Below, in pieces: positions 1-60,644 of a stretch of 60,644 nt of DNA. Source of the DNA: Clostridia bacterium (GTDB taxonomy: Bacteria > Bacillota > Clostridia > Christensenellales > Aristaeellaceae); NCBI GenBank assembly GCA_017938695.1, contig JAGBBA010000033.1, forward strand, positions 1 through 60,644. The letters are read 5' to 3'. The notes under the pieces are model-generated. The model was not told the DNA's origin, searched no databases, and saw only the letters and a program-made list of their open reading frames with translations. The number at the start of each line of letters is the position of its first letter. The first letter of the stretch is position 1. The position numbers and the translations under genes were made by a program.

Positions 1-138
1 AGCCAGCTCTTCCCACTGCTGAGCCTGTTCGGGCTTGAAGTTGAGGTAGTACACAGAGCCGGTGGACTCTGCAGCGGCGAAGCTCAGGCAGGACAGAACC
101 AGCGCCAGAGACAGGACCAGAGAAACGATCTTCTTCAT
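1..138 (-). CDS. Sugar ABC transporter substrate-binding protein, N-terminal part
   Basis: Only the first 46 codons are in the window; the gene runs off the left edge. The protein opens with a clear signal peptide (MKKIVSLVLSLALVLSCLSF, then AAAES as a likely signal peptidase site). The mature start (GSVYYLNFKPEQAQQWEEL) resembles the first beta-strand and helix of family 1 extracellular sugar-binding proteins. AAGGAG lies about 10 nt before the ATG at 138. It is downstream of malQ on the same strand and 59 nt away, with a small hairpin between them, which fits a maltodextrin uptake operon. The sugar specificity is inferred from malQ, not seen. Confidence 0.7.
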   Translation of the reverse strand, partial: MKKIVSLVLSLALVLSCLSFAAAESTGSVYYLNFKPEQAQQWEELA

Positions 139-170
139 GGTGGGGTACTCCTTTTCGATTTATTCTATGT

Positions 171-188
171 AAAGCGCCTCAGCGCTTT
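171..188 (-). other. Intercistronic hairpin between malQ and the sugar-binding protein gene
   Basis: AAAGCGC and GCGCTTT pair around a 4-nt loop. There is no long U-tract, so it looks more like an mRNA processing or stabilising stem than a strong terminator. Such stems often accompany higher expression of the binding protein than of neighbouring genes; that role is inferred. Confidence 0.4.
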
Positions 189-197
189 GCACCGGGG

Positions 198-1745
198 TTA
201 TTCTGCCGCTTCGGGCAGGGGAGCGGGTTCATCCGCAGGCTTGGTCAGTGCGGCGCGGCCGTAGCGGATGCAGGTTGCGGTGATTTCTGCCAGCATCTTC
301 TCATCCAACTGGCCGGGAGTCAATCGCCACTGCCAGTTGCCACCAAGCGTGGAGGGATGATTCATGCGGGCGGAATCATCAAGCCCCAGATAATCCTGCA
401 TGGGAATGATGCAGTATTTTGCAGCGCTGCGCATCACCAGAGCAATGAGGGATTTGTTCAGCAGCCGCTTGGGGGTGTGATGATCGCTCAGATAGTCGCG
501 CACCAGCTTCATTTCGGCCCGGGTGATGGCGTCCAGCCAGCTGACCAGGGTCTCATTGTCGTGGGTGCCGGTGTAGGCAACGCAGTTCTCCCCATAATTA
601 TGGGGCAGATAATCGCTGGCAGAGCCAGTATCCCGGGCGTCGAAGGCAAACTCGAGCACCTTCATGTTCGGGAAGCCGCTTTCCTTCACCATTTCGCGGA
701 CGGAATCGGTCATGTAGCCCAGATCCTCGGCGATCACTTCCGCATCTCCCAGCTTTTCCCGGACCGTACGGAACAGGTCCATCCCGGGACCCTTTTCCCA
801 CCAGCCGTTCATGGCGGTATCCTCGCCGTAAGGGATGGCGTAATAGGCGTCAAAGCCGCGGAAGTGGTCAATGCGGGTCACGTCGTAGAGCTGGAAGCTG
901 TACCACAGGCGGGTGCACCACCACTGATAGCCGGTAGACTTGTGATAATCCCAACGGTAGAGGGGATTGCCCCAGAGCTGACCGGTGGCAGAGAAGCCAT
1001 CCGGCGGGCAGCCCGCAACAGCAATCGGCTTATTCTCCTCGTCCAGCTGGAAAAGCTGCGGATTGGCCCATGTATCGGCGCTGTCCATCGACACATAGAT
1101 CGGGATATCGCCCACGATGCGGATGCCCTGCTTGTTGGCATAAGCCCTGAGCTTCTTATACTGCTGGAAGAACTTGAACTGCATGTACAGTTGGAATTCG
1201 ACATCAAAGTATAATTCCCTGCGATAGTAGTCCAGCGCGTTTGCCCAGCGCAGGCGGATGTCCTCCGGCCACTCGCTCCAGGTCTTGCCGCCAAAGAAAT
1301 TCTTCAGCGCCATGAACAACGCATAGTCGTTCAGCCACCACCCGTTTTCAGCGATGAACTGCTGGTACGCTTCATCCTGATATACATTGCTCCGCTCATA
1401 GGCTTTGCGCAGCAACGGGTAGCGGTTATGGTAGAGCTTCTCGTAATCCACCCGGGTAGGATCGGAGCCCCAGTCTGCGGCCTCGCACTCCTCCTGGGTG
1501 AGCACACCTTCCTCCACCAGCGCTTCCAGGCTGATAAAGTAGGGGTTGCCGGCAAAGGTCGAGAAGGACTGATAAGGTGAATCGCCATAACTGGTGGGAT
1601 GAATCGGAAGGATCTGCCACAGGGACTGGCCTGCTGCCTTGAGCTGATCCACAAAGTCGTATGCACTCTGGGAAAAGCAACCCACACCGTATTCAGATGG
1701 CAGGCTGGTGATCGGCAGCAGGATACCAGCAAGCTTTTTCGTCAT
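198..1745 (-). CDS. malQ: 4-alpha-glucanotransferase (amylomaltase, GH77)
   Basis: A 515-residue cytoplasmic enzyme that transfers 1,4-alpha-glucan chains between maltodextrins. GH77 signatures are intact: N-terminal SGVLLP-like block (AGILLPITSLPSEYG, residues 6-20), nucleophile Asp293 in RIDHFRGFD, acid/base Glu340 in IAEDLG, and Asp396 in THDNETL. The length is typical of bacterial MalQ. The reading frame is open 35 codons further upstream, but the ATG at 1745 is preceded by GGAAGGGAG at good spacing and starts the conserved fold, so it is preferred. It is transcribed toward the sugar-binding protein gene and away from a LacI-type regulator, a normal maltose/maltodextrin layout. Confidence 0.95.
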   Translation of the reverse strand: MTKKLAGILLPITSLPSEYGVGCFSQSAYDFVDQLKAAGQSLWQILPIHPTSYGDSPYQSFSTFAGNPYFISLEALVEEGVLTQEECEAADWGSDPTRVDYEKLYHNRYPLLRKAYERSNVYQDEAYQQFIAENGWWLNDYALFMALKNFFGGKTWSEWPEDIRLRWANALDYYRRELYFDVEFQLYMQFKFFQQYKKLRAYANKQGIRIVGDIPIYVSMDSADTWANPQLFQLDEENKPIAVAGCPPDGFSATGQLWGNPLYRWDYHKSTGYQWWCTRLWYSFQLYDVTRIDHFRGFDAYYAIPYGEDTAMNGWWEKGPGMDLFRTVREKLGDAEVIAEDLGYMTDSVREMVKESGFPNMKVLEFAFDARDTGSASDYLPHNYGENCVAYTGTHDNETLVSWLDAITRAEMKLVRDYLSDHHTPKRLLNKSLIALVMRSAAKYCIIPMQDYLGLDDSARMNHPSTLGGNWQWRLTPGQLDEKMLAEITATCIRYGRAALTKPADEPAPLPEAAE

Positions 1746-1811
1746 AGGGATGCTCCCTTCCATGCGTATCATGGGATATCGCATATCTGATTTCAGAAAC
1801 TTTCTGCAATA

Positions 1812-1840
1812 TTTGTACCACAATTTGCACAAAGTTGCAA
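1812..1840 (-). promoter_or_regulatory. Putative malQ promoter
   Basis: On the minus strand TTGCAA (1835-1840) and TACAAA (1812-1817) are separated by 17 nt, upstream of malQ. A TTGCA/TGCAA dyad with 6-nt spacer (1825-1840) overlaps the -35 box and could be a regulator site. Confidence 0.45.
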
Positions 1841-1889
1841 TAGGATTCAAAAATGTTTTTGTTTTTTATACAAAGCTAACAAAATTTCC

Positions 1890-1908
1890 CGATTCGAAAT
1901 CGTTTGAA
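1890..1908. promoter_or_regulatory. Possible LacI-family operator between malQ and lacI
   Basis: CGATT-CGA-AATCG (1890-1902) is a short dyad, and the overlapping AAATCGTTT core (1897-1905) has the A-rich/central CG/T-rich form used by LacI-family regulators, including CcpA-like sites. The match to a full consensus is partial, so this is a weak call based on motif and position. Confidence 0.3.
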
Positions 1909-1940
1909 AGTGTTGAATTTGAGTTGTTTCCAAATTTGAT

Positions 1941-1969
1941 TTGACAAAAACCAGGCAAGCGAATACAAT
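1941..1969 (+). promoter_or_regulatory. Promoter of the LacI-family regulator gene
   Basis: TTGACA (1941-1946), 17-nt spacer, TACAAT (1964-1969). ACGCGT (1982-1987) lies just after the expected transcription start and could be an autoregulatory operator with a central CG step. Confidence 0.7.
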
Positions 1970-2016
1970 GGTATCAATGAAACGCGTGCAGAAATGATGA
2001 TTCAAGGAGAGAAAGC

Positions 2017-3039
2017 ATGGCTGTTACAATCAAGGATGTTGCCGCTCTTGCGGGTGTTTCCCCCTCCAGCGTATCCCGTGTGTGCAACGATCACCCATCC
2101 ATCAGCTCCGAAACCCGCGAGCGGGTCCGCAACGCCATGAGCAAGCTGGGCTATGAACCCAGCGCCTCTGCCCAGCAGACGGATCAGCGGCTGCGTATGG
2201 TCAGTGTGCTGCTCCCGCCCTCTCCAAAGGAAGCCTACGAGAATTCTTTTTATCTCCAGGTAATCCGTGGAATCAGCCAGGTGTGCAACCAGCGCCAGGT
2301 GGCCTGTTCGGTGATTACCGGCAAGGATACGGCAGAGATGCTTCAGGCGCTGCAGGCAATGAGTCAAAGCCGGCAGAACGACGGTTTCATCCTGCTCTAT
2401 AGCCGCAAGGACGACCCCGTGGTGGACTACCTGTGTGAGCAGGGCCTTCTGTATGTGCTTGTTGGCAAGGAAGAGCAAGGCTCTGGGCAAACCATCTGCA
2501 TTGACAATGATAATCTTCTGGCGGGCAAAGAAGCCACAGAATATCTTTATCAGCTGGGTCATCGCCACATTGGCTATCTAGGCAGCGAACGCTCCTTTGT
2601 TTTCTCTGCTGAGCGCCTCTCCGGCTATCAGCTGGCGCTGCTTCAACACAACCTGCCGTTGCGTCCGGATTACTACATCGAGATGGAAAGTCCGAATTTC
2701 GACAAGGCAGACGCACTCAGGGAATTGCTCAGCAGCCCTGACCGTCCCACTGCCCTGGTGGTCAGCGATGATATGCTGGCTGTAGGCCTTGAGCGTACCT
2801 GCTCTGCGCTTGGGCTGCGGATCCCTGAGGACATTTCCATCATCTCCTTCAACAATTCCCTCATTGCGCAACTAAACAATCCCCAGTTGACCAGCGTGGA
2901 CGTGAATTCTTTCCAACTGGGCTTTGAGGCAGCCAATCAGATTCTCAATCATGCGGATAATCCAAACCTGATGGCAACGAAAATCATTGTTCCGCATCGT
3001 ATTGTAGAACGTTCCAGCTGTAAGAGAGTTAAGGAATAA
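2017..3039 (+). CDS. LacI family transcriptional regulator
   Basis: A 340-residue DNA-binding regulator. The first ~46 residues form the LacI headpiece (TIKDVAALAGVSPSSVSRV helix-turn-helix, then the hinge ending in LGYEPS). The rest is a periplasmic-binding-like sugar-sensing domain with family signatures such as NDGFILLYS and LVVSDDMLAVGL. AAGGAG precedes the ATG. The gene is divergent from malQ and shares its control region, so it probably controls the maltodextrin genes; the ligand cannot be read from sequence. Its stop overlaps the end of a truncated transposon-derived reading frame on the other strand, meaning the adjacent element ends right at this gene. Confidence 0.92.
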   Translation: MAVTIKDVAALAGVSPSSVSRVCNDHPSISSETRERVRNAMSKLGYEPSASAQQTDQRLRMVSVLLPPSPKEAYENSFYLQVIRGISQVCNQRQVACSVITGKDTAEMLQALQAMSQSRQNDGFILLYSRKDDPVVDYLCEQGLLYVLVGKEEQGSGQTICIDNDNLLAGKEATEYLYQLGHRHIGYLGSERSFVFSAERLSGYQLALLQHNLPLRPDYYIEMESPNFDKADALRELLSSPDRPTALVVSDDMLAVGLERTCSALGLRIPEDISIISFNNSLIAQLNNPQLTSVDVNSFQLGFEAANQILNHADNPNLMATKIIVPHRIVERSSCKRVKE

Positions 3040-3127
3040 CAGACTGCCGCCCTTGCAAATCATTCACATAGCAGTCGCCAACCTTCTGATACGGAATTTC
3101 CATGAACTGCATTTCAGTGTTGTTCAT
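3029..3127 (-). pseudogene. Truncated TnpV-like transposon protein
   Basis: From ATG 3127 with a strong AAGGAG upstream, 32 codons read MNNTEMQFMEIPYQKVGD and then run into the 3' end of the LacI gene, where a chance stop occurs. The start resembles TnpV-type small transposon-encoded proteins (an I-x-Y-x-K-V-G-D opening), which commonly follow mobilization genes. Most of the gene has been lost, presumably by deletion at the element border. The TnpV label is tentative because only the N-terminus remains. Confidence 0.45.
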
Positions 3128-3141
3128 CGTACCGCTCCTTT

Positions 3142-4299
3142 TTAGAAGTTATGCAAAGACACTTTTGCTCCTTTCTGTCGTTGGATTGTGTGTTTTTTTT
3201 CAGGGATTGGCTGCGCTAGCAGCTTGTCTATTTCATCCTGCCCCAGGACCAGCGATATATGGTCATAGTGTTCGTCCTTACTTCGGAACTGCCTGGCTGC
3301 CTCTATTGCACGCTCTGCACGAGTCTTCCAGATGCCGATTTCACGTTCCTTGGATCGTTGCAGCATCTCGTTCCGTTCTTCCAGATCTATGTTCTTCCGA
3401 AACAAGCTGTGCAGTATCTTGACCAGCTTCTTAACCAGCGGCATTGCCTTCTTTTCACGATAGGAGCGGGCTGTTTCCAGCACACCGGCCTCTGGTAATA
3501 CTTTATCTGGGTCATCGGGATACCGTCTGAAGAGGTCTTCAACCTGCTTTACTTGCGGAGCCAGGCGTTCCAGCCTGGCCTCTGCTTTGCGGATGTTCTT
3601 CTCCGCCTGTGCTTTGTCAGCATCCAGCTGCGCGAGCTCAGTTGAGACGGTAACCTGCGCGTCCTGGATTTCTGCCAGCCGCTGCTGCTCCTGCTGCACC
3701 TTGAACTGCGTAACCGTCAGGTGCTCCTCGGTGCTGCCGCGCTGACCGCGCTCGATGTCATCATAACCCGCAGCGCGCATGCGGTCATAGAATTGATCCT
3801 GCAGAACGCTGTAGGAGGGCCGCAGGATCGGCTTGCCATTCTTCGATAATAGCGGCTGACCATTCTCATCCAGAGAGGGTTGCGAAGCCCACTTTTTGCT
3901 GCGGCTGACCTGCATGATTGTCTCCTTGACTGTTCCACGCAGCACCGGATCCTTGCAGCGCTTCGACCAGAGGATCTGCTTTTCCACTACCGGCACATAT
4001 ACGATGTGCATGTGATAGTGGTACACATCCTGACCGAGTGCGTCAGACATGGCACGGTTGCGCTCGTCGGCGTGCATGACGGCTGACAGGATGTACTGCT
4101 CACCACCGATGATTTCCACTGCAGCCTGGTAAGCATCCGCATAGAATTTCTTTGCCAATTCATAGCCGCCATGGTTGAAAAAGTACGCGGAGTTGACGTC
4201 CAGCACCATTTCACAGAAGTGGGTGGCGTCAGCTTTCAGACCGCGAGTGGAGATCGTTCCTGCCTGCTCCATCTGATCGAACATCTCGCTGTACTGAGC
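3142..4299 (-). pseudogene. MobV-type relaxase (plasmid recombination enzyme), N-terminus missing
   Basis: The frame encodes the middle and C-terminus of a Pre/Mob-type relaxase, which nicks oriT during plasmid mobilization. Visible are MHADERNR and YHYHMHIVYVPVV (the metal-binding His block), then a long coiled coil (about residues 200-310). Residues before AQYSEMF are absent: a stop codon sits immediately upstream at 4300-4302, so the N-terminal DNA-binding/catalytic part is gone. Sequence beyond that point belongs to another reading frame on the plus strand, marking a deletion junction at about 4297-4303. The ATG at 4284 is internal to the family alignment and not a real start. Confidence 0.75.
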
Positions 4300-4412
4300 T
4301 TACTACTTACCACATCCTGCGCGACTATCTTCGGAAGAAAGCAATAGCCGATATCATTGATGATGATCCATATGCCACCATGATCCGGGAACTGTATCAG
4401 CGTGTTAATTCC

Positions 4413-4955
4413 ATGCTGATCGGCAGCAGAATCCGTGACGCCCGCAAGGCAAAAGGGATGAGCCAGACAGCACTTGCAAAACATCTGAACAAAACACTCC
4501 GTTCTGTCCAGAAATATGAAACAGGTGAAGTTGAAGTATCCATTGCACAGCTCGACATCATCGCCGACATCTTGGGTGTCAGCAGTAAATACCTGCTTGG
4601 TTTCAATGATAGGTTGGTCGAAGTAAAAAGTCTGGAGGATGTGCTTTACTTCATTCACGACCTGAGTAAGAAGGAAGAACTGCGCTTCAAAATCATATCA
4701 AAGCACCCCCAGTTCGATGGCGAATGGTCTACGTCCATTGTGTTTGATGCTACCGATGATACCGGTGAGCACAATCGTGATATTGTCAGTATGCTAACAA
4801 GCTACCGCAATCAGGTCAGTCTCATGCCCTATGTTTATCATCCAGGCAAGGTCATGGATGATTGGGTGCGTAGAGAAGGCCCTCTCTATCGTGGAGCAAC
4901 ACTCATGAATCGTCCCCCGGAGGAGATTTGTCCACCGGATGACAACGCTGATTAA
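4413..4955 (+). CDS. XRE family helix-turn-helix regulator
   Basis: About 180 residues. The N-terminal 60 form a Cro/C1-type HTH (IRDARKAKGMSQTALAKHL, then SVQKYETGEVEVS). The C-terminal ~110 residues are unrecognised and may bind a ligand or partner. The ATG at 4413 starts the canonical HTH; an in-frame ATG at 4380 and open frame back to the deletion junction near 4300 exist, and neither ATG has a convincing ribosome site. It overlaps the region before the integrase and probably regulated the element's own genes. Confidence 0.75.
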   Translation: MLIGSRIRDARKAKGMSQTALAKHLNKTLRSVQKYETGEVEVSIAQLDIIADILGVSSKYLLGFNDRLVEVKSLEDVLYFIHDLSKKEELRFKIISKHPQFDGEWSTSIVFDATDDTGEHNRDIVSMLTSYRNQVSLMPYVYHPGKVMDDWVRREGPLYRGATLMNRPPEEICPPDDNAD

Positions 4956-5004
4956 GGCTTTGGCCTTTTCAGATATACGCCTGGGCAGAAGGAAAGGAAC
5001 TCAC

Positions 5005-6056
5005 GTGAAACTACCCAATGGTTACGGAACCGTCAAGAAAATGTCGGGAAACCGGCGACGCCCCTACATGGTACGAAAGACAGCTGGATGGAGGTATGAC
5101 GAGGCCAAGGACAAGACGGTGCAGGAATACATCACGATCGGCTATGCTGCAACGCGCAAAGAAGGTCTACAGATGCTGGCGGAATTCAATCAGAATCCCT
5201 TCGATGTGAAAGCTGCCAAAATCACCTTTCAGGAGCTCTACGAGCGTTGGTCAAAGGAAAAGTTCCAAACCATATCCGAATCCAACGTACACGGCTATGA
5301 AGCCTCCTTCAAGGTGTGCGGTACCTTGTACACGAAAGCCTTCAAGGATATCTGGTTGGCCGATCTGCAGCACGTCGTTGACACCTGCGGCAAGAACTAT
5401 CCCACGCTGAAGAAGCTGAAGAGCCTGTTCAATCAGCTCTACGACTACGCACGTATGCACGATATCGTCAGCAAGGACTATTCGGAGTTTGTGGACATCA
5501 GCCGCTACAAGGATCAGAATCCTAATAAGCGGGATCGTACGCCTTTCGCCAAGGATGAAATCAAACGTCTTTGGGAGCTGGCAGAGGATCCTTACTACCA
5601 GATCATCCTGATGCTGATCTACAACAGCTGCCGCATCTCCGAATTCCTGGATCTGAAGAAGGAACACGTACATCTGGACGAGCAGTACTTCGATGTCATC
5701 GCCAGCAAAACCGAGAACGGTATCCGCAAGGTGCCGATCGCAGACAAGGTACTGCCGTTCTATCGCGCGTGGTATGAAGGCTCTACCTGCGAGTATCTCC
5801 TGCACACGCCGGATCAGAAGCACTTCGACTACCGGAACTACTACGACAGCTATTCATTTCTTTGATGGAACAGTTAGGCTTTGAACACCAGCCCCACGAC
5901 ACGAGGCACACCTGTATCTCGCTGCTGGCTGAGGCACACGTTGACCAGATGATGATCAAGAAGATCGTAGGTCACAAGGGTGCCATGTCGCTCACTGAGC
6001 GCGTGTATACGCACCCTGACATCAAAGCCCTGGTGGATGCCATCAACATGATCTGA
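5005..6056 (+). pseudogene. int: Tyrosine recombinase/integrase with a frameshift
   Basis: Two frames together make a full phage-type integrase. The first (5005-5865) has the N-terminal arm-binding segment, the SAM-like core-binding domain, and the first catalytic Arg in SCRISEFLDLKKEHV. It breaks after YYDSYSF. The second continues at about 5866-6056 with HDTRHTCISLL (His-x-x-Arg), GHKGAMSLTERVYTH (His/Tyr nucleophile) and stops. Adding one T near 5852 restores a continuous protein, so this is a 1-bp deletion or a sequencing error. GTG 5005 is the likely start: AAGGAAAGGA precedes it and the protein then begins VKLPNGYG as in relatives. Confidence 0.85.
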
Positions 6057-6085
6057 CGAGAGGGAGGAAGACAGTTGCATAACAG

Positions 6086-6132
6086 AAAAAGCCGGAAATG
6101 AACTCCTTTCACAGGAATCCGTTTCCGGCTTT
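6086..6132 (+). terminator. Hairpin downstream of the integrase
   Basis: AAGCCGGAAA and TTTCCGGCTT pair around a 23-nt loop, with A-run on the left and T on the right, so it could act on both strands. Confidence 0.6.
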
Positions 6133-6147
6133 ATGCTCGCAAATTGT

Positions 6148-6180
6148 GCTTCCTACTTGCTTCCTACTTGCTGCCTACCG
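6148..6180 (+). repeat. Three tandem 11-bp repeats beside the integrase (possible integrase arm sites)
   Basis: GCTTCCTACTT occurs at 6148-6158 and 6159-6169, followed by the variant GCTGCCTACCG at 6170-6180. Short direct repeats just after an integrase gene are commonly arm-type binding sites within att; that role is inferred. Confidence 0.5.
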
Positions 6181-6237
6181 TTTTCAGAACAGGCACTTTC
6201 CAAATCTTCTCAACGCCGCAAACCCTTGAAAATAAAA

Positions 6238-6269
6238 GCATTCCAGTGCCGAGAGCAGCACTGGAATGC
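6238..6269 (-). terminator. Terminator of the rplM-rpsI operon
   Basis: Perfect 12-bp stem GCATTCCAGTGC/GCACTGGAATGC with an 8-nt loop; on the minus strand it is followed by TTTTATTTT. It lies 8 nt after the rpsI stop. Confidence 0.9.
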
Positions 6270-6277
6270 TTGAAAGA

Positions 6278-6667
6278 TTAGCGCTTGGAGAACTGAGGCG
6301 CACGACGGGCAGCCTTCAGGCCGTACTTCTTGCGCTCCTTCATACGAGGATCGCGGGTGAGGAAGCCAGCCTTCTTCAGGACAGCGCGCAGCTCGGGATC
6401 GGCCTTGCACAGGGCACGGCTGATGCCGTGACGGATAGCACCGGCCTGACCGGTCAGGCCGCCGCCGCAGACGTTCACAACCACGTCGAAGTTGGTGGTG
6501 TTGGTCAGGGTCAGGGGCTGACGGACGGTCATCTTCAGGGTTTCCAGACCGAAGTAATTGTCGATATCACGCTTATTGATGGTCACCTTGCCATCGCCAG
6601 CCACCAGACGGACGCGGGCAACGGCCTTCTTGCGGCGGCCAACAGCGTTGTATTCTACCTTCGCCAT
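6278..6667 (-). CDS. rpsI: 30S ribosomal protein S9
   Basis: A 129-residue ribosomal protein of the small-subunit head whose C-terminal tail reaches the P-site tRNA. The start ([16 protein letters not shown]) and the family end ([16 protein letters not shown]) are complete. It is 23 nt downstream of rplM, the universal L13-S9 pair, and is followed by a strong terminator. Confidence 0.98.
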
Positions 6668-6690
6668 TTGTTTTTACTCCTTTCCGCAAG

Positions 6691-7122
6691 TTAGATCAGG
6701 TCGTACTTCTCAGGGTTCTGGGCGGCATGCTCATGCTCGGGACCAGCGTAAACCTTGAGCTTCTTGGCCATCTGACGGCCCAGGGGGCCCTTGGGCAGCA
6801 TGCCCACAACGGCCTTACGGATAGCAAACTCGGGCTTTTCGGCCATCAGCTTGCGGTACTTGGTTTCCTTCATGCCGCCAACATAGCCGGTATGATGGTA
6901 ATAGATCTTCTGATCCAGCTTCTTGCCGGTGAGAACCAGCTTGTCAGCGTTGATGATGATGACATAGTCACCAGTGTCCACATTGGGGGTGTAGATCGGC
7001 TTGTTCTTGCCGCGCAGGATGTTGGCAACCTGGCTGGCAACACGGCCAAAGACCTGACCCTCAGCATCGACAACATACCACTTGCGGGTAATGTCGGCAG
7101 CTTTCGGCATAAACGTCTTCAA
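6691..7122 (-). CDS. rplM: 50S ribosomal protein L13
   Basis: A 143-residue large-subunit protein with hallmark blocks [31 protein letters not shown] and [13 protein letters not shown]. The frame is open far upstream, but family alignment and a perfect AGGAGG seven nt upstream place the start at TTG 7122 (reading [15 protein letters not shown]). It heads the rplM-rpsI operon, and a leader of about 100 nt separates promoter and start. Confidence 0.97.
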
Positions 7123-7230
7123 AGGTATTTCCTCCTCAAAAGGTGGTTGAAGGTGGGCGCGAATCCATGATGGTCGCATGTTTTCGCTGTGTTCAATAGC
7201 TACCGGGGCTAGCGGAGTTATTGATGCCAT
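7123..7230 (-). promoter_or_regulatory. Leader of rplM-rpsI, possible L13-type autoregulatory leader
   Basis: The ~105-nt untranslated leader contains paired segments (GCTA-GCCCCGG-TAGC near 7201-7215) before the Shine-Dalgarno. Many Firmicutes carry an L13 leader here; no consensus check was possible, so this is a placement-based suggestion. Confidence 0.35.
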
Positions 7231-7235
7231 CCATA

Positions 7236-7264
7236 ATCATACGCTATTTCGGCAGAAAAGTCAA
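7236..7264 (-). promoter_or_regulatory. Promoter of rplM-rpsI
   Basis: On the minus strand TTGACT (7259-7264), 17-nt spacer, TATGAT (7236-7241). Confidence 0.8.
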
Positions 7265-7331
7265 GCGAAATCAGGAATTTTCCTGGCTTTTTTTGTGGTG
7301 ATGGCGCACTTGTAACGAAAGTGGAATTTGG

Positions 7332-7360
7332 TTGACAAAGTATCAAATATTTCATAAAAT
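7332..7360 (+). promoter_or_regulatory. Promoter of the secreted SH3 protein gene
   Basis: TTGACA (7332-7337), 17-nt spacer, TAAAAT (7355-7360); AAGGAG follows before ATG 7393. Confidence 0.8.
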
Positions 7361-7392
7361 TGACATGTAAGTTCATAAAGGAGAAACATAAC

Positions 7393-8529
7393 ATGAAGAA
7401 ATATATCGGCTTTCTATTGACTTTGATCTGCGTGATGATGGCCAGCTCGGCCCTGGCATTGACGGAGTTTGAGTGGAATATCCGCTGCGGATACAAAACG
7501 GCGGGAAACACCACCTTGTACGATTGCTACTATGAAGAAACGGTGGCTTCCGGCACGGATCTGCCCGTGGGCCAATATCGCTTTGAGCCGCGAGGTTCGC
7601 TCCCGGGCGGGACTTACGTCAAGGTAGCTTCCCTGGGGCTGGAAGGCAAGGAAGAGATCATGTATTACAGCAACGGAAACGTGCTGTATGCCTATATTGA
7701 TTCGGCCAATCTGGCCCGGGCCACGGTGACGGTCAAGGCCAGCAATGGCGAAAAATATGCTGTGCCGGAGGTATGCTACGCCAATCCGGCAACCTGGCAC
7801 ATTGTGCTGACGGAAAATTTCGGCGAGTCCCATGCCAAGGTGCTGATCGACGCATTGGAGCGCGGCGGTTACAGCGACAGTGAAGGCGGCAGCAGCGAGA
7901 AAAAGGCCACCATTGTTCGCTCCGGCATTCGCTGGGTGGATGAAAACGGCGAGGAACAGAGCGTCACCCTGGACACCCTGGGCACGGCGGTATCGGTGAT
8001 CGTGTACAACAAGGAGAAGCTCACCGTGCCCACCGCTGATCTGCGCTGGGACACCTCCGCCGAGGCAGACGAGATGCTGGCGGTGATCAAGGCCCACAAA
8101 TCCGGCAAGGCCAGCCTGCGGGACAAGGCCAGCACCAAGGGCAATGTGATCAAGAAGGTGACCACCAACCGCATCGTGCTGGTGATGGAGAAGGGCAAGA
8201 AGTTCACCAAGGTGCTGTGCGACGGCATGGTGGGGTACATCATCAACACCGCGCTGACCTACTATCCGGTGGGTGGCATTGACGAGAGCGAGGCGGAACC
8301 TCAGCCCGGGTGGGTGAGCTTCCGCGGCAAGCTGAAGAGCCGCAACACGGTGAACATCCGGCAAAACGGCAAAAACGGCAGCCGCATTCTGACGGACTTC
8401 ATTGCTGGCACGCCCATCATGGTGTTCAGCCAGGATGAAAAGTGGTCGGAGATCGACGTGGGCGGCTACCGCGCGTACATCCTCAACGAATATGTAACGC
8501 TGGACGACGGAACCATCACAGAAGAATAA
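7393..8529 (+). CDS. Secreted protein with two SH3-like domains
   Basis: A 378-residue exported protein. Residues 1-22 form a signal peptide ending ASSALA. The first ~220 residues are unrecognised. Two bacterial SH3-like repeats follow: one around SGKASLRDKASTKGNVIKKV with closing GMVGYI, and one around RNTVNIRQNGKNGSRIL with closing GGYRAYI. Such repeats usually bind cell wall. No catalytic domain is evident. Its own promoter and terminator make it a single-gene unit. In-frame codons upstream of ATG 7393 lack a ribosome site and were excluded. Confidence 0.85.
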   Translation: MKKYIGFLLTLICVMMASSALALTEFEWNIRCGYKTAGNTTLYDCYYEETVASGTDLPVGQYRFEPRGSLPGGTYVKVASLGLEGKEEIMYYSNGNVLYAYIDSANLARATVTVKASNGEKYAVPEVCYANPATWHIVLTENFGESHAKVLIDALERGGYSDSEGGSSEKKATIVRSGIRWVDENGEEQSVTLDTLGTAVSVIVYNKEKLTVPTADLRWDTSAEADEMLAVIKAHKSGKASLRDKASTKGNVIKKVTTNRIVLVMEKGKKFTKVLCDGMVGYIINTALTYYPVGGIDESEAEPQPGWVSFRGKLKSRNTVNIRQNGKNGSRILTDFIAGTPIMVFSQDEKWSEIDVGGYRAYILNEYVTLDDGTITEE

Positions 8530-8533
8530 GCGA

Positions 8534-8562
8534 AACGCCTGACCGGTGGGTCAGGCGTTTTT
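8534..8562 (+). terminator. Convergent terminator
   Basis: ACGCCTGACC/GGTCAGGCGT, 4-nt loop, then TTTTT. It ends the SH3 gene and overlaps the stop codon of the convergent tsaC gene. Confidence 0.9.
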
Positions 8563-9606
8563 GATGACATCTTTGGCTTGAATGGTGCGGAAAGCCGCGG
8601 CGCGGCCCAGGCGGTTCATCACGGCCAGGCCCACGCCCTCCGGCGGTACGACCTCGCTGAAAATGGCGTCCATGTGCTCGTCGTCCAGGCGGCGCAGGGT
8701 CTCAAACAGGCGATGGGCCACTTCCTCGGGGTGATCCTTGCTGCCCAGGTCGTGGGGCTGGCAGTCGGCCAGGGCGGCCACGTGCTCGGTGAAGCACATC
8801 ACGCAGGCGCGGTGGCCATTGGCGGCGGCCTGACGGTGCAGCTCGCGCAGGGCGGCAAGCACGTCGGTTTCGTCGCCCTCCACCAGGGAAACCTGGCCGT
8901 CGGGGGAGTAGTGCTTGTACATCATGCCGGGGGAAAGGGCTTTTTCGCCAGCCTGCAAGGGGCGCAGCACGCTGCCAGCCACGGTGACCGGGCCGATGAC
9001 GGCTTCCAGCATGGCCTGGGTCACGCCACCGGGGCGCAGGATGCAGGGCACCGGCTGGTTGATATCCAGCACCGTGGACTCCAGGCCCACGTCGCTGGAG
9101 CCGCCGTCGATGATCAGGGGGATGCGACCGTCCATGTCCGTCAGCACATGCTGGGCGGTAGTGGGACTGGGCTTACCGCTGCGGTTGGCGCTGGGGGCGG
9201 CGATGGGCAGGTTGCAGGCACGGAGCATGTCCAGTGCCACGGGGTGGGAGGGCATGCGCACCGCCACGGTGCGAAGTCCGGCGGTGACCTGCTCGGGAAT
9301 GGCGGCTTTGCGGGGCATCAACAGCGTCAGCGGGCCGGGCCAGAAGGCGTCCATCAGCCTTTCGGCCAGGGGGGGAACCTCGCAGATATTCGCCAGCTGA
9401 TCGCGGTTCCACACGTGAACGATCAGCGGATTATCCGCCGGGCGATCCTTGGCGGCAAAAATGGACAGCACAGCATCCTTGTCCAGGGCGTTGGCACCCA
9501 GGCCGTAGACGGTTTCGGTGGGGAAGGCTACCAGTTGGCCGCCGGACAGCAATTCGGCCGCCAGGGACAGTGCCTCGTTGGTTGCAGGAAGCACCTGCGT
9601 TTTCAT
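8551..9606 (-). CDS. tsaC: L-threonylcarbamoyladenylate synthase, long (Sua5) form
   Basis: Makes threonylcarbamoyl-AMP from threonine, bicarbonate and ATP, the first step of t6A tRNA modification at position 37. The YrdC catalytic domain occupies residues ~8-205 with PTETVYGLG (29-37), KDRP (53-56) and SANRSGKPSPT. A C-terminal Sua5 domain follows, marked by SPGMMYKHYSP. The 351-residue length is that of Sua5/YwlC. It closes the rpmE-prfA cluster as ywlC does in Bacillus. A divergent TsaD-like paralogue lies later in the window (58333-59298). Confidence 0.95.
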   Translation of the reverse strand: MKTQVLPATNEALSLAAELLSGGQLVAFPTETVYGLGANALDKDAVLSIFAAKDRPADNPLIVHVWNRDQLANICEVPPLAERLMDAFWPGPLTLLMPRKAAIPEQVTAGLRTVAVRMPSHPVALDMLRACNLPIAAPSANRSGKPSPTTAQHVLTDMDGRIPLIIDGGSSDVGLESTVLDINQPVPCILRPGGVTQAMLEAVIGPVTVAGSVLRPLQAGEKALSPGMMYKHYSPDGQVSLVEGDETDVLAALRELHRQAAANGHRACVMCFTEHVAALADCQPHDLGSKDHPEEVAHRLFETLRRLDDEHMDAIFSEVVPPEGVGLAVMNRLGRAAAFRTIQAKDVIKNA

Positions 9607-9624
9607 GGCAGTTCCTTCTTTCGT

Positions 9625-10683
9625 TCAGCTTAGGGCTTGCAGCTTCTGCGCCTGTTCTTCCATGCGCAGGGCCTCGATAAATTCATCCAGGTCGCCGTCC
9701 ATGATCTCGGCGGTGCGGTAGAGGGTCAGGCCCAGGCGATGGTCGGTGACGCGCCCCTGCAAAAAGTGGTAGGTGCGGATCTTCTCCGCCCGCTCGCCGG
9801 TGCCCACCTGGCTGCGGCGGTTGGCAGCGTAGGCCTCGTCCTGCTCGGTGCGGAGCTTCTCCAGCACCCGGGAACGAAGCACTTTCATGGCCTTGTCGCG
9901 GTTTTTAATCTGGCTCTTTTCGTCCTGGCAGGTGGCCACGATGCCCGTGGGCAGGTGGGTGATGCGCACGGCGGAGTCGGTGGTATTAACGCACTGGCCG
10001 CCGTGGCCGCTGGCGCGGTAGACGTCGATGCGCAGATCCTTGGGCAGCAGGGTCAGCTCCACTTCTTCTGCCTCGGGCAGCACGGCCACGGTGCAGGTAG
10101 AGGTCTGAATACGGCCATTGCTTTCGGTGACGGGGATGCGCTTGACCTGGTGCACGCCGCTTTCGTATTTCATGTGGGCGAAGGCCCCCTGGCCGGTGAG
10201 GGAGAAGACGGCCTCCTTGATGCCGCCCAGCTCGGTGGTGCTGGCGGAAAGGGGCTCCACGCGGAAGCCGTGCCGCTCGGCATAACGGGTGTACATGCGC
10301 ATCATATCGGCAGCGAAGAGGCAGGCTTCGTCGCCGCCGGTGCCGCTGCGAATTTCGACGACCACGTTCTTGTCGTCGTCCGGGTCGCGGGGCAGAAGGA
10401 GAATGCGCAGCTCCTGCTCCATGGCGGTTTTGCGGGCGGTGAGCTCCTCCACCTCGGCCTGGGCCACGTCGCACAGGTCGGGGTCGGAAAGCATCTCCCG
10501 GGCTTCGTCCAGCTGGTGCAGGCAGGCCTGATAAGCATCCCAGGCGGCCACGGAGGGCTCCAGGGCGGAACGCTCCTTCAGCAGCTGCTGGTATTTGGCC
10601 TGATCCGCGATGATCTCCGGCTGGCCGATGGCCACGGAAAGCTCCTCAAAGCGGTTTTGGATCCATTGGAATTTCTCGAACAT
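9625..10683 (-). CDS. prfA: Peptide chain release factor 1
   Basis: Recognises UAA/UAG and triggers peptide release. The 352-residue protein has the PxT codon-reading tripeptide as PVT (184-186, in KRIPVTESNGRIQTS) and the catalytic GGQ (228-230, in RASGHGGQCVNTTDSAVR). It lies 10 nt downstream of prmC, whose product methylates the GGQ glutamine. Confidence 0.98.
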   Translation of the reverse strand: MFEKFQWIQNRFEELSVAIGQPEIIADQAKYQQLLKERSALEPSVAAWDAYQACLHQLDEAREMLSDPDLCDVAQAEVEELTARKTAMEQELRILLLPRDPDDDKNVVVEIRSGTGGDEACLFAADMMRMYTRYAERHGFRVEPLSASTTELGGIKEAVFSLTGQGAFAHMKYESGVHQVKRIPVTESNGRIQTSTCTVAVLPEAEEVELTLLPKDLRIDVYRASGHGGQCVNTTDSAVRITHLPTGIVATCQDEKSQIKNRDKAMKVLRSRVLEKLRTEQDEAYAANRRSQVGTGERAEKIRTYHFLQGRVTDHRLGLTLYRTAEIMDGDLDEFIEALRMEEQAQKLQALS

Positions 10684-10693
10684 AGCGCCTCCG

Positions 10694-11527
10694 TTACAGG
10701 TGGGCGACCACCATGCGGGGTATGCCTTGCAGGTCTTGGTGAATCTCGGTTTGGCGGAATCCGGCTTGCTGCATCAGTTCAGCCACATGATTGGCCTGGT
10801 CGAAGCCCACCTCCAGCAGCACCACGCCGCCGGGGTTCAGGTGGGCCGGGGATTCCAGGGCGATGCGCCGGTAGAAGTCGTAGCCGTCCGCGCCGCCGTC
10901 CAGGGCCATGCCGGGCTCCTGCATGACTTCTGTTTGCAGGGTGCGGCAGTCCTGGGTGGGGATGTAGGGCGGATTGCTGATGATCAGGTCGAAACGCAAA
11001 CCTTCCACCGAGGCGAACAGGTCGCCCTGGTGCAGGGTGATGTTGGCCCCGAGGGCATCCGCATTGCGGCGGGTAACGGCCAGGGCGTCGGGGGAAAGAT
11101 CGGCTGCGTGCACCTGGGCACCGGGCACAGCCAACGCTATACTGATGCTGATGCAGCCGCTGCCGCAGCACATGTCCAGGGCTGTGGGTGCAGCCATGCG
11201 GCGCAGCTCGGCGATAGCCAGCTCGGTGAGCAGCTCCGTTTCCGGCCGGGGGATCAGCACGCGCTCATCCACATAGAAAGTGTGCCCCATAAAGCTTTGC
11301 TCATGGGTGAGATATTGCAGCGGCACGCGCTGCAGCCGCTGGTCGCGCAGGGCGATATACTGTGCCAGCAGGTCGTCATCCAGCTGGGTATCCATGTCCA
11401 GACGCAGGTTCAGCGCAGGCTTGCCGGTGAGGTGGGCAAGCAGAAGCGCGCTGTCCCACGCGGGGTCGGGGATGCCGGCCTCGAGGAACAGCGCGGTGGT
11501 CTGGCGGATCAATGCCTGCGGGGTCAC
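10694..11527 (-). CDS. prmC: Release factor glutamine N5-methyltransferase
   Basis: SAM-dependent methyltransferase that methylates the GGQ glutamine of release factors. Motif I (LDMCCGSGCISISIA, 117-131) binds SAM and NPPY (185-188) holds the substrate amide. The 277-residue length is normal. It starts with GTG at 11527 in a GTGA overlap with the DUF1385 stop, so the two are translationally coupled, and prfA follows directly. Confidence 0.97.
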   Translation of the reverse strand: MTPQALIRQTTALFLEAGIPDPAWDSALLLAHLTGKPALNLRLDMDTQLDDDLLAQYIALRDQRLQRVPLQYLTHEQSFMGHTFYVDERVLIPRPETELLTELAIAELRRMAAPTALDMCCGSGCISISIALAVPGAQVHAADLSPDALAVTRRNADALGANITLHQGDLFASVEGLRFDLIISNPPYIPTQDCRTLQTEVMQEPGMALDGGADGYDFYRRIALESPAHLNPGGVVLLEVGFDQANHVAELMQQAGFRQTEIHQDLQGIPRMVVAHL

Positions 11528-12552
11528 TGGGCAGCATCCTCAGCCGGGAAAACATAGCCCTTCTCGGACTCCTTGTAGGAGTGCAGCAGGGTGTAGCCCT
11601 CCTCGGTGGTGGGGGCGTTTTCCGGCAGGCCGTGGAGAGCCACGTTCATGGCAACGATGGCGATCTCCAGCATCTTTTCATCGGGCTGCTTGGTGGTGAG
11701 CCGCTGCAGCTGCAGGCCGGGCCAGCGCAGGGCGTTGGTCAGCTTGTTGTCGCTGTGGGCCAGGCCCTTGAGCACCTCGTAGCTCACACCGGCCACGATG
11801 GGCAGCAGGGCCAGGCGGGACAGAAGGCGCAGGATATACTGGTCGCCGTTGTAGCCCACCAGGGTGAACAGAATGATACTCAGAGTAAACACAATCAACA
11901 GGAAAGCTGTGCCGCAGCGGGGGTGCAGGGTGGTGAAGGGTGCGGCGTTTTCGGGGGTGAGGGGCTTATCCGCCTCGTGGCAATAGACGGTCTTGTGCTC
12001 GGCACCGTGATACTGGAAGGTGCGGCGAACATCCGGCACGAAGGAGCAGAAGATCATGTAGCCGATGAGGATGCAGATGCGCACCAGGCCGGAGAGCAGA
12101 TTGACCGCAATGCGGCCCAGCCCCAGGGAGCGCAGACCGCTGGCCACCGCCTCGGGAATGACGAAGAACAGGCCCACGGAGAGGATCACCGCCAGCACGA
12201 TGGCGACGCCCATAACGACCTTATCAACGCCCTTGCCCAGCTTGGCAGCGAGCCACTTTTCGAACTTGGTGGGTTCCTCGTCCATCACGCCCAGCATTTC
12301 GGTGGAAGTCTGCAGGGTGTTCATGCCCATGGACAACATGGTGCAGAAATTCACAATGCCGCGGATGATGGGCCAGCCCATCCACTTGTGCTTCTTGGAC
12401 AGGGGAATGTATTCCTTGCGCTGAACGACGATGGAGTCATCCGGGCGGCGAACGGCGATGGCGATGGCATCGGGGGATTTCATCATCACGCCTTCCATAA
12501 CGGCCTGGCCGCCGATATCCACGCTGGGACAGGCAGGAGCTTTGTTAGCCAT
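11524..12552 (-). CDS. DUF1385 membrane protein (YqhQ-like)
   Basis: A 342-residue integral membrane protein of the DUF1385 family, recognised from the opening VDIGGQAVMEGVMMKSP and the middle block YHGAEHKTVYCHE. Four or five hydrophobic segments are visible (about 108-130, 150-170, 205-250). The biochemical role is unknown. In Clostridia the gene regularly sits between rpmE and prmC, as here. It overlaps prmC by 4 nt. Confidence 0.93.
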   Translation of the reverse strand: MANKAPACPSVDIGGQAVMEGVMMKSPDAIAIAVRRPDDSIVVQRKEYIPLSKKHKWMGWPIIRGIVNFCTMLSMGMNTLQTSTEMLGVMDEEPTKFEKWLAAKLGKGVDKVVMGVAIVLAVILSVGLFFVIPEAVASGLRSLGLGRIAVNLLSGLVRICILIGYMIFCSFVPDVRRTFQYHGAEHKTVYCHEADKPLTPENAAPFTTLHPRCGTAFLLIVFTLSIILFTLVGYNGDQYILRLLSRLALLPIVAGVSYEVLKGLAHSDNKLTNALRWPGLQLQRLTTKQPDEKMLEIAIVAMNVALHGLPENAPTTEEGYTLLHSYKESEKGYVFPAEDAAQ

Positions 12553-12605
12553 AAGGGTACCTCATTTCTGCGCCAGGGGCGCGGCTTATCCATCAGTGGG
12601 GTTTG

Positions 12606-12633
12606 AGCATATCAAACCAAATTCAATATTCAA
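12606..12633 (-). promoter_or_regulatory. Promoter of the DUF1385-prmC-prfA-tsaC operon
   Basis: On the minus strand TTGAAT (12628-12633), 16-nt spacer, TATGCT (12606-12611). It lies after the rpmE terminator, making the downstream genes independently transcribed. Confidence 0.55.
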
Positions 12634-12674
12634 CGCGGGGCGGGGGAATCCCTGCCGGGGGATGTAAATTGGCA

Positions 12675-12705
12675 TAAGAAAACAGCGTGCCCAATGACAC
12701 GCTGT
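12675..12705 (-). terminator. rpmE terminator
   Basis: ACAGCGTG/CACGCTGT with an 8-nt loop, followed on the minus strand by TTTCTTAT. Confidence 0.8.
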
Positions 12706-12714
12706 AGTCTTTCA

Positions 12715-12915
12715 TTACTCCAGGCCGAAACGCTTCTTGAAGCGATCAACACGGCCGCCGGTATCGACCAGCTTCTGCTTGCCGGTGTAGAAGGGGTGGC
12801 ACTTAGAGCAGATATCCACCTTCATTTCCTTCTTGGTAGAACCGGTTTCAAACGTCTCACCGCATACGCAGCGAACGATGCACTTGCCGTACTGGGGATG
12901 AATCTTTTCCTTCAT
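12715..12915 (-). CDS. rpmE: 50S ribosomal protein L31, zinc-binding type
   Basis: A 66-residue large-subunit protein bridging to the small-subunit head. It keeps the zinc ligands Cys16, Cys18 (CVC), Cys36 and Cys39 (CSKC), so it is the zinc form. ATG 12915 follows GAGGTG and begins [10 protein letters not shown] as in the family; upstream codons of the open frame are untranslated leader. Confidence 0.97.
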
Positions 12916-12967
12916 TGCTGTTTCACCTCTTTCGCGTATGCAATGATCGGCATTAACCGCATGGACT

Positions 12968-12996
12968 ATTGTAGCATAGATGTCGACCGAATGCAA
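12968..12996 (-). promoter_or_regulatory. rpmE promoter
   Basis: On the minus strand TTGCAT (12991-12996), 17-nt spacer, TACAAT (12968-12973). Confidence 0.75.
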
Positions 12997-13010
12997 GAGA
13001 TTTTTTTAAT

Positions 13011-13043
13011 AATTCGGAATTCGGAATGCGGAATTCGGAATTA
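13011..13043. repeat. AATTCGGAATGCGG-type repeat tract, copy 1
   Basis: Imperfect repetition of a 7-8 bp unit (GGAATTC / GGAATGC) ending in AATTAAGTGTG. Similar tracts occur at 20843, 21366, 26024 and 46693, each followed by an AGTGTG-like flank and usually by a hairpin array. Confidence 0.8.
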
Positions 13044-13102
13044 AGTGTGACACATGCTGCCCCTACCCTTTGCACAAGAGAGGTTATGCACCTTTTCCCA
13101 CG

Positions 13103-13275
13103 TCTCGGCGCGACTGTATTCGCGCCGAGACCCCTGCTTATGTGCGTACGAAACGCCATCCCCGAATGGGATTCTTAAGGGTCGAAGACCCTTAAGCGGG
13201 TTGTCAGGGCAGAGCCCTGACCGGGTTTCCAAAGGGCAGAGCCCTTTGGTGGGGTCCAGGGGCGAATGCCCCTGG
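13103..13275. repeat. Hairpin array A, abutting the rho stop codon
   Basis: Six successive hairpins: 13103-13130 (11-bp stem, TCTCGGCGCGA arm, 6-nt loop), 13158-13172 (ATCCC/GGGAT), 13174-13196 (10-bp stem, loop GAA), 13203-13221 (8 bp, loop AGA), 13229-13249 (9 bp, loop AGA), 13256-13275 (8 bp, loop GAAT). The last base touches the rho stop codon at 13276. Stems are perfect. No U-tract follows any stem, so this is not an ordinary intrinsic terminator. It is the most complete copy in the window. Confidence 0.85.
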
Positions 13276-15150
13276 TTAGCGGCTTTTTTCCATGAGGGCG
13301 ACCCAGTCCTTGAATTTGACGAGGAAGGCCTCGTTGGAGTCGGTCTTGGTGATGAGGGATAGAATTTGGGGGATCGCGGTGATGGAACGGGTGGTGCCCA
13401 GGGTGCTGCGGAGAAGCTGCAGGCCTTCCAGCTGGGCGTCGTTCAGCAGGGCTTCGGCGCGCTTGGTGCCGGAAAGCTGCAGGTTGATGGGGGGCTTCAC
13501 ACCGGCGTGGGCAAGGGAAGCGTCCAGCACCAGCTCCATGTTGGCAGTGCCCTTGAATTCTTCCACAACGCTGTCATCCACCTTGCCGGTTTCGATGTTC
13601 ATGGCACCGATCACGGTGAGGCTGCCGCCTTCCTTCACGCAGCGGGCCGCGCCGAAGAGCTTCTTGGCACGGAAAAGGCTGGTGGGGTTCACCATGCCCG
13701 GCATGCTGCGGCCCTGCTGGGCTGCGGCGGTGGTGTACACCTTGGCCAGCCGGGTGAGGCTATCCACGATCAGGATCACGTCCTGGCCCTGCTCCACCAA
13801 TCGCTGGGCACGCTCCAGCACCATTTCGGCCAGACGGAGATGGTTCTCCGGCGGCTGATCAAAGGTGGAAGCCAGTACCTGGCATTCCACATGCTCGCGG
13901 AAGAGAGTCACGTCCTCGGGGTTCTCATCAATGAGCAGCACCATCACGTGAGCATCAGGATGGTTGGCGTTGATCACGTTGGCAAAGTTCTGAAGCAGCG
14001 TGGTTTTGCCGGTGTCCGGAGGACAGAGCAGCAATCCGCGCTGACCAAAGCCCAGGGGAGCGATCAGGTCGATGAGGCGCATGTCGTCCAGGGGCTTTTC
14101 GGTGTGGGATTCCAGGTCGATGCGGCGGGTGGGGTAGATGGGGGTCAGCTCGTCGAAGGAGGGACGGGTCTGCAGTTCGTCAGCAGGCAGGCCGTTGACC
14201 TCGGTGATGTAGAGCATGGCGGTGTACTTGTCGCCGTCGCGCTGGGGGCGGGTCTTGCCCACCACCTTATCGCCGGTACGCAGGCCGAAGCGGCGGATCT
14301 GCGCCATAGACACGTAAATATCCTTGCTGGAGGGCAGGAAATAATCAGAACGCAGGAAGCCGTAACCGTCGGGATGCAGCTCCAGCACGCCGCTGCCGTC
14401 GCCGCACTCGCCGGCGGCCAGCAGCTCGTTCACAGCAGGATTGGCTGCGCCGGGCTCCTGGTTGTAGAAATTCTGCTCACGGGGCTGGTTGTAGGCAGGC
14501 CGGGGCGAATAGCCGCGGTTGTTGTAGTTGTTGTAGCCGCCATAATTGTTGTTGTAGGCGGGCTGCTGATCGAAATTGTTCTGCGCGGGCTCGGTACGGG
14601 GCGTTTCGTTGTGATAATGATTGTAGCCGTTGTTGTAGGCAGGACGGCGTTCCTGCGCACCGGGGCCGAAGCCGGAGCGGGCAGGCTCGGGCCGGTAGGG
14701 GCGGTAGTCGTCCTCGCGCTGTTCATTGGAGGCAGCGGCAGCACCGGGGCCAAAACGGGGCGTGTAGTTGTTGCGCACGGGCGCGGGCCGCTGGGTATCC
14801 ATGGCAGGGCGGTTCTGGGGGCTCTGCCAAGCGGGCCGCTGGGGATAGCTGGGAGCCTGATAAGCAGGCTTGCTGTTGTAGCGGGGCGCGGCGTTGGTGT
14901 TGTGCCAGGCGGCCTTATACTGCGTTTGCGCCGGAGCAGGCTCAGCGGGCTTGGCCTCGGCAGGCTGCTCCGGCTCGGCAGGGGCGGGCGCGGGGACAGG
15001 CTCAGCAGCGGGCTGAGCATCACAAAGGGCGGCGGCCAGCTTGGCGACGATGTCGCTCTTGGATACGCCTGCGCCCAGGGTCACGCCGTTTTCTTTGGCG
15101 AGCTTACGCAGCTCGACCACTGTTTTGGCAGAAAGTTCTTGCGTTGTCAA
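13276..15150 (-). CDS. rho: Transcription termination factor Rho with a long disordered insert
   Basis: RNA-dependent ATPase/helicase that terminates transcription. The 624-residue protein has an N-terminal helix bundle (1-42), a ~195-residue low-complexity stretch (43-240), the cold-shock RNA-binding domain (~252-325), and the RecA-like motor with Walker A PPDTGKTT (377-384), Walker B VILIVDS (458-464) and the Q/R-loop region. The insert starts Pro/Ala-rich and becomes rich in Asn, Tyr, Gln and Arg (NNNYGGYNNYNNRGYSP), like the prion-like domain described in Clostridium botulinum Rho. The start is TTG 15150 after GGAGG. A hairpin array sits directly after its stop. Confidence 0.97.
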   Translation of the reverse strand: MTTQELSAKTVVELRKLAKENGVTLGAGVSKSDIVAKLAAALCDAQPAAEPVPAPAPAEPEQPAEAKPAEPAPAQTQYKAAWHNTNAAPRYNSKPAYQAPSYPQRPAWQSPQNRPAMDTQRPAPVRNNYTPRFGPGAAAASNEQREDDYRPYRPEPARSGFGPGAQERRPAYNNGYNHYHNETPRTEPAQNNFDQQPAYNNNYGGYNNYNNRGYSPRPAYNQPREQNFYNQEPGAANPAVNELLAAGECGDGSGVLELHPDGYGFLRSDYFLPSSKDIYVSMAQIRRFGLRTGDKVVGKTRPQRDGDKYTAMLYITEVNGLPADELQTRPSFDELTPIYPTRRIDLESHTEKPLDDMRLIDLIAPLGFGQRGLLLCPPDTGKTTLLQNFANVINANHPDAHVMVLLIDENPEDVTLFREHVECQVLASTFDQPPENHLRLAEMVLERAQRLVEQGQDVILIVDSLTRLAKVYTTAAAQQGRSMPGMVNPTSLFRAKKLFGAARCVKEGGSLTVIGAMNIETGKVDDSVVEEFKGTANMELVLDASLAHAGVKPPINLQLSGTKRAEALLNDAQLEGLQLLRSTLGTTRSITAIPQILSLITKTDSNEAFLVKFKDWVALMEKSR

Positions 15151-15220
15151 TGGTAGTGCCTCCTAATAGCAATGCGTACAGAAAAGAAAGATAAGATATC
15201 GTATGCAAAGATGGGGTCAT

Positions 15221-16231
15221 TTATGCCTTGCGGGCCACCACCACATCGCGGGTGACGGCTTGCTCTACAAAGTGTTCAAAGTCGTTGTAGGGGGCTTCCT
15301 TCAGCACCTGGAAACCGGCGGCCTCCATCAGCTCGATCAGGGTTGTGCGGGGGAGCGTCAGGCTGTTGAAGCTGATGGCTACGCCTGCGCCGGGGCGGAG
15401 AGCATCCTTCCAGGAGGGAAGCACGCGCCGCAGCATGCCGGGGAAATTCTCAGGGCGGCGGCCCTCCTGGGGGGCGTGCTGCACGCCGTAGGGGAGGTCG
15501 GCCACGAGGATATCCGCCGGGGTCTTTTTCAGCAGAGCACCGGTGCAGCCGGTATCGCCCAGGAGCATGCGCAGGCTGCGGGTGTCGCCAGCCTGGAAAG
15601 CCTGCTTGCTGTTGGCAGTGGTGTAAATGGCGTCGGGGATGTTCTGGCCCTTCACGGTGCGCGCGCCCTGCTCCAGCTTGTGCTTCAGGCGGTGGAACTG
15701 CAGGTAGCGGCTGAAATAATCAGCGGCTTCCTTCAGATCCTTGCGGTCCATGTCGATGCCCACGCTGTTCATGCCGCATTGCAGGGCCACGAACAGGGTT
15801 GTGCCGCGGCCGCAGAGGGGGTCCAGCACGGTGACGGGCTTTTCTGCACCGAAAGATTTGCTGGCCGTCAGGGCCAGGTTGATCATCATGTGGGTGAACA
15901 CCGCGCTGGTCTTGCCCTTGTACTTGAGCACTTCGGCCAGGTCGCGGGGGAAATAATCGGTGTCGGGGCGGTCGATGGGTCGCAGAAGGCCGTTTTCCTC
16001 CTGGCACATGAAGCAAAGCGCGCTGTACCGGGAGCAGGCCAGCAGCTGGGCAGGGGTCAGTTCGGGGGCGTCAAAGCATAGAAAAGGCGCGCCGCCGATT
16101 TGTTCCAGACGCACTTCGGCATCAATATGCAGGGCGTTGAGGATGCAGGAAAGCTCCGCTGCACCCAGCAGGTTCAACGATTCCTGATAACGTATGTTGG
16201 CGTGAGGCAATAATTGAAAGCAATATTTCAT
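15221..16231 (-). CDS. TRM11-like SAM-dependent methyltransferase
   Basis: A 336-residue protein with a C-terminal Rossmann methyltransferase: motif I is LDPLCGRGTTLFVAL and motif IV is DLPYG, the form found in Trm11/TrmG10-type RNA methyltransferases rather than NPPY DNA enzymes. The N-terminal ~140 residues are family-specific and no THUMP domain is obvious. The substrate is unknown; a tRNA guanine N2 target would be in line with relatives. ATG 16231 is chosen because the upstream open frame runs through the promoter. rho follows 70 nt downstream and may be co-transcribed. Confidence 0.8.
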   Translation of the reverse strand: MKYCFQLLPHANIRYQESLNLLGAAELSCILNALHIDAEVRLEQIGGAPFLCFDAPELTPAQLLACSRYSALCFMCQEENGLLRPIDRPDTDYFPRDLAEVLKYKGKTSAVFTHMMINLALTASKSFGAEKPVTVLDPLCGRGTTLFVALQCGMNSVGIDMDRKDLKEAADYFSRYLQFHRLKHKLEQGARTVKGQNIPDAIYTTANSKQAFQAGDTRSLRMLLGDTGCTGALLKKTPADILVADLPYGVQHAPQEGRRPENFPGMLRRVLPSWKDALRPGAGVAISFNSLTLPRTTLIELMEAAGFQVLKEAPYNDFEHFVEQAVTRDVVVARKA

Positions 16232-16265
16232 GGATCCCTCTTCTTTTTGAATGGATGATGCGAAT

Positions 16266-16294
16266 AGTATAACAAATCGGGCGAAAAATCGCAA
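16266..16294 (-). promoter_or_regulatory. Promoter of the TRM11-like gene (and perhaps rho)
   Basis: On the minus strand TTGCGA (16289-16294), 17-nt spacer, TATACT (16266-16271). Confidence 0.65.
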
Positions 16295-16363
16295 GAGATT
16301 CCCAGGAAATTTAATGGATACAATCAAGAAAAACAACCGCGTTGAAGGACGAAACGGGCAAAC

Positions 16364-16392
16364 AAAAAACCCTTTCCCATAGTGGGAAAGGG
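16364..16392 (-). terminator. rpsU terminator
   Basis: CCCTTTCCCA/TGGGAAAGGG, 3-nt loop, followed on the minus strand by TTTTTT. Confidence 0.9.
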
Positions 16393-16406
16393 AATTTGTA
16401 CGAAAA

Positions 16407-16580
16407 TTAGTACTTGCGCTTGCGTGCGGCTTCAGCCTTCTTCTTACGCTTTACGCTGGGCTTTTCGTAATGCTCACGCTTGCGGACCTCCTGAATGACG
16501 CCTGCGCGGGCACATTGCCGCTTAAAACGCTTGAGCGCACTCTCCAGAGATTCATTCTCGCGGACTCGTACCTCGGACAC
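16407..16580 (-). CDS. rpsU: 30S ribosomal protein S21
   Basis: A 57-residue basic protein needed for translation initiation, reading [20 protein letters not shown] at the start and ending in a Lys/Arg-rich helix ([14 protein letters not shown]). It starts at GTG 16580 after GGAGGGATAACA. It is too short for routine frame tracks but complete. The prmA-rsmE-mtaB-HIT-rpsU order is common in Clostridia. It has its own strong promoter and terminator. Confidence 0.96.
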
Positions 16581-16653
16581 TGTTATCCCTCCTCTCGCTC
16601 ATCTCGCCTTGACATCAGCCGGCTAAGACGGACGGATGGCGAACCGTATAACT

Positions 16654-16682
16654 ATTATATCGTCTTTCAAGTTTCGAGTCAA
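16654..16682 (-). promoter_or_regulatory. rpsU promoter
   Basis: On the minus strand TTGACT (16677-16682), 17-nt spacer, consensus TATAAT (16654-16659). Confidence 0.85.
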
Positions 16683-16737
16683 TGGGAAAACAAGATTTTC
16701 TCAAGAATTTTTTCATGAAAAACGGATTTTTGAGCGA

Positions 16738-17082
16738 TCAGGCCATGTTTTCGGTCAATTGGCGGCCACCCAGCACATGGAAATGCAGGTGATGGACGCT
16801 CTGGCAGGCGTGATCGCCGCAGTTGGACACCACGCGGAAGCCGTTCTCCGTCAGGCCTTCCAGCTCGGCGACCTTCTTGCAGGCGCGCAGGCAGGCAGCC
16901 AGGGTGGCATCGTCAGCCTCGTCAATGCCGGACATGCCGGTGACGTGCCGCTTGGGGATCACCAGCACATGGGTGGGTGCCTGGGGATTGATGTCGCGGA
17001 AGGCGTAGACCTTCTCGTCCTCGTAAACCTTGGTGGAGGGGATGTCACCGGCGATGATCTTGCAGAAAAGACAGTTGTTCAT
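16738..17082 (-). CDS. HIT family nucleotide-binding protein
   Basis: A 114-residue histidine triad protein, probably a purine nucleoside phosphoramidate hydrolase (HinT-like). The opening CLFCKIIAGDIPSTKVYED and the triad HHLHFHVLGG near the C-terminus are diagnostic. Start ATG 17082 follows AAAGGAGCACC. It lies between the unknown membrane protein gene and rpsU, the usual Clostridial position. Confidence 0.95.
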   Translation of the reverse strand: MNNCLFCKIIAGDIPSTKVYEDEKVYAFRDINPQAPTHVLVIPKRHVTGMSGIDEADDATLAACLRACKKVAELEGLTENGFRVVSNCGDHACQSVHHLHFHVLGGRQLTENMA

Positions 17083-17098
17083 GGTGGGTGCTCCTTTC

Positions 17099-17713
17099 TT
17101 ATTCCATGGTTGTCTGTGAAAAAGTAAGCGTAACGGCATAGACATGGTCGTGGCCTTCGCTGGCCAGCTTTTCGGGCTGGTAGAAGAAATGCGTACCGAT
17201 GAACTGCGGGCTTTGGTTGGCAGTGTAGATTTGCATAGCCACCGGGATGGGTGTTTCGTAGGTGATTTCCTGCAGCTGGGTGAGCATGGTGGTATACAGC
17301 CCGTTATCAGCTGCTGGGGCAAAATCAACAGCGAAATCCTTGTTGACGGTATAGGTGTAGCTGGCACCGTCGACGGAATAGGTTATGCCCTTGGGCAGAT
17401 CGTTGAAGGAAAGGGAAAACTGCCCCTCGCGGAGGGAAGCACCGATACGGCCGCCGCCAAGATCGGTCCATTGACCGTCTTTCAGCTCCCATATCTCCAT
17501 CACGACGCTTTTCAGCCCGTCATCCATACGGAAGTTGTAGGTCTGGTTGAAGGAGGCAGGGTACAAGGGCTGTGCTTCGGCAGGCTCCATATACATAGCG
17601 GGCTTCTTCTCAAAAAGGGGCTTCTCCTGGTTGATCTGCCAGAGGATGATACCAGCAGCAATCACGATCACTAATTCAATGCAGATGACAATGATCCATG
17701 CTTTGCGCTTCAT
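17099..17713 (-). CDS. Membrane-anchored protein of unknown function
   Basis: A 204-residue protein with one N-terminal membrane segment (IIVICIELVIVIAAGIILW, residues 7-25) after a Lys/Arg start, so the rest probably faces outward. The exported part shows beta-rich character (TYNFRMDD, VVMEIWELKDGQWTDLGGG, SYTYTVN). I do not recognise the family. It overlaps the mtaB stop by ATGA, so it is translationally coupled to mtaB, and precedes the HIT gene. Confidence 0.75.
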   Translation of the reverse strand: MKRKAWIIVICIELVIVIAAGIILWQINQEKPLFEKKPAMYMEPAEAQPLYPASFNQTYNFRMDDGLKSVVMEIWELKDGQWTDLGGGRIGASLREGQFSLSFNDLPKGITYSVDGASYTYTVNKDFAVDFAPAADNGLYTTMLTQLQEITYETPIPVAMQIYTANQSPQFIGTHFFYQPEKLASEGHDHVYAVTLTFSQTTME

Positions 17714-19023
17714 ACTAATTCTCCCTTCATGCCCTCACCGTCGATGGCGGCGAGCCTGGCCGTGACCACCGCGCCGCTATGGCAGGCAGGGCAGTCCGGC
17801 AACGTGACCTGGATGTACTCCGGGGTGTAGCCCAGCCAGTTGCCCTCGGCGTTCTGCTCTTCCAGCAGCACGGGGGCGGTGAGGCCCAGCCAGCTTTCCT
17901 GATAGGCATGGGCGGTGGTGTCGCCCAGGGCGATCAGCTCACGGGCGCGCTGATCCTTCAGGGCGTTGGGCAGCTGGTTCGGCATTACGGCAGCTTTGGT
18001 GCCCTCGCGCTGGGAGTAGGGGAAGACGTGGATCTTCGCATAGCCCACGGTTTCGATAAAGCGGCGGGTCTGCTGGTATTCCTCCTCAGTTTCGCCGGGG
18101 AAGCCGGTGAGCACATCGGTGGTGAAAGCCGCATGGGGGAAAGCGGCGCGGAGGTTATTCACCGCGTCCAGGTACATGCGCGTGTTGTAGCGGCGGGCCA
18201 TGCGGGCCAGCACCGTATCGCTGCCGGATTGCAACGCCAGGTGGAACTGGGGGCAGACTTTGTCCATCTGCGCCAGACGGGCGGAGAACTCCGCCGTGGC
18301 GATGGTGGGCTCCAGGCTGCCCAGGCGGATGCGCAGAATGCCCTCGGTATCCTGCACGGCCTGGATGGCGTCCAGCAGGGTGGAGCCGTCGGCCAGGTCT
18401 TTGCCGTAGCTGGACAGATGGATGCCGGTAAGCACCAGCTCCCGGAAACCAGCCTGGGCCAGCCGGGCGGCCTCGGCGGCGATATCCGCCAGGGGACGGG
18501 AGCGGATGGGGCCGCGCACGCTGGGAATGATGCAGTAGGTGCAGTGGTTGTTGCAGCCCTCCTGAATTTTCAGCGTGGCGCGGGTGTGCTCCTCCTGGTC
18601 GGTGATGGTCAGGTTCTCGAAGGGCGTGGCGGTGGTGAGGGCATCCACGGCGCAAAGCTTGATGTCATCACGGACGGCCTTTTCCAGCAGGGTGACGACC
18701 TCGCCGCGCCGCTGGGTGCCAAGGATCAGCCGTGCGCCGGTTTCCAGCAGAGCTTCACCTTTGCGCTGGGCCAGACAGCCGCACAGAATGATGTGGCTGT
18801 CCGGATGCTCGCGGCGCAGGCGGCGGGTGATCTGCATGGACTTCTTGTCGCCGGTGCCGGTGACGGTGCAGGTGTTGAGCACATACACGTCGGCGGCCTC
18901 GTGGAAGGGGACGACGGTGTAGCCTGCGGCGCGGAAGAGCTCCAGCATGGCCTGGGTGTCGTATTGGTTCACCTTGCAGCCCAAGGTGTGAAAGGCAACT
19001 GTGTTCAAAGGGGTCAACTCCAT
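17710..19023 (-). CDS. mtaB: tRNA t6A37 methylthiotransferase MtaB
   Basis: Radical-SAM enzyme converting t6A37 to ms2t6A37 in tRNA. The UPF0004 domain supplies Cys16 (LGCKVNQYD), Cys52 (NTCTV) and Cys83 (CGCLAQ) for one cluster; the radical-SAM motif GCNNHCTYC supplies Cys157, 161 and 164 for the other. A C-terminal TRAM-like segment follows. The 437-residue size is normal. ATG 19023 is given, but TTG 19008, preceded by TGGAG, starts nearer the conserved TVAFHTLGC block and may be the true start. t6A itself depends on tsaC, also in this window. Confidence 0.95.
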   Translation of the reverse strand: MELTPLNTVAFHTLGCKVNQYDTQAMLELFRAAGYTVVPFHEAADVYVLNTCTVTGTGDKKSMQITRRLRREHPDSHIILCGCLAQRKGEALLETGARLILGTQRRGEVVTLLEKAVRDDIKLCAVDALTTATPFENLTITDQEEHTRATLKIQEGCNNHCTYCIIPSVRGPIRSRPLADIAAEAARLAQAGFRELVLTGIHLSSYGKDLADGSTLLDAIQAVQDTEGILRIRLGSLEPTIATAEFSARLAQMDKVCPQFHLALQSGSDTVLARMARRYNTRMYLDAVNNLRAAFPHAAFTTDVLTGFPGETEEEYQQTRRFIETVGYAKIHVFPYSQREGTKAAVMPNQLPNALKDQRARELIALGDTTAHAYQESWLGLTAPVLLEEQNAEGNWLGYTPEYIQVTLPDCPACHSGAVVTARLAAIDGEGMKGELV

Positions 19024-19030
19024 ATGTTGA

Positions 19031-19120
19031 GGTGCAGGGGTTTCGCCGCTGCGGCGGCGACCAAAGGGCTTTCCGGTCGCCCTTTGGAAACCTTCGGCCA
19101 CCCCTCTTTTGGAGGAGGGC
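19031..19120. repeat. Intergenic hairpin repeat of a second type
   Basis: Between rsmE and mtaB: GCCGC/GCGGC (about 19045-19058), CCAAAGGGC/GCCCTTTGG with a 9-nt loop (19061-19087), and CCTC/GAGG near 19103-19116. Loop sizes and flanks differ from arrays A-G. It interrupts an otherwise compact operon and separates mtaB from a clear ribosome site. Confidence 0.6.
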
Positions 19121-19149
19121 AGTATTGTTGCGTTTTAGATGGTTGTACT

Positions 19150-19881
19150 TTATTCCATGTCACCATACAGGCACAGCAGCGCGCTGATGGCACTCAGGCC
19201 GGCGGTTTCGGTGCGAAGGATGCGCGGGCCCAGGGTGACGGGCTGGCAGCCGGCGGCCTTCATCTGGTCGATCTCCTCGGGGGACATGCCGCCCTCGGGG
19301 CCGATGACGATGGCCAGGTCGCGCACATCAGGGTGAGCCTGGTGGAAGGCGCGGAGAGAGAAGCCCTGCGCGTCCTCCCAGGGGACGATGGCAGCGGCAT
19401 GGCCGGGCAGGCGGGCCAGGAACTGCTTGAAGGAAATGGGCTCGTCCACGGGCATCATCTTGCAGCGGCCGGACTGCTTGCAGGCTTCACGGGCGATCTT
19501 CTGCCAGCGTTCTTGCTTTTTGGTGGCATCCTTGCCGGAAAGCTGCACCACGCAGCGGCTCATGGCTACGGGCACTACACGGTCTGCGCCCAGCTCCACG
19601 GCCTTTTGGGTGATCAGCTCCATCTTGTCGGCTTTGGGCAGCCCCTGGTACAGGGTGATGCGCAGCGCGGCCTCGGTGGAGGGGAGTTCCTCCAGGATGC
19701 GCAGGGTCACGCCGCCCTCCATATCGGTGATCTGGGCGGTATAGCGGTGTTCGTCGCAGAAGATCTGCGCGGTTTCGCCCACCTTCATGCGCAGCACGCG
19801 CTGAGCATGGTGGGCATCCTCGGCATTCAGACGGACAAGGCCGTCGGCGATGCCGGATTCATCAGCATAAAAACGGTGCAT
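19150..19881 (-). CDS. rsmE: 16S rRNA (uracil1498-N3)-methyltransferase
   Basis: SPOUT-class enzyme methylating U1498 of 16S rRNA. The 243-residue protein has the N-terminal PUA-like part (MHRFYADES, DAHHAQRVLRMKVGE) and the knotted SAM site with IVIGPEGGMSPEEID and LGPRILRTETAGLSAI. The start ATG 19881 overlaps the prmA stop by one base (TGATG), so the longer open frame upstream is prmA sequence in another phase. Confidence 0.96.
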   Translation of the reverse strand: MHRFYADESGIADGLVRLNAEDAHHAQRVLRMKVGETAQIFCDEHRYTAQITDMEGGVTLRILEELPSTEAALRITLYQGLPKADKMELITQKAVELGADRVVPVAMSRCVVQLSGKDATKKQERWQKIAREACKQSGRCKMMPVDEPISFKQFLARLPGHAAAIVPWEDAQGFSLRAFHQAHPDVRDLAIVIGPEGGMSPEEIDQMKAAGCQPVTLGPRILRTETAGLSAISALLCLYGDME

Positions 19882-20828
19882 CAGGCGTGCCTCCGGGCCA
19901 GCATGGCCACCCATTCACCCTTGTGGCAAACCTTGAGGATGGTGTAACCAGCTGCGATGAGGGCATCGTGCACGTCCTGCTCGCGCTCCTTGATGATGCC
20001 GGAGCAGATGAACAGGCCGCCGGGGACGATGTGGTCGTTGAGGGGAGCGGCGAACATGCAGATGACATCAGCAATGATGTTGGCCACGCACAGCTCGCAC
20101 TGGGCGTCCACCTTTTCCAGCAGGTTGCCCTCCAGGGTGGTGATGGTATCCTGCAGGCCGTTGTGCTCCACGTTTTCACGGGCAACCTTCACGGCCATGG
20201 GGTCGATGTCGATGGCCAGCACGTCCTTGGCACCCAGCATGGCTGCGCCAATGGCCAGAATACCGCTGCCGGTGCCCACGTCGATCACGTGCTCGCCGCC
20301 CTGAACGACCTCTTCCAGCAGCTCCAGGCACATGCCGGTGGTTTCGTGGGTGCCGCTGCCAAAGGCCATGCCGGGGTCGATCTCGATGATGCGGTCGCCC
20401 TCCTGCTTGTCATAGGGCTCCCAGGTGGGCTTGACCACCAGGGACTTGCCAGCACGGAAGGGCTTGTAGAACTGCTTCCACACCTCGGACCAGTCCTCGT
20501 CCTTCACGTTCAGGGTGTCGATGGCCAGGGTGCCGAAGTCGAACTCGGGCACGGTGCGCTTCAGCTCGTCCAGGTGCATGCGCAGGGCCTGCATTCGCTC
20601 GGCAAAGGCAGCGTCGGGCTCGAACCAGGCGTGCACCTGCACATCCTCGGGCAGGGTGTTGATCAGGTTGGGGTCGATGATCTCCCAGATGCCGTTGGGC
20701 TTGGTGGGGTCGGGGATATCGGCGCGGTCCTCCACCATGGTGCCGGTGGAGCCGTGCTGGATCAGGGCTTCGGACACCATGTCCGCGCCCAGCGTGGTGG
20801 TGTGTACAGTGATTTCAACCCATTCCAT
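19881..20828 (-). CDS. prmA: Ribosomal protein L11 methyltransferase
   Basis: Trimethylates lysines and the N-terminus of L11. A 315-residue protein with an N-terminal substrate-binding part starting MEWVEITVHTT and a class I methyltransferase with motif I IDVGTGSGILAIGA and the acidic loop AIDIDP. ATG 20828 follows GAGGTG at proper spacing; an in-frame ATG three codons earlier lacks one. Confidence 0.96.
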   Translation of the reverse strand: MEWVEITVHTTTLGADMVSEALIQHGSTGTMVEDRADIPDPTKPNGIWEIIDPNLINTLPEDVQVHAWFEPDAAFAERMQALRMHLDELKRTVPEFDFGTLAIDTLNVKDEDWSEVWKQFYKPFRAGKSLVVKPTWEPYDKQEGDRIIEIDPGMAFGSGTHETTGMCLELLEEVVQGGEHVIDVGTGSGILAIGAAMLGAKDVLAIDIDPMAVKVARENVEHNGLQDTITTLEGNLLEKVDAQCELCVANIIADVICMFAAPLNDHIVPGGLFICSGIIKEREQDVHDALIAAGYTILKVCHKGEWVAMLARRHA

Positions 20829-20842
20829 TGCGATCACCTCGT

Positions 20843-20880
20843 GAATTAATTAGGAATTATGAATTAGGAATGATGAATTA
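20843..20880. repeat. AATTCGGAATGCGG-type repeat tract, A+T-rich degenerate copy
   Basis: GAATTA / GGAATTAT / GGAATGAT units followed by AAGTGTGGGCTGGGG, the flank shared with the copy at 46693. No hairpin array follows this copy. Confidence 0.6.
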
Positions 20881-20895
20881 AGTGTGGGCTGGGGA

Positions 20896-21099
20896 TCAAC
20901 CAAGGAAAAGCATGCCGATAAAGCAGACGATGCTTACCAGCGAAAACACAATGCCTTCGATCCGGGTGAGGCGGAGATAACTGTCGGAAGGCTCGGTGGC
21001 GTTGGACTTCCAGCTTTCAGTGATCTCCCACCAGAAGGATGGCGCAAGGGTCATCAACAGCCCAACGGCAAGGACAATAATGCAGCCGATGTAGATCAA
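20896..21099 (-). CDS. Small membrane protein (DUF6199-like), copy 1
   Basis: A 67-residue protein with two hydrophobic segments (about 2-20 and 49-66) around a short polar loop reading FWWEITESWKS and EPSDSYLRLTRIEG. It is a diverged duplicate of the neighbouring 73-residue protein: both have W-x-W/E-I/L-T-x-x-WK, a P-S-x-x-Y-L block and an R-x-x-G before the second membrane segment. The pattern resembles the DUF6199 family; the role is unknown. Confidence 0.65.
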   Translation of the reverse strand: MIYIGCIIVLAVGLLMTLAPSFWWEITESWKSNATEPSDSYLRLTRIEGIVFSLVSIVCFIGMLFLG

Positions 21100-21121
21100 A
21101 GCACGGACTCCTTTCCGGGCA

Positions 21122-21343
21122 CTATTTCAGCGAGATGGAAATGAGCACGCCGATCAGCAGCAGGCCCAGAATAAGAATCATCCAGCCGCGCACACGGGTG
21201 GCGGAGAGGTACTCCGGCGAGGGCTGCCTGGCATTCTGCGTTTTCCATTGCTGGGTAAGCTCCCAAACCCATTCAGGCTTGAGGACGTGCAGAAGGCCAC
21301 TGCCCAACACAAGCAATAGCAGAAGAGGGCTGGATTCGGACAT
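21122..21343 (-). CDS. Small membrane protein (DUF6199-like), copy 2
   Basis: A 73-residue protein with two membrane segments (about 5-21 and 53-71) and the loop PEWVWELTQQWKTQ with PSPEYLSATRVRG. It is a tandem paralogue of the 67-residue protein 22 nt downstream and probably co-transcribed with it. A hydrophobic dimer or bacteriocin-immunity-like role cannot be excluded; no function is assigned. Confidence 0.65.
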   Translation of the reverse strand: MSESSPLLLLLVLGSGLLHVLKPEWVWELTQQWKTQNARQPSPEYLSATRVRGWMILILGLLLIGVLISISLK

Positions 21344-21365
21344 GGGCAGGCCTCCTTGCGGGGGG

Positions 21366-21402
21366 ATTCGGAATGCGGAATTCGGAATGCGGAATTCGGA
21401 AT
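21366..21402. repeat. AATTCGGAATGCGG-type repeat tract, copy before array B
   Basis: GGAATGC and GGAATTC units alternate (37 bp), followed by AAGTGAGGGCTG. Confidence 0.8.
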
Positions 21403-21470
21403 GAAGTGAGGGCTGCCGCTCAACGCGTCCCCAGCTTATGCGCGAACGCTGGGCATCCCCGAAAGGGTTT

Positions 21471-21570
21471 CGAAAGGGTCGAAGACCCTTCGTGGGATTC
21501 TTAAGGGCAAAGCCCTTAAGCGGAGTTCAGAGGCAGAGCCTCTGGCGGGTTGTCAGGGCGGAGCCATGAC
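21471..21570. repeat. Hairpin array B, next to the peptide-binding protein stop
   Basis: Hairpins at 21471-21492 (CGAAAGGGTC, loop GAA, one bulge), 21500-21520 (9 bp, loop AAA), 21528-21544 (CAGAGGC, loop AGA) and 21552-21570 (GTCAGGGC, loop GGA, one mismatch). The last ends 3 nt before the stop codon at 21574. A looser GC hairpin (CCCAGC/GCTGGG, about 21430-21453) precedes them. Confidence 0.8.
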
Positions 21571-21573
21571 CCC

Positions 21574-23154
21574 TTAGGGGTGGAAGGTTTCGATACCGCG
21601 GAGGAGTTCAAGCTCGCGCACGTCGCGGGCGGTGGTGTACATCTGCCGGGTGAGGACGGAGCCGGAGCGGTAGAAGAGGCAGATGAAGGGCACGTCCTCG
21701 GCAAAACGGGCCTGAATGTTCCACAGGGACTGCTTGAAGCCGTCCTGGGTGAGCTGGGTGCGCAGGTCTTTGCAGAGGCTGGTCATGTCGTTGGATTTGT
21801 ACAGGCCGTAGTTGCCGGTGTTGCCGGTCATGAGAAGGTAGCCGGGATCGGGGCAGACATCCATGGCGAAGGAGGCGATGGCCAGGTCGAAGGAGGCGGC
21901 CTTGAGCTTCTTCTGGATGTCGGTGAAGGTCATGATCTCGATCTTGGTGGAGATGCCCACCTGGCCCAGCATGTCGGCGATGAGGTTGGCGGTCTCCACA
22001 CGGACGTTGTTGTCCGGCTCTTCATAAACATAAATGCGCAGGTGCAGGTTCTTCTGCTTCCCGTCGGAGCCGGTCTTGTCCAGGATGGTATCGTCGTTGG
22101 TGTCGGCCCAGCCGTCGGCCTCAAGCAGGGCACGGGCGGCCTCGATATCCGTTTTGAAATAATCGCTCAGGGTGTCGTTGTACATCCAGGTGCCGGGGAT
22201 CATGGGGGTGTCGGTGCGCTCCACCATGCCCATGTACACCTGCTTGGCGATCTTGTCCGGGTCGATGAGATAGCGGATAGCCTGGCGCACGGCCAGGGAA
22301 TCCAGAGGGAAGGATTTGTGGTTGATCAGCACGGTTTCCAGCTGGTTGGTGCGGTAGTCCAGGGCCAGGGAGGTGGAGCCGTTTTTATGCTGGGCAGCCG
22401 CAATGGAACGGGTGAACACGGTATCCACCCGGGCATATTCGTAGCTTTCGATCACGGCGGAGGGGGAATCGTGCATGATGACCATCATTTCCTGCACCTG
22501 GGGCTTGGTCTGCCACCAGTGGGGGTTCTGCTGCAGCCAGATGTAGTTGGCAGGCTCGAAGGTGGAGATCATGTAGGCACCGGTGCCGGGCGGATTGGGC
22601 GAGGACACACGATCCTTGGGCAGCACGGGGAAGGTCATGGCATAGAGCAGGCCGTAGTAATTGCGGCCGGAAGCGGTCTTTACCACCACGGTATGGTCGC
22701 CGGAGGCACTGATCTTGCTGACGAAGTATTTCAGGTTGAAGTAATAACCGGGGGTCTGGGAGTCTTCTTCATTGGCGCGGTCCAGGATATACTGGGCGGT
22801 GGCCACCACGTCGTGGGCGGTCATGGGCGTGCCGTCGGAAAAGAAGATGTTCTCGCGCAGGTGGAAGGTCCAGGTCTTGCCGTTGCCGGATTCCTCCCAG
22901 CTTTCGGCCAGACCGGGCTGGGGGAGATAGTCGTCGTCAATGACGATAAGGCTCTCGTACACCAGGTCGTAGATGCTCATCATGTCCCGTTCCACAGGGT
23001 CCAGGGGCTCAATGAGGGTGGTCTTGGTGGACTGGATGCCGATGACCAGGCTGTCGCCCATGTTGGTGGCACGGGCGATGTCAGGCAGGATCAGAAGAAG
23101 GGTCAGCGTCAGGGGCAGCAGCTTCCTGATAAAAAAGCGCATCGTAGATCGCAT
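21574..23154 (-). CDS. ABC transporter substrate-binding protein, family 5 (peptide/nickel type)
   Basis: A 526-residue exported solute-binding protein, of the oligopeptide/dipeptide class. A signal peptide spans ~1-29 (LLPLTLTLLLILPDIARA); there is no lipobox cysteine, unusual for a Firmicute binding protein, so it may stay anchored by the uncleaved segment or be released. Typical blocks: YDLVYESLIVIDD, PGLAESWEES, WTFHLRENIFFSDGTPMTAHDV, and QAIRYLIDPDKIAKQVYMG. The ATG at 23154 overlaps the preceding lytic transglycosylase gene by about 70 nt, an unusually long overlap; ATG 23142 is an alternative. No permease genes are nearby. Confidence 0.88.
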   Translation of the reverse strand: MRSTMRFFIRKLLPLTLTLLLILPDIARATNMGDSLVIGIQSTKTTLIEPLDPVERDMMSIYDLVYESLIVIDDDYLPQPGLAESWEESGNGKTWTFHLRENIFFSDGTPMTAHDVVATAQYILDRANEEDSQTPGYYFNLKYFVSKISASGDHTVVVKTASGRNYYGLLYAMTFPVLPKDRVSSPNPPGTGAYMISTFEPANYIWLQQNPHWWQTKPQVQEMMVIMHDSPSAVIESYEYARVDTVFTRSIAAAQHKNGSTSLALDYRTNQLETVLINHKSFPLDSLAVRQAIRYLIDPDKIAKQVYMGMVERTDTPMIPGTWMYNDTLSDYFKTDIEAARALLEADGWADTNDDTILDKTGSDGKQKNLHLRIYVYEEPDNNVRVETANLIADMLGQVGISTKIEIMTFTDIQKKLKAASFDLAIASFAMDVCPDPGYLLMTGNTGNYGLYKSNDMTSLCKDLRTQLTQDGFKQSLWNIQARFAEDVPFICLFYRSGSVLTRQMYTTARDVRELELLRGIETFHP

Positions 23155-23959
23155 AAGCTTGGGTCACTCTCCCTGCATAGGTTTTGGTGGGGCCGTCCTT
23201 CATGTTTTCCAACTGAAGGGTGCGGCCGTCGGGGGACATGGTCTTGTCGCTGAGCCAGGAGGTCACGGTGGTCTGCCCGGCGTGATAGGCACTGGCTACC
23301 GCCACGGGATCGCCCCGGAACAGCCGGGACAGGTAGCTCAGATACCATGTGCCGTAGCGGATGTTCTGCTCGGCGTCGTACATGAAATCAAAATGGAAGT
23401 AATCCACATCCAGCTTGCCAGCGATCCACTCGGCGGTGTCGGGCATGAGCTGCATCAGGCCCCGGGCCCCCACGCTGGACTCCGCATCGGTGCGGAAGGA
23501 GCTTTCGTTGAGGATGATGGCTGCCACAAAGGCAGGCTGAAGATTGTTTTCGGCGGCGTAGTGCTCGATCAGGTCCTTGTAATAAATGGGGTGGGCATCC
23601 ACAATGCGCTCGTAGGCCTGCTGGCGCGCGGTCTGCTGCTGCACGATGTAGGCCTGCATCAGGTTCTGGGCGGCCACTAGGGCAAGGATCAGCACCAGGC
23701 AGCCGATGATGGAGGCGGTGAGCCACAGCGGCATGCGGTGGGAGGGCTTGCGAACCCGGCGCGCCGGTGCTTTGGGGCGTTCCATCACCGGGGGCGGCGC
23801 GGCGTCCATCAGGGGAGCCGGGGCAGGGGCGGCACTGCGCTGCACGGGCGGCGCGGTGCGCTCCATCAGCTCCGGAGAGGGAGCGATGCCGGTGTCCTGC
23901 TTGTATCGGTCAGCGCGGCGGGGGGTGCGCCGGGGGCTGAGGGGCGTTTGTGTATCCAT
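23081..23959 (-). CDS. Membrane-anchored lytic transglycosylase (SLT domain)
   Basis: A 292-residue protein cleaving peptidoglycan glycan strands. Residues 1-76 are Pro/Ala/Arg-rich and cytoplasmic, 77-97 are one membrane helix, and ~125-260 form the SLT domain: catalytic Glu152 in ILNESSF, then SSVGARGLMQLMP and a C-terminal ASAYHAGQTTV block. It starts 14 nt after coaE and overlaps the next gene, so the three are likely one operon. The family resembles SLT proteins beside coaE in other Clostridia. Confidence 0.92.
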   Translation of the reverse strand: MDTQTPLSPRRTPRRADRYKQDTGIAPSPELMERTAPPVQRSAAPAPAPLMDAAPPPVMERPKAPARRVRKPSHRMPLWLTASIIGCLVLILALVAAQNLMQAYIVQQQTARQQAYERIVDAHPIYYKDLIEHYAAENNLQPAFVAAIILNESSFRTDAESSVGARGLMQLMPDTAEWIAGKLDVDYFHFDFMYDAEQNIRYGTWYLSYLSRLFRGDPVAVASAYHAGQTTVTSWLSDKTMSPDGRTLQLENMKDGPTKTYAGRVTQAYAIYDALFYQEAAAPDADPSSDPA

Positions 23960-23973
23960 AGGGGCCTCCTTTG

Positions 23974-24573
23974 TCAGGCCTGTGCGATCTCCTTGGCATA
24001 AAGTGCAGGGATCATAGACTTAGTGTATTCGATGGAGCCACTGGTGTCAATCACCACATCGGCCCGGGCGGCCTTTTCGTCGGCAGAAAGCTGGCTGCGC
24101 AGCCGGGCCTCGGCCTCGTCACGGGTGAAGCCGTCACGGGCCATCAGGCGTTCCAGCTGGATCTCCCGGGGGAGCCACACGCACCACACCGCATCGCACA
24201 GCTTTTCCATGCCGGTTTCGTACAAAAGGGGCATGTCCAGCACGCACAGGGCGGCACCGGCCTTTCGGGCTTCCGCCATACGTTGCCGGGTCAAAAAGAT
24301 CACCAGGGGGTGCATGATGGCGTCCAGCCGGGCACGGGCTTTGTCATGGCCAAAGACCACGCTGCCCAGGGCGCGGCGATTCAGCATACCATCGGGGAGG
24401 AATACAGCATCGCCAAAGGCCTCGCGGATGGCAGGCAGGGCCAGGCCGCCGGGGGCAGTAAGCTCCCGGGAAAGCAGGTCGCCGTCGATGATCACGGCAC
24501 CCAGCTCCTTCAGCGTGGCGGATACGTTGCTCTTACCGCAGGCTATGGAACCTGTCAGGCCAATGGTGCGCAT
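23974..24573 (-). CDS. coaE: Dephospho-CoA kinase
   Basis: Last step of coenzyme A synthesis: phosphorylation of dephospho-CoA at the ribose 3'-OH. The 199-residue protein has P-loop GSIACGKS (8-15), IIDGDLLSREL and DMPLLYETGMEKLCD. Start ATG 24573 begins MRTIGLTG as in the family; the longer open frame is excluded. Confidence 0.96.
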   Translation of the reverse strand: MRTIGLTGSIACGKSNVSATLKELGAVIIDGDLLSRELTAPGGLALPAIREAFGDAVFLPDGMLNRRALGSVVFGHDKARARLDAIMHPLVIFLTRQRMAEARKAGAALCVLDMPLLYETGMEKLCDAVWCVWLPREIQLERLMARDGFTRDEAEARLRSQLSADEKAARADVVIDTSGSIEYTKSMIPALYAKEIAQA

Positions 24574-24632
24574 GATGCTCCCTCCTGAATACAAACGAAT
24601 GAAAAACATGGAACCCTGCAAAACGCAAAGCG

Positions 24633-24654
24633 GCCCGGCAACCTAATGCCGGGC
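24633..24654 (-). terminator. Hairpin after the TPM-domain gene
   Basis: GCCCGGC/GCCGGGC with an 8-nt loop. The U-tract on the minus strand is weak (CGCTTTGCGTTTT), so termination may be partial. Confidence 0.45.
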
Positions 24655-24661
24655 GAAAGGG

Positions 24662-25453
24662 TTAGTTGTTATCCCAAAGCTTCCACAGGCCCAGGGCGGC
24701 CAGAATCCGGGAGAAGGGGGCGCAGCCGCATCCACAGCCGCCGCGGCGGTCCTTCTTGCCGAAGATGACCATCAGCAGGAACACGGTGAGGATCACCTTG
24801 CCCAGGGAGAAGCCGGTGTCCTTATCCTCATGGGTAACGCGTTCCAGGCCGGTTTTCACTTCAACATTGGTGCGTGTTTTCACGTTGGCATCGGCCCAGC
24901 GTTTGCTCCATTCCTCGGCCCATTCTTCCATGGACTGGCTGGGGGCAGTCTGGCCAAACAGGCCGTTCAGGCTGATGCTCTCGTCATAGGCCTTGTTGAT
25001 CTCCTCGGTCAGGGCCGGGATGTACTGGCAGATAGCCTCGTCGTAACGCTGCTCCAGGAAGGCTGGGGCAAAATAGGAGTTCAGCAGCTTATCCTGTACC
25101 TGGGTGGAGATTTTGCGGTTGATATCCTCGCCGCCGAAGGTACCGAACTTGTCCTCGCCCACGGCGATGAGCAGCAGCAGGTCGTTGTCGTGGAGGTTCC
25201 ACTGATCCCGCAGAGCAGCGGCATAATCCGCCAGGGATTCACCGTCCAGGAAATCGACCGTAGCCACATAGAAATCGACGGGGGTGTCGTCGTCTACCCG
25301 GTCAGCGAAGGTAACAAGGTCCTTCACGGTGGACTGGCTGAGCACAGCAGCGGCATCGGTGACCTCGCCCTGCTTGGCAGGGTAACGGGGCTGGGCCAGG
25401 GCGGCAGAGCACAGAAGCAGCATAGCCAGCAGCAGGCAAATGATTTTCTTCAT
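24662..25453 (-). CDS. TPM domain membrane protein
   Basis: A 263-residue protein with a signal peptide (LLLAMLLLCSAALA), an extracytoplasmic TPM (TPM_phosphatase-like) domain (~25-160, with VTDAAAVLSQ and LLLLIAVGEDKFG), a membrane segment (~220-240), and a short Cys/Gly-rich tail (GGCGCGCAP) that could bind metal or be modified. TPM proteins commonly pair with LemA-family proteins, and a LemA-like gene lies immediately upstream (1-nt gap). AGGAGG overlaps the upstream stop, coupling translation. Confidence 0.85.
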   Translation of the reverse strand: MKKIICLLLAMLLLCSAALAQPRYPAKQGEVTDAAAVLSQSTVKDLVTFADRVDDDTPVDFYVATVDFLDGESLADYAAALRDQWNLHDNDLLLLIAVGEDKFGTFGGEDINRKISTQVQDKLLNSYFAPAFLEQRYDEAICQYIPALTEEINKAYDESISLNGLFGQTAPSQSMEEWAEEWSKRWADANVKTRTNVEVKTGLERVTHEDKDTGFSLGKVILTVFLLMVIFGKKDRRGGCGCGCAPFSRILAALGLWKLWDNN

Positions 25454-25454
25454 A

Positions 25455-26003
25455 TCAATTACCTCCTGTGGTGAGCGGAATGGGCTCCACGCCCAGCAGC
25501 ATGGCCAGCTTGCCGGTGAGGGAGGTGCTCAGCCGCTTGTTGTAATCTTCCAGGGCGGCAGTGTAGTCATCGGCAAAGGTGGTGGTCTGGCTGAGGGCAC
25601 GGGTCAGAGCGACGATGTACGCCTGATCCCGCTGGCTGGCCTGCACAGAAGCCAGCTCCGGCAGCCGTTTGGCCAGGCTTTCTGCGGCGATGGAAATCTG
25701 CGCATCAGCCTGGGCACGTTCAATGGCGGAAGAATTGGTTTTGCAGATCTTGAAATAAGACTGCTGCAGGGTGACCACGTCGGGGTCTTTCGGGGGCAGG
25801 TGACGGGTCGCCACCACGGCCAGGTTAGCGGCATCCATGGCGCGGATGCGCAGCGGCTCGCTGAGATCGCTGCCGACGGAAACAGCTTCCAGGGCAGCCA
25901 CCTGCTCGCCGTGCCAGCCGCGCACAGCACCGATGCATACCGCACCGACCACCAGAGCGATGGTCAGCAGAATGCAGAGAAAAGTGGAAAGGGAATCTTT
26001 CAT
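25455..26003 (-). CDS. LemA-like membrane protein
   Basis: A 182-residue protein with one N-terminal membrane segment (FLCILLTIALVVGAVCIGAV) and an extracytoplasmic helical domain. The closing pattern (DDYTAALEDYNKRLSTSL, then MLLGVEPIPL) resembles LemA proteins, whose C-terminus has N-x-x-V/L...FP...G. The match is partial, but pairing with a TPM protein supports it. ATG 26003 is preceded by GGAGG. Function of LemA/TPM pairs is not established. Confidence 0.65.
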   Translation of the reverse strand: MKDSLSTFLCILLTIALVVGAVCIGAVRGWHGEQVAALEAVSVGSDLSEPLRIRAMDAANLAVVATRHLPPKDPDVVTLQQSYFKICKTNSSAIERAQADAQISIAAESLAKRLPELASVQASQRDQAYIVALTRALSQTTTFADDYTAALEDYNKRLSTSLTGKLAMLLGVEPIPLTTGGN

Positions 26004-26023
26004 TATGGCGAAAGCCTCCAAGT

Positions 26024-26058
26024 GAATGCGGAATTAGGAATTCGGAATGCGGAATTGA
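26024..26058. repeat. AATTCGGAATGCGG-type repeat tract, copy before array C
   Basis: GAATGCG, GAATTAG, GAATTCG, GAATGCG, GAATTG units followed by AGTGTGTGG. Confidence 0.8.
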
Positions 26059-26093
26059 GTGTGTGGCACGCGCACGCCAAGCAGCTTATCTCG

Positions 26094-26240
26094 CGTCGCG
26101 CCTGTCGCGCGACGTGACCCCTGCTCGGAGATCACCAAGCAACGCCATCCCCGCATGGGTTTCGAAAGGGTCGAAGACCCTTCGTGGGGATTCTCAAGGG
26201 GCAACGCCCCTTGAGTGGGGTCCAGGGGCAAAGCCCCTGG
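26094..26240. repeat. Hairpin array C, abutting the telA stop codon
   Basis: Hairpins at 26094-26114 (CGTCGCGC/GCGCGACG, 5-nt loop), 26163-26184 (loop GAA), 26193-26215 (10-bp stem CTCAAGGGGC, loop AAC) and 26222-26240 (CCAGGGGC, loop AAA). The last base is directly before the telA stop at 26241. Confidence 0.85.
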
Positions 26241-27407
26241 TTACAGATTGGTCTGAAGGAGCTTCTTTTTGAGGTCGGCTTCCATCTGGTAGAGGGTCTT
26301 TTCGGCTTCGATGCGCTGGGCGCGGCCGTTCTTCTGGATGTCCATGACCTCGTTGATGGTGTCGATCAGGCTCTGGTTGGTGTCGATGAGGGTCTGGATG
26401 TCGATGATGCCGCGCTCGGCCTCGCGGGCGGTTTCAACGGTGCCCATTTTGAGGGTCTCGGCGTTCTTGCGCAGCAGCTCGTTGGTCATGTCGGTAACGG
26501 CGGTCTGGGCCTTGAGGGCTTCCTGGGTGTGGTGCAGGCCCAGGGCCAGGACCATCTGGCTCTTCCACAGGGGCAGGGTGTTGGAAAGGGTGGACTGGAT
26601 GCGCTCCACCAGCAGGCTGTTGTTGTTCTGCAGCAGGCGAATCTGAGGTGCCATCTGCATGGACACCTGACGGGTCAGCTTCAGGTCGTGGAGCTTCTTC
26701 TCGAAGCGGTCGCACTGGGCGGCCAGGTCGTTGGCCTTCTGGGCGTCCATGGCGTCGCCGGACTTCTCGGCGGCGGCCATCAGCTCGGCCAGTTCGCCCT
26801 CGCGGACGCGGGCCAGCTTTTCGTCACCGGCGATGATGTACAGCGTCAGTTGGCGGAAATAGTCGGTGTTCTGGTCGTACAGACGGTCGAACATGGCCAC
26901 GTCCTTCAGCAACTGGGCCTGGTGATTCTCCAGGGAGGAGGCGATGTTCTCCACGTTCACGCTCACCTTGCCATAGCGGGCCTTGAGGCGTTCCACACGA
27001 TCCTCGGCAGAGGTGAAGAGCTTCATTAGGCCCTTGGGTTCCTCGGTGTCCTTTTCAAAGCCCTTGAGCTCGGAAACCAGATCCACCAGCATGTCGCCCA
27101 CTTCGCCGGTGTCCTGGGTCTTGACGGCCTCCAGGGCGGTGTCGGAGAAATCAGCGATCTTCTTCTGCGCGTCGGCACCGAAGAGCAGCACATGGTCGGG
27201 GTTGGTCACGTCCAGCTTGCCCAGGAAATCCTCGATGGCCTGACGCTCGGCAGGGGTGAGTTGGCTGTCATCCAGGCGGGGAGCCTTGGCCACGGGGGCG
27301 GGGGCAGGCTGCTCCTGGATGGACTCGGCCACGGGAGCCTCGGGGGCGGTGACTTCGGGTGCTTCGGGGGTCAGGGACAGCATGGGGGTCTGATTGGTTT
27401 CGCTCAT
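26241..27407 (-). CDS. Toxic anion resistance protein, TelA family
   Basis: A 388-residue cytoplasmic, mostly helical protein of the TelA family (named for tellurite resistance; cell-envelope stress roles are proposed). Recognised from blocks DFSDTALEAVKTQDTGEVGD, DVAMFDRLYDQNTDYFRQL, YIIAGDEKLA and TLPLWKSQMVLALGL. The first ~60 residues are Pro/Ala/Glu-rich. It follows the XpaC-like gene by 34 nt, the usual TelA/XpaC pairing. A hairpin array touches its stop codon. Confidence 0.93.
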   Translation of the reverse strand: MSETNQTPMLSLTPEAPEVTAPEAPVAESIQEQPAPAPVAKAPRLDDSQLTPAERQAIEDFLGKLDVTNPDHVLLFGADAQKKIADFSDTALEAVKTQDTGEVGDMLVDLVSELKGFEKDTEEPKGLMKLFTSAEDRVERLKARYGKVSVNVENIASSLENHQAQLLKDVAMFDRLYDQNTDYFRQLTLYIIAGDEKLARVREGELAELMAAAEKSGDAMDAQKANDLAAQCDRFEKKLHDLKLTRQVSMQMAPQIRLLQNNNSLLVERIQSTLSNTLPLWKSQMVLALGLHHTQEALKAQTAVTDMTNELLRKNAETLKMGTVETAREAERGIIDIQTLIDTNQSLIDTINEVMDIQKNGRAQRIEAEKTLYQMEADLKKKLLQTNL

Positions 27408-27441
27408 GGGTATATCCTCCTGTCGGTTATTTATCTATGGA

Positions 27442-28266
27442 TTATTTCTGCTGAGTGCGGTTGCTGTAAAAGGAAACAAAGTTGTCGTCATTGTTGGCAA
27501 CGGGGGCATTGATCACCGGGGTGCCCTTGTGCATCTGGGCGGAGGTGGCGGTGGGGGCCTTGGCGCCGGCGGCACCCAGTTCGCCATCGGAGAAGCCGTC
27601 GCGCTTGAGCATCTGCTCCAGCACGTCGATATCGGTGGTCACATCCAGCATGGTTTCCTTGTAGAGGTTATCCAGCTGCTTCTGGCAGGCGGTGAGCACC
27701 ATGCCCATGCCGCGGATCAGGGTGGAGCGGGCCTCGGTCATATCGGAAACGGACACGCCGCGCTGATCCATGGTGCGGTAGCTGGCCAGCATTTTCAGGG
27801 TGGTGGGCAGATAGTAGTTCATAAACTTGCGGATCTGGCTGGCCTTTTGCGGTTTTTCCGCCACGGTTTTGAAAATCTGGATGCACAGCCGCTCCATTTC
27901 GTCCATCTGGCTGGAAAGAACCTCGTCGGTAATAGCGTCGTTCTCAGCGCGGATCTGGTGAAGCATCTCCTGGCCCTTGGCAATTACGGCGTCGGCGTTT
28001 TCATCGCCGGAGAGGGGGAGTTCCTCCACCTCGCTGGGCCGCTTCTTGGCGTCCTGCTTGTTGTGGGTGGTCAGGTCCAGGCCCGAGGCCATGATGCTGA
28101 TCACCTTGCCGAAGAGAATCGCAAAGCCGCCGCACAGGAGAAAATCGCTGATACGGAACAGCGGGAAAATGCTGGAGTAGAGCAGGGTGAGAATGCCGCC
28201 TGCGATCAGACCGGCCTTAAAGCCCTTGTTCTTCTTTTTGTTTCGGTTCTTGTTCTTTTTGCTCAT
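27442..28266 (-). CDS. XpaC-like 5-bromo-4-chloroindolyl phosphate hydrolysis family protein
   Basis: A ~274-residue membrane protein. A Lys/Asn-rich start (KKNKNRNKKKNKG) is followed by two close membrane segments (FKAGLIAGGILTLLYSSIF and SDFLLCGGFAILFGKVISI), then a cytoplasmic helical domain with FKTVAEKPQKASQIRKFMNY, the signature of the XpaC family. XpaC and TelA genes are usually adjacent, as here. ATG 28266 is a choice among several in-frame ATGs upstream (28281, 28290, 28299); none has ideal ribosome-site spacing. Confidence 0.85.
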   Translation of the reverse strand: MSKKNKNRNKKKNKGFKAGLIAGGILTLLYSSIFPLFRISDFLLCGGFAILFGKVISIMASGLDLTTHNKQDAKKRPSEVEELPLSGDENADAVIAKGQEMLHQIRAENDAITDEVLSSQMDEMERLCIQIFKTVAEKPQKASQIRKFMNYYLPTTLKMLASYRTMDQRGVSVSDMTEARSTLIRGMGMVLTACQKQLDNLYKETMLDVTTDIDVLEQMLKRDGFSDGELGAAGAKAPTATSAQMHKGTPVINAPVANNDDNFVSFYSNRTQQK

Positions 28267-28313
28267 GGCTGGTGAATCCATTCCTTTCATCGCCTGCATA
28301 GCAGGCTGATACT

Positions 28314-28342
28314 ATTATAGCACAGCTGGAAGAATGTGAAAA
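28314..28342 (-). promoter_or_regulatory. Promoter of xpaC-telA
   Basis: On the minus strand TTTTCA (28337-28342), 17-nt spacer, TATAAT (28314-28319). The -35 is weak. Confidence 0.5.
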
Positions 28343-28436
28343 GCACCTGAGAGATGAGAATTTGGTGAGGAAACAATAAGAATACAATGCGAAAAGGCAT
28401 CATACACTCCCACAGACGGAAGGAGGCGCACGCATC

Positions 28437-29966
28437 ATGGATATGCGATTGATCAAGGAGAACATACAGTTGGAGCAGCCTGTGGGCCAGGGCCGCGGAC
28501 AGACCGTGGTGGAGGGGGAGATTACCCTGCCCGGCGGACTGCGGGAGGAAGCACGGGTGCTGCATGCAGGCGGCATGGCCGTGGTGGACCGGGTGGAGGC
28601 CATGCAGGATCGCGTGTCTGTGATGGGCAAGGTGATGTTCCATGCGCTGTACACCCAGGGGGATCATACCCGGGTGAACGCCATGGAGGCCTCGGCAGAC
28701 TTCAGCTATATGATGGAATTACCGGGGGCCCAGGCGCGGCATGTGTGCCAAGTGGATGCCCGGGTGGAGCATGTGGATGCTATGGCCTCCGGCGGCAGGC
28801 TGAACATGAAAGCCGTGGTAGCACTGTATGGTACGGCGATGGCGAATCAGCCGGTGGAGGCGGTGTCGGGCATCACCGGCGTAAAGGACATTGAAAGCCA
28901 GGCCCGGGAAATGACTGTGAAGCGCACGGTGGCATCAGGCGAGGGAGAAACCTTGCTCCGGGAGGAGTTTGCCTTGCCCCAGGGGCTGGCCATCCGGGAG
29001 ACGCTGTATGCCACGGCCTATCCGCAGGTCACGGAGGTGAACGGCGGTATGGGCAAGGCTGGCGTGAGGGGCCATGTGCAGCTGGAGGCGGTGCATGCGT
29101 CGGATCTGCCAGGCAAGCCGGTGGTGGTCACCCGGCACACCCTGCCCTTTGAACAGGCGGTGGAGCTGAAGGGCGAGGACGGCGAGATGCTCCGGGGCAG
29201 GGCCGTTGTGCGTGACGTAGCGGTGGCCAGCCAGGAGACCGGCGAGAATGAGCGTACCCTGCGGGCGGAGGTACTGCTGACGCTGCAGGGCTGGGCAGAC
29301 CGCATGGAGCACATGACGCTCCTGGATGATGCCTATACCACCGCCGGGGAAGACTTGCGCCTGACAGCCCGGGAGGTGCATTGCCGGGTGGCGGACAGCA
29401 TGGCTCAGGCAGCAGAAAGCGGCAAGACCATGCTGATGCTGCCGGAAGGTACGCCGCCGGTGCGCAGTGTGCTGTGCGCCTTTGCATCGCCGGTGCTTAC
29501 CGGCTGGGAGCAGACGGGCGGCAGGCTCACCGCCGAGGGCATGCTGGAAATCACCTTGCTGTACATGACCGACGACTCAGATGAACCGGTGCATGTGCAG
29601 CAGGAGGAACCCTTCCGGCTTACCTTTGCTGCCCAGGCAGGGGAGCAGGATCACCTCACCCTGACCTGCGGCGATGTGGAGGCCAGTGCCATTACCAGCG
29701 ACCGGGTGGAAATGCGGTACATCATGCACCTGGACATCAGCGGCGTCCGGGAAGAAACGGCGCGGCTGGTGACGGATGCGCTCCCTGTGGCCACCGGTGC
29801 GCCGGAGGGGAGCATCGTGCTGTATTTCACCCAGCCCGGCGAAACCCTGTGGGACATTGCCAAAAGGTATCGGGTGCCGGTTAAAGAAATCCGCGAGCTG
29901 AACCCGGAGGTAGCAGACGAACTGCAGCCGGGCCAGGGCGTGGTGGTGTGGCACAGAATGAAATAA
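28437..29966 (+). CDS. SipL-like SPOCS (DUF3794) and LysM protein
   Basis: A 509-residue protein with repeated DUF3794/SPOCS domains (for example VVEGEITLPGGLREEARVL early, and similar blocks near 170-260 and 310-430) and a C-terminal LysM (~460-505, GETLWDIAKRYRVPVKEI ... LNPEV). This matches SipL, which in Clostridioides difficile links the spore coat to SpoIVA at the forespore surface. It suggests the host carries sporulation genes. GGAAGGAGG precedes ATG 28437. The gene is divergent from xpaC-telA and ends in a terminator. Confidence 0.85.
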   Translation: MDMRLIKENIQLEQPVGQGRGQTVVEGEITLPGGLREEARVLHAGGMAVVDRVEAMQDRVSVMGKVMFHALYTQGDHTRVNAMEASADFSYMMELPGAQARHVCQVDARVEHVDAMASGGRLNMKAVVALYGTAMANQPVEAVSGITGVKDIESQAREMTVKRTVASGEGETLLREEFALPQGLAIRETLYATAYPQVTEVNGGMGKAGVRGHVQLEAVHASDLPGKPVVVTRHTLPFEQAVELKGEDGEMLRGRAVVRDVAVASQETGENERTLRAEVLLTLQGWADRMEHMTLLDDAYTTAGEDLRLTAREVHCRVADSMAQAAESGKTMLMLPEGTPPVRSVLCAFASPVLTGWEQTGGRLTAEGMLEITLLYMTDDSDEPVHVQQEEPFRLTFAAQAGEQDHLTLTCGDVEASAITSDRVEMRYIMHLDISGVREETARLVTDALPVATGAPEGSIVLYFTQPGETLWDIAKRYRVPVKEIRELNPEVADELQPGQGVVVWHRMK

Positions 29967-29970
29967 GCAC

Positions 29971-30009
29971 AACCCCTTCCGCATGGCTGAATGCTGTGTG
30001 GAAGGGGTT
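29971..30009 (+). terminator. Convergent terminator
   Basis: AACCCCTTCC/GGAAGGGGTT, 19-nt loop with internal pairing, symmetric so usable by the SipL-like and GNAT genes. Confidence 0.7.
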
Positions 30010-30023
30010 TACTGCATATGGAT

Positions 30024-30821
30024 TTACCGGGCAGCGATGGTGCAGAGCTTGCCTCGGAGCTTGTAGCCGATCTTCTCATAGCAGGCATTGGAGGCGGCGT
30101 AGTCGGCATCGGTGTACAGCATGGGAGTCAGGCCCTGGTCGGCAAGCTGCTGCGTCACCTGGTAGACCAGGTGCTGTGCGTAATGCTTGCGGCGGTGGGC
30201 TGGTTTGGTGTAGACGCTGCTCACGCAGCCAAGGTCATCATTGATGTTATAGGAGCAGCAGGCCACGGTGTCGCCGGAAGCGTTTTTCCAGAAGAAAAAC
30301 GCATTCTGGGCGATGTATTGCTGGGCCTTCTGCAAACAGGATTCCATGGGTTGCTGATCGGCACCGATATCCCCGTGAAACTCGAAGATCATCCGGGCGG
30401 CCTCGTCGGTGTCCTCGGGGGTGCATAGGTGGAGGCTGCCGTCGGTGGGCGTGGATGGAGGAATGACTGCCGGACAATCGTAGGCAAACATGTTGGTGGC
30501 GATGCCGGCAGCGATGCCCTCCTGCTGCGCCCGGGCAATGAAATACTCCGCCAGCTCGCATTTCAAATTGTAGCGATAGCCCTCGGCCAGGGGGACCGTT
30601 TGTTCGGCAAGCTGCCAGGCCTGCTCCATTTCGGCAGGGGTGATGCCGTCGGGCGTCCAGATCCATACCGGGTAGGGCGAAACCGTGTGGCAGAGGATGA
30701 ACCGCGCATGGTCGGTGAGGATGCAGCTGCAGGGGCCCCGCAGCACGCGGCTCAGCACCGAAAAGGTGTAGCGGTCGTTTTCCAGCAGCTGAAAGTCGCG
30801 CTCGTCTGCCAAGTGATCCAT
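30024..30821 (-). CDS. GNAT family N-acetyltransferase
   Basis: A 265-residue protein with a C-terminal GNAT fold: YNINDDLGCVSSVYTKPAHR (beta4) leads to the CoA-binding loop RRKHYAQHLVYQVTQQL and then ASNACYEKIGYK, the typical motif B end. The N-terminal half is family-specific. The acceptor is unknown. ATG 30821 is 9 nt after AGGAAGG; the frame is open far upstream but crosses a divergent promoter. Confidence 0.82.
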   Translation of the reverse strand: MDHLADERDFQLLENDRYTFSVLSRVLRGPCSCILTDHARFILCHTVSPYPVWIWTPDGITPAEMEQAWQLAEQTVPLAEGYRYNLKCELAEYFIARAQQEGIAAGIATNMFAYDCPAVIPPSTPTDGSLHLCTPEDTDEAARMIFEFHGDIGADQQPMESCLQKAQQYIAQNAFFFWKNASGDTVACCSYNINDDLGCVSSVYTKPAHRRKHYAQHLVYQVTQQLADQGLTPMLYTDADYAASNACYEKIGYKLRGKLCTIAAR

Positions 30822-30897
30822 GGTCATCATCCTTCCTGGTTCGGAATAGATAAGAAAGATTCGCCGCCGGAAGGGAAACTCCTGCCAAAAGCAGCGT

Positions 30898-30926
30898 TTG
30901 CACGAATTCGCCAGCCGTGCTATACT
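30898..30926 (+). promoter_or_regulatory. Promoter of the TraX-like gene
   Basis: TTGCAC (30898-30903), 17-nt spacer, TATACT (30921-30926). Confidence 0.7.
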
Positions 30927-30956
30927 GGATACCATGCTGATACAGGAGGCAAAACC

Positions 30957-31694
30957 ATGACGGTGAGAAAGTCCATTGCCGGGAATACGGCCACTGGCTG
31001 GCTGAAGATTCTCGCGCTGATCTTCATGTTCTGCGATCATGCGGGCAAGATGTTGCTGCCCAATGTGCCGGAGATGCGCATGCTGGGGCGCATTGCCTTT
31101 CCGCTGTACTGCTGGTGCCTGGTGGTGGGGAGCCACTACACCCGCAGCTTTCCCAAGTATATTTTGCGGATGCTGCTGGTGGGCGCGGTGTCCCAGCCGC
31201 TGTACATGTGGGGCCTGAACCACACCTGGGACGAGCCCAACATCTTTCTGACGCTGACCATCGCCCTGTGCGGCTTGTGGGGCATGAAGGAGAAAAAGTG
31301 GTTCAGTCACATCTGGGCACCGGTGCTGGCTCTGGTGGCGGCGACGCTGCTGGGCTGCGACTACGGCTGGCGGGGCGTGCTGCTGGTGTTCCTGCTCTAT
31401 GCCGTGCGTGACAGCCGCAGCGGCATTGCGGCGGTGATGATCGCCTTCTGCCTGTTCTGGGGCGGCACTTCCAGCATGGTGAAGGAGGTCTTCGGCCTGC
31501 CGCTGACGGGGTGGTATCCGGCGACGCTATCGGGGCTGATCTCGCCCTGGCTGCGCTTGCAGGGGCTGGCCATCCTGGCCCTGCCGCTGATGCTCGTCCG
31601 CTTCCCCAGGGATATCAGGCTGCCTGCCTGGCTGGGCTATGCCATTTATCCGGCGCATCTGGTGGTGCTGATCATCCTGGAACAAATTCTCTGA
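30957..31694 (+). CDS. TraX family membrane protein
   Basis: A 245-residue integral membrane protein with about eight membrane segments. The opening (WLKILALIFMFCDHAGKMLL, then GRIAFPLYCWCLVVG) is diagnostic of the TraX family. F-plasmid TraX acetylates pilin, but chromosomal homologues in Firmicutes are widespread and not tied to conjugation, so an envelope acyltransferase role is the safer inference. AGGAGG precedes ATG 30957; it is a single-gene unit. Confidence 0.88.
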   Translation: MTVRKSIAGNTATGWLKILALIFMFCDHAGKMLLPNVPEMRMLGRIAFPLYCWCLVVGSHYTRSFPKYILRMLLVGAVSQPLYMWGLNHTWDEPNIFLTLTIALCGLWGMKEKKWFSHIWAPVLALVAATLLGCDYGWRGVLLVFLLYAVRDSRSGIAAVMIAFCLFWGGTSSMVKEVFGLPLTGWYPATLSGLISPWLRLQGLAILALPLMLVRFPRDIRLPAWLGYAIYPAHLVVLIILEQIL

Positions 31695-31703
31695 TTTTCT
31701 CAG

Positions 31704-31733
31704 CCGCGCTTTGGCAAGAAGGCGCGGTTTTTT
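31704..31733 (+). terminator. Terminator of the TraX-like gene
   Basis: CCGCGC/GCGCGG with a 12-nt loop, then TTTTTT. Confidence 0.85.
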
Positions 31734-31746
31734 AATTGTATTTTTG

Positions 31747-31775
31747 TTGCCCCGGCGGACAAAATTGACTATAAT
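31747..31775 (+). promoter_or_regulatory. Promoter of dapF-dapL-cysK
   Basis: TTGCCC (31747-31752), 17-nt spacer, TATAAT (31770-31775), followed by AAGGAG before ATG 31808. Confidence 0.75.
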
Positions 31776-31807
31776 GAACAATATTCGATTTTGTAAGGAG
31801 CGAGGTT

Positions 31808-32644
31808 ATGCGCTTTACGAAGATGCAGGGCATCGGCAATGACTACATTTATGTGAATTGCTTTGAGGAAACCGTGCGCGACCCGGCTGCGCTGGCTGTG
31901 CGCATGAGCCGCCCCCACTTCGGCGTGGGTGCGGATGGTCTGGTGCTGATCGAGCCCAGCGATGTGGCGGACTTCGGCATGCGGATCTTCAACAGCGACG
32001 GCAGCGAAAGCGAAATGTGCGGCAACGCCACCCGCTGCATTGCCAAATATGTGTACGAGCGCGGGCTGACGGACAAAACCGAGATCAGCCTGATGACCGG
32101 CGCAGGGCTGAAGCACCTGCAGCTGCGCACCCGGGGCGGGAAGGTGCACTCCGTCCGGGTGGACATGGGCTCGCCGGAGCTGAACCCCCGGATGGTACCG
32201 GTGGATCTGCCCGGTGAGATCGTGTTGGGCCACCGGCTGGATGTGGGCGGCCTGCCGTATAGCATCCACTGCGTGTCCATGGGCAACCCCCATTGCGTGA
32301 TCTTCGTCAACGACCCGGACGATGTGGATTTGCCCACGGTGGGCTCGCTGATCGAGAACCACCGGCTGTTCCCCAACCGCACGAATGTGGAGTTTGTAAC
32401 GGTGAAGGACCGGCATCACTTGCGGATGCGGGTGTGGGAACGCGGCGCCGGGGAGACCATGGCCTGCGGCACGGGCGCATGCGCGGCACTGGTGGCCTCG
32501 GTGCTCACCGGCAAGGCGGACAGAAATGCAGAAGTAAAGCTCAACGGCGGCGTATTGCAGGTGGAATGGTCGCCGGAGGATAACCACGTATACAAGGAAG
32601 GACCTGCCGAATTCGTGTTTGACGGCATCTGGCCTGAGGATTGA
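31808..32644 (+). CDS. dapF: Diaminopimelate epimerase
   Basis: Converts LL- to meso-diaminopimelate, for lysine and cell-wall crosslinking. The 278-residue enzyme keeps both catalytic cysteines: Cys71 in SEMCGNATRC and Cys220 in GETMACGTGACAAL. N-terminal MRFTKMQGIGNDYIYV is typical. dapL follows 15 nt downstream, so the two consecutive steps are co-expressed. Confidence 0.97.
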   Translation: MRFTKMQGIGNDYIYVNCFEETVRDPAALAVRMSRPHFGVGADGLVLIEPSDVADFGMRIFNSDGSESEMCGNATRCIAKYVYERGLTDKTEISLMTGAGLKHLQLRTRGGKVHSVRVDMGSPELNPRMVPVDLPGEIVLGHRLDVGGLPYSIHCVSMGNPHCVIFVNDPDDVDLPTVGSLIENHRLFPNRTNVEFVTVKDRHHLRMRVWERGAGETMACGTGACAALVASVLTGKADRNAEVKLNGGVLQVEWSPEDNHVYKEGPAEFVFDGIWPED

Positions 32645-32659
32645 CAGGAGGACAAAAGC

Positions 32660-33886
32660 ATGTTCCATATCAATGACCATTTTCAGAAGCTGCCCGGTTC
32701 CTACCTCTTTGCGGAGATCGCCCGCCGGGTGAAGGTATATCAGCAGGAGCACCCGGAGGCGGATATCATCCGCCTGGGCATTGGCGACGTGACCAAGCCC
32801 CTGGTGCCTGCCGTGATCGAAGCCATGCACAAGGCCGTGGACGAAATGGGCGTGCAGGAAACCTTCCGCGGCTACGGCCCGGACTTCGGCTATGACTTCT
32901 TGGTGAACGCCATCCGCGAGGGCGACTATGCCTCCCGGGGTGTGGAGATCGCCTATGACGAGGTGTTCGTGTCCGACGGCGCCAAGTGCGACGTGGGCAA
33001 CATCCAGGAGCTGTTCAGCGAGGATGCCGTCATCGCCGTGACTGATCCCGTGTATCCCGTGTATGTGGACAGCAATGCCATGGCTGGCCGCGCTGGCGAC
33101 TATGTGAACGACCGCTGGGACCGCCTGGTGTACCTGCCCTGCAATGCGGAAAACGACTTCGTGCCCGCCCTGCCGGATCAGCCGGTGGACGTGATCTACC
33201 TGTGCTATCCCAATAACCCCACCGGCACGGTGCTGACCAAGCCCCAGCTGAAGAAGTTTGTGGACTGGGCCAAGGAGAACGGCGCGATCATCATCTATGA
33301 CGCGGCGTACCGCGCCTTTATCTCCACACCGGATATCCCCCTGAGCATCTACGAGGTGGAGGGCGCGAGGGAAGTGGCAATCGAGTGCAATTCCTTCAGC
33401 AAAACCGCCGGCTTCACTGGTACCCGCTGCGGCTATACGGTGATCCCCCATGAGGTGTGCGGCCTGGACGCCAAGGGCGGCAAGGTGAGCCTGAACGCCA
33501 TGTGGAAGCGTCGCATGGCCACCAAGTTCAACGGCGTGAGCTACCCCGTGCAGCGCGCGGCTGCCGCTGTGTATACCGAGGAAGGCCAGAAGCAAATCAA
33601 GGAAGTGATTGCTTCTTATATGGAGAATGCACGGATCATCCGCGAGAGCCTGGCGGCCCAGGGCTTTACTGTGTTCGGCGGCCAGGACGCCCCCTACATC
33701 TGGCTGAAGGTGCCCGAAGGCATGACCAGCTGGGAGTTCTTTGACCTGCTGCTGGATAAGTGCCACATCGTGGGTACCCCTGGCTCCGGCTTTGGCCCCA
33801 GCGGCGAAGGCTACTTCCGCTTGACGGCCTTCAATACCCTGGAAAAGACCAAGCAGGCCATGGAGCGCGTGAGCAAGCTGAAATAA
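32660..33886 (+). CDS. dapL: LL-diaminopimelate aminotransferase
   Basis: PLP enzyme converting tetrahydrodipicolinate to LL-diaminopimelate in one step, bypassing the acyl-intermediate route. The 408-residue protein has the fold-type I signatures [21 protein letters not shown], and Lys248 in [13 protein letters not shown] as the PLP anchor. It starts [17 protein letters not shown] like other DapL proteins. It sits between dapF and cysK. Confidence 0.97.
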
Positions 33887-33900
33887 TGGAGGTGAGCTCC

Positions 33901-34827
33901 ATGAAGGTTTATCGCAGTATATCGGAGATGATCGGCGGAACGCCCCTGCTGGAGCTGAAGGGCTACCAGCAGGCCAACGGGCTGAACGCCACCATCCTGG
34001 CCAAACTGGAATGCTTTAACCCGGCGGGGAGCGCGAAGGATCGTGTCGCCCGCGCCATGCTGAACGATGCGGAGCAGCGCGGCCTGATCGGCCCCGGTGC
34101 GACCATTATTGAACCCACCAGCGGCAACACGGGCATCGGCCTGGCGGCGGTGGGCGTGGCCCGGGGCTACCGGGTGATCCTTACCATGCCGGACACCATG
34201 AGCGTGGAGCGGCGCAACATGCTGAAGGCCTACGGCGCAGAGGTGGTGCTGACCCCCGGCGATCAGGGCATGGCCGGTTCCATTGCCAAGGCAGAAGAAC
34301 TGGCGGCGCAAACGCCCAACAGTTTTATCCCCGGCCAGTTTGACAACCCGGCTAACCCTGCTGCCCACTATGCCACCACCGGCCCAGAAATCTGGCAGGA
34401 TACCGACGGCAAGGTGGATATCTTTGTGGCAGGCGTTGGCACCGGCGGTACCCTGAGCGGTACCGGCAAGTACCTGAAGGAGCAGAACACGGCTATCCGC
34501 ATTGTGGGTGTGGAGCCTGCTGCCTCGCCCCTGCTGAGCGGCGGCCAGGCAGGCCCCCACAAGCTGCAGGGCATCGGCGCGAACTTTGTGCCGGACAATT
34601 TCGACCGCAGTGTGGCGGATGAGATCATCCCCGTGGAAGCGGAGGACGCCTTTGCTGCTGGCCGTGCCATGGCCCGCGAGGGCATCCTGGTGGGCATTAC
34701 CTCCGGTGCGGCACTGCATGCAGCGAAACTCTTGGCCCAACGCCCCAAAAATGCAGGCAAAGTGATCGTCGCCCTGATGCCTGACTCGGGCGAACGATAC
34801 CTCTCTACCGAAATGTTTATGGATTAA
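33901..34827 (+). CDS. cysK: Cysteine synthase (O-acetylserine sulfhydrylase)
   Basis: PLP enzyme making cysteine from O-acetylserine and sulfide. The 308-residue protein has Lys46 in NPAGSAKDR, the phosphate/substrate loop SGNTG (74-78) and [19 protein letters not shown] 33901 follows GGAGGTGAGC; the frame open further upstream lies inside dapL. The 14-nt gap after dapL suggests co-transcription. Confidence 0.96.
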
Positions 34828-34836
34828 CCCAAACGC

Positions 34837-34865
34837 AAAGGCCTTCTGCACAGCAGAGGGCCTTT
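34837..34865 (+). terminator. cysK terminator
   Basis: AAAGGCC...GGCCTTT stem with inner TCTG/CAGA pairing, soon after the cysK stop. Confidence 0.75.
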
Positions 34866-35095
34866 AACAATACCTACGCATATTTTGTTAGAAAATCTAA
34901 ATCATTTGTAATAACAGACTCTGGTCGGTTTTATAAAAACCAAGCAATCCAATATGTTTATCAAATTCGCATTCGCAATATTTTCGACGAAATTCGCTAA
35001 AAATAGCACACAGTCGGTATTACCCAAACCGCCTTGCACATCAAAAGTCCGCAGCCTGAATCTCAAGCTGCGGACTTTTCCAGTGCACAAAACGC
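34866..35095. other. A+T-rich intergenic stretch with a bidirectional hairpin
   Basis: About 175 nt of A+T-rich DNA without a supportable gene, then a 12-bp stem AAAAGTCCGCAG/CTGCGGACTTTT (35043-35079) with A and T ends on both strands, so it can terminate either direction. Hairpin array D begins beyond it. Confidence 0.6.
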
Positions 35096-35107
35096 TGCAT
35101 GCTCTGC

Positions 35108-35236
35108 GTCGCGGCGCGACCGTATTCGCGCCGTGACCCCAGCAGTTACCCCACCCAGCCGCACCCATCCCGAAGGGGAGTCCAGAGGACCGAATGGCCC
35201 TTTGGTGGGGTTCCCCAAGGGGCAACGCCCCTTGGG
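35108..35236. repeat. Hairpin array D, near the ABC exporter stop codon
   Basis: GC-rich hairpin 35108-35137 (GTCGCGGCGCGA arm, 6-nt loop CCGTAT, one G-T pair), a decayed hairpin 35182-35205, and a 10-bp stem at 35214-35236 (CCCAAGGGGC, loop AAC). The array ends 9 nt before the stop at 35246. No AATTCGG tract precedes it. The GC-rich hairpin is identical to that of array E. Confidence 0.8.
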
Positions 35237-35245
35237 CGGGTTCCC

Positions 35246-37168
35246 TTAAGCCGTAATGGCGTTGCCGGTGTAGAGCTGGTAGTACTTGCCTTGGAGGTCG
35301 ATGAGCTGGTCGTGGGTGCCGCGCTCGATGATGCGGCCCTGCTCCAGAACCATGATGCAGTCGGAATTGCGGACGGTGGAGAGGCGGTGGGCGATGACGA
35401 AGGTGGTGCGGCCCTTCATGAGGGCGTCCATGCCCTGCTGCACCAGGGTCTCGGTGCGGGTGTCGATGGAGGACGTGGCCTCGTCCAGGATCAGGGCGGG
35501 GGGATCAGCCACGGCGGCGCGGGCGATGGCCAGCAGCTGCCGCTGGCCCTGGGAAAGGTTCGCACCGTCGCCGGTGAGCATGGTGTTGTAGCCATCTTCC
35601 AGGCGACGGATGAAGGCATCGGCATTGGCCAGTTTGGCGGCGGCGATGCACTCCTCGTCGGTGGCGTCCAGGCGGCCGTAGCGGATGTTGTCAAGCACGG
35701 TGCCGGTGAACAGGTGGGTGTCCTGCAAAACCATGCCCAGGGAGCGGCGCAGGTCGTCCTTCTTGATCTTGTTGATGTTGATATCGTCGTAGCGGATCTT
35801 GCCGTCCTGAATGTCGTAGAAGCGGTTGATCAGGTTGGTGATGGTGGTTTTACCTGCGCCGGTGCCGCCCACAAAGGCGATCTTCTGGCCGGGCATGGCG
35901 TACATGATGATGTTGTGGAGCACGGTCTTTTCCTCGGTGTAGCCGAAGTCCACATCATCGAAGGTCACGCCGCCCTCCAGCTTGGTGTAGGTGATGGTGC
36001 CGTCCTTGTGGGGGTGCTTCCAGGCCCACAGGTGGGTGCGCTCGCTGGTTTCGGACAGGGTGCCGTCGGGATTCTCAACGGCGTTGACCAGCTCCACGTA
36101 GCCTTCATCAGCCTCGGGCTTTTCGTCCATCATGTTGAAGACGCGGTTGGCACCGGCCATGGCCATAACGATGGAGTTGAGCAGCTGCGCCACCTGGGTG
36201 ACGGGCTGGGTGAAGTTTTTGTTCAGGGTAAGGAAGGATACCAGGCGGCCCAGGGTCATGCTGGCAAAGCCGCCCAGAGCCATGGCCGCGCCGCACACCG
36301 CGATGAGCACATAGCTGATGTGGCCCAGGTTGTTGTTGATGGGGCCCAGGCGGTTGGCGTAGCTGTTGGCGTTTTCGGCGGAGGCGCGCAGCTCCTCGTT
36401 GAGGGCGCGGAACTTCTCAATGGCCTTGTCCTCGTGGCAGAAGACCTTGACCACCTTCTGGCCTTCCATCATTTCTTCAATGTAGCCGTTCACTGCGCCC
36501 AGGTTCTTCTGCTGGGCTACGAAGTAGGTGCCAGCCTTGCCGGAGAACTTGCCTGCGGTGGCCATCATCACGGCGATCATCACCAGGGACAGCAGCGTCA
36601 GCGGGAAGGACATGGTGACCATGCTGACAAAGGTGGATACGATGGTGATGGCGGAGTTGATGATCTGCGGCAGGGTGCCGCCGATCAGCTGGCGCAGGGT
36701 GTCCACGTCGTTGGTGTACACGGACATGATATCGCCGTGGGCGTGAGTGTCAAAATAGCTGATGGGCAGCTTTTCCATGTTGGAGAAAAGCTCCTGGCGG
36801 ATGTGCAGCATGCTGCCCTGGCTGACATTGACCATGATGCGGTTGTAGCCGTAGGAGCTGGTGATGGCCAGCACCAGGAAGATGGCCAGTCGGCCAATGG
36901 CGGCAGCCAGGGGCGCAAAGTCGGGGGTGAGGCCAGCCTCCTTGTCGGCCAGCATGGGCAGGATGTAATCGTCGATCAGGGTGCGGGTGAACAGGGTGCT
37001 CTGCAGGGAGGACAGCACCGACACGATGATCAGCACCGTAACGGCCAGGAAATGCCACTTATATTTGGCCATGACCATCTTCAGCAGGCGGGCAAGCACC
37101 TTGCCCTGGCCCTTGAAGGAGCCTTTGGGCATCATGGGGCCGCGGCCGCGACCGGGTCCTTTCATCAT
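35246..37168 (-). CDS. ABC exporter subunit with consensus ATPase site
   Basis: A 640-residue half-transporter: six membrane helices (~45-340) and a C-terminal ATPase with Walker A GGTGAGKTT, signature LSQGQRQLLAIA, Walker B plus catalytic Glu in LILDEATSSID, and the His switch FVIAHRLST. Together with the overlapping upstream subunit it forms a heterodimeric multidrug/lipid-type exporter (LmrCD/TM287-288 class). An Arg/Gly/Pro-rich start (MMKGPGRGRGPMM) precedes the membrane domain. It overlaps the partner gene by 4 nt. A hairpin array lies after its stop. Confidence 0.94.
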   Translation of the reverse strand: MMKGPGRGRGPMMPKGSFKGQGKVLARLLKMVMAKYKWHFLAVTVLIIVSVLSSLQSTLFTRTLIDDYILPMLADKEAGLTPDFAPLAAAIGRLAIFLVLAITSSYGYNRIMVNVSQGSMLHIRQELFSNMEKLPISYFDTHAHGDIMSVYTNDVDTLRQLIGGTLPQIINSAITIVSTFVSMVTMSFPLTLLSLVMIAVMMATAGKFSGKAGTYFVAQQKNLGAVNGYIEEMMEGQKVVKVFCHEDKAIEKFRALNEELRASAENANSYANRLGPINNNLGHISYVLIAVCGAAMALGGFASMTLGRLVSFLTLNKNFTQPVTQVAQLLNSIVMAMAGANRVFNMMDEKPEADEGYVELVNAVENPDGTLSETSERTHLWAWKHPHKDGTITYTKLEGGVTFDDVDFGYTEEKTVLHNIIMYAMPGQKIAFVGGTGAGKTTITNLINRFYDIQDGKIRYDDININKIKKDDLRRSLGMVLQDTHLFTGTVLDNIRYGRLDATDEECIAAAKLANADAFIRRLEDGYNTMLTGDGANLSQGQRQLLAIARAAVADPPALILDEATSSIDTRTETLVQQGMDALMKGRTTFVIAHRLSTVRNSDCIMVLEQGRIIERGTHDQLIDLQGKYYQLYTGNAITA

Positions 37169-38934
37169 TTGGCGTCGCCTCCTTCCGCATCGGGGGCAGG
37201 CTCGTCAAAGTCGCCGCTGCCCTGGGTTTGGGTTTCGTAGATCTCGCGGTAGATGTCGTTGGTAGCCAGCAGGTTCTCATGGGTGTCGAAGGCGTCGATG
37301 CGGCCATCCTCCATGACGATGATGCGGTCGGCGTTTTCCACCGAGGCCACGCGCTGGGCGATGATGATCTTGGTAGTGCCGGGGATCTTCTGGGCGAAGG
37401 CCTTGCGGATCTTGGCATCGGTGGCGGTATCCACGGCGGAGGTGGAGTCGTCCAGGATGAGCACCTTGGGCTTTTTCAGCAGGGCGCGGGCGATGCACAA
37501 ACGTTGCTTCTGGCCGCCGGACACATTGGTGCCGCCCTGCTCGATCCAGGTGTTGTACTTGTCGGGCATGCGTTCGATAAATTCATCAGCGCAGGCCTGG
37601 CGGCACACCTCGCGGCATTCTTCCTCAGTGGCGTCCTCCTTGCCCCAGCGCAGGTTATCCATGATGGTGCCGGAGAAAAGCACGTTCTTCTGCAGCACCA
37701 CGGCCACCTCGTTGCGCAGGGTTTCGATATCGTAGTTGCGCACGTCCAGGCCGCCCACTTCCACCGAGCCGGACTTTACATCGTACAGGCGGCTGATCAG
37801 GTTCACCAGGGAGGATTTGCCGCAGCCCGTGCCGCCGATGATGCCGATGGTCTCGCCGGACTTGATGTGCAGGTCAATGTCCTTCAGGGCATCCTCGCCG
37901 GAGCCCTTGTGGTAGGAGAAATAAGCATGGTTGAAGTCGATGGAGCCGTCCTTGACCTGCATCACGGGCTTGGCAGGGTTGGTGATGTCAGGCTTCTCGT
38001 TCAGCACCTCGCAGATACGCTTGCCGGAGGCGGTGGACATGGTGAGCATCACGAAGATCATGGAGAGCATCATCAGGGACATAAGGGTGCTCATCACGTA
38101 GCTGAACAGAGAGGTCAATTCGCCGGTGGTCAGGCTGCCGGCCACGATGAACCGCGCGCCGAACCAGCTCAGGGCGATGATGCAGCTGTAAACGATCAGC
38201 GACATGAAGGGGCCGTTGAGGGCGATGATGCTCTCCGCCTTGACGAAGAGCTTATACACGGCCTCGGCAGCCTTGGAAAACTTGCTGATCTCGTGCTCTT
38301 CGCGGACGAAGGCCTTCACTACGCGGATGGCGGAGACGTTCTCCTGCACAGAGGCGTTCAGCGCGTCGTACTTCTTGAACACCTGCTGGAAGAGCTTCGA
38401 CACCACGCGGATGATGGAGAACAGCACCACGGCCAGCACCACCAGGGCGATCAGGAAAATAAGGCTCAGGCGGCGGTTGATCACAAAGCACATCACCATG
38501 GAGCAGATCATGGTCAGGGGTGCGCGAACGGCGATGCGCAGGATCATCTGGAAGGCGTTCTGGATGTTGCTCACGTCCGTGGTCATGCGGGTGATAAGGC
38601 CCGCGGTGGAGAACTTGTCGATGTTGGAGAAGGAGAAGGTCTGCACGGTTTCGTACATGGCGTCGCGCAGGTTATAGGCAAAGCCTGCAGAGGCCTTGGC
38701 AGCCGTTTTGGCGGCAGCCACGCCGAAGAACAGGCTGAGGAACGCCAGCACGATCATGAACAGGCCGTACTTGAAGATCTCGCCCATGTTGCCCGCCTGG
38801 ATGCCCTTGTCGATCAGGGAGGCGGTGGTGAAGGGGATCAGCACCTCCATCAGCACCTCTAGGGCGGCGAAGGTGGGCGTGAGGACCGAAACAGTCTTGT
38901 ATTCCTTGATCTGTTTCATCAGGGTTTTGAGCAT
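37165..38934 (-). CDS. ABC exporter subunit with degenerate ATPase site
   Basis: A 589-residue half-transporter with six membrane helices and an ATPase domain: Walker A GGTGCGKSS, signature VSGGQKQRLCIARALL, and Walker B followed by Asp rather than Glu (VLILDDSTSAVDT). The switch reads IIIAQRVAS, with Gln instead of His. Such Asp/Gln replacements mark the degenerate site subunit of heterodimeric exporters, which pairs with the intact subunit encoded next. Substrate unknown. Confidence 0.94.
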   Translation of the reverse strand: MLKTLMKQIKEYKTVSVLTPTFAALEVLMEVLIPFTTASLIDKGIQAGNMGEIFKYGLFMIVLAFLSLFFGVAAAKTAAKASAGFAYNLRDAMYETVQTFSFSNIDKFSTAGLITRMTTDVSNIQNAFQMILRIAVRAPLTMICSMVMCFVINRRLSLIFLIALVVLAVVLFSIIRVVSKLFQQVFKKYDALNASVQENVSAIRVVKAFVREEHEISKFSKAAEAVYKLFVKAESIIALNGPFMSLIVYSCIIALSWFGARFIVAGSLTTGELTSLFSYVMSTLMSLMMLSMIFVMLTMSTASGKRICEVLNEKPDITNPAKPVMQVKDGSIDFNHAYFSYHKGSGEDALKDIDLHIKSGETIGIIGGTGCGKSSLVNLISRLYDVKSGSVEVGGLDVRNYDIETLRNEVAVVLQKNVLFSGTIMDNLRWGKEDATEEECREVCRQACADEFIERMPDKYNTWIEQGGTNVSGGQKQRLCIARALLKKPKVLILDDSTSAVDTATDAKIRKAFAQKIPGTTKIIIAQRVASVENADRIIVMEDGRIDAFDTHENLLATNDIYREIYETQTQGSGDFDEPAPDAEGGDAK

Positions 38935-39013
38935 ACTGCGGAATCATCCTTTCTGGCATAAAGCGTATGCTTGAAAACGGGGAAGCATGGCAGAAAAAAC
39001 TGCCAACTAAATT

Positions 39014-39042
39014 AGTATATCGGATTCAAAAATGGGTGTCAA
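39014..39042 (-). promoter_or_regulatory. Promoter of the ABC exporter operon
   Basis: On the minus strand TTGACA (39037-39042), 17-nt spacer, TATACT (39014-39019). Confidence 0.85.
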
Positions 39043-39071
39043 TGGTTCACTGCTGAACATTTTGTGAACAA

Positions 39072-39104
39072 GAAAAAAGCCGCTGCACGTAGCTGCGCAG
39101 CGGC
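39072..39104 (-). terminator. Terminator of the VanW-to-acidic-tail operon
   Basis: GCCGCTGC/GCAGCGGC, 10-nt loop, followed on the minus strand by TTTTTT. Confidence 0.9.
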
Positions 39105-39110
39105 GGATGG

Positions 39111-40601
39111 TCATTCTTCGATACCGGTGAAGGCATCGGGATCATATTCCTCGTAGTATTCTTCTTCATCCCAGTATTCTTCGCCGTCATACTCTTCATC
39201 ATAGTATTCTTCGCCGAAGTCTTCCTCGCCGTAGCTGGTGGCACCGCCGGAGGCCAACAGACCCAGGATGCCGCTGTCGGTGAGCAGATCCAGCAGGGTC
39301 TGAATGCTGGAGGCAGGCATGTGCACCAGCAGGGGGAACATGCCCTCCACCATGGGCTTGCCAATGTTGCTCAGCAGCTCGGTCAGGGTGGTATCGTTGA
39401 TGGAAAGCACGTTCACACCTTCCAGCAGCTCCTGGGTTTCGTAGCTGGGAACCGCATCGGGGATGTAGGTGTTCAGCGTACCGGACATGGTCAGCTGGGG
39501 CTGCATGGTTTTCGGGTTCATCATGCTCAGGGAGAAGTAGCCGTTTTCGCCTTCGCCCTGGAACAGCACATGCACATCCTCGGCCAGGGCTTCGCCGGTC
39601 ATTTCCACCTCCAGGGAGAAGGGGGAGGCGATGGGCACTTCGCAGGTCAGGTCGGGGATGTTGTTGGCCTTCACCGTGGCGTCCAGCATGTGATCTTCAT
39701 ATTCATCCATGATGGAAATGCGCAGCACGTGCTCGCCGTTGGGCTGGCCGTTGTAGTAGGCGGAGGCCAGGTAGCCGTTGGGGGTTACGGGCAGGGTGAC
39801 GCTCCAGGCGGTCACGCTGTCTTCCACGGTGCGGGTGAACAGGGTGGTATCGCCGGTCTGCCAGGTTTCGGTGGAGCCCTTGGTGGTGATCACGATACCC
39901 TTTTTGCCCACGAAGCTGTCGGCCCATTCCTCCAGGGACATGGCTACGTCCAGGATATCCTCGTCGTAGCCGGACTCGATGGCCAGGGCCTTGACCCAGT
40001 ATTGGAAGGAACGCTCGTTTTCGGCGATCTCGGTGAGCTGGGCAGCCAGGGCCAGAACGTCCTTGCGGGGGATGGTGCGCTTGCCTTCCTTGGCCAGCAT
40101 CACGGTGCTCCAGGCGCTGATGAGATTCTCAAAGGCGCTGGTGTGTACATAGGGGGAAACCAGCAGGGCTGCACGCTGCAACGGAACGTTCAGATGGAAG
40201 TAGGCCTTGATGGCAAATTCCAGCAGGGCGACCATGTTCACCATCAGCATTTCGTCGCCCAGAAGGCTGCTTTTGACGGCCCAGTGAGATTCGGTGCCGT
40301 AAAGCCGGAAGGGGGTCCGGGTGGTTTCCTCGCCGGCCAGCATGAAAGAGGCATTCAGGTCGAAGCAGCCGGTAAAGGACTGATCCAGTGTGCCCTGCAG
40401 GGTAAGGATGTTCATCAGATCAGCCAGGCCGGAAGCGACCTTCTGCTGCTCCAGGGGGAAGGCGGCAGGGTCCATCTGGAATTGCAGGTCAAACTTCAGC
40501 CCGGCGGCGTCCTGCTCGGCAACGGCCAGGGACGGGGCCAACAGGCACAGGCATAGAACCGCGCACAGCACGCGGCGGAGGATGGAACGCATCAGGCGCA
40601 C
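39111..40601 (-). CDS. Secreted protein with an acidic Glu/Tyr-rich tail
   Basis: A 496-residue protein with a signal peptide (VLCAVLCLCLLAPSLAVA) and no recognised domain. The mature part alternates beta-rich segments and resembles a large exported scaffold. The last ~40 residues are extremely acidic and aromatic (GEEDFGEEYYDEEYDGEEY), a composition seen in calcium- or wall-binding tails; that is only an analogy. It is the last gene of the operon behind the CBS-type pyrophosphatase and is followed by a strong terminator. Confidence 0.75.
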   Translation of the reverse strand: MRLMRSILRRVLCAVLCLCLLAPSLAVAEQDAAGLKFDLQFQMDPAAFPLEQQKVASGLADLMNILTLQGTLDQSFTGCFDLNASFMLAGEETTRTPFRLYGTESHWAVKSSLLGDEMLMVNMVALLEFAIKAYFHLNVPLQRAALLVSPYVHTSAFENLISAWSTVMLAKEGKRTIPRKDVLALAAQLTEIAENERSFQYWVKALAIESGYDEDILDVAMSLEEWADSFVGKKGIVITTKGSTETWQTGDTTLFTRTVEDSVTAWSVTLPVTPNGYLASAYYNGQPNGEHVLRISIMDEYEDHMLDATVKANNIPDLTCEVPIASPFSLEVEMTGEALAEDVHVLFQGEGENGYFSLSMMNPKTMQPQLTMSGTLNTYIPDAVPSYETQELLEGVNVLSINDTTLTELLSNIGKPMVEGMFPLLVHMPASSIQTLLDLLTDSGILGLLASGGATSYGEEDFGEEYYDEEYDGEEYWDEEEYYEEYDPDAFTGIEE

Positions 40602-40618
40602 CTCGCTTTCGGGAAATA

Positions 40619-42238
40619 TCAGCCCCAGAGCAGGGACAGGGCGGGGACGATCTGCTTTTTGCGGCTGACCACCCCGGGCAGGAACACATGGTTATCGTGC
40701 ATATCGGTGACGTTGAAGGCCATGCGGATCACGTCATCGTCGCCAAGGAAGATCAGCTCGGTGCCTTCGCGCAGCACATCGGTAAGCATGAGCAGATACA
40801 TGTCGTATTCCTTGTCCTGCTTGAGCTTCTCCATGGCAGGCATCAGCTCGGGCAGGCGGCTGAGCACGCTGTCGGTATCCAGGCAGGTGATCTGGCCGAT
40901 GCCCAGGTTATGCCCGGCGATGTGGAACTCCTTGAAATCGGTGGCCAGCAGCTCCTCCACGGACTTGGAGGCACTGGTGCCCAGGGAGAAGATCTCCTTG
41001 CCCAGCTCTTCCAGGTCGATGCCTGCAATGCGGGCCAGACGCTCGGCAATGCGGCGGTCGTGGCTGGTGCAGGTGGGGGACTTGAACATCACCGTGTCGG
41101 ACAGGATAGCGGCGGCCATCAGACCGGCCAGGTTCTCAGGGGGCATCAGGCCGCGCTCCTGATACATGGTGGCCACGATGGTGGTGGTGGAGCCCACGGG
41201 CTCGTTGCGCATAAAGACGGGGTTGCCCGTCTGCACATCCGCCAGGCGGTGATGGTCGATGATGGCCAGGATCTCCGCCTGCTCCAGGCCCTGGACGGAC
41301 TGGGCGCGCTCGTTGTGGTCCATCAGCACCACGCGCTTGCGGCGGGGGCGGATCAGATGATAGCGGCTCAGGGTGCCCACGACCTTCTGGTTCTCGTCCA
41401 GCACGGGGTAGGAGCGGTAGCGGCTTTGCAGCACGGCGTCGCGCACATCGTCGATATAGTCATCCATGTGGAAGTGGACGATGTTCTTGATCTGGGCGAT
41501 GCGGCCCACGGGAATGGCCTGGTAGATCATGCGGGCGGCGCGGTAGGCGTCGCAGGGGGTGGCGATGATGCAGGTGGAGGAGGACAGGCCGCGGTATTTC
41601 TCCGCCAGATCGGTCTGGCAAAGGATGATGCAGCTGGCCTTGCTGGCCAGGGCCTGCTCCACCACGCTTTCCTGATGGCCGCAGATGACCACGCTGCCTT
41701 CGTGGATGCCCAGCACAGTGCCGTCACTGCTGGGCAGGGCGATGGTCACCTCGCCGGAAATGGTGTCGAACACGTTGCTTTCGTCGTTGATGATCAGGCC
41801 TTCCAGGGCGGAGAGCAGGTTGAACACGGGCACATCGTCGATGACGGGGTGCTGGATGGACTCCATGTCCTTTTCAGCAATGCCGCCGGCGGTGACCATG
41901 CCGAACAGGCCGCCCTTGGCGTCGGTGACAGGCACAGCGGACAGACCCACGTTGTCCCGCAGCACCTCCCAGGCGCGGCTGACGGCAACGCCGGAGGACA
42001 GCGTAGGGGGACGGTCAAACTCGATATCCCGTACCTGGGTGCGCACGCTGGTCAGATACATGGGCGGCTGAAAATCAAACCGGGCCAGGAGAAAGGCCGT
42101 TTCGTCGTTCAGGTGGCCCAGCCGGGCAGCCACGTATTCGCTTTTGCCCAGGGCGTTGTTCAGCGCGGCGTAGGCCATGGAAGATACCACGGAATCCGTA
42201 TCCGGATTGCGGTGGCCAAATACATAAATCGGATCCAT
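40619..42238 (-). CDS. ppaC: Manganese-dependent inorganic pyrophosphatase with CBS and DRTGG domains
   Basis: Family II pyrophosphatase hydrolysing PPi. Metal ligands are in GHRNPDTDS (8-16, with His9, Asp13, Asp15) and DHHRLAD, with VLMDHNERAQS between. At ~540 residues it is longer than plain PpaC (~310) because a regulatory insert (~70-290) splits the DHH domain: two CBS modules around a DRTGG-like domain, which in relatives bind adenine nucleotides to control activity. ATG 42238 follows GGAGG; the TTG before it is rejected. Confidence 0.93.
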   Translation of the reverse strand: MDPIYVFGHRNPDTDSVVSSMAYAALNNALGKSEYVAARLGHLNDETAFLLARFDFQPPMYLTSVRTQVRDIEFDRPPTLSSGVAVSRAWEVLRDNVGLSAVPVTDAKGGLFGMVTAGGIAEKDMESIQHPVIDDVPVFNLLSALEGLIINDESNVFDTISGEVTIALPSSDGTVLGIHEGSVVICGHQESVVEQALASKASCIILCQTDLAEKYRGLSSSTCIIATPCDAYRAARMIYQAIPVGRIAQIKNIVHFHMDDYIDDVRDAVLQSRYRSYPVLDENQKVVGTLSRYHLIRPRRKRVVLMDHNERAQSVQGLEQAEILAIIDHHRLADVQTGNPVFMRNEPVGSTTTIVATMYQERGLMPPENLAGLMAAAILSDTVMFKSPTCTSHDRRIAERLARIAGIDLEELGKEIFSLGTSASKSVEELLATDFKEFHIAGHNLGIGQITCLDTDSVLSRLPELMPAMEKLKQDKEYDMYLLMLTDVLREGTELIFLGDDDVIRMAFNVTDMHDNHVFLPGVVSRKKQIVPALSLLWG

Positions 42239-42265
42239 CAATAAGTGCCTCCTTGCAGGGTGGCG

Positions 42266-43171
42266 TTAGTCTTCGTCGATGACTGTCCAGGTAGCCGGGT
42301 CGTTGTCGATGGCTTCATCCACGGCAGCGTCCAGGTGCTGCTGGGTGGCAATGTTGGCAATGCCGTGATCCTTCAGACCATGGTCGCGCTGGAATTGCAG
42401 CACGGCCTCGACGGTGCCGCTGCCGTAAACGCCGTCGGCCCTGGATGGGTCAAGGTAGCCCAGGTAGCACAGCTTGTCCTGCAGCTGCTTCACCTTCACG
42501 CCGGTGTTGCCGCTGCGCATGGTGATGTCCATCACGTCGTGCACGGTGCCGTAACCCAGGATGCGGGTGTAGGTCAGGTCGTAGGTGTTGCGCTGCACGG
42601 CGGAGGGGGCGTTGCCCTCCAGCACGTGGATAGTCACATTTCCGGCTTGGTCACGGGTGCAGTATTCCACCATAGCCACGTGGTCGGTATCGAAGCCGTC
42701 GTCCCAGGTGAAGAAAACCCAGTCCCCGGGCTGGGGGATGTAGTCGCCGGTGGACAGGAAGTGATCCTCGCCCTTCAGCCACTGGTAGCCCCAGTTTTCC
42801 AGGTTGCCCCAGCGCACCAGGTAGCGGCCCTGCTGCACGAACCAGTTTTTGCCCGTGTTGCTGCCGGAGTACATGGGATACACCTGGCGCAATAGCTGGG
42901 TGCCGTAGAGCTGATCCACCTGATCCACGCACCAGCACAGGTACTCGGCGCACCACTGGGCCAGGGGATCGCCAGCCCACTCGCCGTATTTGCTGTAACC
43001 GTGATCGCCTTCCTGGTAGCCCACCTCACCGGCGGCAATGTCCAGCAGCCAGGTCACATAATCCGGCACGGGGTAGGCCGGGGGGATCACCGTCTGGCTG
43101 GAGAGCGTCTCGCCCTGGGCGAAGGGACACCAAAGCAGCAGCACGCACAAAAGCACGGCGAGCTTCTTCAT
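42266..43171 (-). CDS. Secreted CHAP-domain peptidoglycan amidase with PG-binding domain
   Basis: A 301-residue exported protein: signal peptide (1-20, ending CPFAQG), CHAP-type cysteine amidase/peptidase (~40-205) with likely catalytic Cys74 in AQWCAEYLCW and His165 in DTDHVAMVEY, and a C-terminal PG_binding_1 domain (~225-290, TGVKVKQLQDKLCYLGYL and DGVYGSGTVEAVLQFQRDHG). It probably cuts peptide crosslinks or is used in wall remodelling. Adjacent VanW and SH3 proteins support an envelope operon. Confidence 0.87.
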   Translation of the reverse strand: MKKLAVLLCVLLLWCPFAQGETLSSQTVIPPAYPVPDYVTWLLDIAAGEVGYQEGDHGYSKYGEWAGDPLAQWCAEYLCWCVDQVDQLYGTQLLRQVYPMYSGSNTGKNWFVQQGRYLVRWGNLENWGYQWLKGEDHFLSTGDYIPQPGDWVFFTWDDGFDTDHVAMVEYCTRDQAGNVTIHVLEGNAPSAVQRNTYDLTYTRILGYGTVHDVMDITMRSGNTGVKVKQLQDKLCYLGYLDPSRADGVYGSGTVEAVLQFQRDHGLKDHGIANIATQQHLDAAVDEAIDNDPATWTVIDED

Positions 43172-43183
43172 GGCTATCCCTCC

Positions 43184-43870
43184 TTACAGCATAACAGGTA
43201 CGGTGTGGGTGATGGTACATTCGTCCGGCGTGACACGGCACACCGCGGCGGTGATGCGCACCCCGGCAGCATGGGCGGCGCGCAGGGCATCGCCGAAGGC
43301 CGGGTGGGTGGCATCGTTGGGTTTGAGGCCGACGACGTTCTCACGCTGAAGAACGAAGCAGATGCCGGTATCATACCCGGCTTCTTTGGCGGCGATGAGC
43401 TCGTGGATGTGCTTCACGCCGCGCTCGGTGGGGGCATCGGGAAAGTAGGCCATGCCCTCGTCGTCGAAGAGGGTCACGCCCTTAACCTCCACAAAGCCGG
43501 GCTGGCCGTGGATGGTGTAGGCAAAGTCGAACCGGGAGGCCCCATAGGTGGTTTCGGCCTTCAAATCAGTCAGACCGGGCAGATAGCCGCCGCTGCGGGC
43601 CCATTCGCCAAAGACCAGGTTAGGGGCCTGGCTGTCCATATTGACGGTGTAGCCGCGGCTTTCCACCGCCACCAGGTCGTAAAGGGTTTTGCGGGCGGGG
43701 TTGTCGCTGGTTTCCAGCCATACGCTGGCACCGGGGAGCAGCAGCTCCTTGCAGCGGCCGGTGTTCTTCACATGGCACACGGCAGACTGGCCGTCCACCT
43801 CGCACAGGGCGATGAACCGGTTGGGCCGGGAAAGGAACCGGGCTTCCTTTAAACGATGGTAGAGCTTCAC
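43184..43870 (-). CDS. sfsA: SfsA family sugar fermentation stimulation protein
   Basis: A 228-residue protein with an N-terminal OB-like domain (RFLSRPNRFIALCEVDG, HVKNTGRCKELLLPG) and a nuclease-like fold with FVEVKGVTL and DAPTERGVKHIHEL. The name reflects an old Escherichia coli phenotype; a nucleic-acid-related function is suspected. Its start overlaps the VanW stop as ATGA. Confidence 0.95.
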   Translation of the reverse strand: MKLYHRLKEARFLSRPNRFIALCEVDGQSAVCHVKNTGRCKELLLPGASVWLETSDNPARKTLYDLVAVESRGYTVNMDSQAPNLVFGEWARSGGYLPGLTDLKAETTYGASRFDFAYTIHGQPGFVEVKGVTLFDDEGMAYFPDAPTERGVKHIHELIAAKEAGYDTGICFVLQRENVVGLKPNDATHPAFGDALRAAHAAGVRITAAVCRVTPDECTITHTVPVML

Positions 43871-45006
43871 TGTTCCACCTTGTAGACCAGCATCAGCAGC
43901 GCGCCGTCGTCGGAGGTGTGGCCCTCCACGCGGATGGGGAAATCGTAATTGTTGCGGAAGCGCAGGTTGAGGCTGTCGGAGCCCACGGCAGCATCCACGC
44001 CATGGGGCAGGTATTTGGCACCAGCCGGGCCGTGGGGACGCCGCTGGAGGATCTCCACCTTGGGCAATTGCAGCAGCGCGTTATACAGCGTGGAGGACAC
44101 CTGGCAGGTGCCGCCGCCGTAGCCGGGCACGGATTCGCCGTCGATGAGCACCCAGGCCTTCTGGTAGCCGATGGAGGCCTTGTAGGGGCCCACATGCTTG
44201 TTGAAGTTCAGCTCCTCGCCGGGCTGCATCACACGGGTCAGGCGGTTGCAGGCCACGGCAATATTGATGATGCGGCCCTGGTTGATGGCGGCAGCATCCA
44301 TGGTGTAGAAGGAGGTGTAAGCAGCGATGGGGGTCTCCTCGTTGATGGGGGTATCCGTGGGGGAGACGGGGATCATGTCGGTGAGGTCATTCAGGTTGAT
44401 GTAGCCGTAGCTGCGCCAGTAAGGCACGATGGCCCAGCCGTCCTGGATCTTCCAGATGCTCAGCCTGGTGCCGGGATTGAGTACCACCCAGCTGTCGTCG
44501 GAATCGCTCATGGATTTGCGCACCTCGCACACATCGGCGGTGGTGGCGATGTAGGTGGACTTCTGCACGCCGTAGGGGGCAGTGTTCACGGGATCAATAG
44601 CCTTGACCTCGTAAATGCGGTCGCGCTTGACATAGCCGATGTCGTCGCCGTGGCGCACAATGGCCCAGTAGCTGCCGACGTAGAGCACATCGGCAGAAAC
44701 AGCATTATTGTTATAAGCCACCTTGGGGCCGTTGAGATCCTTGTTCTTGAAAATGCTGGACTGGGCCAGAATGCAGCAGCGGTAAAGAGCCGGGGACTTG
44801 GTATCAAAGTCTTCCCGGGTCATCTCCTGATAAACGTTGCCCACCACCACGGCAGGGACCTCGTTTTCATCCACTTCGTCTAGGGAAAGCAGAGCGTCCA
44901 GCTCCTCCTGGGTGAGGGTCTCTTCAGCTTCCTCTTCAGCCACGGCAGGCAGCAGGGGGAGCATCAGGCAAAGCGCAAAGAAAAGTGCCAGCATGCGTTT
45001 GAGCAT
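43867..45006 (-). CDS. Secreted VanW-domain protein with SH3-like repeats
   Basis: A 379-residue exported protein: signal peptide (LALFFALCLMLPLLPAVA), a Glu-rich linker, about two SH3-like repeats (~95-215), and a C-terminal VanW domain (~230-370) with TSFYTMDAAAINQGRIINI, NRLTRVMQPGEELNFN and PGYGGGTCQVSSTLYNALL. VanW appears in vancomycin-resistance operons and many Clostridial envelope proteins; here there is no other van gene, so wall binding rather than resistance is the likely role. Confidence 0.88.
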   Translation of the reverse strand: MLKRMLALFFALCLMLPLLPAVAEEEAEETLTQEELDALLSLDEVDENEVPAVVVGNVYQEMTREDFDTKSPALYRCCILAQSSIFKNKDLNGPKVAYNNNAVSADVLYVGSYWAIVRHGDDIGYVKRDRIYEVKAIDPVNTAPYGVQKSTYIATTADVCEVRKSMSDSDDSWVVLNPGTRLSIWKIQDGWAIVPYWRSYGYINLNDLTDMIPVSPTDTPINEETPIAAYTSFYTMDAAAINQGRIINIAVACNRLTRVMQPGEELNFNKHVGPYKASIGYQKAWVLIDGESVPGYGGGTCQVSSTLYNALLQLPKVEILQRRPHGPAGAKYLPHGVDAAVGSDSLNLRFRNNYDFPIRVEGHTSDDGALLMLVYKVEQ

Positions 45007-45046
45007 CGGTCACGGACCTCCTTGGTGTCAATGAGCGTTACACATC

Positions 45047-45075
45047 ATTATATCATTATGCGCCCGCTGCCGCAA
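45047..45075 (-). promoter_or_regulatory. Promoter of the VanW-sfsA-CHAP-ppaC operon
   Basis: On the minus strand TTGCGG (45070-45075), 17-nt spacer, TATAAT (45047-45052). Confidence 0.75.
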
Positions 45076-45109
45076 GGGTGGAGGCGGCACTATTTACAAG
45101 ATGAAAAAT

Positions 45110-45137
45110 CGGGAAGCAGCGCAGTTGCTGCTTCCCG
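45110..45137 (-). terminator. Terminator of the first ECF sigma operon
   Basis: CGGGAAGCAGC/GCTGCTTCCCG, 6-nt loop, then ATTTTTC on the minus strand. Confidence 0.85.
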
Positions 45138-45142
45138 AAGGA

Positions 45143-46117
45143 TTAACCGTTGCCCAGGGTGGTGTATTCCAGGCGTTCCAGTTCGCCGGTCCGGGCGTTG
45201 ATGCAAATGGCGACGTAGTATTCGTCGTCGGGGAGATCCATGGCCGGGGTGAAAAGCCACACGCGGATGCCGCTTGCCGACTGGCGCATCTGCGCATAGG
45301 CGGCCGTCAGGATGGGCTCGCCCTCGGTGTTGTACACCTGGTCAGGGTCAAGGCCGAACTGCTGGCGGATGGCCTCGCGAGCGGCGGCGATGGCTTCCTC
45401 CACGGGGATATCGCCCTCCTGGGGATCGGCGTTTGCGAGGGGATCGCCCCAGAGCTCGGTGCCCTCAATGTAGTCGTAATTGATGGTGAAGCCGTCGATG
45501 GCGTTGATCTCCTGGTTGATGGCAAATGCCTCACTGGAGCCTTCACCCAGGGCGTATAGCAGTTGCTCCTGTCCCCAGGCCACACGGTTCAGCGTGCCGC
45601 CAGCCCAAAGCACAGGGTCCACATCGTCGTGGCTCCAAGCGGCGGTGATGGAACCGTTCTGCTTTTCCACGGTGTACACGCCAGCCAGATGGTGGTTGAT
45701 CTGCCCGCTGGTTTCAAAGGTGACCACCCAGCCGGTATCGGTCAATTGGCAGTCATCCAGGAAAACACCCAGGGTACGCAGGGTCAGCCCGTACTTTTCC
45801 ATCACAGCCTGCCGGGCCTGGAAAACAGCCTCGGCCCGGGTGTCGGGCACCTGGACGGGCACCAGCGTGGTATGTACGGGCTGGGTGGCGACCACCGTAT
45901 CAGGGGCGGGGGGATTGTTCAGGATGGACAGGGCCACCAGTGCAAGGCACAGCACCACCCCGGCGCAGGCCAGCGCAATGCGCAGGGCAGGGGTGCGGCG
46001 GACTGGCTCCTGCTGATGCAGCTTGCGTAAAACAGCACCCGTCATGCGGTGATCCCACTGGACATTGGCAAGCTGATGATCCACAAGCTGCTGGAACTCG
46101 TTGCGTTCAGTCCTCAT
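45143..46117 (-). CDS. Putative anti-sigma factor with PepSY-like extracytoplasmic part
   Basis: A 324-residue membrane protein: ~45 cytoplasmic residues, one membrane helix (IALACAGVVLCLALVALSIL, ~46-65), and a large outer part with two segments resembling PepSY-type repeats (AVFQARQAVMEKYGLTLRTL and EAIAAAREAIRQQFGLDPDQV). It overlaps the upstream ECF sigma gene by 11 nt, the usual sigma/anti-sigma arrangement. The cytoplasmic part lacks a recognisable zinc-binding ZAS motif, so the anti-sigma role rests on context and topology. Confidence 0.7.
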   Translation of the reverse strand: MRTERNEFQQLVDHQLANVQWDHRMTGAVLRKLHQQEPVRRTPALRIALACAGVVLCLALVALSILNNPPAPDTVVATQPVHTTLVPVQVPDTRAEAVFQARQAVMEKYGLTLRTLGVFLDDCQLTDTGWVVTFETSGQINHHLAGVYTVEKQNGSITAAWSHDDVDPVLWAGGTLNRVAWGQEQLLYALGEGSSEAFAINQEINAIDGFTINYDYIEGTELWGDPLANADPQEGDIPVEEAIAAAREAIRQQFGLDPDQVYNTEGEPILTAAYAQMRQSASGIRVWLFTPAMDLPDDEYYVAICINARTGELERLEYTTLGNG

Positions 46118-46622
46118 TGAAATACCACCTTTCGAGCCTGCTGCGCAGGATAGTATTGGCGCGGTCCAGCCGCTGCTTGACGGTGGAGGGCGAAATGTGC
46201 AATGCCTCCGCCACTTCCTTGAGCTTCATGCCCTGGTAATAGCGCAGGAGCACCGCCTCGCGCAGTTTTTGCGGCAGGCTCATCACTTCGGTGATGACTG
46301 TTGCATCCGGCCAGATGCTCTCACAGGACGGTTCGGGCAAAAGCTCCAGGGAAACGCGGCGGTCGGTATGGCGGAACCATGCGGTGCGCAGGTAGTCGCG
46401 GCAGGTGTTGATGGCGATACTCATCAGCCATGCGCGCTCGCTGCTGTCATCGCGGAGATCATCAAGCCGCTTGTACGCTTTGAGAAAGGTATCCTGCACG
46501 GCATCCTCAGCCAGAGAAATATCGTGAAGATGGATGCTGCACATTCTCAACAGCGTGGTGCCGTACTGCGTCATCAGCCGCTCCAAAACGGCTTGCCTGT
46601 CAGGCGTCAGGTCAGGTTGCAT
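46107..46622 (-). CDS. ECF RNA polymerase sigma factor (locus 1)
   Basis: A 171-residue sigma-70-type ECF factor. Region 2 (AEDAVQDTFLKAYKRLDDLR, then ERAWLMSIAINTCRDYLR) and region 4 (LPQKLREAVLLRYYQGMKLK, then ISPSTVKQRLDRANTILR) are both intact. The overlapping downstream gene encodes a membrane protein likely to hold it at the membrane until a signal arrives. Confidence 0.94.
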   Translation of the reverse strand: MQPDLTPDRQAVLERLMTQYGTTLLRMCSIHLHDISLAEDAVQDTFLKAYKRLDDLRDDSSERAWLMSIAINTCRDYLRTAWFRHTDRRVSLELLPEPSCESIWPDATVITEVMSLPQKLREAVLLRYYQGMKLKEVAEALHISPSTVKQRLDRANTILRSRLERWYFNED

Positions 46623-46692
46623 AGGTCAACCTCCTTTCACTTATTAGACGAGGCAGAAAAAGAAAATGGACATAGATGGAAGGGGTATTTTT

Positions 46693-46734
46693 AATTCGGA
46701 ATTCGGAATGCGGAATTCGGAATTGAGAATGTGG
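46693..46734. repeat. AATTCGGAATGCGG-type repeat tract, copy before array E
   Basis: GGAATTC, GGAATGC, GGAATTC units, followed by GAGAATGTGGGCTGGGG, a flank shared with the copy at 20843. Confidence 0.8.
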
Positions 46735-46802
46735 GCTGGGGGAATGCGATTCTCCCCCAAATTTTATAGAACTGCGCTGTGGTGGGCGGGCAGAACCACT
46801 CC

Positions 46803-46845
46803 CTCAGTCGCCAGGCGGCGACAGCTCCCTCGGAGAGGGAGCCTT
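46803..46845. repeat. Two-hairpin repeat within the array E region
   Basis: GTCGCC/GGCGAC with a 4-nt loop (46807-46822) and GCTCCCTC/GAGGGAGC with loop GGA (46824-46842), followed by CTTAG. This GCTCCCTC...GAGGGAGCCTT form recalls dispersed repeats I have seen in gut Clostridia and is distinct from the arrays. Confidence 0.6.
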
Positions 46846-46859
46846 AGTTTGAATCTTGC

Positions 46860-46983
46860 GTCGCGGCGCGACCGTATTCGCGCCGTGACCCATGCAAAAA
46901 ACCCACCCTGCAACATCGCAGGATGGGTTTCGAAAGGGCTGAAAGCCCTTCGTGGGGAGTCCAGAGGGGCAACGCCCCTTTGG
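46860..46983. repeat. Hairpin array E, abutting the fhs stop codon
   Basis: GC-rich hairpin 46861-46890 (same sequence as in array D), hairpin 46931-46952 (CGAAAGGGCT, loop GAA, one bulge), hairpin 46961-46983 (CCAGAGGGGC, loop AAC, one G-T pair). Between them a CCCACCCTGC...GCAGGATGGG pairing (46901-46927) adds a fourth stem. The last base touches the fhs stop at 46984. Confidence 0.8.
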
Positions 46984-48654
46984 TCAGAACAGACCGACGA
47001 TCTTGCCTTCGGGGTTGACGTCGATGCCCTCGGCGGCGGGGACGCGGGGCAGGCCGGGCATGGCGATGATGTCGCCAGCGAAGGCCACCACGAAGCCTGC
47101 GCCTGCGGAGAGGCGGACAGAGCGGATGTGCAGGGTGAAGTCCTTGGGCGCGCCCAGGGCCTTGGGGTCATCGGAGAAGGAGTACTGGGTCTTGGCGATG
47201 CAGACAGGGCACTTGCCCCAGCCTTCTTCTTCCAGCTTCGCCAGCTGCTTGAGCACGCTGCCGGCAAAGGCCACGTCCTTGGCACCATAGATGCGCTGGG
47301 CCACGGCGGTGATCTTGTCAGCCAGCTTCAGGTCGTCTTCGTAGGTGTAGGAGGGGGTGGAATCGGTCTGGGCGTCCACGGTGTCGCAGACCAGCTGAGC
47401 CAGCTCGGTCACGCCGGCACCGCCGCGGGCCCAGCCGTCGCACAGCTCAACAGGCGCACCGGCCTGCTCGCAGGCGGCACGCAGGGCGGCCATCTCGGCA
47501 TCGGTATCGGTGATGAAGCGGTTCATGGCCACGATGACCGGACGCTTCCACACGTTCTTCACATGGTCGATGTGGGCCATCAGGTTGGTGAGGCCCTTCT
47601 TGAGGTACTCCACGCCTTCCACGGAGAGCTGATCCTTGGGGCAGCCGCCGTGATGCTTCAGGGCGCGGACGGTGGCCACGACGATGATGGCATCGGGCCA
47701 GATGTCGCTCTGGCGGCACTTGATGTCCAGGAACTTCTCGGCGCCCAGGTCGCCGCCGAAGCCGGCCTCGGTGACCACATAATCAGCCAGGTTCATGGCA
47801 GTTTTGGTGGCGATAACGGAGTTGCAGCCGTGGGCGATGTTGGCGAAGGGGCCGCCGTGCATCAGGCAGGGGGTTCCGTCGATGGTCTGCACCAGGTTGG
47901 GCTGGATGGCGTCGCGCAAAAGGGCGGTCATGGCACCTTCGGCGTGGATGTCGCCAGCAGTGACGGGGGTACCGGCAAAGGTGCGGGCCACCTGCAGGCG
48001 GGCCAGGCGGGCCTTCAGATCCTGCAGATCCTGGGCCAGGCAGAACACAGCCATGACCTCGCTGGCGGCGGTGATGTCGAAGCCGTCCTCGCGGGGCATG
48101 CCGTTGGCCTTGCCGCCGATGCCGCTCACGATGGAGCGCAGCTGACGGTCGTTCACGTCCAGGCAGCGACGCCAGGTGACGGTACGGGGATCAATGCCCA
48201 GCTTGTTGCCCTGCTGGATGTGGTTATCCACCATGGCAGCCAGCAGATTGTTGGCAGCGGTGATGGCATGCAGGTCGCCAGTGAAGTGCAGGTTGATGTT
48301 CTCCATGGGCAGCACCTGGGCATAGCCGCCGCCGGTGGCACCGCCCTTCATGCCGAACACCGGGCCCAGAGAGGGCTCGCGCAGGGCCAGCATGGCCTTC
48401 TTGCCGATCTTGGTCATGCCGTCGGCCAGACCCACGGACACGGTGGTCTTGCCCTCACCGGCAGGGGTGGGGTTGATGGCGGTGACCAGGATCAGCTTGG
48501 CCTTCTTTTCGCGCTGGGGAACCTGCATGGGGTCCACCTTGGCGATGTAGCGGCCATAGGGCACCAGGGCATCCTCGGGAATGTTAGCAGTGCGGGCTAT
48601 CTCCTCGATCTTGCGGGGGGACGCCGCCTGGGCGATCTCGATATCCGTAGGCAT
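46984..48654 (-). CDS. fhs: Formate-tetrahydrofolate ligase
   Basis: ATP-dependent formation of 10-formyl-THF from formate, the entry to folate one-carbon metabolism and to the methyl branch of acetogenesis. The 556-residue protein has the P-loop TPAGEGKT (63-70) after KLILVTAINP, REPSLGPVFGMKGGATGGGY, and GGPFANIAHGCNS. ATG 48654 follows AAGGAG; an in-frame TTG upstream is rejected. folD at the right edge supplies the next two reactions. Confidence 0.97.
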   Translation of the reverse strand: MPTDIEIAQAASPRKIEEIARTANIPEDALVPYGRYIAKVDPMQVPQREKKAKLILVTAINPTPAGEGKTTVSVGLADGMTKIGKKAMLALREPSLGPVFGMKGGATGGGYAQVLPMENINLHFTGDLHAITAANNLLAAMVDNHIQQGNKLGIDPRTVTWRRCLDVNDRQLRSIVSGIGGKANGMPREDGFDITAASEVMAVFCLAQDLQDLKARLARLQVARTFAGTPVTAGDIHAEGAMTALLRDAIQPNLVQTIDGTPCLMHGGPFANIAHGCNSVIATKTAMNLADYVVTEAGFGGDLGAEKFLDIKCRQSDIWPDAIIVVATVRALKHHGGCPKDQLSVEGVEYLKKGLTNLMAHIDHVKNVWKRPVIVAMNRFITDTDAEMAALRAACEQAGAPVELCDGWARGGAGVTELAQLVCDTVDAQTDSTPSYTYEDDLKLADKITAVAQRIYGAKDVAFAGSVLKQLAKLEEEGWGKCPVCIAKTQYSFSDDPKALGAPKDFTLHIRSVRLSAGAGFVVAFAGDIIAMPGLPRVPAAEGIDVNPEGKIVGLF

Positions 48655-48705
48655 ATGGATCAAGCTCCTTTATCATTGCGGTTGGGAAAACGAACATACC
48701 ATTTT

Positions 48706-48734
48706 ATTATAGCCTACGGAATGATTTATTGCAA
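48706..48734 (-). promoter_or_regulatory. fhs promoter
   Basis: On the minus strand TTGCAA (48729-48734), 17-nt spacer, TATAAT (48706-48711). Confidence 0.85.
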
Positions 48735-48831
48735 GTGACATCCGAACGATTATTCCGCATTGGTCAAAATAGTATCGTTTTCCGGCACCACATGCAGCAG
48801 CTGGCTGACGGTGACGCACGCATAAATAAAG

Positions 48832-48861
48832 GGCGGCTGCCCCGGGAAAGGGACAGCCGCC
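48832..48861 (-). terminator. Terminator of the second ECF sigma operon
   Basis: GGCGGCTG/CAGCCGCC with a 14-nt loop, then CTTTATTTAT on the minus strand. Confidence 0.7.
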
Positions 48862-48873
48862 GGGTCGATACGG

Positions 48874-49599
48874 TTATTCCGCCTTGCTGGGCGCAATGGT
48901 AAACACCCAGTCCGCTTTGGGATGACCCTCCCAAAGCGTTTTGCCATCGGGAGTGGTTTCCCAGTTGGCGATGTGGATGCTCAGGTCGTAGGTTTCCTGG
49001 AGAGCAATGGGTTCATCCAACATAAATTCCAAAGAAATCAGTACGGAGCCGTCGGATTGCAACCAGTGGATGATGCCGGTGCTGCCAGGCAGCGTTTTGC
49101 CGCTGCGGTCGAGTAAGCCGTTGATGGATGCCCAGACGTTCAACACCTTGGCATCGGTGGAAGCGGCAATTTCCTGCACAGAAGTTGTATTGGCAGGAAT
49201 TTCACTGAACGGCAGGCTGTCCATGTCATCCTTCGACCACAAATCAGTTTGGGCATAACCAGCGTTGGGAACAAGGCGGATATTCATATCCTCGGCAGGG
49301 GCGATGGACATGGTAGCCAGGACATAGGCGCACTTGTCATCGCTCAAAATAAGGCCGTTTTCGTTCTTGCCGGTGATGCCGGTAATGATCACATCGCCCA
49401 TGGTGTAGATCAGGTCGCCTACCTGCTGGGAAGGGCGGCTGGTATCGGTGACACCGGAACGGGCGGCAGTACGCCAGTCTTCACCAAAACGTTCACCGAA
49501 GAAATCGGCCGTGCTGGGTGCTTCTGCAAAGGATACGGAAGTGAAAACAAGAACGAGTGCTAACGCCAGAAGCAGCACGGATAAGACATTGCGTTTCAT
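48874..49599 (-). CDS. Secreted paralogue of the locus 2 anti-sigma sensor domain
   Basis: A 241-residue protein with a signal peptide (VLLLALALVLVFTSVSFA) and no other membrane segment. Its mature part aligns with the outer domain of the 284-residue protein encoded just upstream: FFGERFGEDW vs FGEFYGEKYKD, QQVGDLIYTMGDVIITGIT vs RQVGDVIYALDDVIVTGIT, and an identical end DWVFTIAPSKAE. The family is unrecognised. It looks like a soluble duplicate of the sensor, perhaps a ligand competitor or co-sensor; this is inference. Confidence 0.75.
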   Translation of the reverse strand: MKRNVLSVLLLALALVLVFTSVSFAEAPSTADFFGERFGEDWRTAARSGVTDTSRPSQQVGDLIYTMGDVIITGITGKNENGLILSDDKCAYVLATMSIAPAEDMNIRLVPNAGYAQTDLWSKDDMDSLPFSEIPANTTSVQEIAASTDAKVLNVWASINGLLDRSGKTLPGSTGIIHWLQSDGSVLISLEFMLDEPIALQETYDLSIHIANWETTPDGKTLWEGHPKADWVFTIAPSKAE

Positions 49600-49626
49600 A
49601 TTTCATTCCTCCTGGATGTATCGTGC

Positions 49627-50481
49627 TCAATTGGCTTCCGCCTTGCTGGGCGCAATGGTGAATACCCAGTCCTCGCTGACGCGGGTGTCCATCAGGTGCT
49701 CGCCTTCGGGGGTGACCTGGTGGTTGGCGATGTACACGCTCAGGGTGTACTCGTCCTGGCGCGGGATGGGCTCATGCAGGTCGATCTCCATAGTGAAGAC
49801 CATCGTGCCGTCCTCCTGCAGGATGCCGGAATAGCCAATGTCGGCGTTGACCAGCTCGCCGCCCGTACCCACCAGGCCGTTGGCGGTGGCACGGGTGCAC
49901 AGGATGGTTGCGTCGGTCTGGGCGGCCTTGTCCTTCACGGACACAGCATCAGCAGGGATGTTGTCGTGTCCGCCATAGTAGGGATCGAAATTCCAGGGGT
50001 CGGTGGTCAGGTAATCCTCGGGGATCAGCACCACGTTGGTGCCCTCGGCGGCGCGCATGGTGCCGGTGGCATAGATACGGGAGCACATCTCGTCGCTGAT
50101 GGACATGGGGTCTTCGCCGCGGTTGTCCTCTTCATTGTCCAGGGTAATGCCGGTGACGATCACGTCGTCCAGCGCGTAGATCACATCGCCCACCTGGCGC
50201 GTGCGGAGCGTGGTGTCGATGTCGCCCTGAAGCAGGGCGTCCTTGTACTTTTCGCCGTAGAATTCGCCGAAGCGGTCGGCGGTGATCGAAGCAACGGCAG
50301 CCACTGCTGCGCCAACGATGGCGACCAGCAGCAGGGTGATCAATGCAGTGCGTAGGGTAAAGCGTTTCACGGGTCGTTCCTCCTCCTGCGTATGGCGCAG
50401 GGCGTACTGCACACGATGCTGGAAGCTTTCCGGCACGTCGCCGTATACGGCTTGCTGCAAGTTTTTCTCTTTCAGCGTCAC
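49627..50481 (-). CDS. Putative anti-sigma factor of ECF locus 2
   Basis: A 284-residue protein: ~40 cytoplasmic residues, one membrane helix (ALITLLLVAIVGAAVAAVASI, ~45-65), and an outer domain of ~215 residues shared with the neighbouring secreted protein. It overlaps the ECF sigma gene by 4 nt. The start KEKNLQQAVYGDVPESFQHR resembles the short N-terminus of many Clostridial DUF4179-type anti-sigma factors, but the outer domain is not one I recognise. Confidence 0.72.
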   Translation of the reverse strand: MTLKEKNLQQAVYGDVPESFQHRVQYALRHTQEEERPVKRFTLRTALITLLLVAIVGAAVAAVASITADRFGEFYGEKYKDALLQGDIDTTLRTRQVGDVIYALDDVIVTGITLDNEEDNRGEDPMSISDEMCSRIYATGTMRAAEGTNVVLIPEDYLTTDPWNFDPYYGGHDNIPADAVSVKDKAAQTDATILCTRATANGLVGTGGELVNADIGYSGILQEDGTMVFTMEIDLHEPIPRQDEYTLSVYIANHQVTPEGEHLMDTRVSEDWVFTIAPSKAEAN

Positions 50482-50954
50482 AGGTCCTGCACCTCCTCAA
50501 ATACTTGGCTGCGGCGCATCGCATCCCGGCCACGGGCCAGGCGGGATTTGACGGTGCCGCTGGGTATACGCAGCATGCTGGCGATCTCCTGAATCTCATA
50601 GCCCTCCAGGTAGAACAGCACCATAGGCAAACGGAGCTTGTCCGGCAGACCGGTAAAGAACCGATACAGGTTCGGGTCTGAACCGGGCGGGGCAGGGGCG
50701 TCGGGGATGGTCTCCACGGGCGTTTCGCGCTTGCGGCTGCGGATGATGGCGTAACATTCGTTGACCAGAATGCGCGTCACCCAGGCCTGCAGGCGGCTTT
50801 CATCCTTAAGGGTGGCCTGCTTGCGCCACGCTTTTTCAATGCAGGACTGCACAGCGTCCTCCCGGTCGCACAGTTGGGGCAGGATCGCACAGGATACGCG
50901 GTAGAGCGATGCCTGCATCTCCACGATGTGCCGGGCAAATTCCTCGTGTGTCAT
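50478..50954 (-). CDS. ECF RNA polymerase sigma factor (locus 2)
   Basis: A 158-residue sigma factor with region 2 (CDREDAVQSCIEKAWRKQ, AWVTRILVNECYAIIRSRKR) and region 4 (LPMVLFYLEGYEIQEIASML, IPSGTVKSRLARGRDAM). ATG 50954 is preferred over 50966 because GGAGGAG falls between them. It is coupled to the anti-sigma gene by overlap. Confidence 0.94.
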   Translation of the reverse strand: MTHEEFARHIVEMQASLYRVSCAILPQLCDREDAVQSCIEKAWRKQATLKDESRLQAWVTRILVNECYAIIRSRKRETPVETIPDAPAPPGSDPNLYRFFTGLPDKLRLPMVLFYLEGYEIQEIASMLRIPSGTVKSRLARGRDAMRRSQVFEEVQDL

Positions 50955-51065
50955 AAGCTCCTCCATGGTGTGTAAATCGACTTACACTTATATGATGCCG
51001 GAGGGTGGGGGAAGGTTCCGTAACCATTGTAAATTACTTGATGGATATGGTAAAGCAGGAAATCA

Positions 51066-51096
51066 AACAAAAAAAGAGAGCCCTTTCGGACTCTCT
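51066..51096 (-). terminator. rplJ-rplL terminator
   Basis: AGAGAGCCC...GGACTCTCT stem, 4-nt loop, then TTTTTTT on the minus strand. Confidence 0.85.
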
Positions 51097-51114
51097 TGAA
51101 GACACTGTACGAAA

Positions 51115-51486
51115 TTACTTGATTTCGACGGTGGCACCCACAGCCTTGAACTGCTCGGCGATCTTCTCGGCTTCTTCCTTGGAAGCGCCTTCCTTAATGG
51201 TCTTGGGAGCGGACTCCACGATTTCCTTGGCTTCCTTCAGGCCCAGGCCGGCAACGACTTCGCGCACAACCTTGATGACCTTGATCTTCTCGGAGCCGGC
51301 ATCCTTCAGGATGACGTCGAACTCGGTCTTCTCTTCCTCAGCAGCAGCGGCAGCAGCGGGGGCAGCACCACCGGCAACAGCGATAGCACCGGTCACGCCG
51401 AACTCTTCCTTCATGGCGTCGACCAGTTCCTTGATCTCCAGCAGAGTCATGGACTTGATAGCGTCCAAAATTTCCTGATGAGTCAT
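51115..51486 (-). CDS. rplL: 50S ribosomal protein L7/L12
   Basis: A 123-residue stalk protein: N-terminal dimerisation helices ([21 protein letters not shown]), Ala-rich hinge ([15 protein letters not shown]), and C-terminal factor-binding domain with [20 protein letters not shown]. Complete and ends EIK. It is 66 nt downstream of rplJ. Confidence 0.98.
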
Positions 51487-51552
51487 TTTATTTTCCCTCC
51501 AAATTGTAAAGTAAATGTTTGTTGTTATGCGGCCATTATGCGGCCAGTGGGA

Positions 51553-52050
51553 TTAGGCAGCCTTCTGCTCGGCGATTTCGTCCAGCACGGCAACCAGAGA
51601 AGACACGGGGGAGACCAGGCAGCCAACCAGGGTGGCCAGCAGCTCTTCGCGGCTGGGCAGGGCGGCCAGAGCCTTCACAGCGGCAACGTCCATGACCTCG
51701 GTGCCCATCAGGCCACCCTTGATCTCCAGGGACTGCAGCTTGTTCTTCTCGATGAAGTCGTTCACGACCTTGGGAGCGTTGGTCACGTCCTTGGTGGAGA
51801 ACACGAAGGCGTTGGGGCCCTCCAGCAGATTCTCCAGGCCGGGGATGTTCAGCTCCTGCAGGGCGCGCAGCACCAGGCGGTTCTTCAGCACGCAGTACTG
51901 AACATCCTGCTCACGGCACAGCTTACGCAGGTTGGTCACCTGTTCCACGGTCAGACCGTTGTAGGAGCAGATCACCATGGACTGGCAATTCTTGATCTTC
52001 TCAACAATGTCAGCCACGACCTGAACTTTCAACTCACGATTCTTGCTCAT
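51553..52050 (-). CDS. rplJ: 50S ribosomal protein L10
   Basis: A 165-residue protein that anchors L7/L12 dimers to 23S rRNA. Blocks SMVICSYNGLTVEQVTNLR, YCVLKNRLVLRAL and GPNAFVFS are typical. ATG 52050 starts MSKNRELKVQVV after GAGGAGG. Upstream in-frame codons lie in the structured leader and are excluded. Confidence 0.98.
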   Translation of the reverse strand: MSKNRELKVQVVADIVEKIKNCQSMVICSYNGLTVEQVTNLRKLCREQDVQYCVLKNRLVLRALQELNIPGLENLLEGPNAFVFSTKDVTNAPKVVNDFIEKNKLQSLEIKGGLMGTEVMDVAAVKALAALPSREELLATLVGCLVSPVSSLVAVLDEIAEQKAA

Positions 52051-52218
52051 TTCTTCTTGCACCTCCTCAATGGTTTGGGAGTAAAAGAAAACCCTTGCGC
52101 AGGCGCAAGGGAGAGCTTGACAAAAGATCAACTATCCTTTACACCTCGGCAGGCGGAGCGGACTCCTTTACATCCTTGCGGATACCGGCTGTCTACGGCA
52201 CAGGTTTCTTCAAAACCA
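52051..52218 (-). promoter_or_regulatory. L10 leader RNA with attenuator
   Basis: The leader contains the conserved L10-binding architecture (GTAGACAGCCGG..., AAGGATGTAAAGGAGTCCGC, CTGCCGAGGT) and a terminator-like stem CCCTTGCG/CGCAAGGG (52092-52111) followed by TTTTCTTTT on the minus strand. In Firmicutes this leader binds excess L10/L12 to repress the operon. Confidence 0.85.
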
Positions 52219-52224
52219 GATGTC

Positions 52225-52253
52225 ATTATACACGCAACACGCCTGTTTGTCAA
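52225..52253 (-). promoter_or_regulatory. Promoter of rplJ-rplL
   Basis: On the minus strand TTGACA (52248-52253), 17-nt spacer, TATAAT (52225-52230): full consensus. Confidence 0.92.
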
Positions 52254-52323
52254 CACTTTGCGCAGCTTTTTTTCCATGATCTGTTACACATCTTACATTG
52301 TTGTAAATATGACGGCAAATTTC

Positions 52324-52352
52324 TTGAAATCGACATGGAATTGTAATACATT
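52324..52352 (+). promoter_or_regulatory. Promoter of the SH3/PG-binding protein gene
   Basis: TTGAAA (52324-52329), 17-nt spacer, TACATT (52347-52352). Confidence 0.5.
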
Positions 52353-52376
52353 AAGCTGGAAAGGAGCTGATTGCAA

Positions 52377-53357
52377 ATGCAACAGACAAAGCATCTGCGC
52401 CGTCTGGCGGCGGTATGCCTGGCCATGTTCCTGATGCTGATGGCTTCGACTGCTCTGGCGGCGGAGGGAACGGTGAACACCAAGTCCCTGGTGCTGCGTA
52501 AATCCGCCAGCAAAAACAGCAAGGTCCTGCATACCCTGGACAAGGGCGACCGGCTGGAGGTCCTCAGCAGCACGGGGGACTGGTACAGGGTCAGCTATGG
52601 CAAGTATACCGGCTATGTGATGAAGAAATACGTGAAGGTCAGCGGCAAGGTGGAGGAGAAAGAATCTTCTACTAATAATACGGCCACCAAAGAAGAAAAC
52701 AACACCACCGTGGGAGACTTGGGCGATGCGCCCGGCACCTCCCGCCCTGGCGACCGCGGCAGCGACGTAAAAAAACTGCAGCAGGCCCTGAAGGCAAAGG
52801 GCTTGTACTCCGGCAAGATCGACGGCATCTACGGCAAGGGCACCACGGCGGCTGTGCGGGACTTTCAGCGGAAGTACGGCCTGAGCCGCGACGGCATTGC
52901 GGGCAAGGTGACCATCCGCACTCTGTTCGGCGAACCTGCGGCCGATGCGGATGCGCTGAAGCCCCAGTCCCTGAAATGGTTCAGTAATACAGGCACCATT
53001 CCCCGGGGCGCAACGGTGACCATCAAGGACTGCTACACCGGCAAAACCTTCAACGCCGTGCGGTGGAGCGGCTCCAACCACATGGATACCGAGCCTGCCA
53101 GCAAAGCCGATGCGGCTACGTTCAAGGAAATCTACGGCGGCAGTTACAGCTGGAAGCGTCGCCCCATCCTGGTGAAATATGACGGCAAGGTTTACGCTGC
53201 CTCCATGAACGGCATGCCCCACGGCACCAGCACCATTTCTAACGGCTTTGACGGGCACTTCTGTGTGCATTTCACCGGCAGCAAGACCCACGAAACCGAC
53301 AAGGTGGACGCTGATCACCAGAACTGCGTGGAAACGGCAATGAAATACAGCTGGTAA
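52377..53357 (+). CDS. Secreted SH3 and peptidoglycan-binding protein with a His-rich C-terminal domain
   Basis: A 326-residue exported protein: signal peptide (1-28, ending ASTALA), SH3-like domain (~30-85, LVLRKSASKNSKVLHTLDKG and YTGYVMKKY), Ser/Thr/Asn linker, PG_binding_1 domain (~125-185, GSDVKKLQQALKAKG and DGIYGKGTTAAVRDFQRKYG), and a C-terminal ~130-residue domain with GSNHMD, FDGHFCVHFTGSKTHETD and DADHQNCVE. The last domain, with its spaced His, Cys and Asp, looks enzymatic but is not one I recognise. ATG 52377 follows AAAGGAG. Confidence 0.82.
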   Translation: MQQTKHLRRLAAVCLAMFLMLMASTALAAEGTVNTKSLVLRKSASKNSKVLHTLDKGDRLEVLSSTGDWYRVSYGKYTGYVMKKYVKVSGKVEEKESSTNNTATKEENNTTVGDLGDAPGTSRPGDRGSDVKKLQQALKAKGLYSGKIDGIYGKGTTAAVRDFQRKYGLSRDGIAGKVTIRTLFGEPAADADALKPQSLKWFSNTGTIPRGATVTIKDCYTGKTFNAVRWSGSNHMDTEPASKADAATFKEIYGGSYSWKRRPILVKYDGKVYAASMNGMPHGTSTISNGFDGHFCVHFTGSKTHETDKVDADHQNCVETAMKYSW

Positions 53358-53361
53358 ACCA

Positions 53362-53390
53362 TTGACAACCCTGCAAAATCCTGATAAAAT
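53362..53390 (+). promoter_or_regulatory. Promoter of the aspS T-box transcript
   Basis: TTGACA (53362-53367), 17-nt spacer, TAAAAT (53385-53390). Confidence 0.8.
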
Positions 53391-53396
53391 CAGTGG

Positions 53397-53622
53397 TAAG
53401 GCTGTGATGAGAAGAGCGTGCGGAGGCCGTCCACAGAGAGGGAATGGTTGCTGAAAATTCCCGTCGGGATCCGCGCGGAGACACCTCGGAGCCCCCTGGT
53501 GAGAATCAGGCGCGTCCTCGCGTTACAGGGGATAACAAGGCGGCACTTCGCCGCGAAGCAGGGTGGCACCGCGAAAATGCTTTTTCGCCCCATGCAGATA
53601 AGCTTTCTGCATGGGGCTTTTC
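53397..53622 (+). promoter_or_regulatory. T-box riboswitch upstream of aspS
   Basis: A 225-nt leader with a long stem I, a specifier-like GAC (53480-53482, followed by A) for aspartate, the T-box sequence AGGGTGGCACCGCG (53560-53573), and a terminator stem GCCCCATGCAG/CTGCATGGGGC (53587-53617) with TTTTCT. Uncharged tRNA-Asp should stabilise the antiterminator and allow aspS expression. The specifier choice agrees with the downstream gene. Confidence 0.93.
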
Positions 53623-53663
53623 TGTGCAGATGACCCGAATAATTCAGAAAGAGGTTGACAAGT

Positions 53664-55436
53664 ATGCAGAATCGTACCCATACCTGTAACGAACTGCGCA
53701 TGGCTGACTGCGGCAAGACCGTGAAGCTCTGCGGCTGGATGGAAAACGTCCGCGAAGTGTCCGGCAACCTGGCCTTCGTGGTGCTGCGCGATTTCTACGG
53801 CACCACGCAGATTGTGGTGGAAACCGAAGAAATGATGGCCGTGATCAAGGAGCTGAACAAGGAATCTACCATCGCCGTCACCGGCGTGGTGCGCGAGCGC
53901 GACTCCAAGAATCCCAAAATGGAGACCGGCGACATCGAAGTGGTGCCCGAGAAGATCGAGGTGCTGGGCCGCTGCCGCTACAACGAGCTGCCCTTCCAGA
54001 TCAACCGCTCCAAGGACGCTGACGAGAGCCTGCGCCTGAAGTACCGCTATCTGGACCTGCGCAACCCCGAGGTGAAGAAGAACATCATCATGCGCTGCAA
54101 TGTGGTGTCCGCCCTGCGCAACGCCATGAACGAGCACGGCTTCCTGGAGATCACCACCCCCATCCTGACTGCCTCTTCTCCCGAGGGTGCCCGTGACTAC
54201 CTGGTGCCTGCCCGTAAGCACCCCGGCATGTTCTATGCGCTGCCCCAGGCTCCCCAGCAGTTCAAGCAGCTGCTGATGACCTCCGGCTTCGACAAGTATT
54301 TCCAGATCGCCCCTTGCTTCCGCGACGAGGACGCCCGCGGCGACCGCAGCCCCGGCGAGTTCTATCAGCTGGACATGGAAATGGCCTTCGCCTCCCAGGA
54401 CGACGTGTTCGCCGTGCTGGAGGACGTGCTGCCCCCCATCTTCGCCAAGTATGGCAAGTATAACATTGCTTCCTCTGCGCCCTTCAAGCGCATTCCCTTC
54501 AACGAGTCCATGGAAGTGTATGGCTCCGACAAGCCCGACCTGCGCATCGACCTGACCCTGACCGACGTCACCGAGCTCATCGGCTCCTGCGGCTTCGGCC
54601 CCTTCGAGGGCAATGTGGTGAAGGCCGTGGTCGTGTCCGACATGACCGCCACCCGCAAGCAGATCGACAAGCTGTGTGCCGACGTGGAAGTGGTCACCGG
54701 CAACAAGGCCTTCTGGTTCAAGGTGGACGAGAAGGGTCAAATTGCCGGCGGTATCGCCAAGTTCCTGCAGGACAAGGCGGACGAGATCATCTCCGCCCTG
54801 AACCTGAAGCCCAACACCTTCGTGGGCCTGACCGCTGGCAAGAAGCTGGTTGCCCAGAAGACCGCCGGTACCCTGCGCAAGATGGTGGCCGAGCTGGCTC
54901 CCCAGCACATCGACCGCGAACGCTACGAGTTCTGCTGGATCGTGGACTTCCCCATGTACGAGATCGGCGAGGAATCCGGCGAGCTGGAGTTCTGCCACAA
55001 CCCCTTCTCCATGCCCAACGGCGGCCTGGAGATCCTGAACAAGGCCGCTGCAGGCGAGGTAGATCCGCTGTCCATTACCGCCTTCCAGTACGACCTGGTG
55101 TGCAACGGCGTGGAGCTCTCCTCCGGTGCCGTGCGTAACCACGATCCCGAGATCATGATCAAGGCCTTCCAGATGGTGCGCCTGGGCGAGGAAGACGTGA
55201 AGGCCAAGTTCCCGGCCATGTACAACGCCTTCTGCTATGGTGCTCCGCCCCATGCCGGCATCGCCCCCGGTGTTGACCGCATGGTGATGCTCCTGGCTGG
55301 TGAAGAGTCCATCCGCGAGGTCATCGTCTTCCCCATGAACAAAAACGCCCAGGACCTGATGATGGGTGCACCTGGCACTGTGGAACAGAAGCAGCTGGAT
55401 GAGCTGCATATCGCCATCGTGAAGGACGAAGAGTGA
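53664..55436 (+). CDS. aspS: Aspartate-tRNA ligase
   Basis: Class II aminoacyl-tRNA synthetase of 590 residues: N-terminal OB anticodon domain (VKLCGWMENVREVSGNLAFV), catalytic core with motif 2 (CFRDEDARGDRSPGEFYQLD) and motif 3 (PGVDRMVMLL), and the bacterial GAD insert (~290-420). Motif 2 carries ARGDRSPGEFYQ instead of the more usual LRADRQPEFTQ; related Clostridia use a similar form. ATG 53664 follows GAGG within the region after the T-box. An inverted hairpin array begins two nt after its stop. Confidence 0.97.
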   Translation: MQNRTHTCNELRMADCGKTVKLCGWMENVREVSGNLAFVVLRDFYGTTQIVVETEEMMAVIKELNKESTIAVTGVVRERDSKNPKMETGDIEVVPEKIEVLGRCRYNELPFQINRSKDADESLRLKYRYLDLRNPEVKKNIIMRCNVVSALRNAMNEHGFLEITTPILTASSPEGARDYLVPARKHPGMFYALPQAPQQFKQLLMTSGFDKYFQIAPCFRDEDARGDRSPGEFYQLDMEMAFASQDDVFAVLEDVLPPIFAKYGKYNIASSAPFKRIPFNESMEVYGSDKPDLRIDLTLTDVTELIGSCGFGPFEGNVVKAVVVSDMTATRKQIDKLCADVEVVTGNKAFWFKVDEKGQIAGGIAKFLQDKADEIISALNLKPNTFVGLTAGKKLVAQKTAGTLRKMVAELAPQHIDRERYEFCWIVDFPMYEIGEESGELEFCHNPFSMPNGGLEILNKAAAGEVDPLSITAFQYDLVCNGVELSSGAVRNHDPEIMIKAFQMVRLGEEDVKAKFPAMYNAFCYGAPPHAGIAPGVDRMVMLLAGEESIREVIVFPMNKNAQDLMMGAPGTVEQKQLDELHIAIVKDEE

Positions 55437-55438
55437 CG

Positions 55439-55581
55439 CCAGAGGGCTCTGCCCTCTGGACTCCCGGTCAGGGCTCTGCCCTGACAACCCGCTTAAGGGA
55501 TTTCATCCCTTAAGAATCCCGTTCGGGGATGGCGTTTGGTACGCATCTAAGCAGGGGTCACGGTGCGCAGAGGGCGCACCG
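55439..55581. repeat. Hairpin array F-left (inverted), directly after aspS
   Basis: Same modules in opposite orientation: 55439-55459 (9-bp CCAGAGGGC, loop TCT), 55467-55485 (GTCAGGGC, loop TCT), 55492-55514 (CTTAAGGGAT, loop TTC), 55517-55531 (ATCCC/GGGAT), 55561-55581 (CGGTGCGC/GCGCACCG, 5-nt loop). Module order mirrors array A reversed. It starts 2 nt after the aspS stop. Confidence 0.85.
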
Positions 55582-55761
55582 CGACGCGGGGAGAGCTGCG
55601 TTTTTGCTTGGTTGAGCTTTGGCTCGGATCTGTGAGCAAGCTCACAGAGTCCTCGCGTCGCGCATACGCTGCTTTCCACCCCGACAAGGTGGAGGCGGCG
55701 ACCTCCTGCGGAGGCCGACGGGATAGTCAAGTTCCTGCGCACACGAGCGTTGCAGGCTTTG
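55582..55761. other. Non-coding core between the two halves of array F
   Basis: About 180 nt with several small stems, for example CTGTGAGC/GCTCACAG (55630-55647), CCACC/GGTGG (55676-55692) and CCTC/GAGG (55701-55713). No supportable gene; the long frame through it lacks a ribosome site and a conserved protein. Confidence 0.5.
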
Positions 55762-55913
55762 CGTCCCGGCGCACCCTTTGTGCGGCGGGACCCCGGCAAG
55801 GATACCACCCTGCTCCAATACCCAGAAAGGGAGTCCAGAGGGTCGAAGACCCTTTGGTGGGGATCCCCAAGGGGCAACGCCCCTTGGGCGGGGTGTCGGG
55901 GCAGAGCCCCGAC
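55762..55913. repeat. Hairpin array F-right, just before the Asp23 promoter
   Basis: GC-rich pairing GTCCCG...CGGGAC (about 55763-55791), then 55835-55857 (10-bp CCAGAGGGTC, loop GAA), 55866-55888 (10-bp CCCAAGGGGC, loop AAC) and 55895-55913 (8-bp GTCGGGGC, loop AGA). It lies in the same orientation as arrays A-E and head-on to F-left. Confidence 0.8.
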
Positions 55914-55918
55914 TGGGC

Positions 55919-55947
55919 TTGTCAAAGTGCGGAAAATCTGTTATACT
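55919..55947 (+). promoter_or_regulatory. Promoter of the Asp23-AmaP genes
   Basis: TTGTCA (55919-55924), 17-nt spacer, TATACT (55942-55947), six nt after the last hairpin of array F. Confidence 0.7.
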
Positions 55948-55976
55948 GTTATGGAAACCTGAGGAGGTGCTATATT

Positions 55977-56474
55977 ATGGCAAGCAAGAAGGATAATCTC
56001 CCCTTGACGGTGGATATGGATACGGAACAGACCAGCAACATTATCTATGCCAATGAGGTGGTTGCATCCATCGCGGGCGTTGCCGCCAGCGAGGTGGAGG
56101 GTATTGCCAGCATGTGCAATGTGAGTGGCAGCATCCTCAGCAAGAAGAACAGCAACATCACCAAGGGCGTGAAGGTCGAGATCGGCACGGAAGAGGCCAG
56201 CGTTGACCTGTATGTGATCGTGGAGTATGGCACGCCGATCCAGAAGGCGGGCCAGGACGCGCAGGAGAATGTGCGCCGCGCCATCGAATCCATGACCGGC
56301 CTGCATGTGGTGCGTGTGGACGTGCATGTGCAGGGCGTGAGCTTCGAAAAGGAAAACAGCGCGCTGACGGCTGGTGCCCAGCAGGGCGTGCTGGAGGCTG
56401 GCGAGGCTCCCAAGGCTGAGGCTTCCGCTGAGGCCCCTGCGGCTGAGGACGCCCAGGAAAAGACCGAAGCGTGA
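55977..56474 (+). CDS. Asp23/Gls24 family envelope stress response protein
   Basis: A 165-residue Asp23 (DUF322) protein with NIIYANEVVASIAGVAASEVEG, SVDLYVIVEYGTPI and RAIESMTGLHVVRVDVHVQGV. The last ~35 residues are Ala/Glu-rich. Asp23 proteins form membrane-associated assemblies anchored by AmaP, encoded 78 nt downstream. GAGGAGG precedes ATG 55977; the open frame further upstream crosses array F and is not coding. Position before nusB is the common Clostridial order. Confidence 0.95.
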   Translation: MASKKDNLPLTVDMDTEQTSNIIYANEVVASIAGVAASEVEGIASMCNVSGSILSKKNSNITKGVKVEIGTEEASVDLYVIVEYGTPIQKAGQDAQENVRRAIESMTGLHVVRVDVHVQGVSFEKENSALTAGAQQGVLEAGEAPKAEASAEAPAAEDAQEKTEA

Positions 56475-56552
56475 TCGTTCCACCGGCAGGGCTGTTGTTT
56501 GCCTTGCCGGTGAACGTGTTTATACGGTGATCGTAAAGGAGGCTCTGTTGTC

Positions 56553-57713
56553 ATGAAGCTTCGCATTGTTGACCGGATTATTGCGGCTGTTGCCGGACTT
56601 TTGCTGGCGGCACTTTCCCTGATTCCGCTGGTCGATTTTCTGACGAATGCACGCATTTTTGCGCGCCTGGCGGAAATCTCTGCGGTCAAGTCGGCCTCGC
56701 ACATCATTTTGATGGTGGGCGGCGGTATCGTTGTGCTGCTGATGGGCATCCTGTGCCTGCGCCTGGCTTTCCGCCGCGGCAAGCGCAAGGACTTTGTGGT
56801 GCAGTCCACCGATGTGGGCGAATTGAGCATTTCCATCAAGGCCATTGACAACCTGGTGCAGAAGTGCGTGGAGAAGCATGACGAGCTGCATGTGAGCAGC
56901 ACCACGCTGGAAAACACCCGCGACGGCCTGGTGATCGGCATGCGCGTGGGCCTGGCCAACGGCGTGAACATCCCCCTGGCGGTGAATGCGCTGCAAAAGC
57001 AGATCAAGCAGTATGTAACGGCTTGCTCCGGTGTGGATGTGCACGAGGTCAAAGTGCAGGTGGATACCACTGCCGCCAAGGGCAATGCCTCTGTTTATGC
57101 GGTGCCGGATATGCTGGAAAACGTGACCCTGCCCCGGAATGATGCCCCTGTGCCCGAAGAGCACGTTGCCCCTGTGGCAGAGGAAATCGCCGAGGTGAAG
57201 GAAGAAAAATGCCTGCACCAGCGGCTTTTCGGCGAGGAAGAGCAGCCTGCCATCGTGCCCATGCCGCCGGTGGAAGAAGCTGCTGACGCCGAAGAAGCTG
57301 CCAACGAGCAGGAAGCCCCTGTGGAAGAAACCGCTGACGCCCAGGAAGAGGAAGCTGTGGCTGAGGAAACTCCCGCGGCAAAAGAACCTGCTGAAGATGC
57401 TGCCGAGCTGGAGACTCTTTCCGGCCTGACCCTGGAAGCGGAAGAATCCAAGGAAGCAGCCGAAGAAGTGGCATCTGTGGAAGAAGCAGAGGAAATCAGC
57501 GCAGACGAAACTGCGGCGGAGGATGAATCCGACTACGAGGTCGAAGACGTCGAAGCCGAGGAAGAAGCTGCCGATTTTGTGGCGGACGAGGATTCCATCG
57601 CCGAGCTGGAAGCCCTTGACGGCGCGGAAGACTTCGCCGAAGAGGAAGAAGCGGAAGAAGCGGAAGAATCCGCCGAAGCCAACGACGAAAAAACAATCAC
57701 CCCCGAAGCCTGA
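56553..57713 (+). CDS. amaP: AmaP-like alkaline shock membrane anchor with long acidic tail
   Basis: A 386-residue protein. Two membrane helices (about 9-30 and 48-73) and an Asp23-like domain (~85-175, VGELSISIKAIDNLVQKCV and VDVHEVKVQVDTT) define AmaP, which anchors Asp23 to the membrane. Unlike usual AmaP (~180-200 residues) it carries a ~190-residue tail dominated by Glu, Ala and Asp (for example EEEEAEEAEESAEANDEK), probably disordered. GGAGG precedes ATG 56553. Confidence 0.88.
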   Translation: MKLRIVDRIIAAVAGLLLAALSLIPLVDFLTNARIFARLAEISAVKSASHIILMVGGGIVVLLMGILCLRLAFRRGKRKDFVVQSTDVGELSISIKAIDNLVQKCVEKHDELHVSSTTLENTRDGLVIGMRVGLANGVNIPLAVNALQKQIKQYVTACSGVDVHEVKVQVDTTAAKGNASVYAVPDMLENVTLPRNDAPVPEEHVAPVAEEIAEVKEEKCLHQRLFGEEEQPAIVPMPPVEEAADAEEAANEQEAPVEETADAQEEEAVAEETPAAKEPAEDAAELETLSGLTLEAEESKEAAEEVASVEEAEEISADETAAEDESDYEVEDVEAEEEAADFVADEDSIAELEALDGAEDFAEEEEAEEAEESAEANDEKTITPEA

Positions 57714-57772
57714 TCCGGCTTGAACTGCGCTGCATTTCTGCAGCCAAGCAACGGTGCGAAAAAAGGGGGATT

Positions 57773-57845
57773 CTTAAGGGTCGAAGACCCTTGAGCAGGG
57801 CGCAGGGGCAGCGCCCCTGCCGGAGTCCAGAGGCAGCGCCTCTGG
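57773..57845. repeat. Hairpin array G, before nusB
   Basis: 57773-57795 (CTTAAGGGTC, loop GAA, one G-T pair), 57802-57820 (GCAGGGGC, loop AGC) and 57827-57845 (CCAGAGGC, loop AGC). It starts 60 nt after the amaP stop and ends 21 nt before the nusB ribosome site. The GC-rich hairpin and AATTCGG tract are absent. Confidence 0.8.
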
Positions 57846-57880
57846 GGGAAGATTCAAGAGAAAATAGGAGTGTATGTACG

Positions 57881-58336
57881 ATGGCGCGAGTAACTGCGCG
57901 AGCTGCGGTTATGCAGATGATTTATGAAAAGCTGGCTGGCGGCCAGGGCGGCGAGGAAACGCTGCAGATGGTTTACGACGAGCTGCGCGAGCAGGGTGTG
58001 CCCGGCGTGGAATCCGTGCGGGACAACGAGCCCGGCAAGGCTGACCGGGAGTATATCACCCGCGTGCTTGACGGCGTGGTGAACAACCTGGACGAGCTGG
58101 ATGAGCAGATCCAGGCGGCGGCCAAGGACTGGACCGTGGAGCGCATGCCCAAGGTGGACCTGACCATCCTGCGCCTGGCGACCTGGGAGATCCTGCACGA
58201 AGAGGATGTTCCTGGCAGCGTGGCCATCAATGAGGCCGTGGAATTGGCTGGCCGATATTCCGAGCCTGCCAGCGGCCGGTTCATCAACGGCGTGCTGGGC
58301 ACCATCCTGCGCCGGAAAGAGGCGGCACAGGCATGA
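57881..58336 (+). CDS. nusB: Transcription antitermination factor NusB
   Basis: A 151-residue helical protein joining NusE on boxA RNA during rRNA transcription. ARVTARAAVMQMIYEKLAGG, DEQIQAAAKDWTVERMPKVD and the end VAINEAVELAGRYSEPASG with FINGVLGTILR are family blocks. ATG 57881 follows TAGGAG; the frame open upstream crosses array G. It overlaps the next gene by ATGA. Confidence 0.96.
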   Translation: MARVTARAAVMQMIYEKLAGGQGGEETLQMVYDELREQGVPGVESVRDNEPGKADREYITRVLDGVVNNLDELDEQIQAAAKDWTVERMPKVDLTILRLATWEILHEEDVPGSVAINEAVELAGRYSEPASGRFINGVLGTILRRKEAAQA

Positions 58337-59298
58337 GGCAAGTAGTCATCGGGCTGGACACCAGCTGCTACACCACCTCGGTGGCTGCGGTCACGGTGGA
58401 CGGCCAGGTGCTGGCAAGCTGCCGCAAGCTGCTGCCGGTGAAGGCGGGCGAGCGCGGCCTTCGGCAAAGCGAGGGCGTGTTTATCCACGTTCGCCAGCTG
58501 CCCGAAAGGCTGGAGGAGCTGAAGGAGCATGTGCAGGGCTGCGAGATCGTGGCCGTGTGCGCCTCTCGCCAGCCCAGGGACGAAGAAGAATCCTATATGC
58601 CGGTGTTTCAGGTAGGGGATGCGCAGGCGCGCGGCTTGGCCGCGATGCTTGGCGTCCCTTGCTTTGCGTCCACCCATCAGCGTGGCCATGTGGCTGCGGC
58701 CATGGTGGATAGCGGTGTGGAGGATGGCGACCTGCTGGCGGTGCATCTGTCCGGCGGCACCACGGAGCTGCTCGGCCTGAAGGGCGATGCGCTGACGCTG
58801 CTGGGCGGCACGCTGGATCTGCATGCCGGGCAATTGGTGGATCGCGTGGGCGTGGCCCTGGGGCTGCCTTTCCCGGCGGGGCCGCACCTGGAAAAGCTGG
58901 CGGTGGCAGGCGTGAGTGAAGCGAAGCTCCCGGCCAACCTGGCAGATGGTGACCTGCACTGCCATTTCTCCGGTGCGGAGACCCAGGTGCAGCGGTGGAT
59001 CAAGCAGGGCGAAATGCCCCGTGAGAACATCGCCCGGGAGGTCTATGACCTGCTGGCCCGCACCGTGAGCCGCATGATCCTGGCTGGCAGCCGAGATACG
59101 GGCATCCGCCAGGTGCTGATCGCCGGCGGCGTGGCCAGCTCGGCCCTGTTCCGCCAGCTGGTGACGGAGCGCATCCGCAAGAAGGACAAGACCTTCCGCG
59201 TATGCTTCGGCAAGCCTGAATACAGCGGCGACAACGCGGTGGGCGTGGCCCTGATCGGCGCGAAGAAGTACCGGGAGAGCCTATGCTTGCACGATTAA
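58333..59298 (+). CDS. Divergent TsaD/Kae1-like ASKHA protein
   Basis: A 321-residue relative of TsaD, the enzyme that completes t6A with TsaC's product. The metal-binding HxxxH is kept (His115 and His119 in STHQRGHVAAAM), as are the opening IGLDTSCYTTSVAAVTVDG, LAVHLSGGTTELL and IAGGVASSALFR. It is shorter than canonical TsaD (~340) and differs in the first phosphate loop. Clostridia often carry this paralogue beside nusB in addition to a true tsaD elsewhere, so it may have a separate role. It overlaps nusB by 4 nt and the GNAT gene by 16 nt. Confidence 0.85.
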   Translation: MRQVVIGLDTSCYTTSVAAVTVDGQVLASCRKLLPVKAGERGLRQSEGVFIHVRQLPERLEELKEHVQGCEIVAVCASRQPRDEEESYMPVFQVGDAQARGLAAMLGVPCFASTHQRGHVAAAMVDSGVEDGDLLAVHLSGGTTELLGLKGDALTLLGGTLDLHAGQLVDRVGVALGLPFPAGPHLEKLAVAGVSEAKLPANLADGDLHCHFSGAETQVQRWIKQGEMPRENIAREVYDLLARTVSRMILAGSRDTGIRQVLIAGGVASSALFRQLVTERIRKKDKTFRVCFGKPEYSGDNAVGVALIGAKKYRESLCLHD

Positions 59299-60125
59299 CA
59301 GAAGCTGAATTTGACCAGTGGGCCGGGTGGGCATACGACCTGGCTACCACGCCTGAGCATGCCAGCTACCCCAGCTACCGGGACGGCATCAAGACCCGGG
59401 AGGATTTCATCCAGCGGGCCCGGCGCGGCCTGGAGGATGAAGAGATCCTGCTGTTCCGCCATGAAGGGAAAGTGTGCGGCTGGATCCAGTGGTATGCGAT
59501 CCCGGAGGAACACTATGCCCAAACCGTGAGCTTTCTGGTGGAAAGCCATGCGGAGGAAGCGGCACAGACGTTTGCGGCCCATGTGGCGCAGGCCTGCCCG
59601 GGCTTTACGCTGGACATCGGCCTGGACGGGGCCAATGCGCAGGCGGCTGCTGCGCTGGAAAAGGCCGGGTTCGCTTTGATGGACAGCAGCGTCAATCATA
59701 CGCTGATGTTTGACCGGTATGAACCCTGCTGTGTGCCGGAGCATGTCCGGCTGATGCAAACGCAGGACGAAGCCGAATTCCGCCGGGTGCATGATGAACC
59801 GGACATGTACTGGAATGCCGACCGCATGCTGACGGATGCCGGCCGCTGGCGCATCTACCTGTACTGGCAGGAGAGCCGAGCAACGAGTGTGCTGTGCTGC
59901 ATGCTGGACGACGGCTGGCCGGAGATATTCGCCATTGAGTTTGAAAACGATGTGTTCCGGCCGGAAATCTACCGCGATCTGATGGCGGCCTGCCTGCGCG
60001 ATGCCAAGGCGGCGGGCTGCCCCTATATGACCTATTTTGAAGAGGAAGAACAGGCCCTGCCTATCCTGGCTGCGTTAGGTTTTGACGCGGTGGGACGGTA
60101 TGCGGCTTATCGCAAAGAATTGTAA
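59283..60125 (+). CDS. GNAT-like N-acetyltransferase, two-domain
   Basis: A 280-residue protein with what looks like two GNAT halves: one with VCGWIQWYAIPE and LDGANAQAAAALEKAGFAL, and a second ending MAACLRDAKAAGCPYMTYFEE with ILAALGFDAVGRYAAYRKE. The CoA-binding loop is weak in both. Substrate unknown. ATG 59283 lies inside the upstream gene (16-nt overlap), and folD follows 10 nt downstream, so the four genes from nusB appear co-transcribed. Confidence 0.75.
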   Translation: MLARLTEAEFDQWAGWAYDLATTPEHASYPSYRDGIKTREDFIQRARRGLEDEEILLFRHEGKVCGWIQWYAIPEEHYAQTVSFLVESHAEEAAQTFAAHVAQACPGFTLDIGLDGANAQAAAALEKAGFALMDSSVNHTLMFDRYEPCCVPEHVRLMQTQDEAEFRRVHDEPDMYWNADRMLTDAGRWRIYLYWQESRATSVLCCMLDDGWPEIFAIEFENDVFRPEIYRDLMAACLRDAKAAGCPYMTYFEEEEQALPILAALGFDAVGRYAAYRKEL

Positions 60126-60135
60126 GGAGGATTCA

Positions 60136-60644
60136 ATGATGGCTGCACAGCTGCTTGATGGTAAGGTCATGTCGGACGCCCTGCGCGCAGAAATTGCGCA
60201 GAAGGTGGCCGCTTTGAAGGAAAAAGGTGTTACCCCCGGCCTGGCGGTGATCCTGGTGGGCGAGGACCCTGCCAGCCAGATCTACGTGCGCAACAAGGGT
60301 ATCGGCTGCGAGCAGACGGGCATGCACTCCGTCACCATCCGCATGCCGGAGGAAACCACCCAGCAGGAGCTGGAGGATCAGATCCGCGCCCTGAACGAAG
60401 ATCCGGCTATCCATGGCATTCTGGTGCAGCTGCCCCTGCCCAAGCACCTGGACGAAGCTGCCGCCCTGGCAGTGATCGTGCCGGAAAAGGACGTGGACGG
60501 CTTCCATGTGCAGAACGCCGGTAAGCTGCTAAACGGCCTGAACGGCGTGGTGGCCTGCACCCCCAAGGGTGCCCTGGAGATGATCCGCCGCACGGGCGTG
60601 AACCTCTCAGGTAAGGAGGCCGTGGTGGTGGGCCGCAGCAACAT
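60136..60644 (+). CDS. folD: Methylenetetrahydrofolate dehydrogenase/cyclohydrolase, N-terminal part
   Basis: First ~169 codons; the gene continues past the right edge. FolD interconverts methylene-, methenyl- and 10-formyl-THF. Visible are AAQLLDGKVMSDALRAEI, the catalytic Lys in IYVRNKGIGCEQ, HGILVQLPLPKHL, the conserved PEKDVDGFH and the start of the NAD(P)-binding domain (GKEAVVVGRSN). AAGGAGG precedes ATG 60136. It complements fhs in this window. Confidence 0.96.
   Translation, partial: MMAAQLLDGKVMSDALRAEIAQKVAALKEKGVTPGLAVILVGEDPASQIYVRNKGIGCEQTGMHSVTIRMPEETTQQELEDQIRALNEDPAIHGILVQLPLPKHLDEAAALAVIVPEKDVDGFHVQNAGKLLNGLNGVVACTPKGALEMIRRTGVNLSGKEAVVVGRSN

Follow-up and report, generated by a model that had tools for sequence, protein, structure and literature searches.

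Polar arrays of palindromic hairpins at gene 3' ends in a Clostridia genus

Results

The window analysed here is a stretch of 60,644 nucleotides from Clostridia bacterium (assembly GCA_017938695.1, contig JAGBBA010000033.1, positions 1 to 60,644), whose genome we refer to as the home genome. Six of its genes carry an array of hairpins next to the stop codon. On the minus strand, the rho gene (called at 13276-15120; PF07497 and PF00006) is followed, 0 nt from its stop, by four hairpins (array 13174-13275; units 13174-13196, 13203-13221, 13229-13249 and 13256-13275) and, distal to them, by a tail hairpin of the form GGGGTC-stem-loop-stem-GAC (13102-13134). On the same strand, four hairpins (21471-21570) lie 3' of a family 5 solute-binding protein gene (SBP_bac_5, stop 21574), the gene-proximal unit at 21552-21570 being 3 nt from the stop and containing one mismatch, and three hairpins (26163-26240) abut the stop (26241) of telA (PF05816), with a tail hairpin (26090-26121, stem 26094-26114) distal to the array. 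A degenerate minus-strand array (35182-35236), 9 nt from the stop (35246) of an ABC transporter subunit (ABC_membrane and ABC_tran), is made of a perfect hairpin (35214-35236), the only unit picked up by our array caller, and an imperfect last unit (35182-35205), with its tail hairpin at 35108-35140. In the case of fhs (FTHFS, PF01268; minus strand, stop 46984), two hairpins (46931-46983) abut the stop, the first (46961-46983) with one A.C mismatch, and the array runs into a U-tract terminator, GGGTTTTTT. This intrinsic terminator, identified by folding (AAACCCATCCTGC / GCAGGGTGGGTTTTTT, 46896-46930), comes immediately after the array, its stem ending 29 nt past it; the last linker of the array doubles as its 5' arm, and a tail hairpin (46860-46891, stem 46864-46885) lies beyond it. 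Finally, on the plus strand, aspS (tRNA-synt_2, stop 55436) is followed 2 nt past its stop by three hairpins (55439-55514) and by a distal tail hairpin (55554-55585).

A preliminary description of the window had given 0, 3, 0, 9, 0 and 2 nt as the distances of the nearest hairpins from these six stops. All six are confirmed, two of them (units 21552-21570 and, at fhs, 46961-46983) only when one mismatch each is tolerated. The mRNA-sense loops that it listed (TTC, TCT, GTT and TTT) are found as well, alongside ATTC, in the stop-proximal rho unit and the imperfect ABC unit, and TCC, in the unit at 21552. Two further minus-strand arrays of three hairpins each had been missed. The first (55835-55913), antisense to aspS and to an Asp23-family gene (PF03780, plus strand, start 55977), faces the start of the latter, its head standing 5 nt before a promoter-like TTGTCA-17-TATACT recognised by eye. 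The second (57773-57845) is antisense and faces the start of nusB (PF01029), with its head 35 nt before an ATG at 57881 that is kept in relatives, our gene caller having placed the start at 57911. An Rfam scan of the window returned the L10 leader alone above the gathering threshold, and no known RNA family at the arrays.

The arrays are not restricted to this contig. In a sample of 1.05 Mb (42%) of the home genome, with genes called by our own codon-score script and an array defined as at least two near-perfect hairpins in a single orientation, spaced within 14 nt, we count 66 arrays comprising 203 hairpins, none of them within a called gene, which extrapolates to about 160 arrays per genome. 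The single fixed orientation relative to the gene that had been claimed does not hold, either in the window, where the arrays at 55835-55913 and 57773-57845 are antisense to both flanking genes, or in the sample, where the head faces a sense stop in 47 of the 66 arrays and an antisense start in 18, with 11 nt as the nearest approach. It is polarity that is constant, the Y-loop end facing the gene border. At the array tail, the closest gene is never less than 52 nt away (counted over the 59 arrays for which a gene was called there).

Sense heads are 0 nt from the stop or overlap it in 30 of 47 arrays, the median distance being 0; 35 lie within 5 nt or overlap, and 44 within 25 nt. Among the 58 arrays with both neighbours known, 33 stand no more than 5 nt from a sense stop, as against a mean of 1.6 and a maximum of 8 in 20,000 random placements; the random distances and orientations that the preliminary description had named as contrary evidence are thus not what is seen. 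Of the gaps of at least 150 nt, arrays are found in 45 of the 157 between tandem genes, in 7 of the 28 convergent ones and in 1 of the 70 divergent ones. In the arrays that we read individually, the head stops at an essential element, be it a stop codon, a Shine-Dalgarno sequence or a -35 box. The distances would suit an element acting on translation: in E. coli REPs, ribosomes finishing a gene are reported to be slowed, and expression lowered, by hairpins that lie no more than 15 nt from the stop, and the range seen here fits that effect as described, with reference to the original study, in the excerpted text of PMC12306157. Such a role is scarcely probable here, since up to 10 hairpins plus terminators exceed what it needs, a general repression of rho, aspS and fhs is not obviously useful, and the antisense arrays are left without explanation.

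Five gaps of the home sample hold two arrays each, tail to tail by their orientation. Together with the arrays abutting Shine-Dalgarno sequences, these pairs could mark RNA-processing boundaries within operons, similar to those of the SRPS stem-loops, with one array guarding the upstream 3' end, the other the downstream 5' end, and the spacer being cut; PMC10311766, as excerpted, describes stem-loops of a clostridial operon that direct cleavage and lend stability to both ends. We nevertheless find this unlikely, as 39 of 57 arrays of G008, a distant congener, sit in convergent gaps, not inside operons, and the two arrays of locus L010 point in the same direction.

The units themselves are diverse: 579 of them, from the home genome and from named loci in which arrays are over-represented because they were chosen by hairpin pattern among the matches listed, comprise 213 distinct hairpins. 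Many different stems share a GGG/CCC core and C-run linkers, and the units start with CCAGGGG, CTTAAGG, GTCAGGG and similar strings, with no GTAG or CGTC foot seen by eye. They are arranged head-to-tail in one polarity, with the last types ordered; mixed orientation was found in 2 of 42 arrays by a first scan able to report mixing, the later array caller admitting one orientation per array only. In the tail hairpin, examined by eye, GTC pairs with GAC, the first stem pairs are not A-T, and the loops have 5-6 nucleotides. Each linker is coupled to the preceding hairpin, its C-run being equal to the G-run, and the 3' arm and linker are mirror images. A triplex or G-quadruplex for these mirror linkers, considered on paper, was discarded, as the A/T positions misfit any one triad rule. 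Stem mismatches include 23 A.C or C.A against 8 G.T or T.G; 20 of the 23 are A.C, and most of these 20 are judged to stem from one unit family. Selection on the RNA strand through wobble pairs was set aside, the mismatches showing no mRNA-strand wobble preference. Pair counts on an alignment of the units (A2) are biased, the units having been identified as hairpins in the first place.

The stop codon lies inside the first hairpin in 12 of the 47 home sense arrays, and the stop-enclosing hairpins amount to 35 distinct sequences over all species examined, with partner changes that match changes of the last codon (GCC, GCT, GCA). The first hairpin is thus formed on the gene's own end, and so sometimes takes in the stop codon together with part of the final sense codon. 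A bolder proposal would be a new kind of gene-end module, in which the head hairpin of an ordered array is fitted to the native end of the gene, its 3' arm being complementary to the stop and even to the last sense codon and altering in step with that end, and each hairpin dictates its linker, under a hitherto unknown copying or folding rule, the whole supplanting or reinforcing terminators genome-wide. We hold this to be doubtful.

Across 254 orthologous 3'-end pairs between the home genome and sister species, both carry an array in 34, the home genome only in 12, the other only in 8 and neither in 200, so that the array persists in 34 of 46 pairs, figures that include the array-biased named loci, non-independent pairs where one site is represented by several species, and some low-identity matches (70-75%) that are possibly paralogs. 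The unbiased part, formed by contigs fetched by aspS synteny (G004, G006, G012 and G015), gives on its own 8 pairs with both, 3 home only, 0 other only and 64 neither (persistence in 8 of 11). None of the 34 shared pairs has identical arrays, and 6 of the 20 sites scored as absent hold degenerate, single or displaced hairpins by eye. Between sister species, position and polarity are inherited while contents are rewritten; because positions are shared by sisters, most of the shared arrays are inherited and not new insertions. Judging from the sequences at L120/L059, where stop and start are 13 nt apart in one species and separated by an array plus tail in another, gain or loss of an array does occur at such a short gap.

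A mobile unit that recognises stop codons, the second proposal of the preliminary description, could explain the 30 of 47 sense heads that touch or overlap the stop, the 35 distinct stop-enclosing sequences and the array-free orthologous sites, which do exist. It has nevertheless been weakened to the point of being very unlikely: the stop looks native, the reading frame ending at the same place in both species in 6 of 7 pairs inspected by eye, 18 of 66 arrays meet no stop at their head, positions shared by sisters reflect mostly inheritance, and a search of the home genome with the Pfam Y1 model found no candidate enzyme, nor any dedicated Y1 transposase. That model (PF01797) has one match in the home genome and none in 12 of 18 genomes of the genus, all counted in incomplete MAGs. 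We take the home match, recognised from its sequence and not with a RAYT model, to be an IS200-type TnpA beside a hairpin end; mobilisation by a RAYT was not favoured, as this sole match reads as IS200-like. A plasmid or phage origin was also considered and dropped, blastn of the 109-nt rho array giving no match in either collection.

With regard to termination, plain U-tract terminators start at a median of 12 nt from the stop, with 5 of 128 at or before 0, and array hairpins have no T-tract directly after them. The arrayed genes had been said to lack a U-tract terminator, which is correct for the nucleotides immediately following the stop; past the array, however, one is present at fhs and, within 80 nt, at 15 of 41 home sense array sites; at the other 26 of 41 none was detected in that interval, which counts against a 3'-end module. 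In G008, 49 of 56 arrays run into a U-tract terminator, 24 of 47 are within 5 nt of a stop (0.5 at random), and none of the 47 with both neighbours called is in a divergent gap, though 40 such gaps exist; of its convergent 3' ends with a gap of at least 150 nt, 34 of 52 have an array within 60 nt. The 3'-end function suggested at the outset is thereby supported, by arrays located at 3' ends, scarce in divergent promoter gaps and coupled to terminators in G008. Comparison with array-free orthologs, which had also been called for, reveals a plain terminator instead of the array at few sites, with weak statistics. The home genome has a U-tract terminator where a sister has an array at L198, L063 and L064 (detector) and at L070 (by eye), and array-absent partners among sister species have one in 3 of 20 cases (5 by eye) against 44 of 200, with no clear excess. 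Among array-free orthologs of G008 array sites, 6 of 13 have a terminator, compared with 9 of 50 at sites that lack an array in both genomes (one-sided p=0.04); this excess is confounded by context (convergent only, 5/9 against 3/4).

Conservation of array position was not seen at the distance of G008 (about 75% protein identity): of 61 pairs with the home genome, 1 has an array in both, 10 in G008 only and 6 in the home genome only, and of 35 pairs with the hairpin-selected named loci, 4, 7 and 5 (other only), respectively. The unit is present in 11 of 18 genomes of the genus at E 4.5e-6 (150 candidates scored each) and in 0 of 6 genomes from other genera of the order at E 1e-3 (at most 150 candidates scored). 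It is also present in 11 of 13 genomes of the Desulfovibrio group at E 1e-4 (150 candidates scored each), where 3 of 6 arrays at model-picked loci lie 7-19 nt after a sense stop; a stop rule in that group was rejected, as 0 of 4 arrays in 400 kb of G033 are within 25 nt of a stop. A description of such arrays was not found among the open-licence PMC papers searched, from which five unit strings are absent too.

Discussion

In this study, we have described polar arrays of hairpins that face gene borders. On the basis of their sequence and placement, we lean towards the arrays being a 3'-end module that is transcribed and made up of palindromic units of a dispersed repeat. The module would consist of the stop codon, 2-10 stable hairpins, a last hairpin of a fixed type and then either an intrinsic terminator, as in most G008 arrays and part of those of the home genome, or a weaker terminator-like tail. 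Once the ribosome leaves, the nascent RNA would fold into successive hairpins, which may assist RNA polymerase in stopping and give the message a folded 3' end resistant to 3'-to-5' exonucleases. With less assurance, reversed palindromes before a Shine-Dalgarno sequence or -35 box might label or shield a processed transcript on its 5' side; the 18 of 66 arrays heading to starts are not needed by a pure 3'-end function and count against it. Ectopic copying between arrays would rewrite their contents, with position and polarity being inherited.

A possible, though less probable, explanation is that the arrays are non-functional REP-like repeats, which spread and recombine selfishly and persist only where the damage is smallest, at gene edges and in transcribed 3' regions; they would come to abut functional borders through the loss of all dispensable sequence adjoining those borders. 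Heads stopping at stop codons, Shine-Dalgarno sequences and -35 boxes agree with it, as do the turnover of contents and, at longer distance, of positions, the L059/L120 contrast between a 13-nt gap and an array with tail, and the REPs of other phyla, which show the same proximity to 3' ends and can themselves provide a stop codon, as stated in excerpts of PMC3733652. Mere tolerance, however, predicts scattered distances and not a peak at 0; 49 of 56 G008 arrays are coupled to a terminator, and the Pfam Y1 model identified no dedicated transposase in the home genome.

The arrays are akin to REP/BIME elements, both being, as far as the excerpts of PMC3733652 go, short extragenic palindromes of high copy in tandem or convergent gaps near 3' ends. 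Unlike REPs, which are RAYT-associated with GTAG or CGTC signatures, our arrays have no single conserved stem, are unidirectional with ordered last types, do not alternate their units in orientation and occur in a genome without a recognised RAYT, although paired arrays do face each other in five gaps. The hallmarks of CGTC-REPs (unpaired CGTC foot, A-T first pairs, loop of 4-5, CCA tail) are not those of the tail hairpin, by eye. Hairpin clusters without a U-tract at 3' ends have been described as intrinsic terminators (Gupta and Pal 2021, PMC8355165, in excerpt). Those hairpins, which succeed one another at intervals below 15 nt just past the stop, resemble our arrays (44 of 47 home sense arrays within 25 nt), a match in spacing that is built in by our own 14-nt detection criterion; as excerpted, those clusters are generic predicted hairpins, whereas here one repeat family with a grammar is involved, in which some first hairpins enclose the stop and, in G008, a dedicated terminator follows. 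Stem-loops stabilise clostridial transcripts (excerpts of PMC10311766 and PMC4423207), and the SRPS 3'-UTR stem-loops of Clostridium likewise stand at message ends and set mRNA stability but, in those excerpts, are known for particular operons and not as a dispersed repeat family. As for Rho-independent terminators, they occupy the same sites in some orthologs and end part of the home arrays and those of G008; array hairpins differ from them in having no T-tract and in lying nearer to the stop (median 0, n=47, against 12 nt, n=128).

Many gene 3' ends in one gut Clostridia genus carry structure that is fast-evolving yet positionally inherited. Stop-enclosing hairpins and the coupling of stem to linker are unusual and call for a mechanism of copying or selection. 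With this system, two questions become testable: whether hairpin clusters that lack a T-tract end transcription or shield the transcript, and whether the domestication of REP-like repeats into terminators is possible.

Arrays in the window

All six arrays of the preliminary description were found in the window, with the head of each, that is, its Y-loop 5′ end, lying 0, 3, 0, 9, 0 and 2 nt, as claimed, from the stop codons of rho, a family 5 solute-binding protein gene, telA, an ABC subunit gene, fhs and aspS, identities that were verified with Pfam. On the mRNA strand, consecutive hairpins with stems of about 7–10 bp and loops of 3–4 nt (mostly TTC, TCT, GTT and TTT) are separated by linkers that include ACCCC, ACTCC, AACCC, AATCCC and AAACCC. 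The fhs unit and the unit 3 nt from its stop carry one mismatch each, and the ABC array comprises one perfect and one imperfect hairpin. Two further arrays, absent from the earlier list, are antisense to both flanking genes: that at 55835–55913 ends before promoter-like sequence of an Asp23-family gene, and that at 57773–57845 before nusB. At fhs there is a true U-tract terminator, whose 5′ arm is formed by the last array linker.

Tandem repeats of the heptamer type AATTCCG/CATTCCG (13011–13044, 21363–21404, 26024–26056 and 46698–46725) sit past the tail, on the far side of four array-bearing intergenic regions, and a dispersed repeat, CTCCCTC...GAGGGAGC...GTGGTTCTGCC, lies between tail and heptamers at 46790–46850 and in several related loci. 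The window also holds an Rfam L10 leader (RF00557; 52077–52216, minus strand, 49.9 bits).

Placement across the genome

The window is contig C11 of an assembly of 2.53 Mb in 76 contigs (87.5% complete), of which 1,052,868 bases (41.6%) were scanned. With an array defined as at least two near-perfect hairpins in one orientation, this sample contains 66 arrays of two to five hairpins (18, 29, 15 and 4 arrays with 2, 3, 4 and 5, respectively). Of these, 47 point their head at a stop in the sense direction and 18 at a start in antisense; the remaining head has no called gene before it. Sense heads lie within 5 nt of the stop in 35 of the 47 and within 25 nt in 44, the exceptions being at 194, 1867 and 2451 nt; antisense heads lie 11 to 161 nt from the start, and on the tail side the nearest gene is at least 52 nt away (measured for the 59 arrays that have a called gene on that side). 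Under uniform placement with random orientation (20,000 trials, 58 arrays), a mean of 1.6 and a maximum of 8 arrays landed 5 nt or less from a sense stop; the observed number is 33 of 58. The anchoring to stops proposed earlier thus holds genome-wide, whereas the single orientation relative to the gene does not, given the 18 of 66 arrays that face an antisense start. For plain U-tract terminators of the sample, the median start is 12 nt past the stop (5/128 at or before 0).

Among gaps of at least 150 nt, arrays occupy 45/157 tandem, 7/28 convergent and 1/70 divergent ones. Five gaps hold two arrays placed tail to tail by orientation; at locus L010 two arrays run in the same direction. In the cases read, start-side arrays adjoin Shine-Dalgarno sequences or a −35 box. 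Because of this, and of the anchoring to stops, the rule we would state is that array heads abut functional borders, stops being the commonest. Past the array, a mini hairpin CCC-N3-5-GGG occurs in 36, and a larger GTC...GAC hairpin in 35, of 62 arrays with enough sequence.

The first hairpin encloses the stop codon in 12 of the 47 sense arrays (distances −5 to −3). Across the species sampled, 35 distinct stop-enclosing hairpin sequences were collected, some of them mutually orthologous, and counted whether or not an array follows; that of L133 resembles a plain terminator. Base pairing by the 3′ arm covers TAA (TGA in one case) and mostly extends one or two bases upstream, the last sense base pairs being C:G, T:A or A:T. 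Where orthologous genes end in GCC, GCT or GCA, the other arm reads TTAGG, TTAAG or TTATG (L192, L146, L153; L068, L150). The stop looks native, since in 6/7 ortholog pairs compared by eye both reading frames terminate at one position. Either the hairpins are written against the local gene end, or gene-end pairing is selected.

In G008, a genome of the same genus (75% AspS identity), 358,312 bases hold 57 arrays of up to 10 hairpins, which often stand at both ends of convergent gaps (L228–L247). Heads face a sense stop in 48, an antisense start in 6 and no called gene in 3; of the 47 arrays flanked by called genes on both sides, 24 have a sense stop no more than 5 nt away (simulated mean 0.5, maximum 4, 5,000 trials), and none is divergent despite 40 divergent gaps. 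Where the gap after a gene's 3′ end is 150 nt or longer, an array lies within 60 nt of the stop in 34/52 convergent and 4/32 tandem cases. Of the 56 arrays for which the next 80 nt are available, 49 lead into a U-tract terminator within 60 nt, and in five of the other seven the detector had, by eye, stopped short of the last units. In G008 the order of the module is clear: the stop is followed by hairpins, then the last hairpin and a terminator.

Conservation and turnover of arrays

Among related species, G012 and G006 carry arrays at the same stops of rho, the binding protein gene and telA, as do G004, G006 and G012 at fhs, in the same orientation and with different hairpins. At aspS, arrays occur in G006 and G015, and another repeat instead in G012 and G004. 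That repeat, with CCGAAGGGGTGG...CGATCGGAAAGCCCC, occupies the array's place downstream of aspS in L024/L088 (G012) and G004, and its CCAAAGGGC..GCCCTTTGG hairpin has a long loop insert in G004 compared with G012.

Over 254 orthologous 3′-end pairs, both members have an array in 34, only the window's genome in 12, only the other in 8 and neither in 200 (8, 3, 0 and 64 in contigs fetched by synteny only); none of the 34 shared arrays is identical. An array occurs in at least one other source for 29 of the 37 arrays with a comparable place elsewhere. In 55 paired arrays, whose flanks are 70–98% identical (the lowest perhaps paralogs), no hairpins are identical, and the string of unit types agrees in 2, the last type in 27 and the first in 14 (random pairs from the window's genome: 33% for the last type, 15% for the first). 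Against G008, overlap of array positions is near chance: 1 shared, 10 in G008 only and 6 in the window's genome only (61 pairs); for G008 compared with named loci (35 pairs), 4 are shared, 7 are in G008 only and 5 in the other only. Since sites are shared without identical arrays, and overlap is near chance at the G008 distance, positions are inherited over moderate times and contents are rewritten.

Unit organization and breadth

Three types make up the last units in 60/66 arrays (CGAAGGG, 33; CCAAAGGG...CTCTGG, 16; CTTAAGGG/CTCAAGGG, 11), and head and middle units are mostly of other types. The linker C-run equals the G-run of the preceding stem in 161/212 distinct units, against a mean of 78 and a maximum of 104 in 5,000 shuffles; the C-run of the linker before the stem matches in 110/282 (r=0.04). 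Around TGGA, the linker mirrors the 3′ arm in 44/51 T-containing cases. This coupling and symmetry are present in the window genome's arrays and in those of the named loci. As A·C or C·A mismatches in stems outnumber G·T or T·G (23 vs 8), wobble pairing does not speak for selection acting on the mRNA strand.

When named genomes were scanned by pattern, at least 80 loci matched; among the matches listed, 79 are in ‘Clostridia’ or ‘Clostridiales bacterium’ MAGs, for which the source, where the title gives it, is mostly the gut of ruminants or deer, and one is in Desulfovibrio sp. UBA6121, whose contig genes appear Desulfovibrio-like and which we read as not being contamination. With at most 150 candidates scored per genome, a covariance model found units in 11/13 Desulfovibrio-group genomes, and 0/6 other genera of the window's order reached threshold. 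This group belongs to another phylum and shows the same hairpin and linker style (L089, L204–L221, L248–L267). There, 3/6 arrays at loci chosen by the model follow the stop rule, and 0/4 arrays do in 400 kb of the Desulfovibrio-group genome G033, which does not establish the rule for this group.

Discussion

The arrays fail as members of the RAYT–REP system because of their foot, their stem and the order of their units; in the window's genome, no RAYT was recognized. The only Pfam Y1 match in that genome, at 12226–12696 of locus L022, is what we take to be an IS200-type TnpA gene beside a short hairpin end.

Some array-free orthologous sites carry U-tract terminators, at L198, L063 and L064 (detector) and L070 (by eye); at L059 the site is a 13-nt gap holding only a Shine-Dalgarno sequence. 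Where G008 has an array and its ortholog none, a terminator is present in 6/13 orthologs vs 9/50 controls (p=0.04, one-sided), an excess that is weak because context differs between the groups (5/9 vs 3/4 in convergent context only). In sister species, no terminator excess was detected at array-absent partners (3/20 by the detector, 5 by eye, vs 44/200).

Placement near 3′ ends is similar to that of REPs, which can supply stop codons (PMC3733652) and, within 15 nt of a stop, stall ribosomes (PMC12306157). As precedents, hairpin clusters have been described to terminate transcription (PMC8355165), and clostridial stem-loops to stabilize both ends of a transcript and direct its cleavage (PMC10311766; PMC4423207). 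The main rival reading is selfish spread of the arrays, tolerated at gene edges. Exact stop anchoring, avoidance of divergent regions, the terminator after most G008 arrays and occasional terminator replacement together favour a transcribed 3′-end module.
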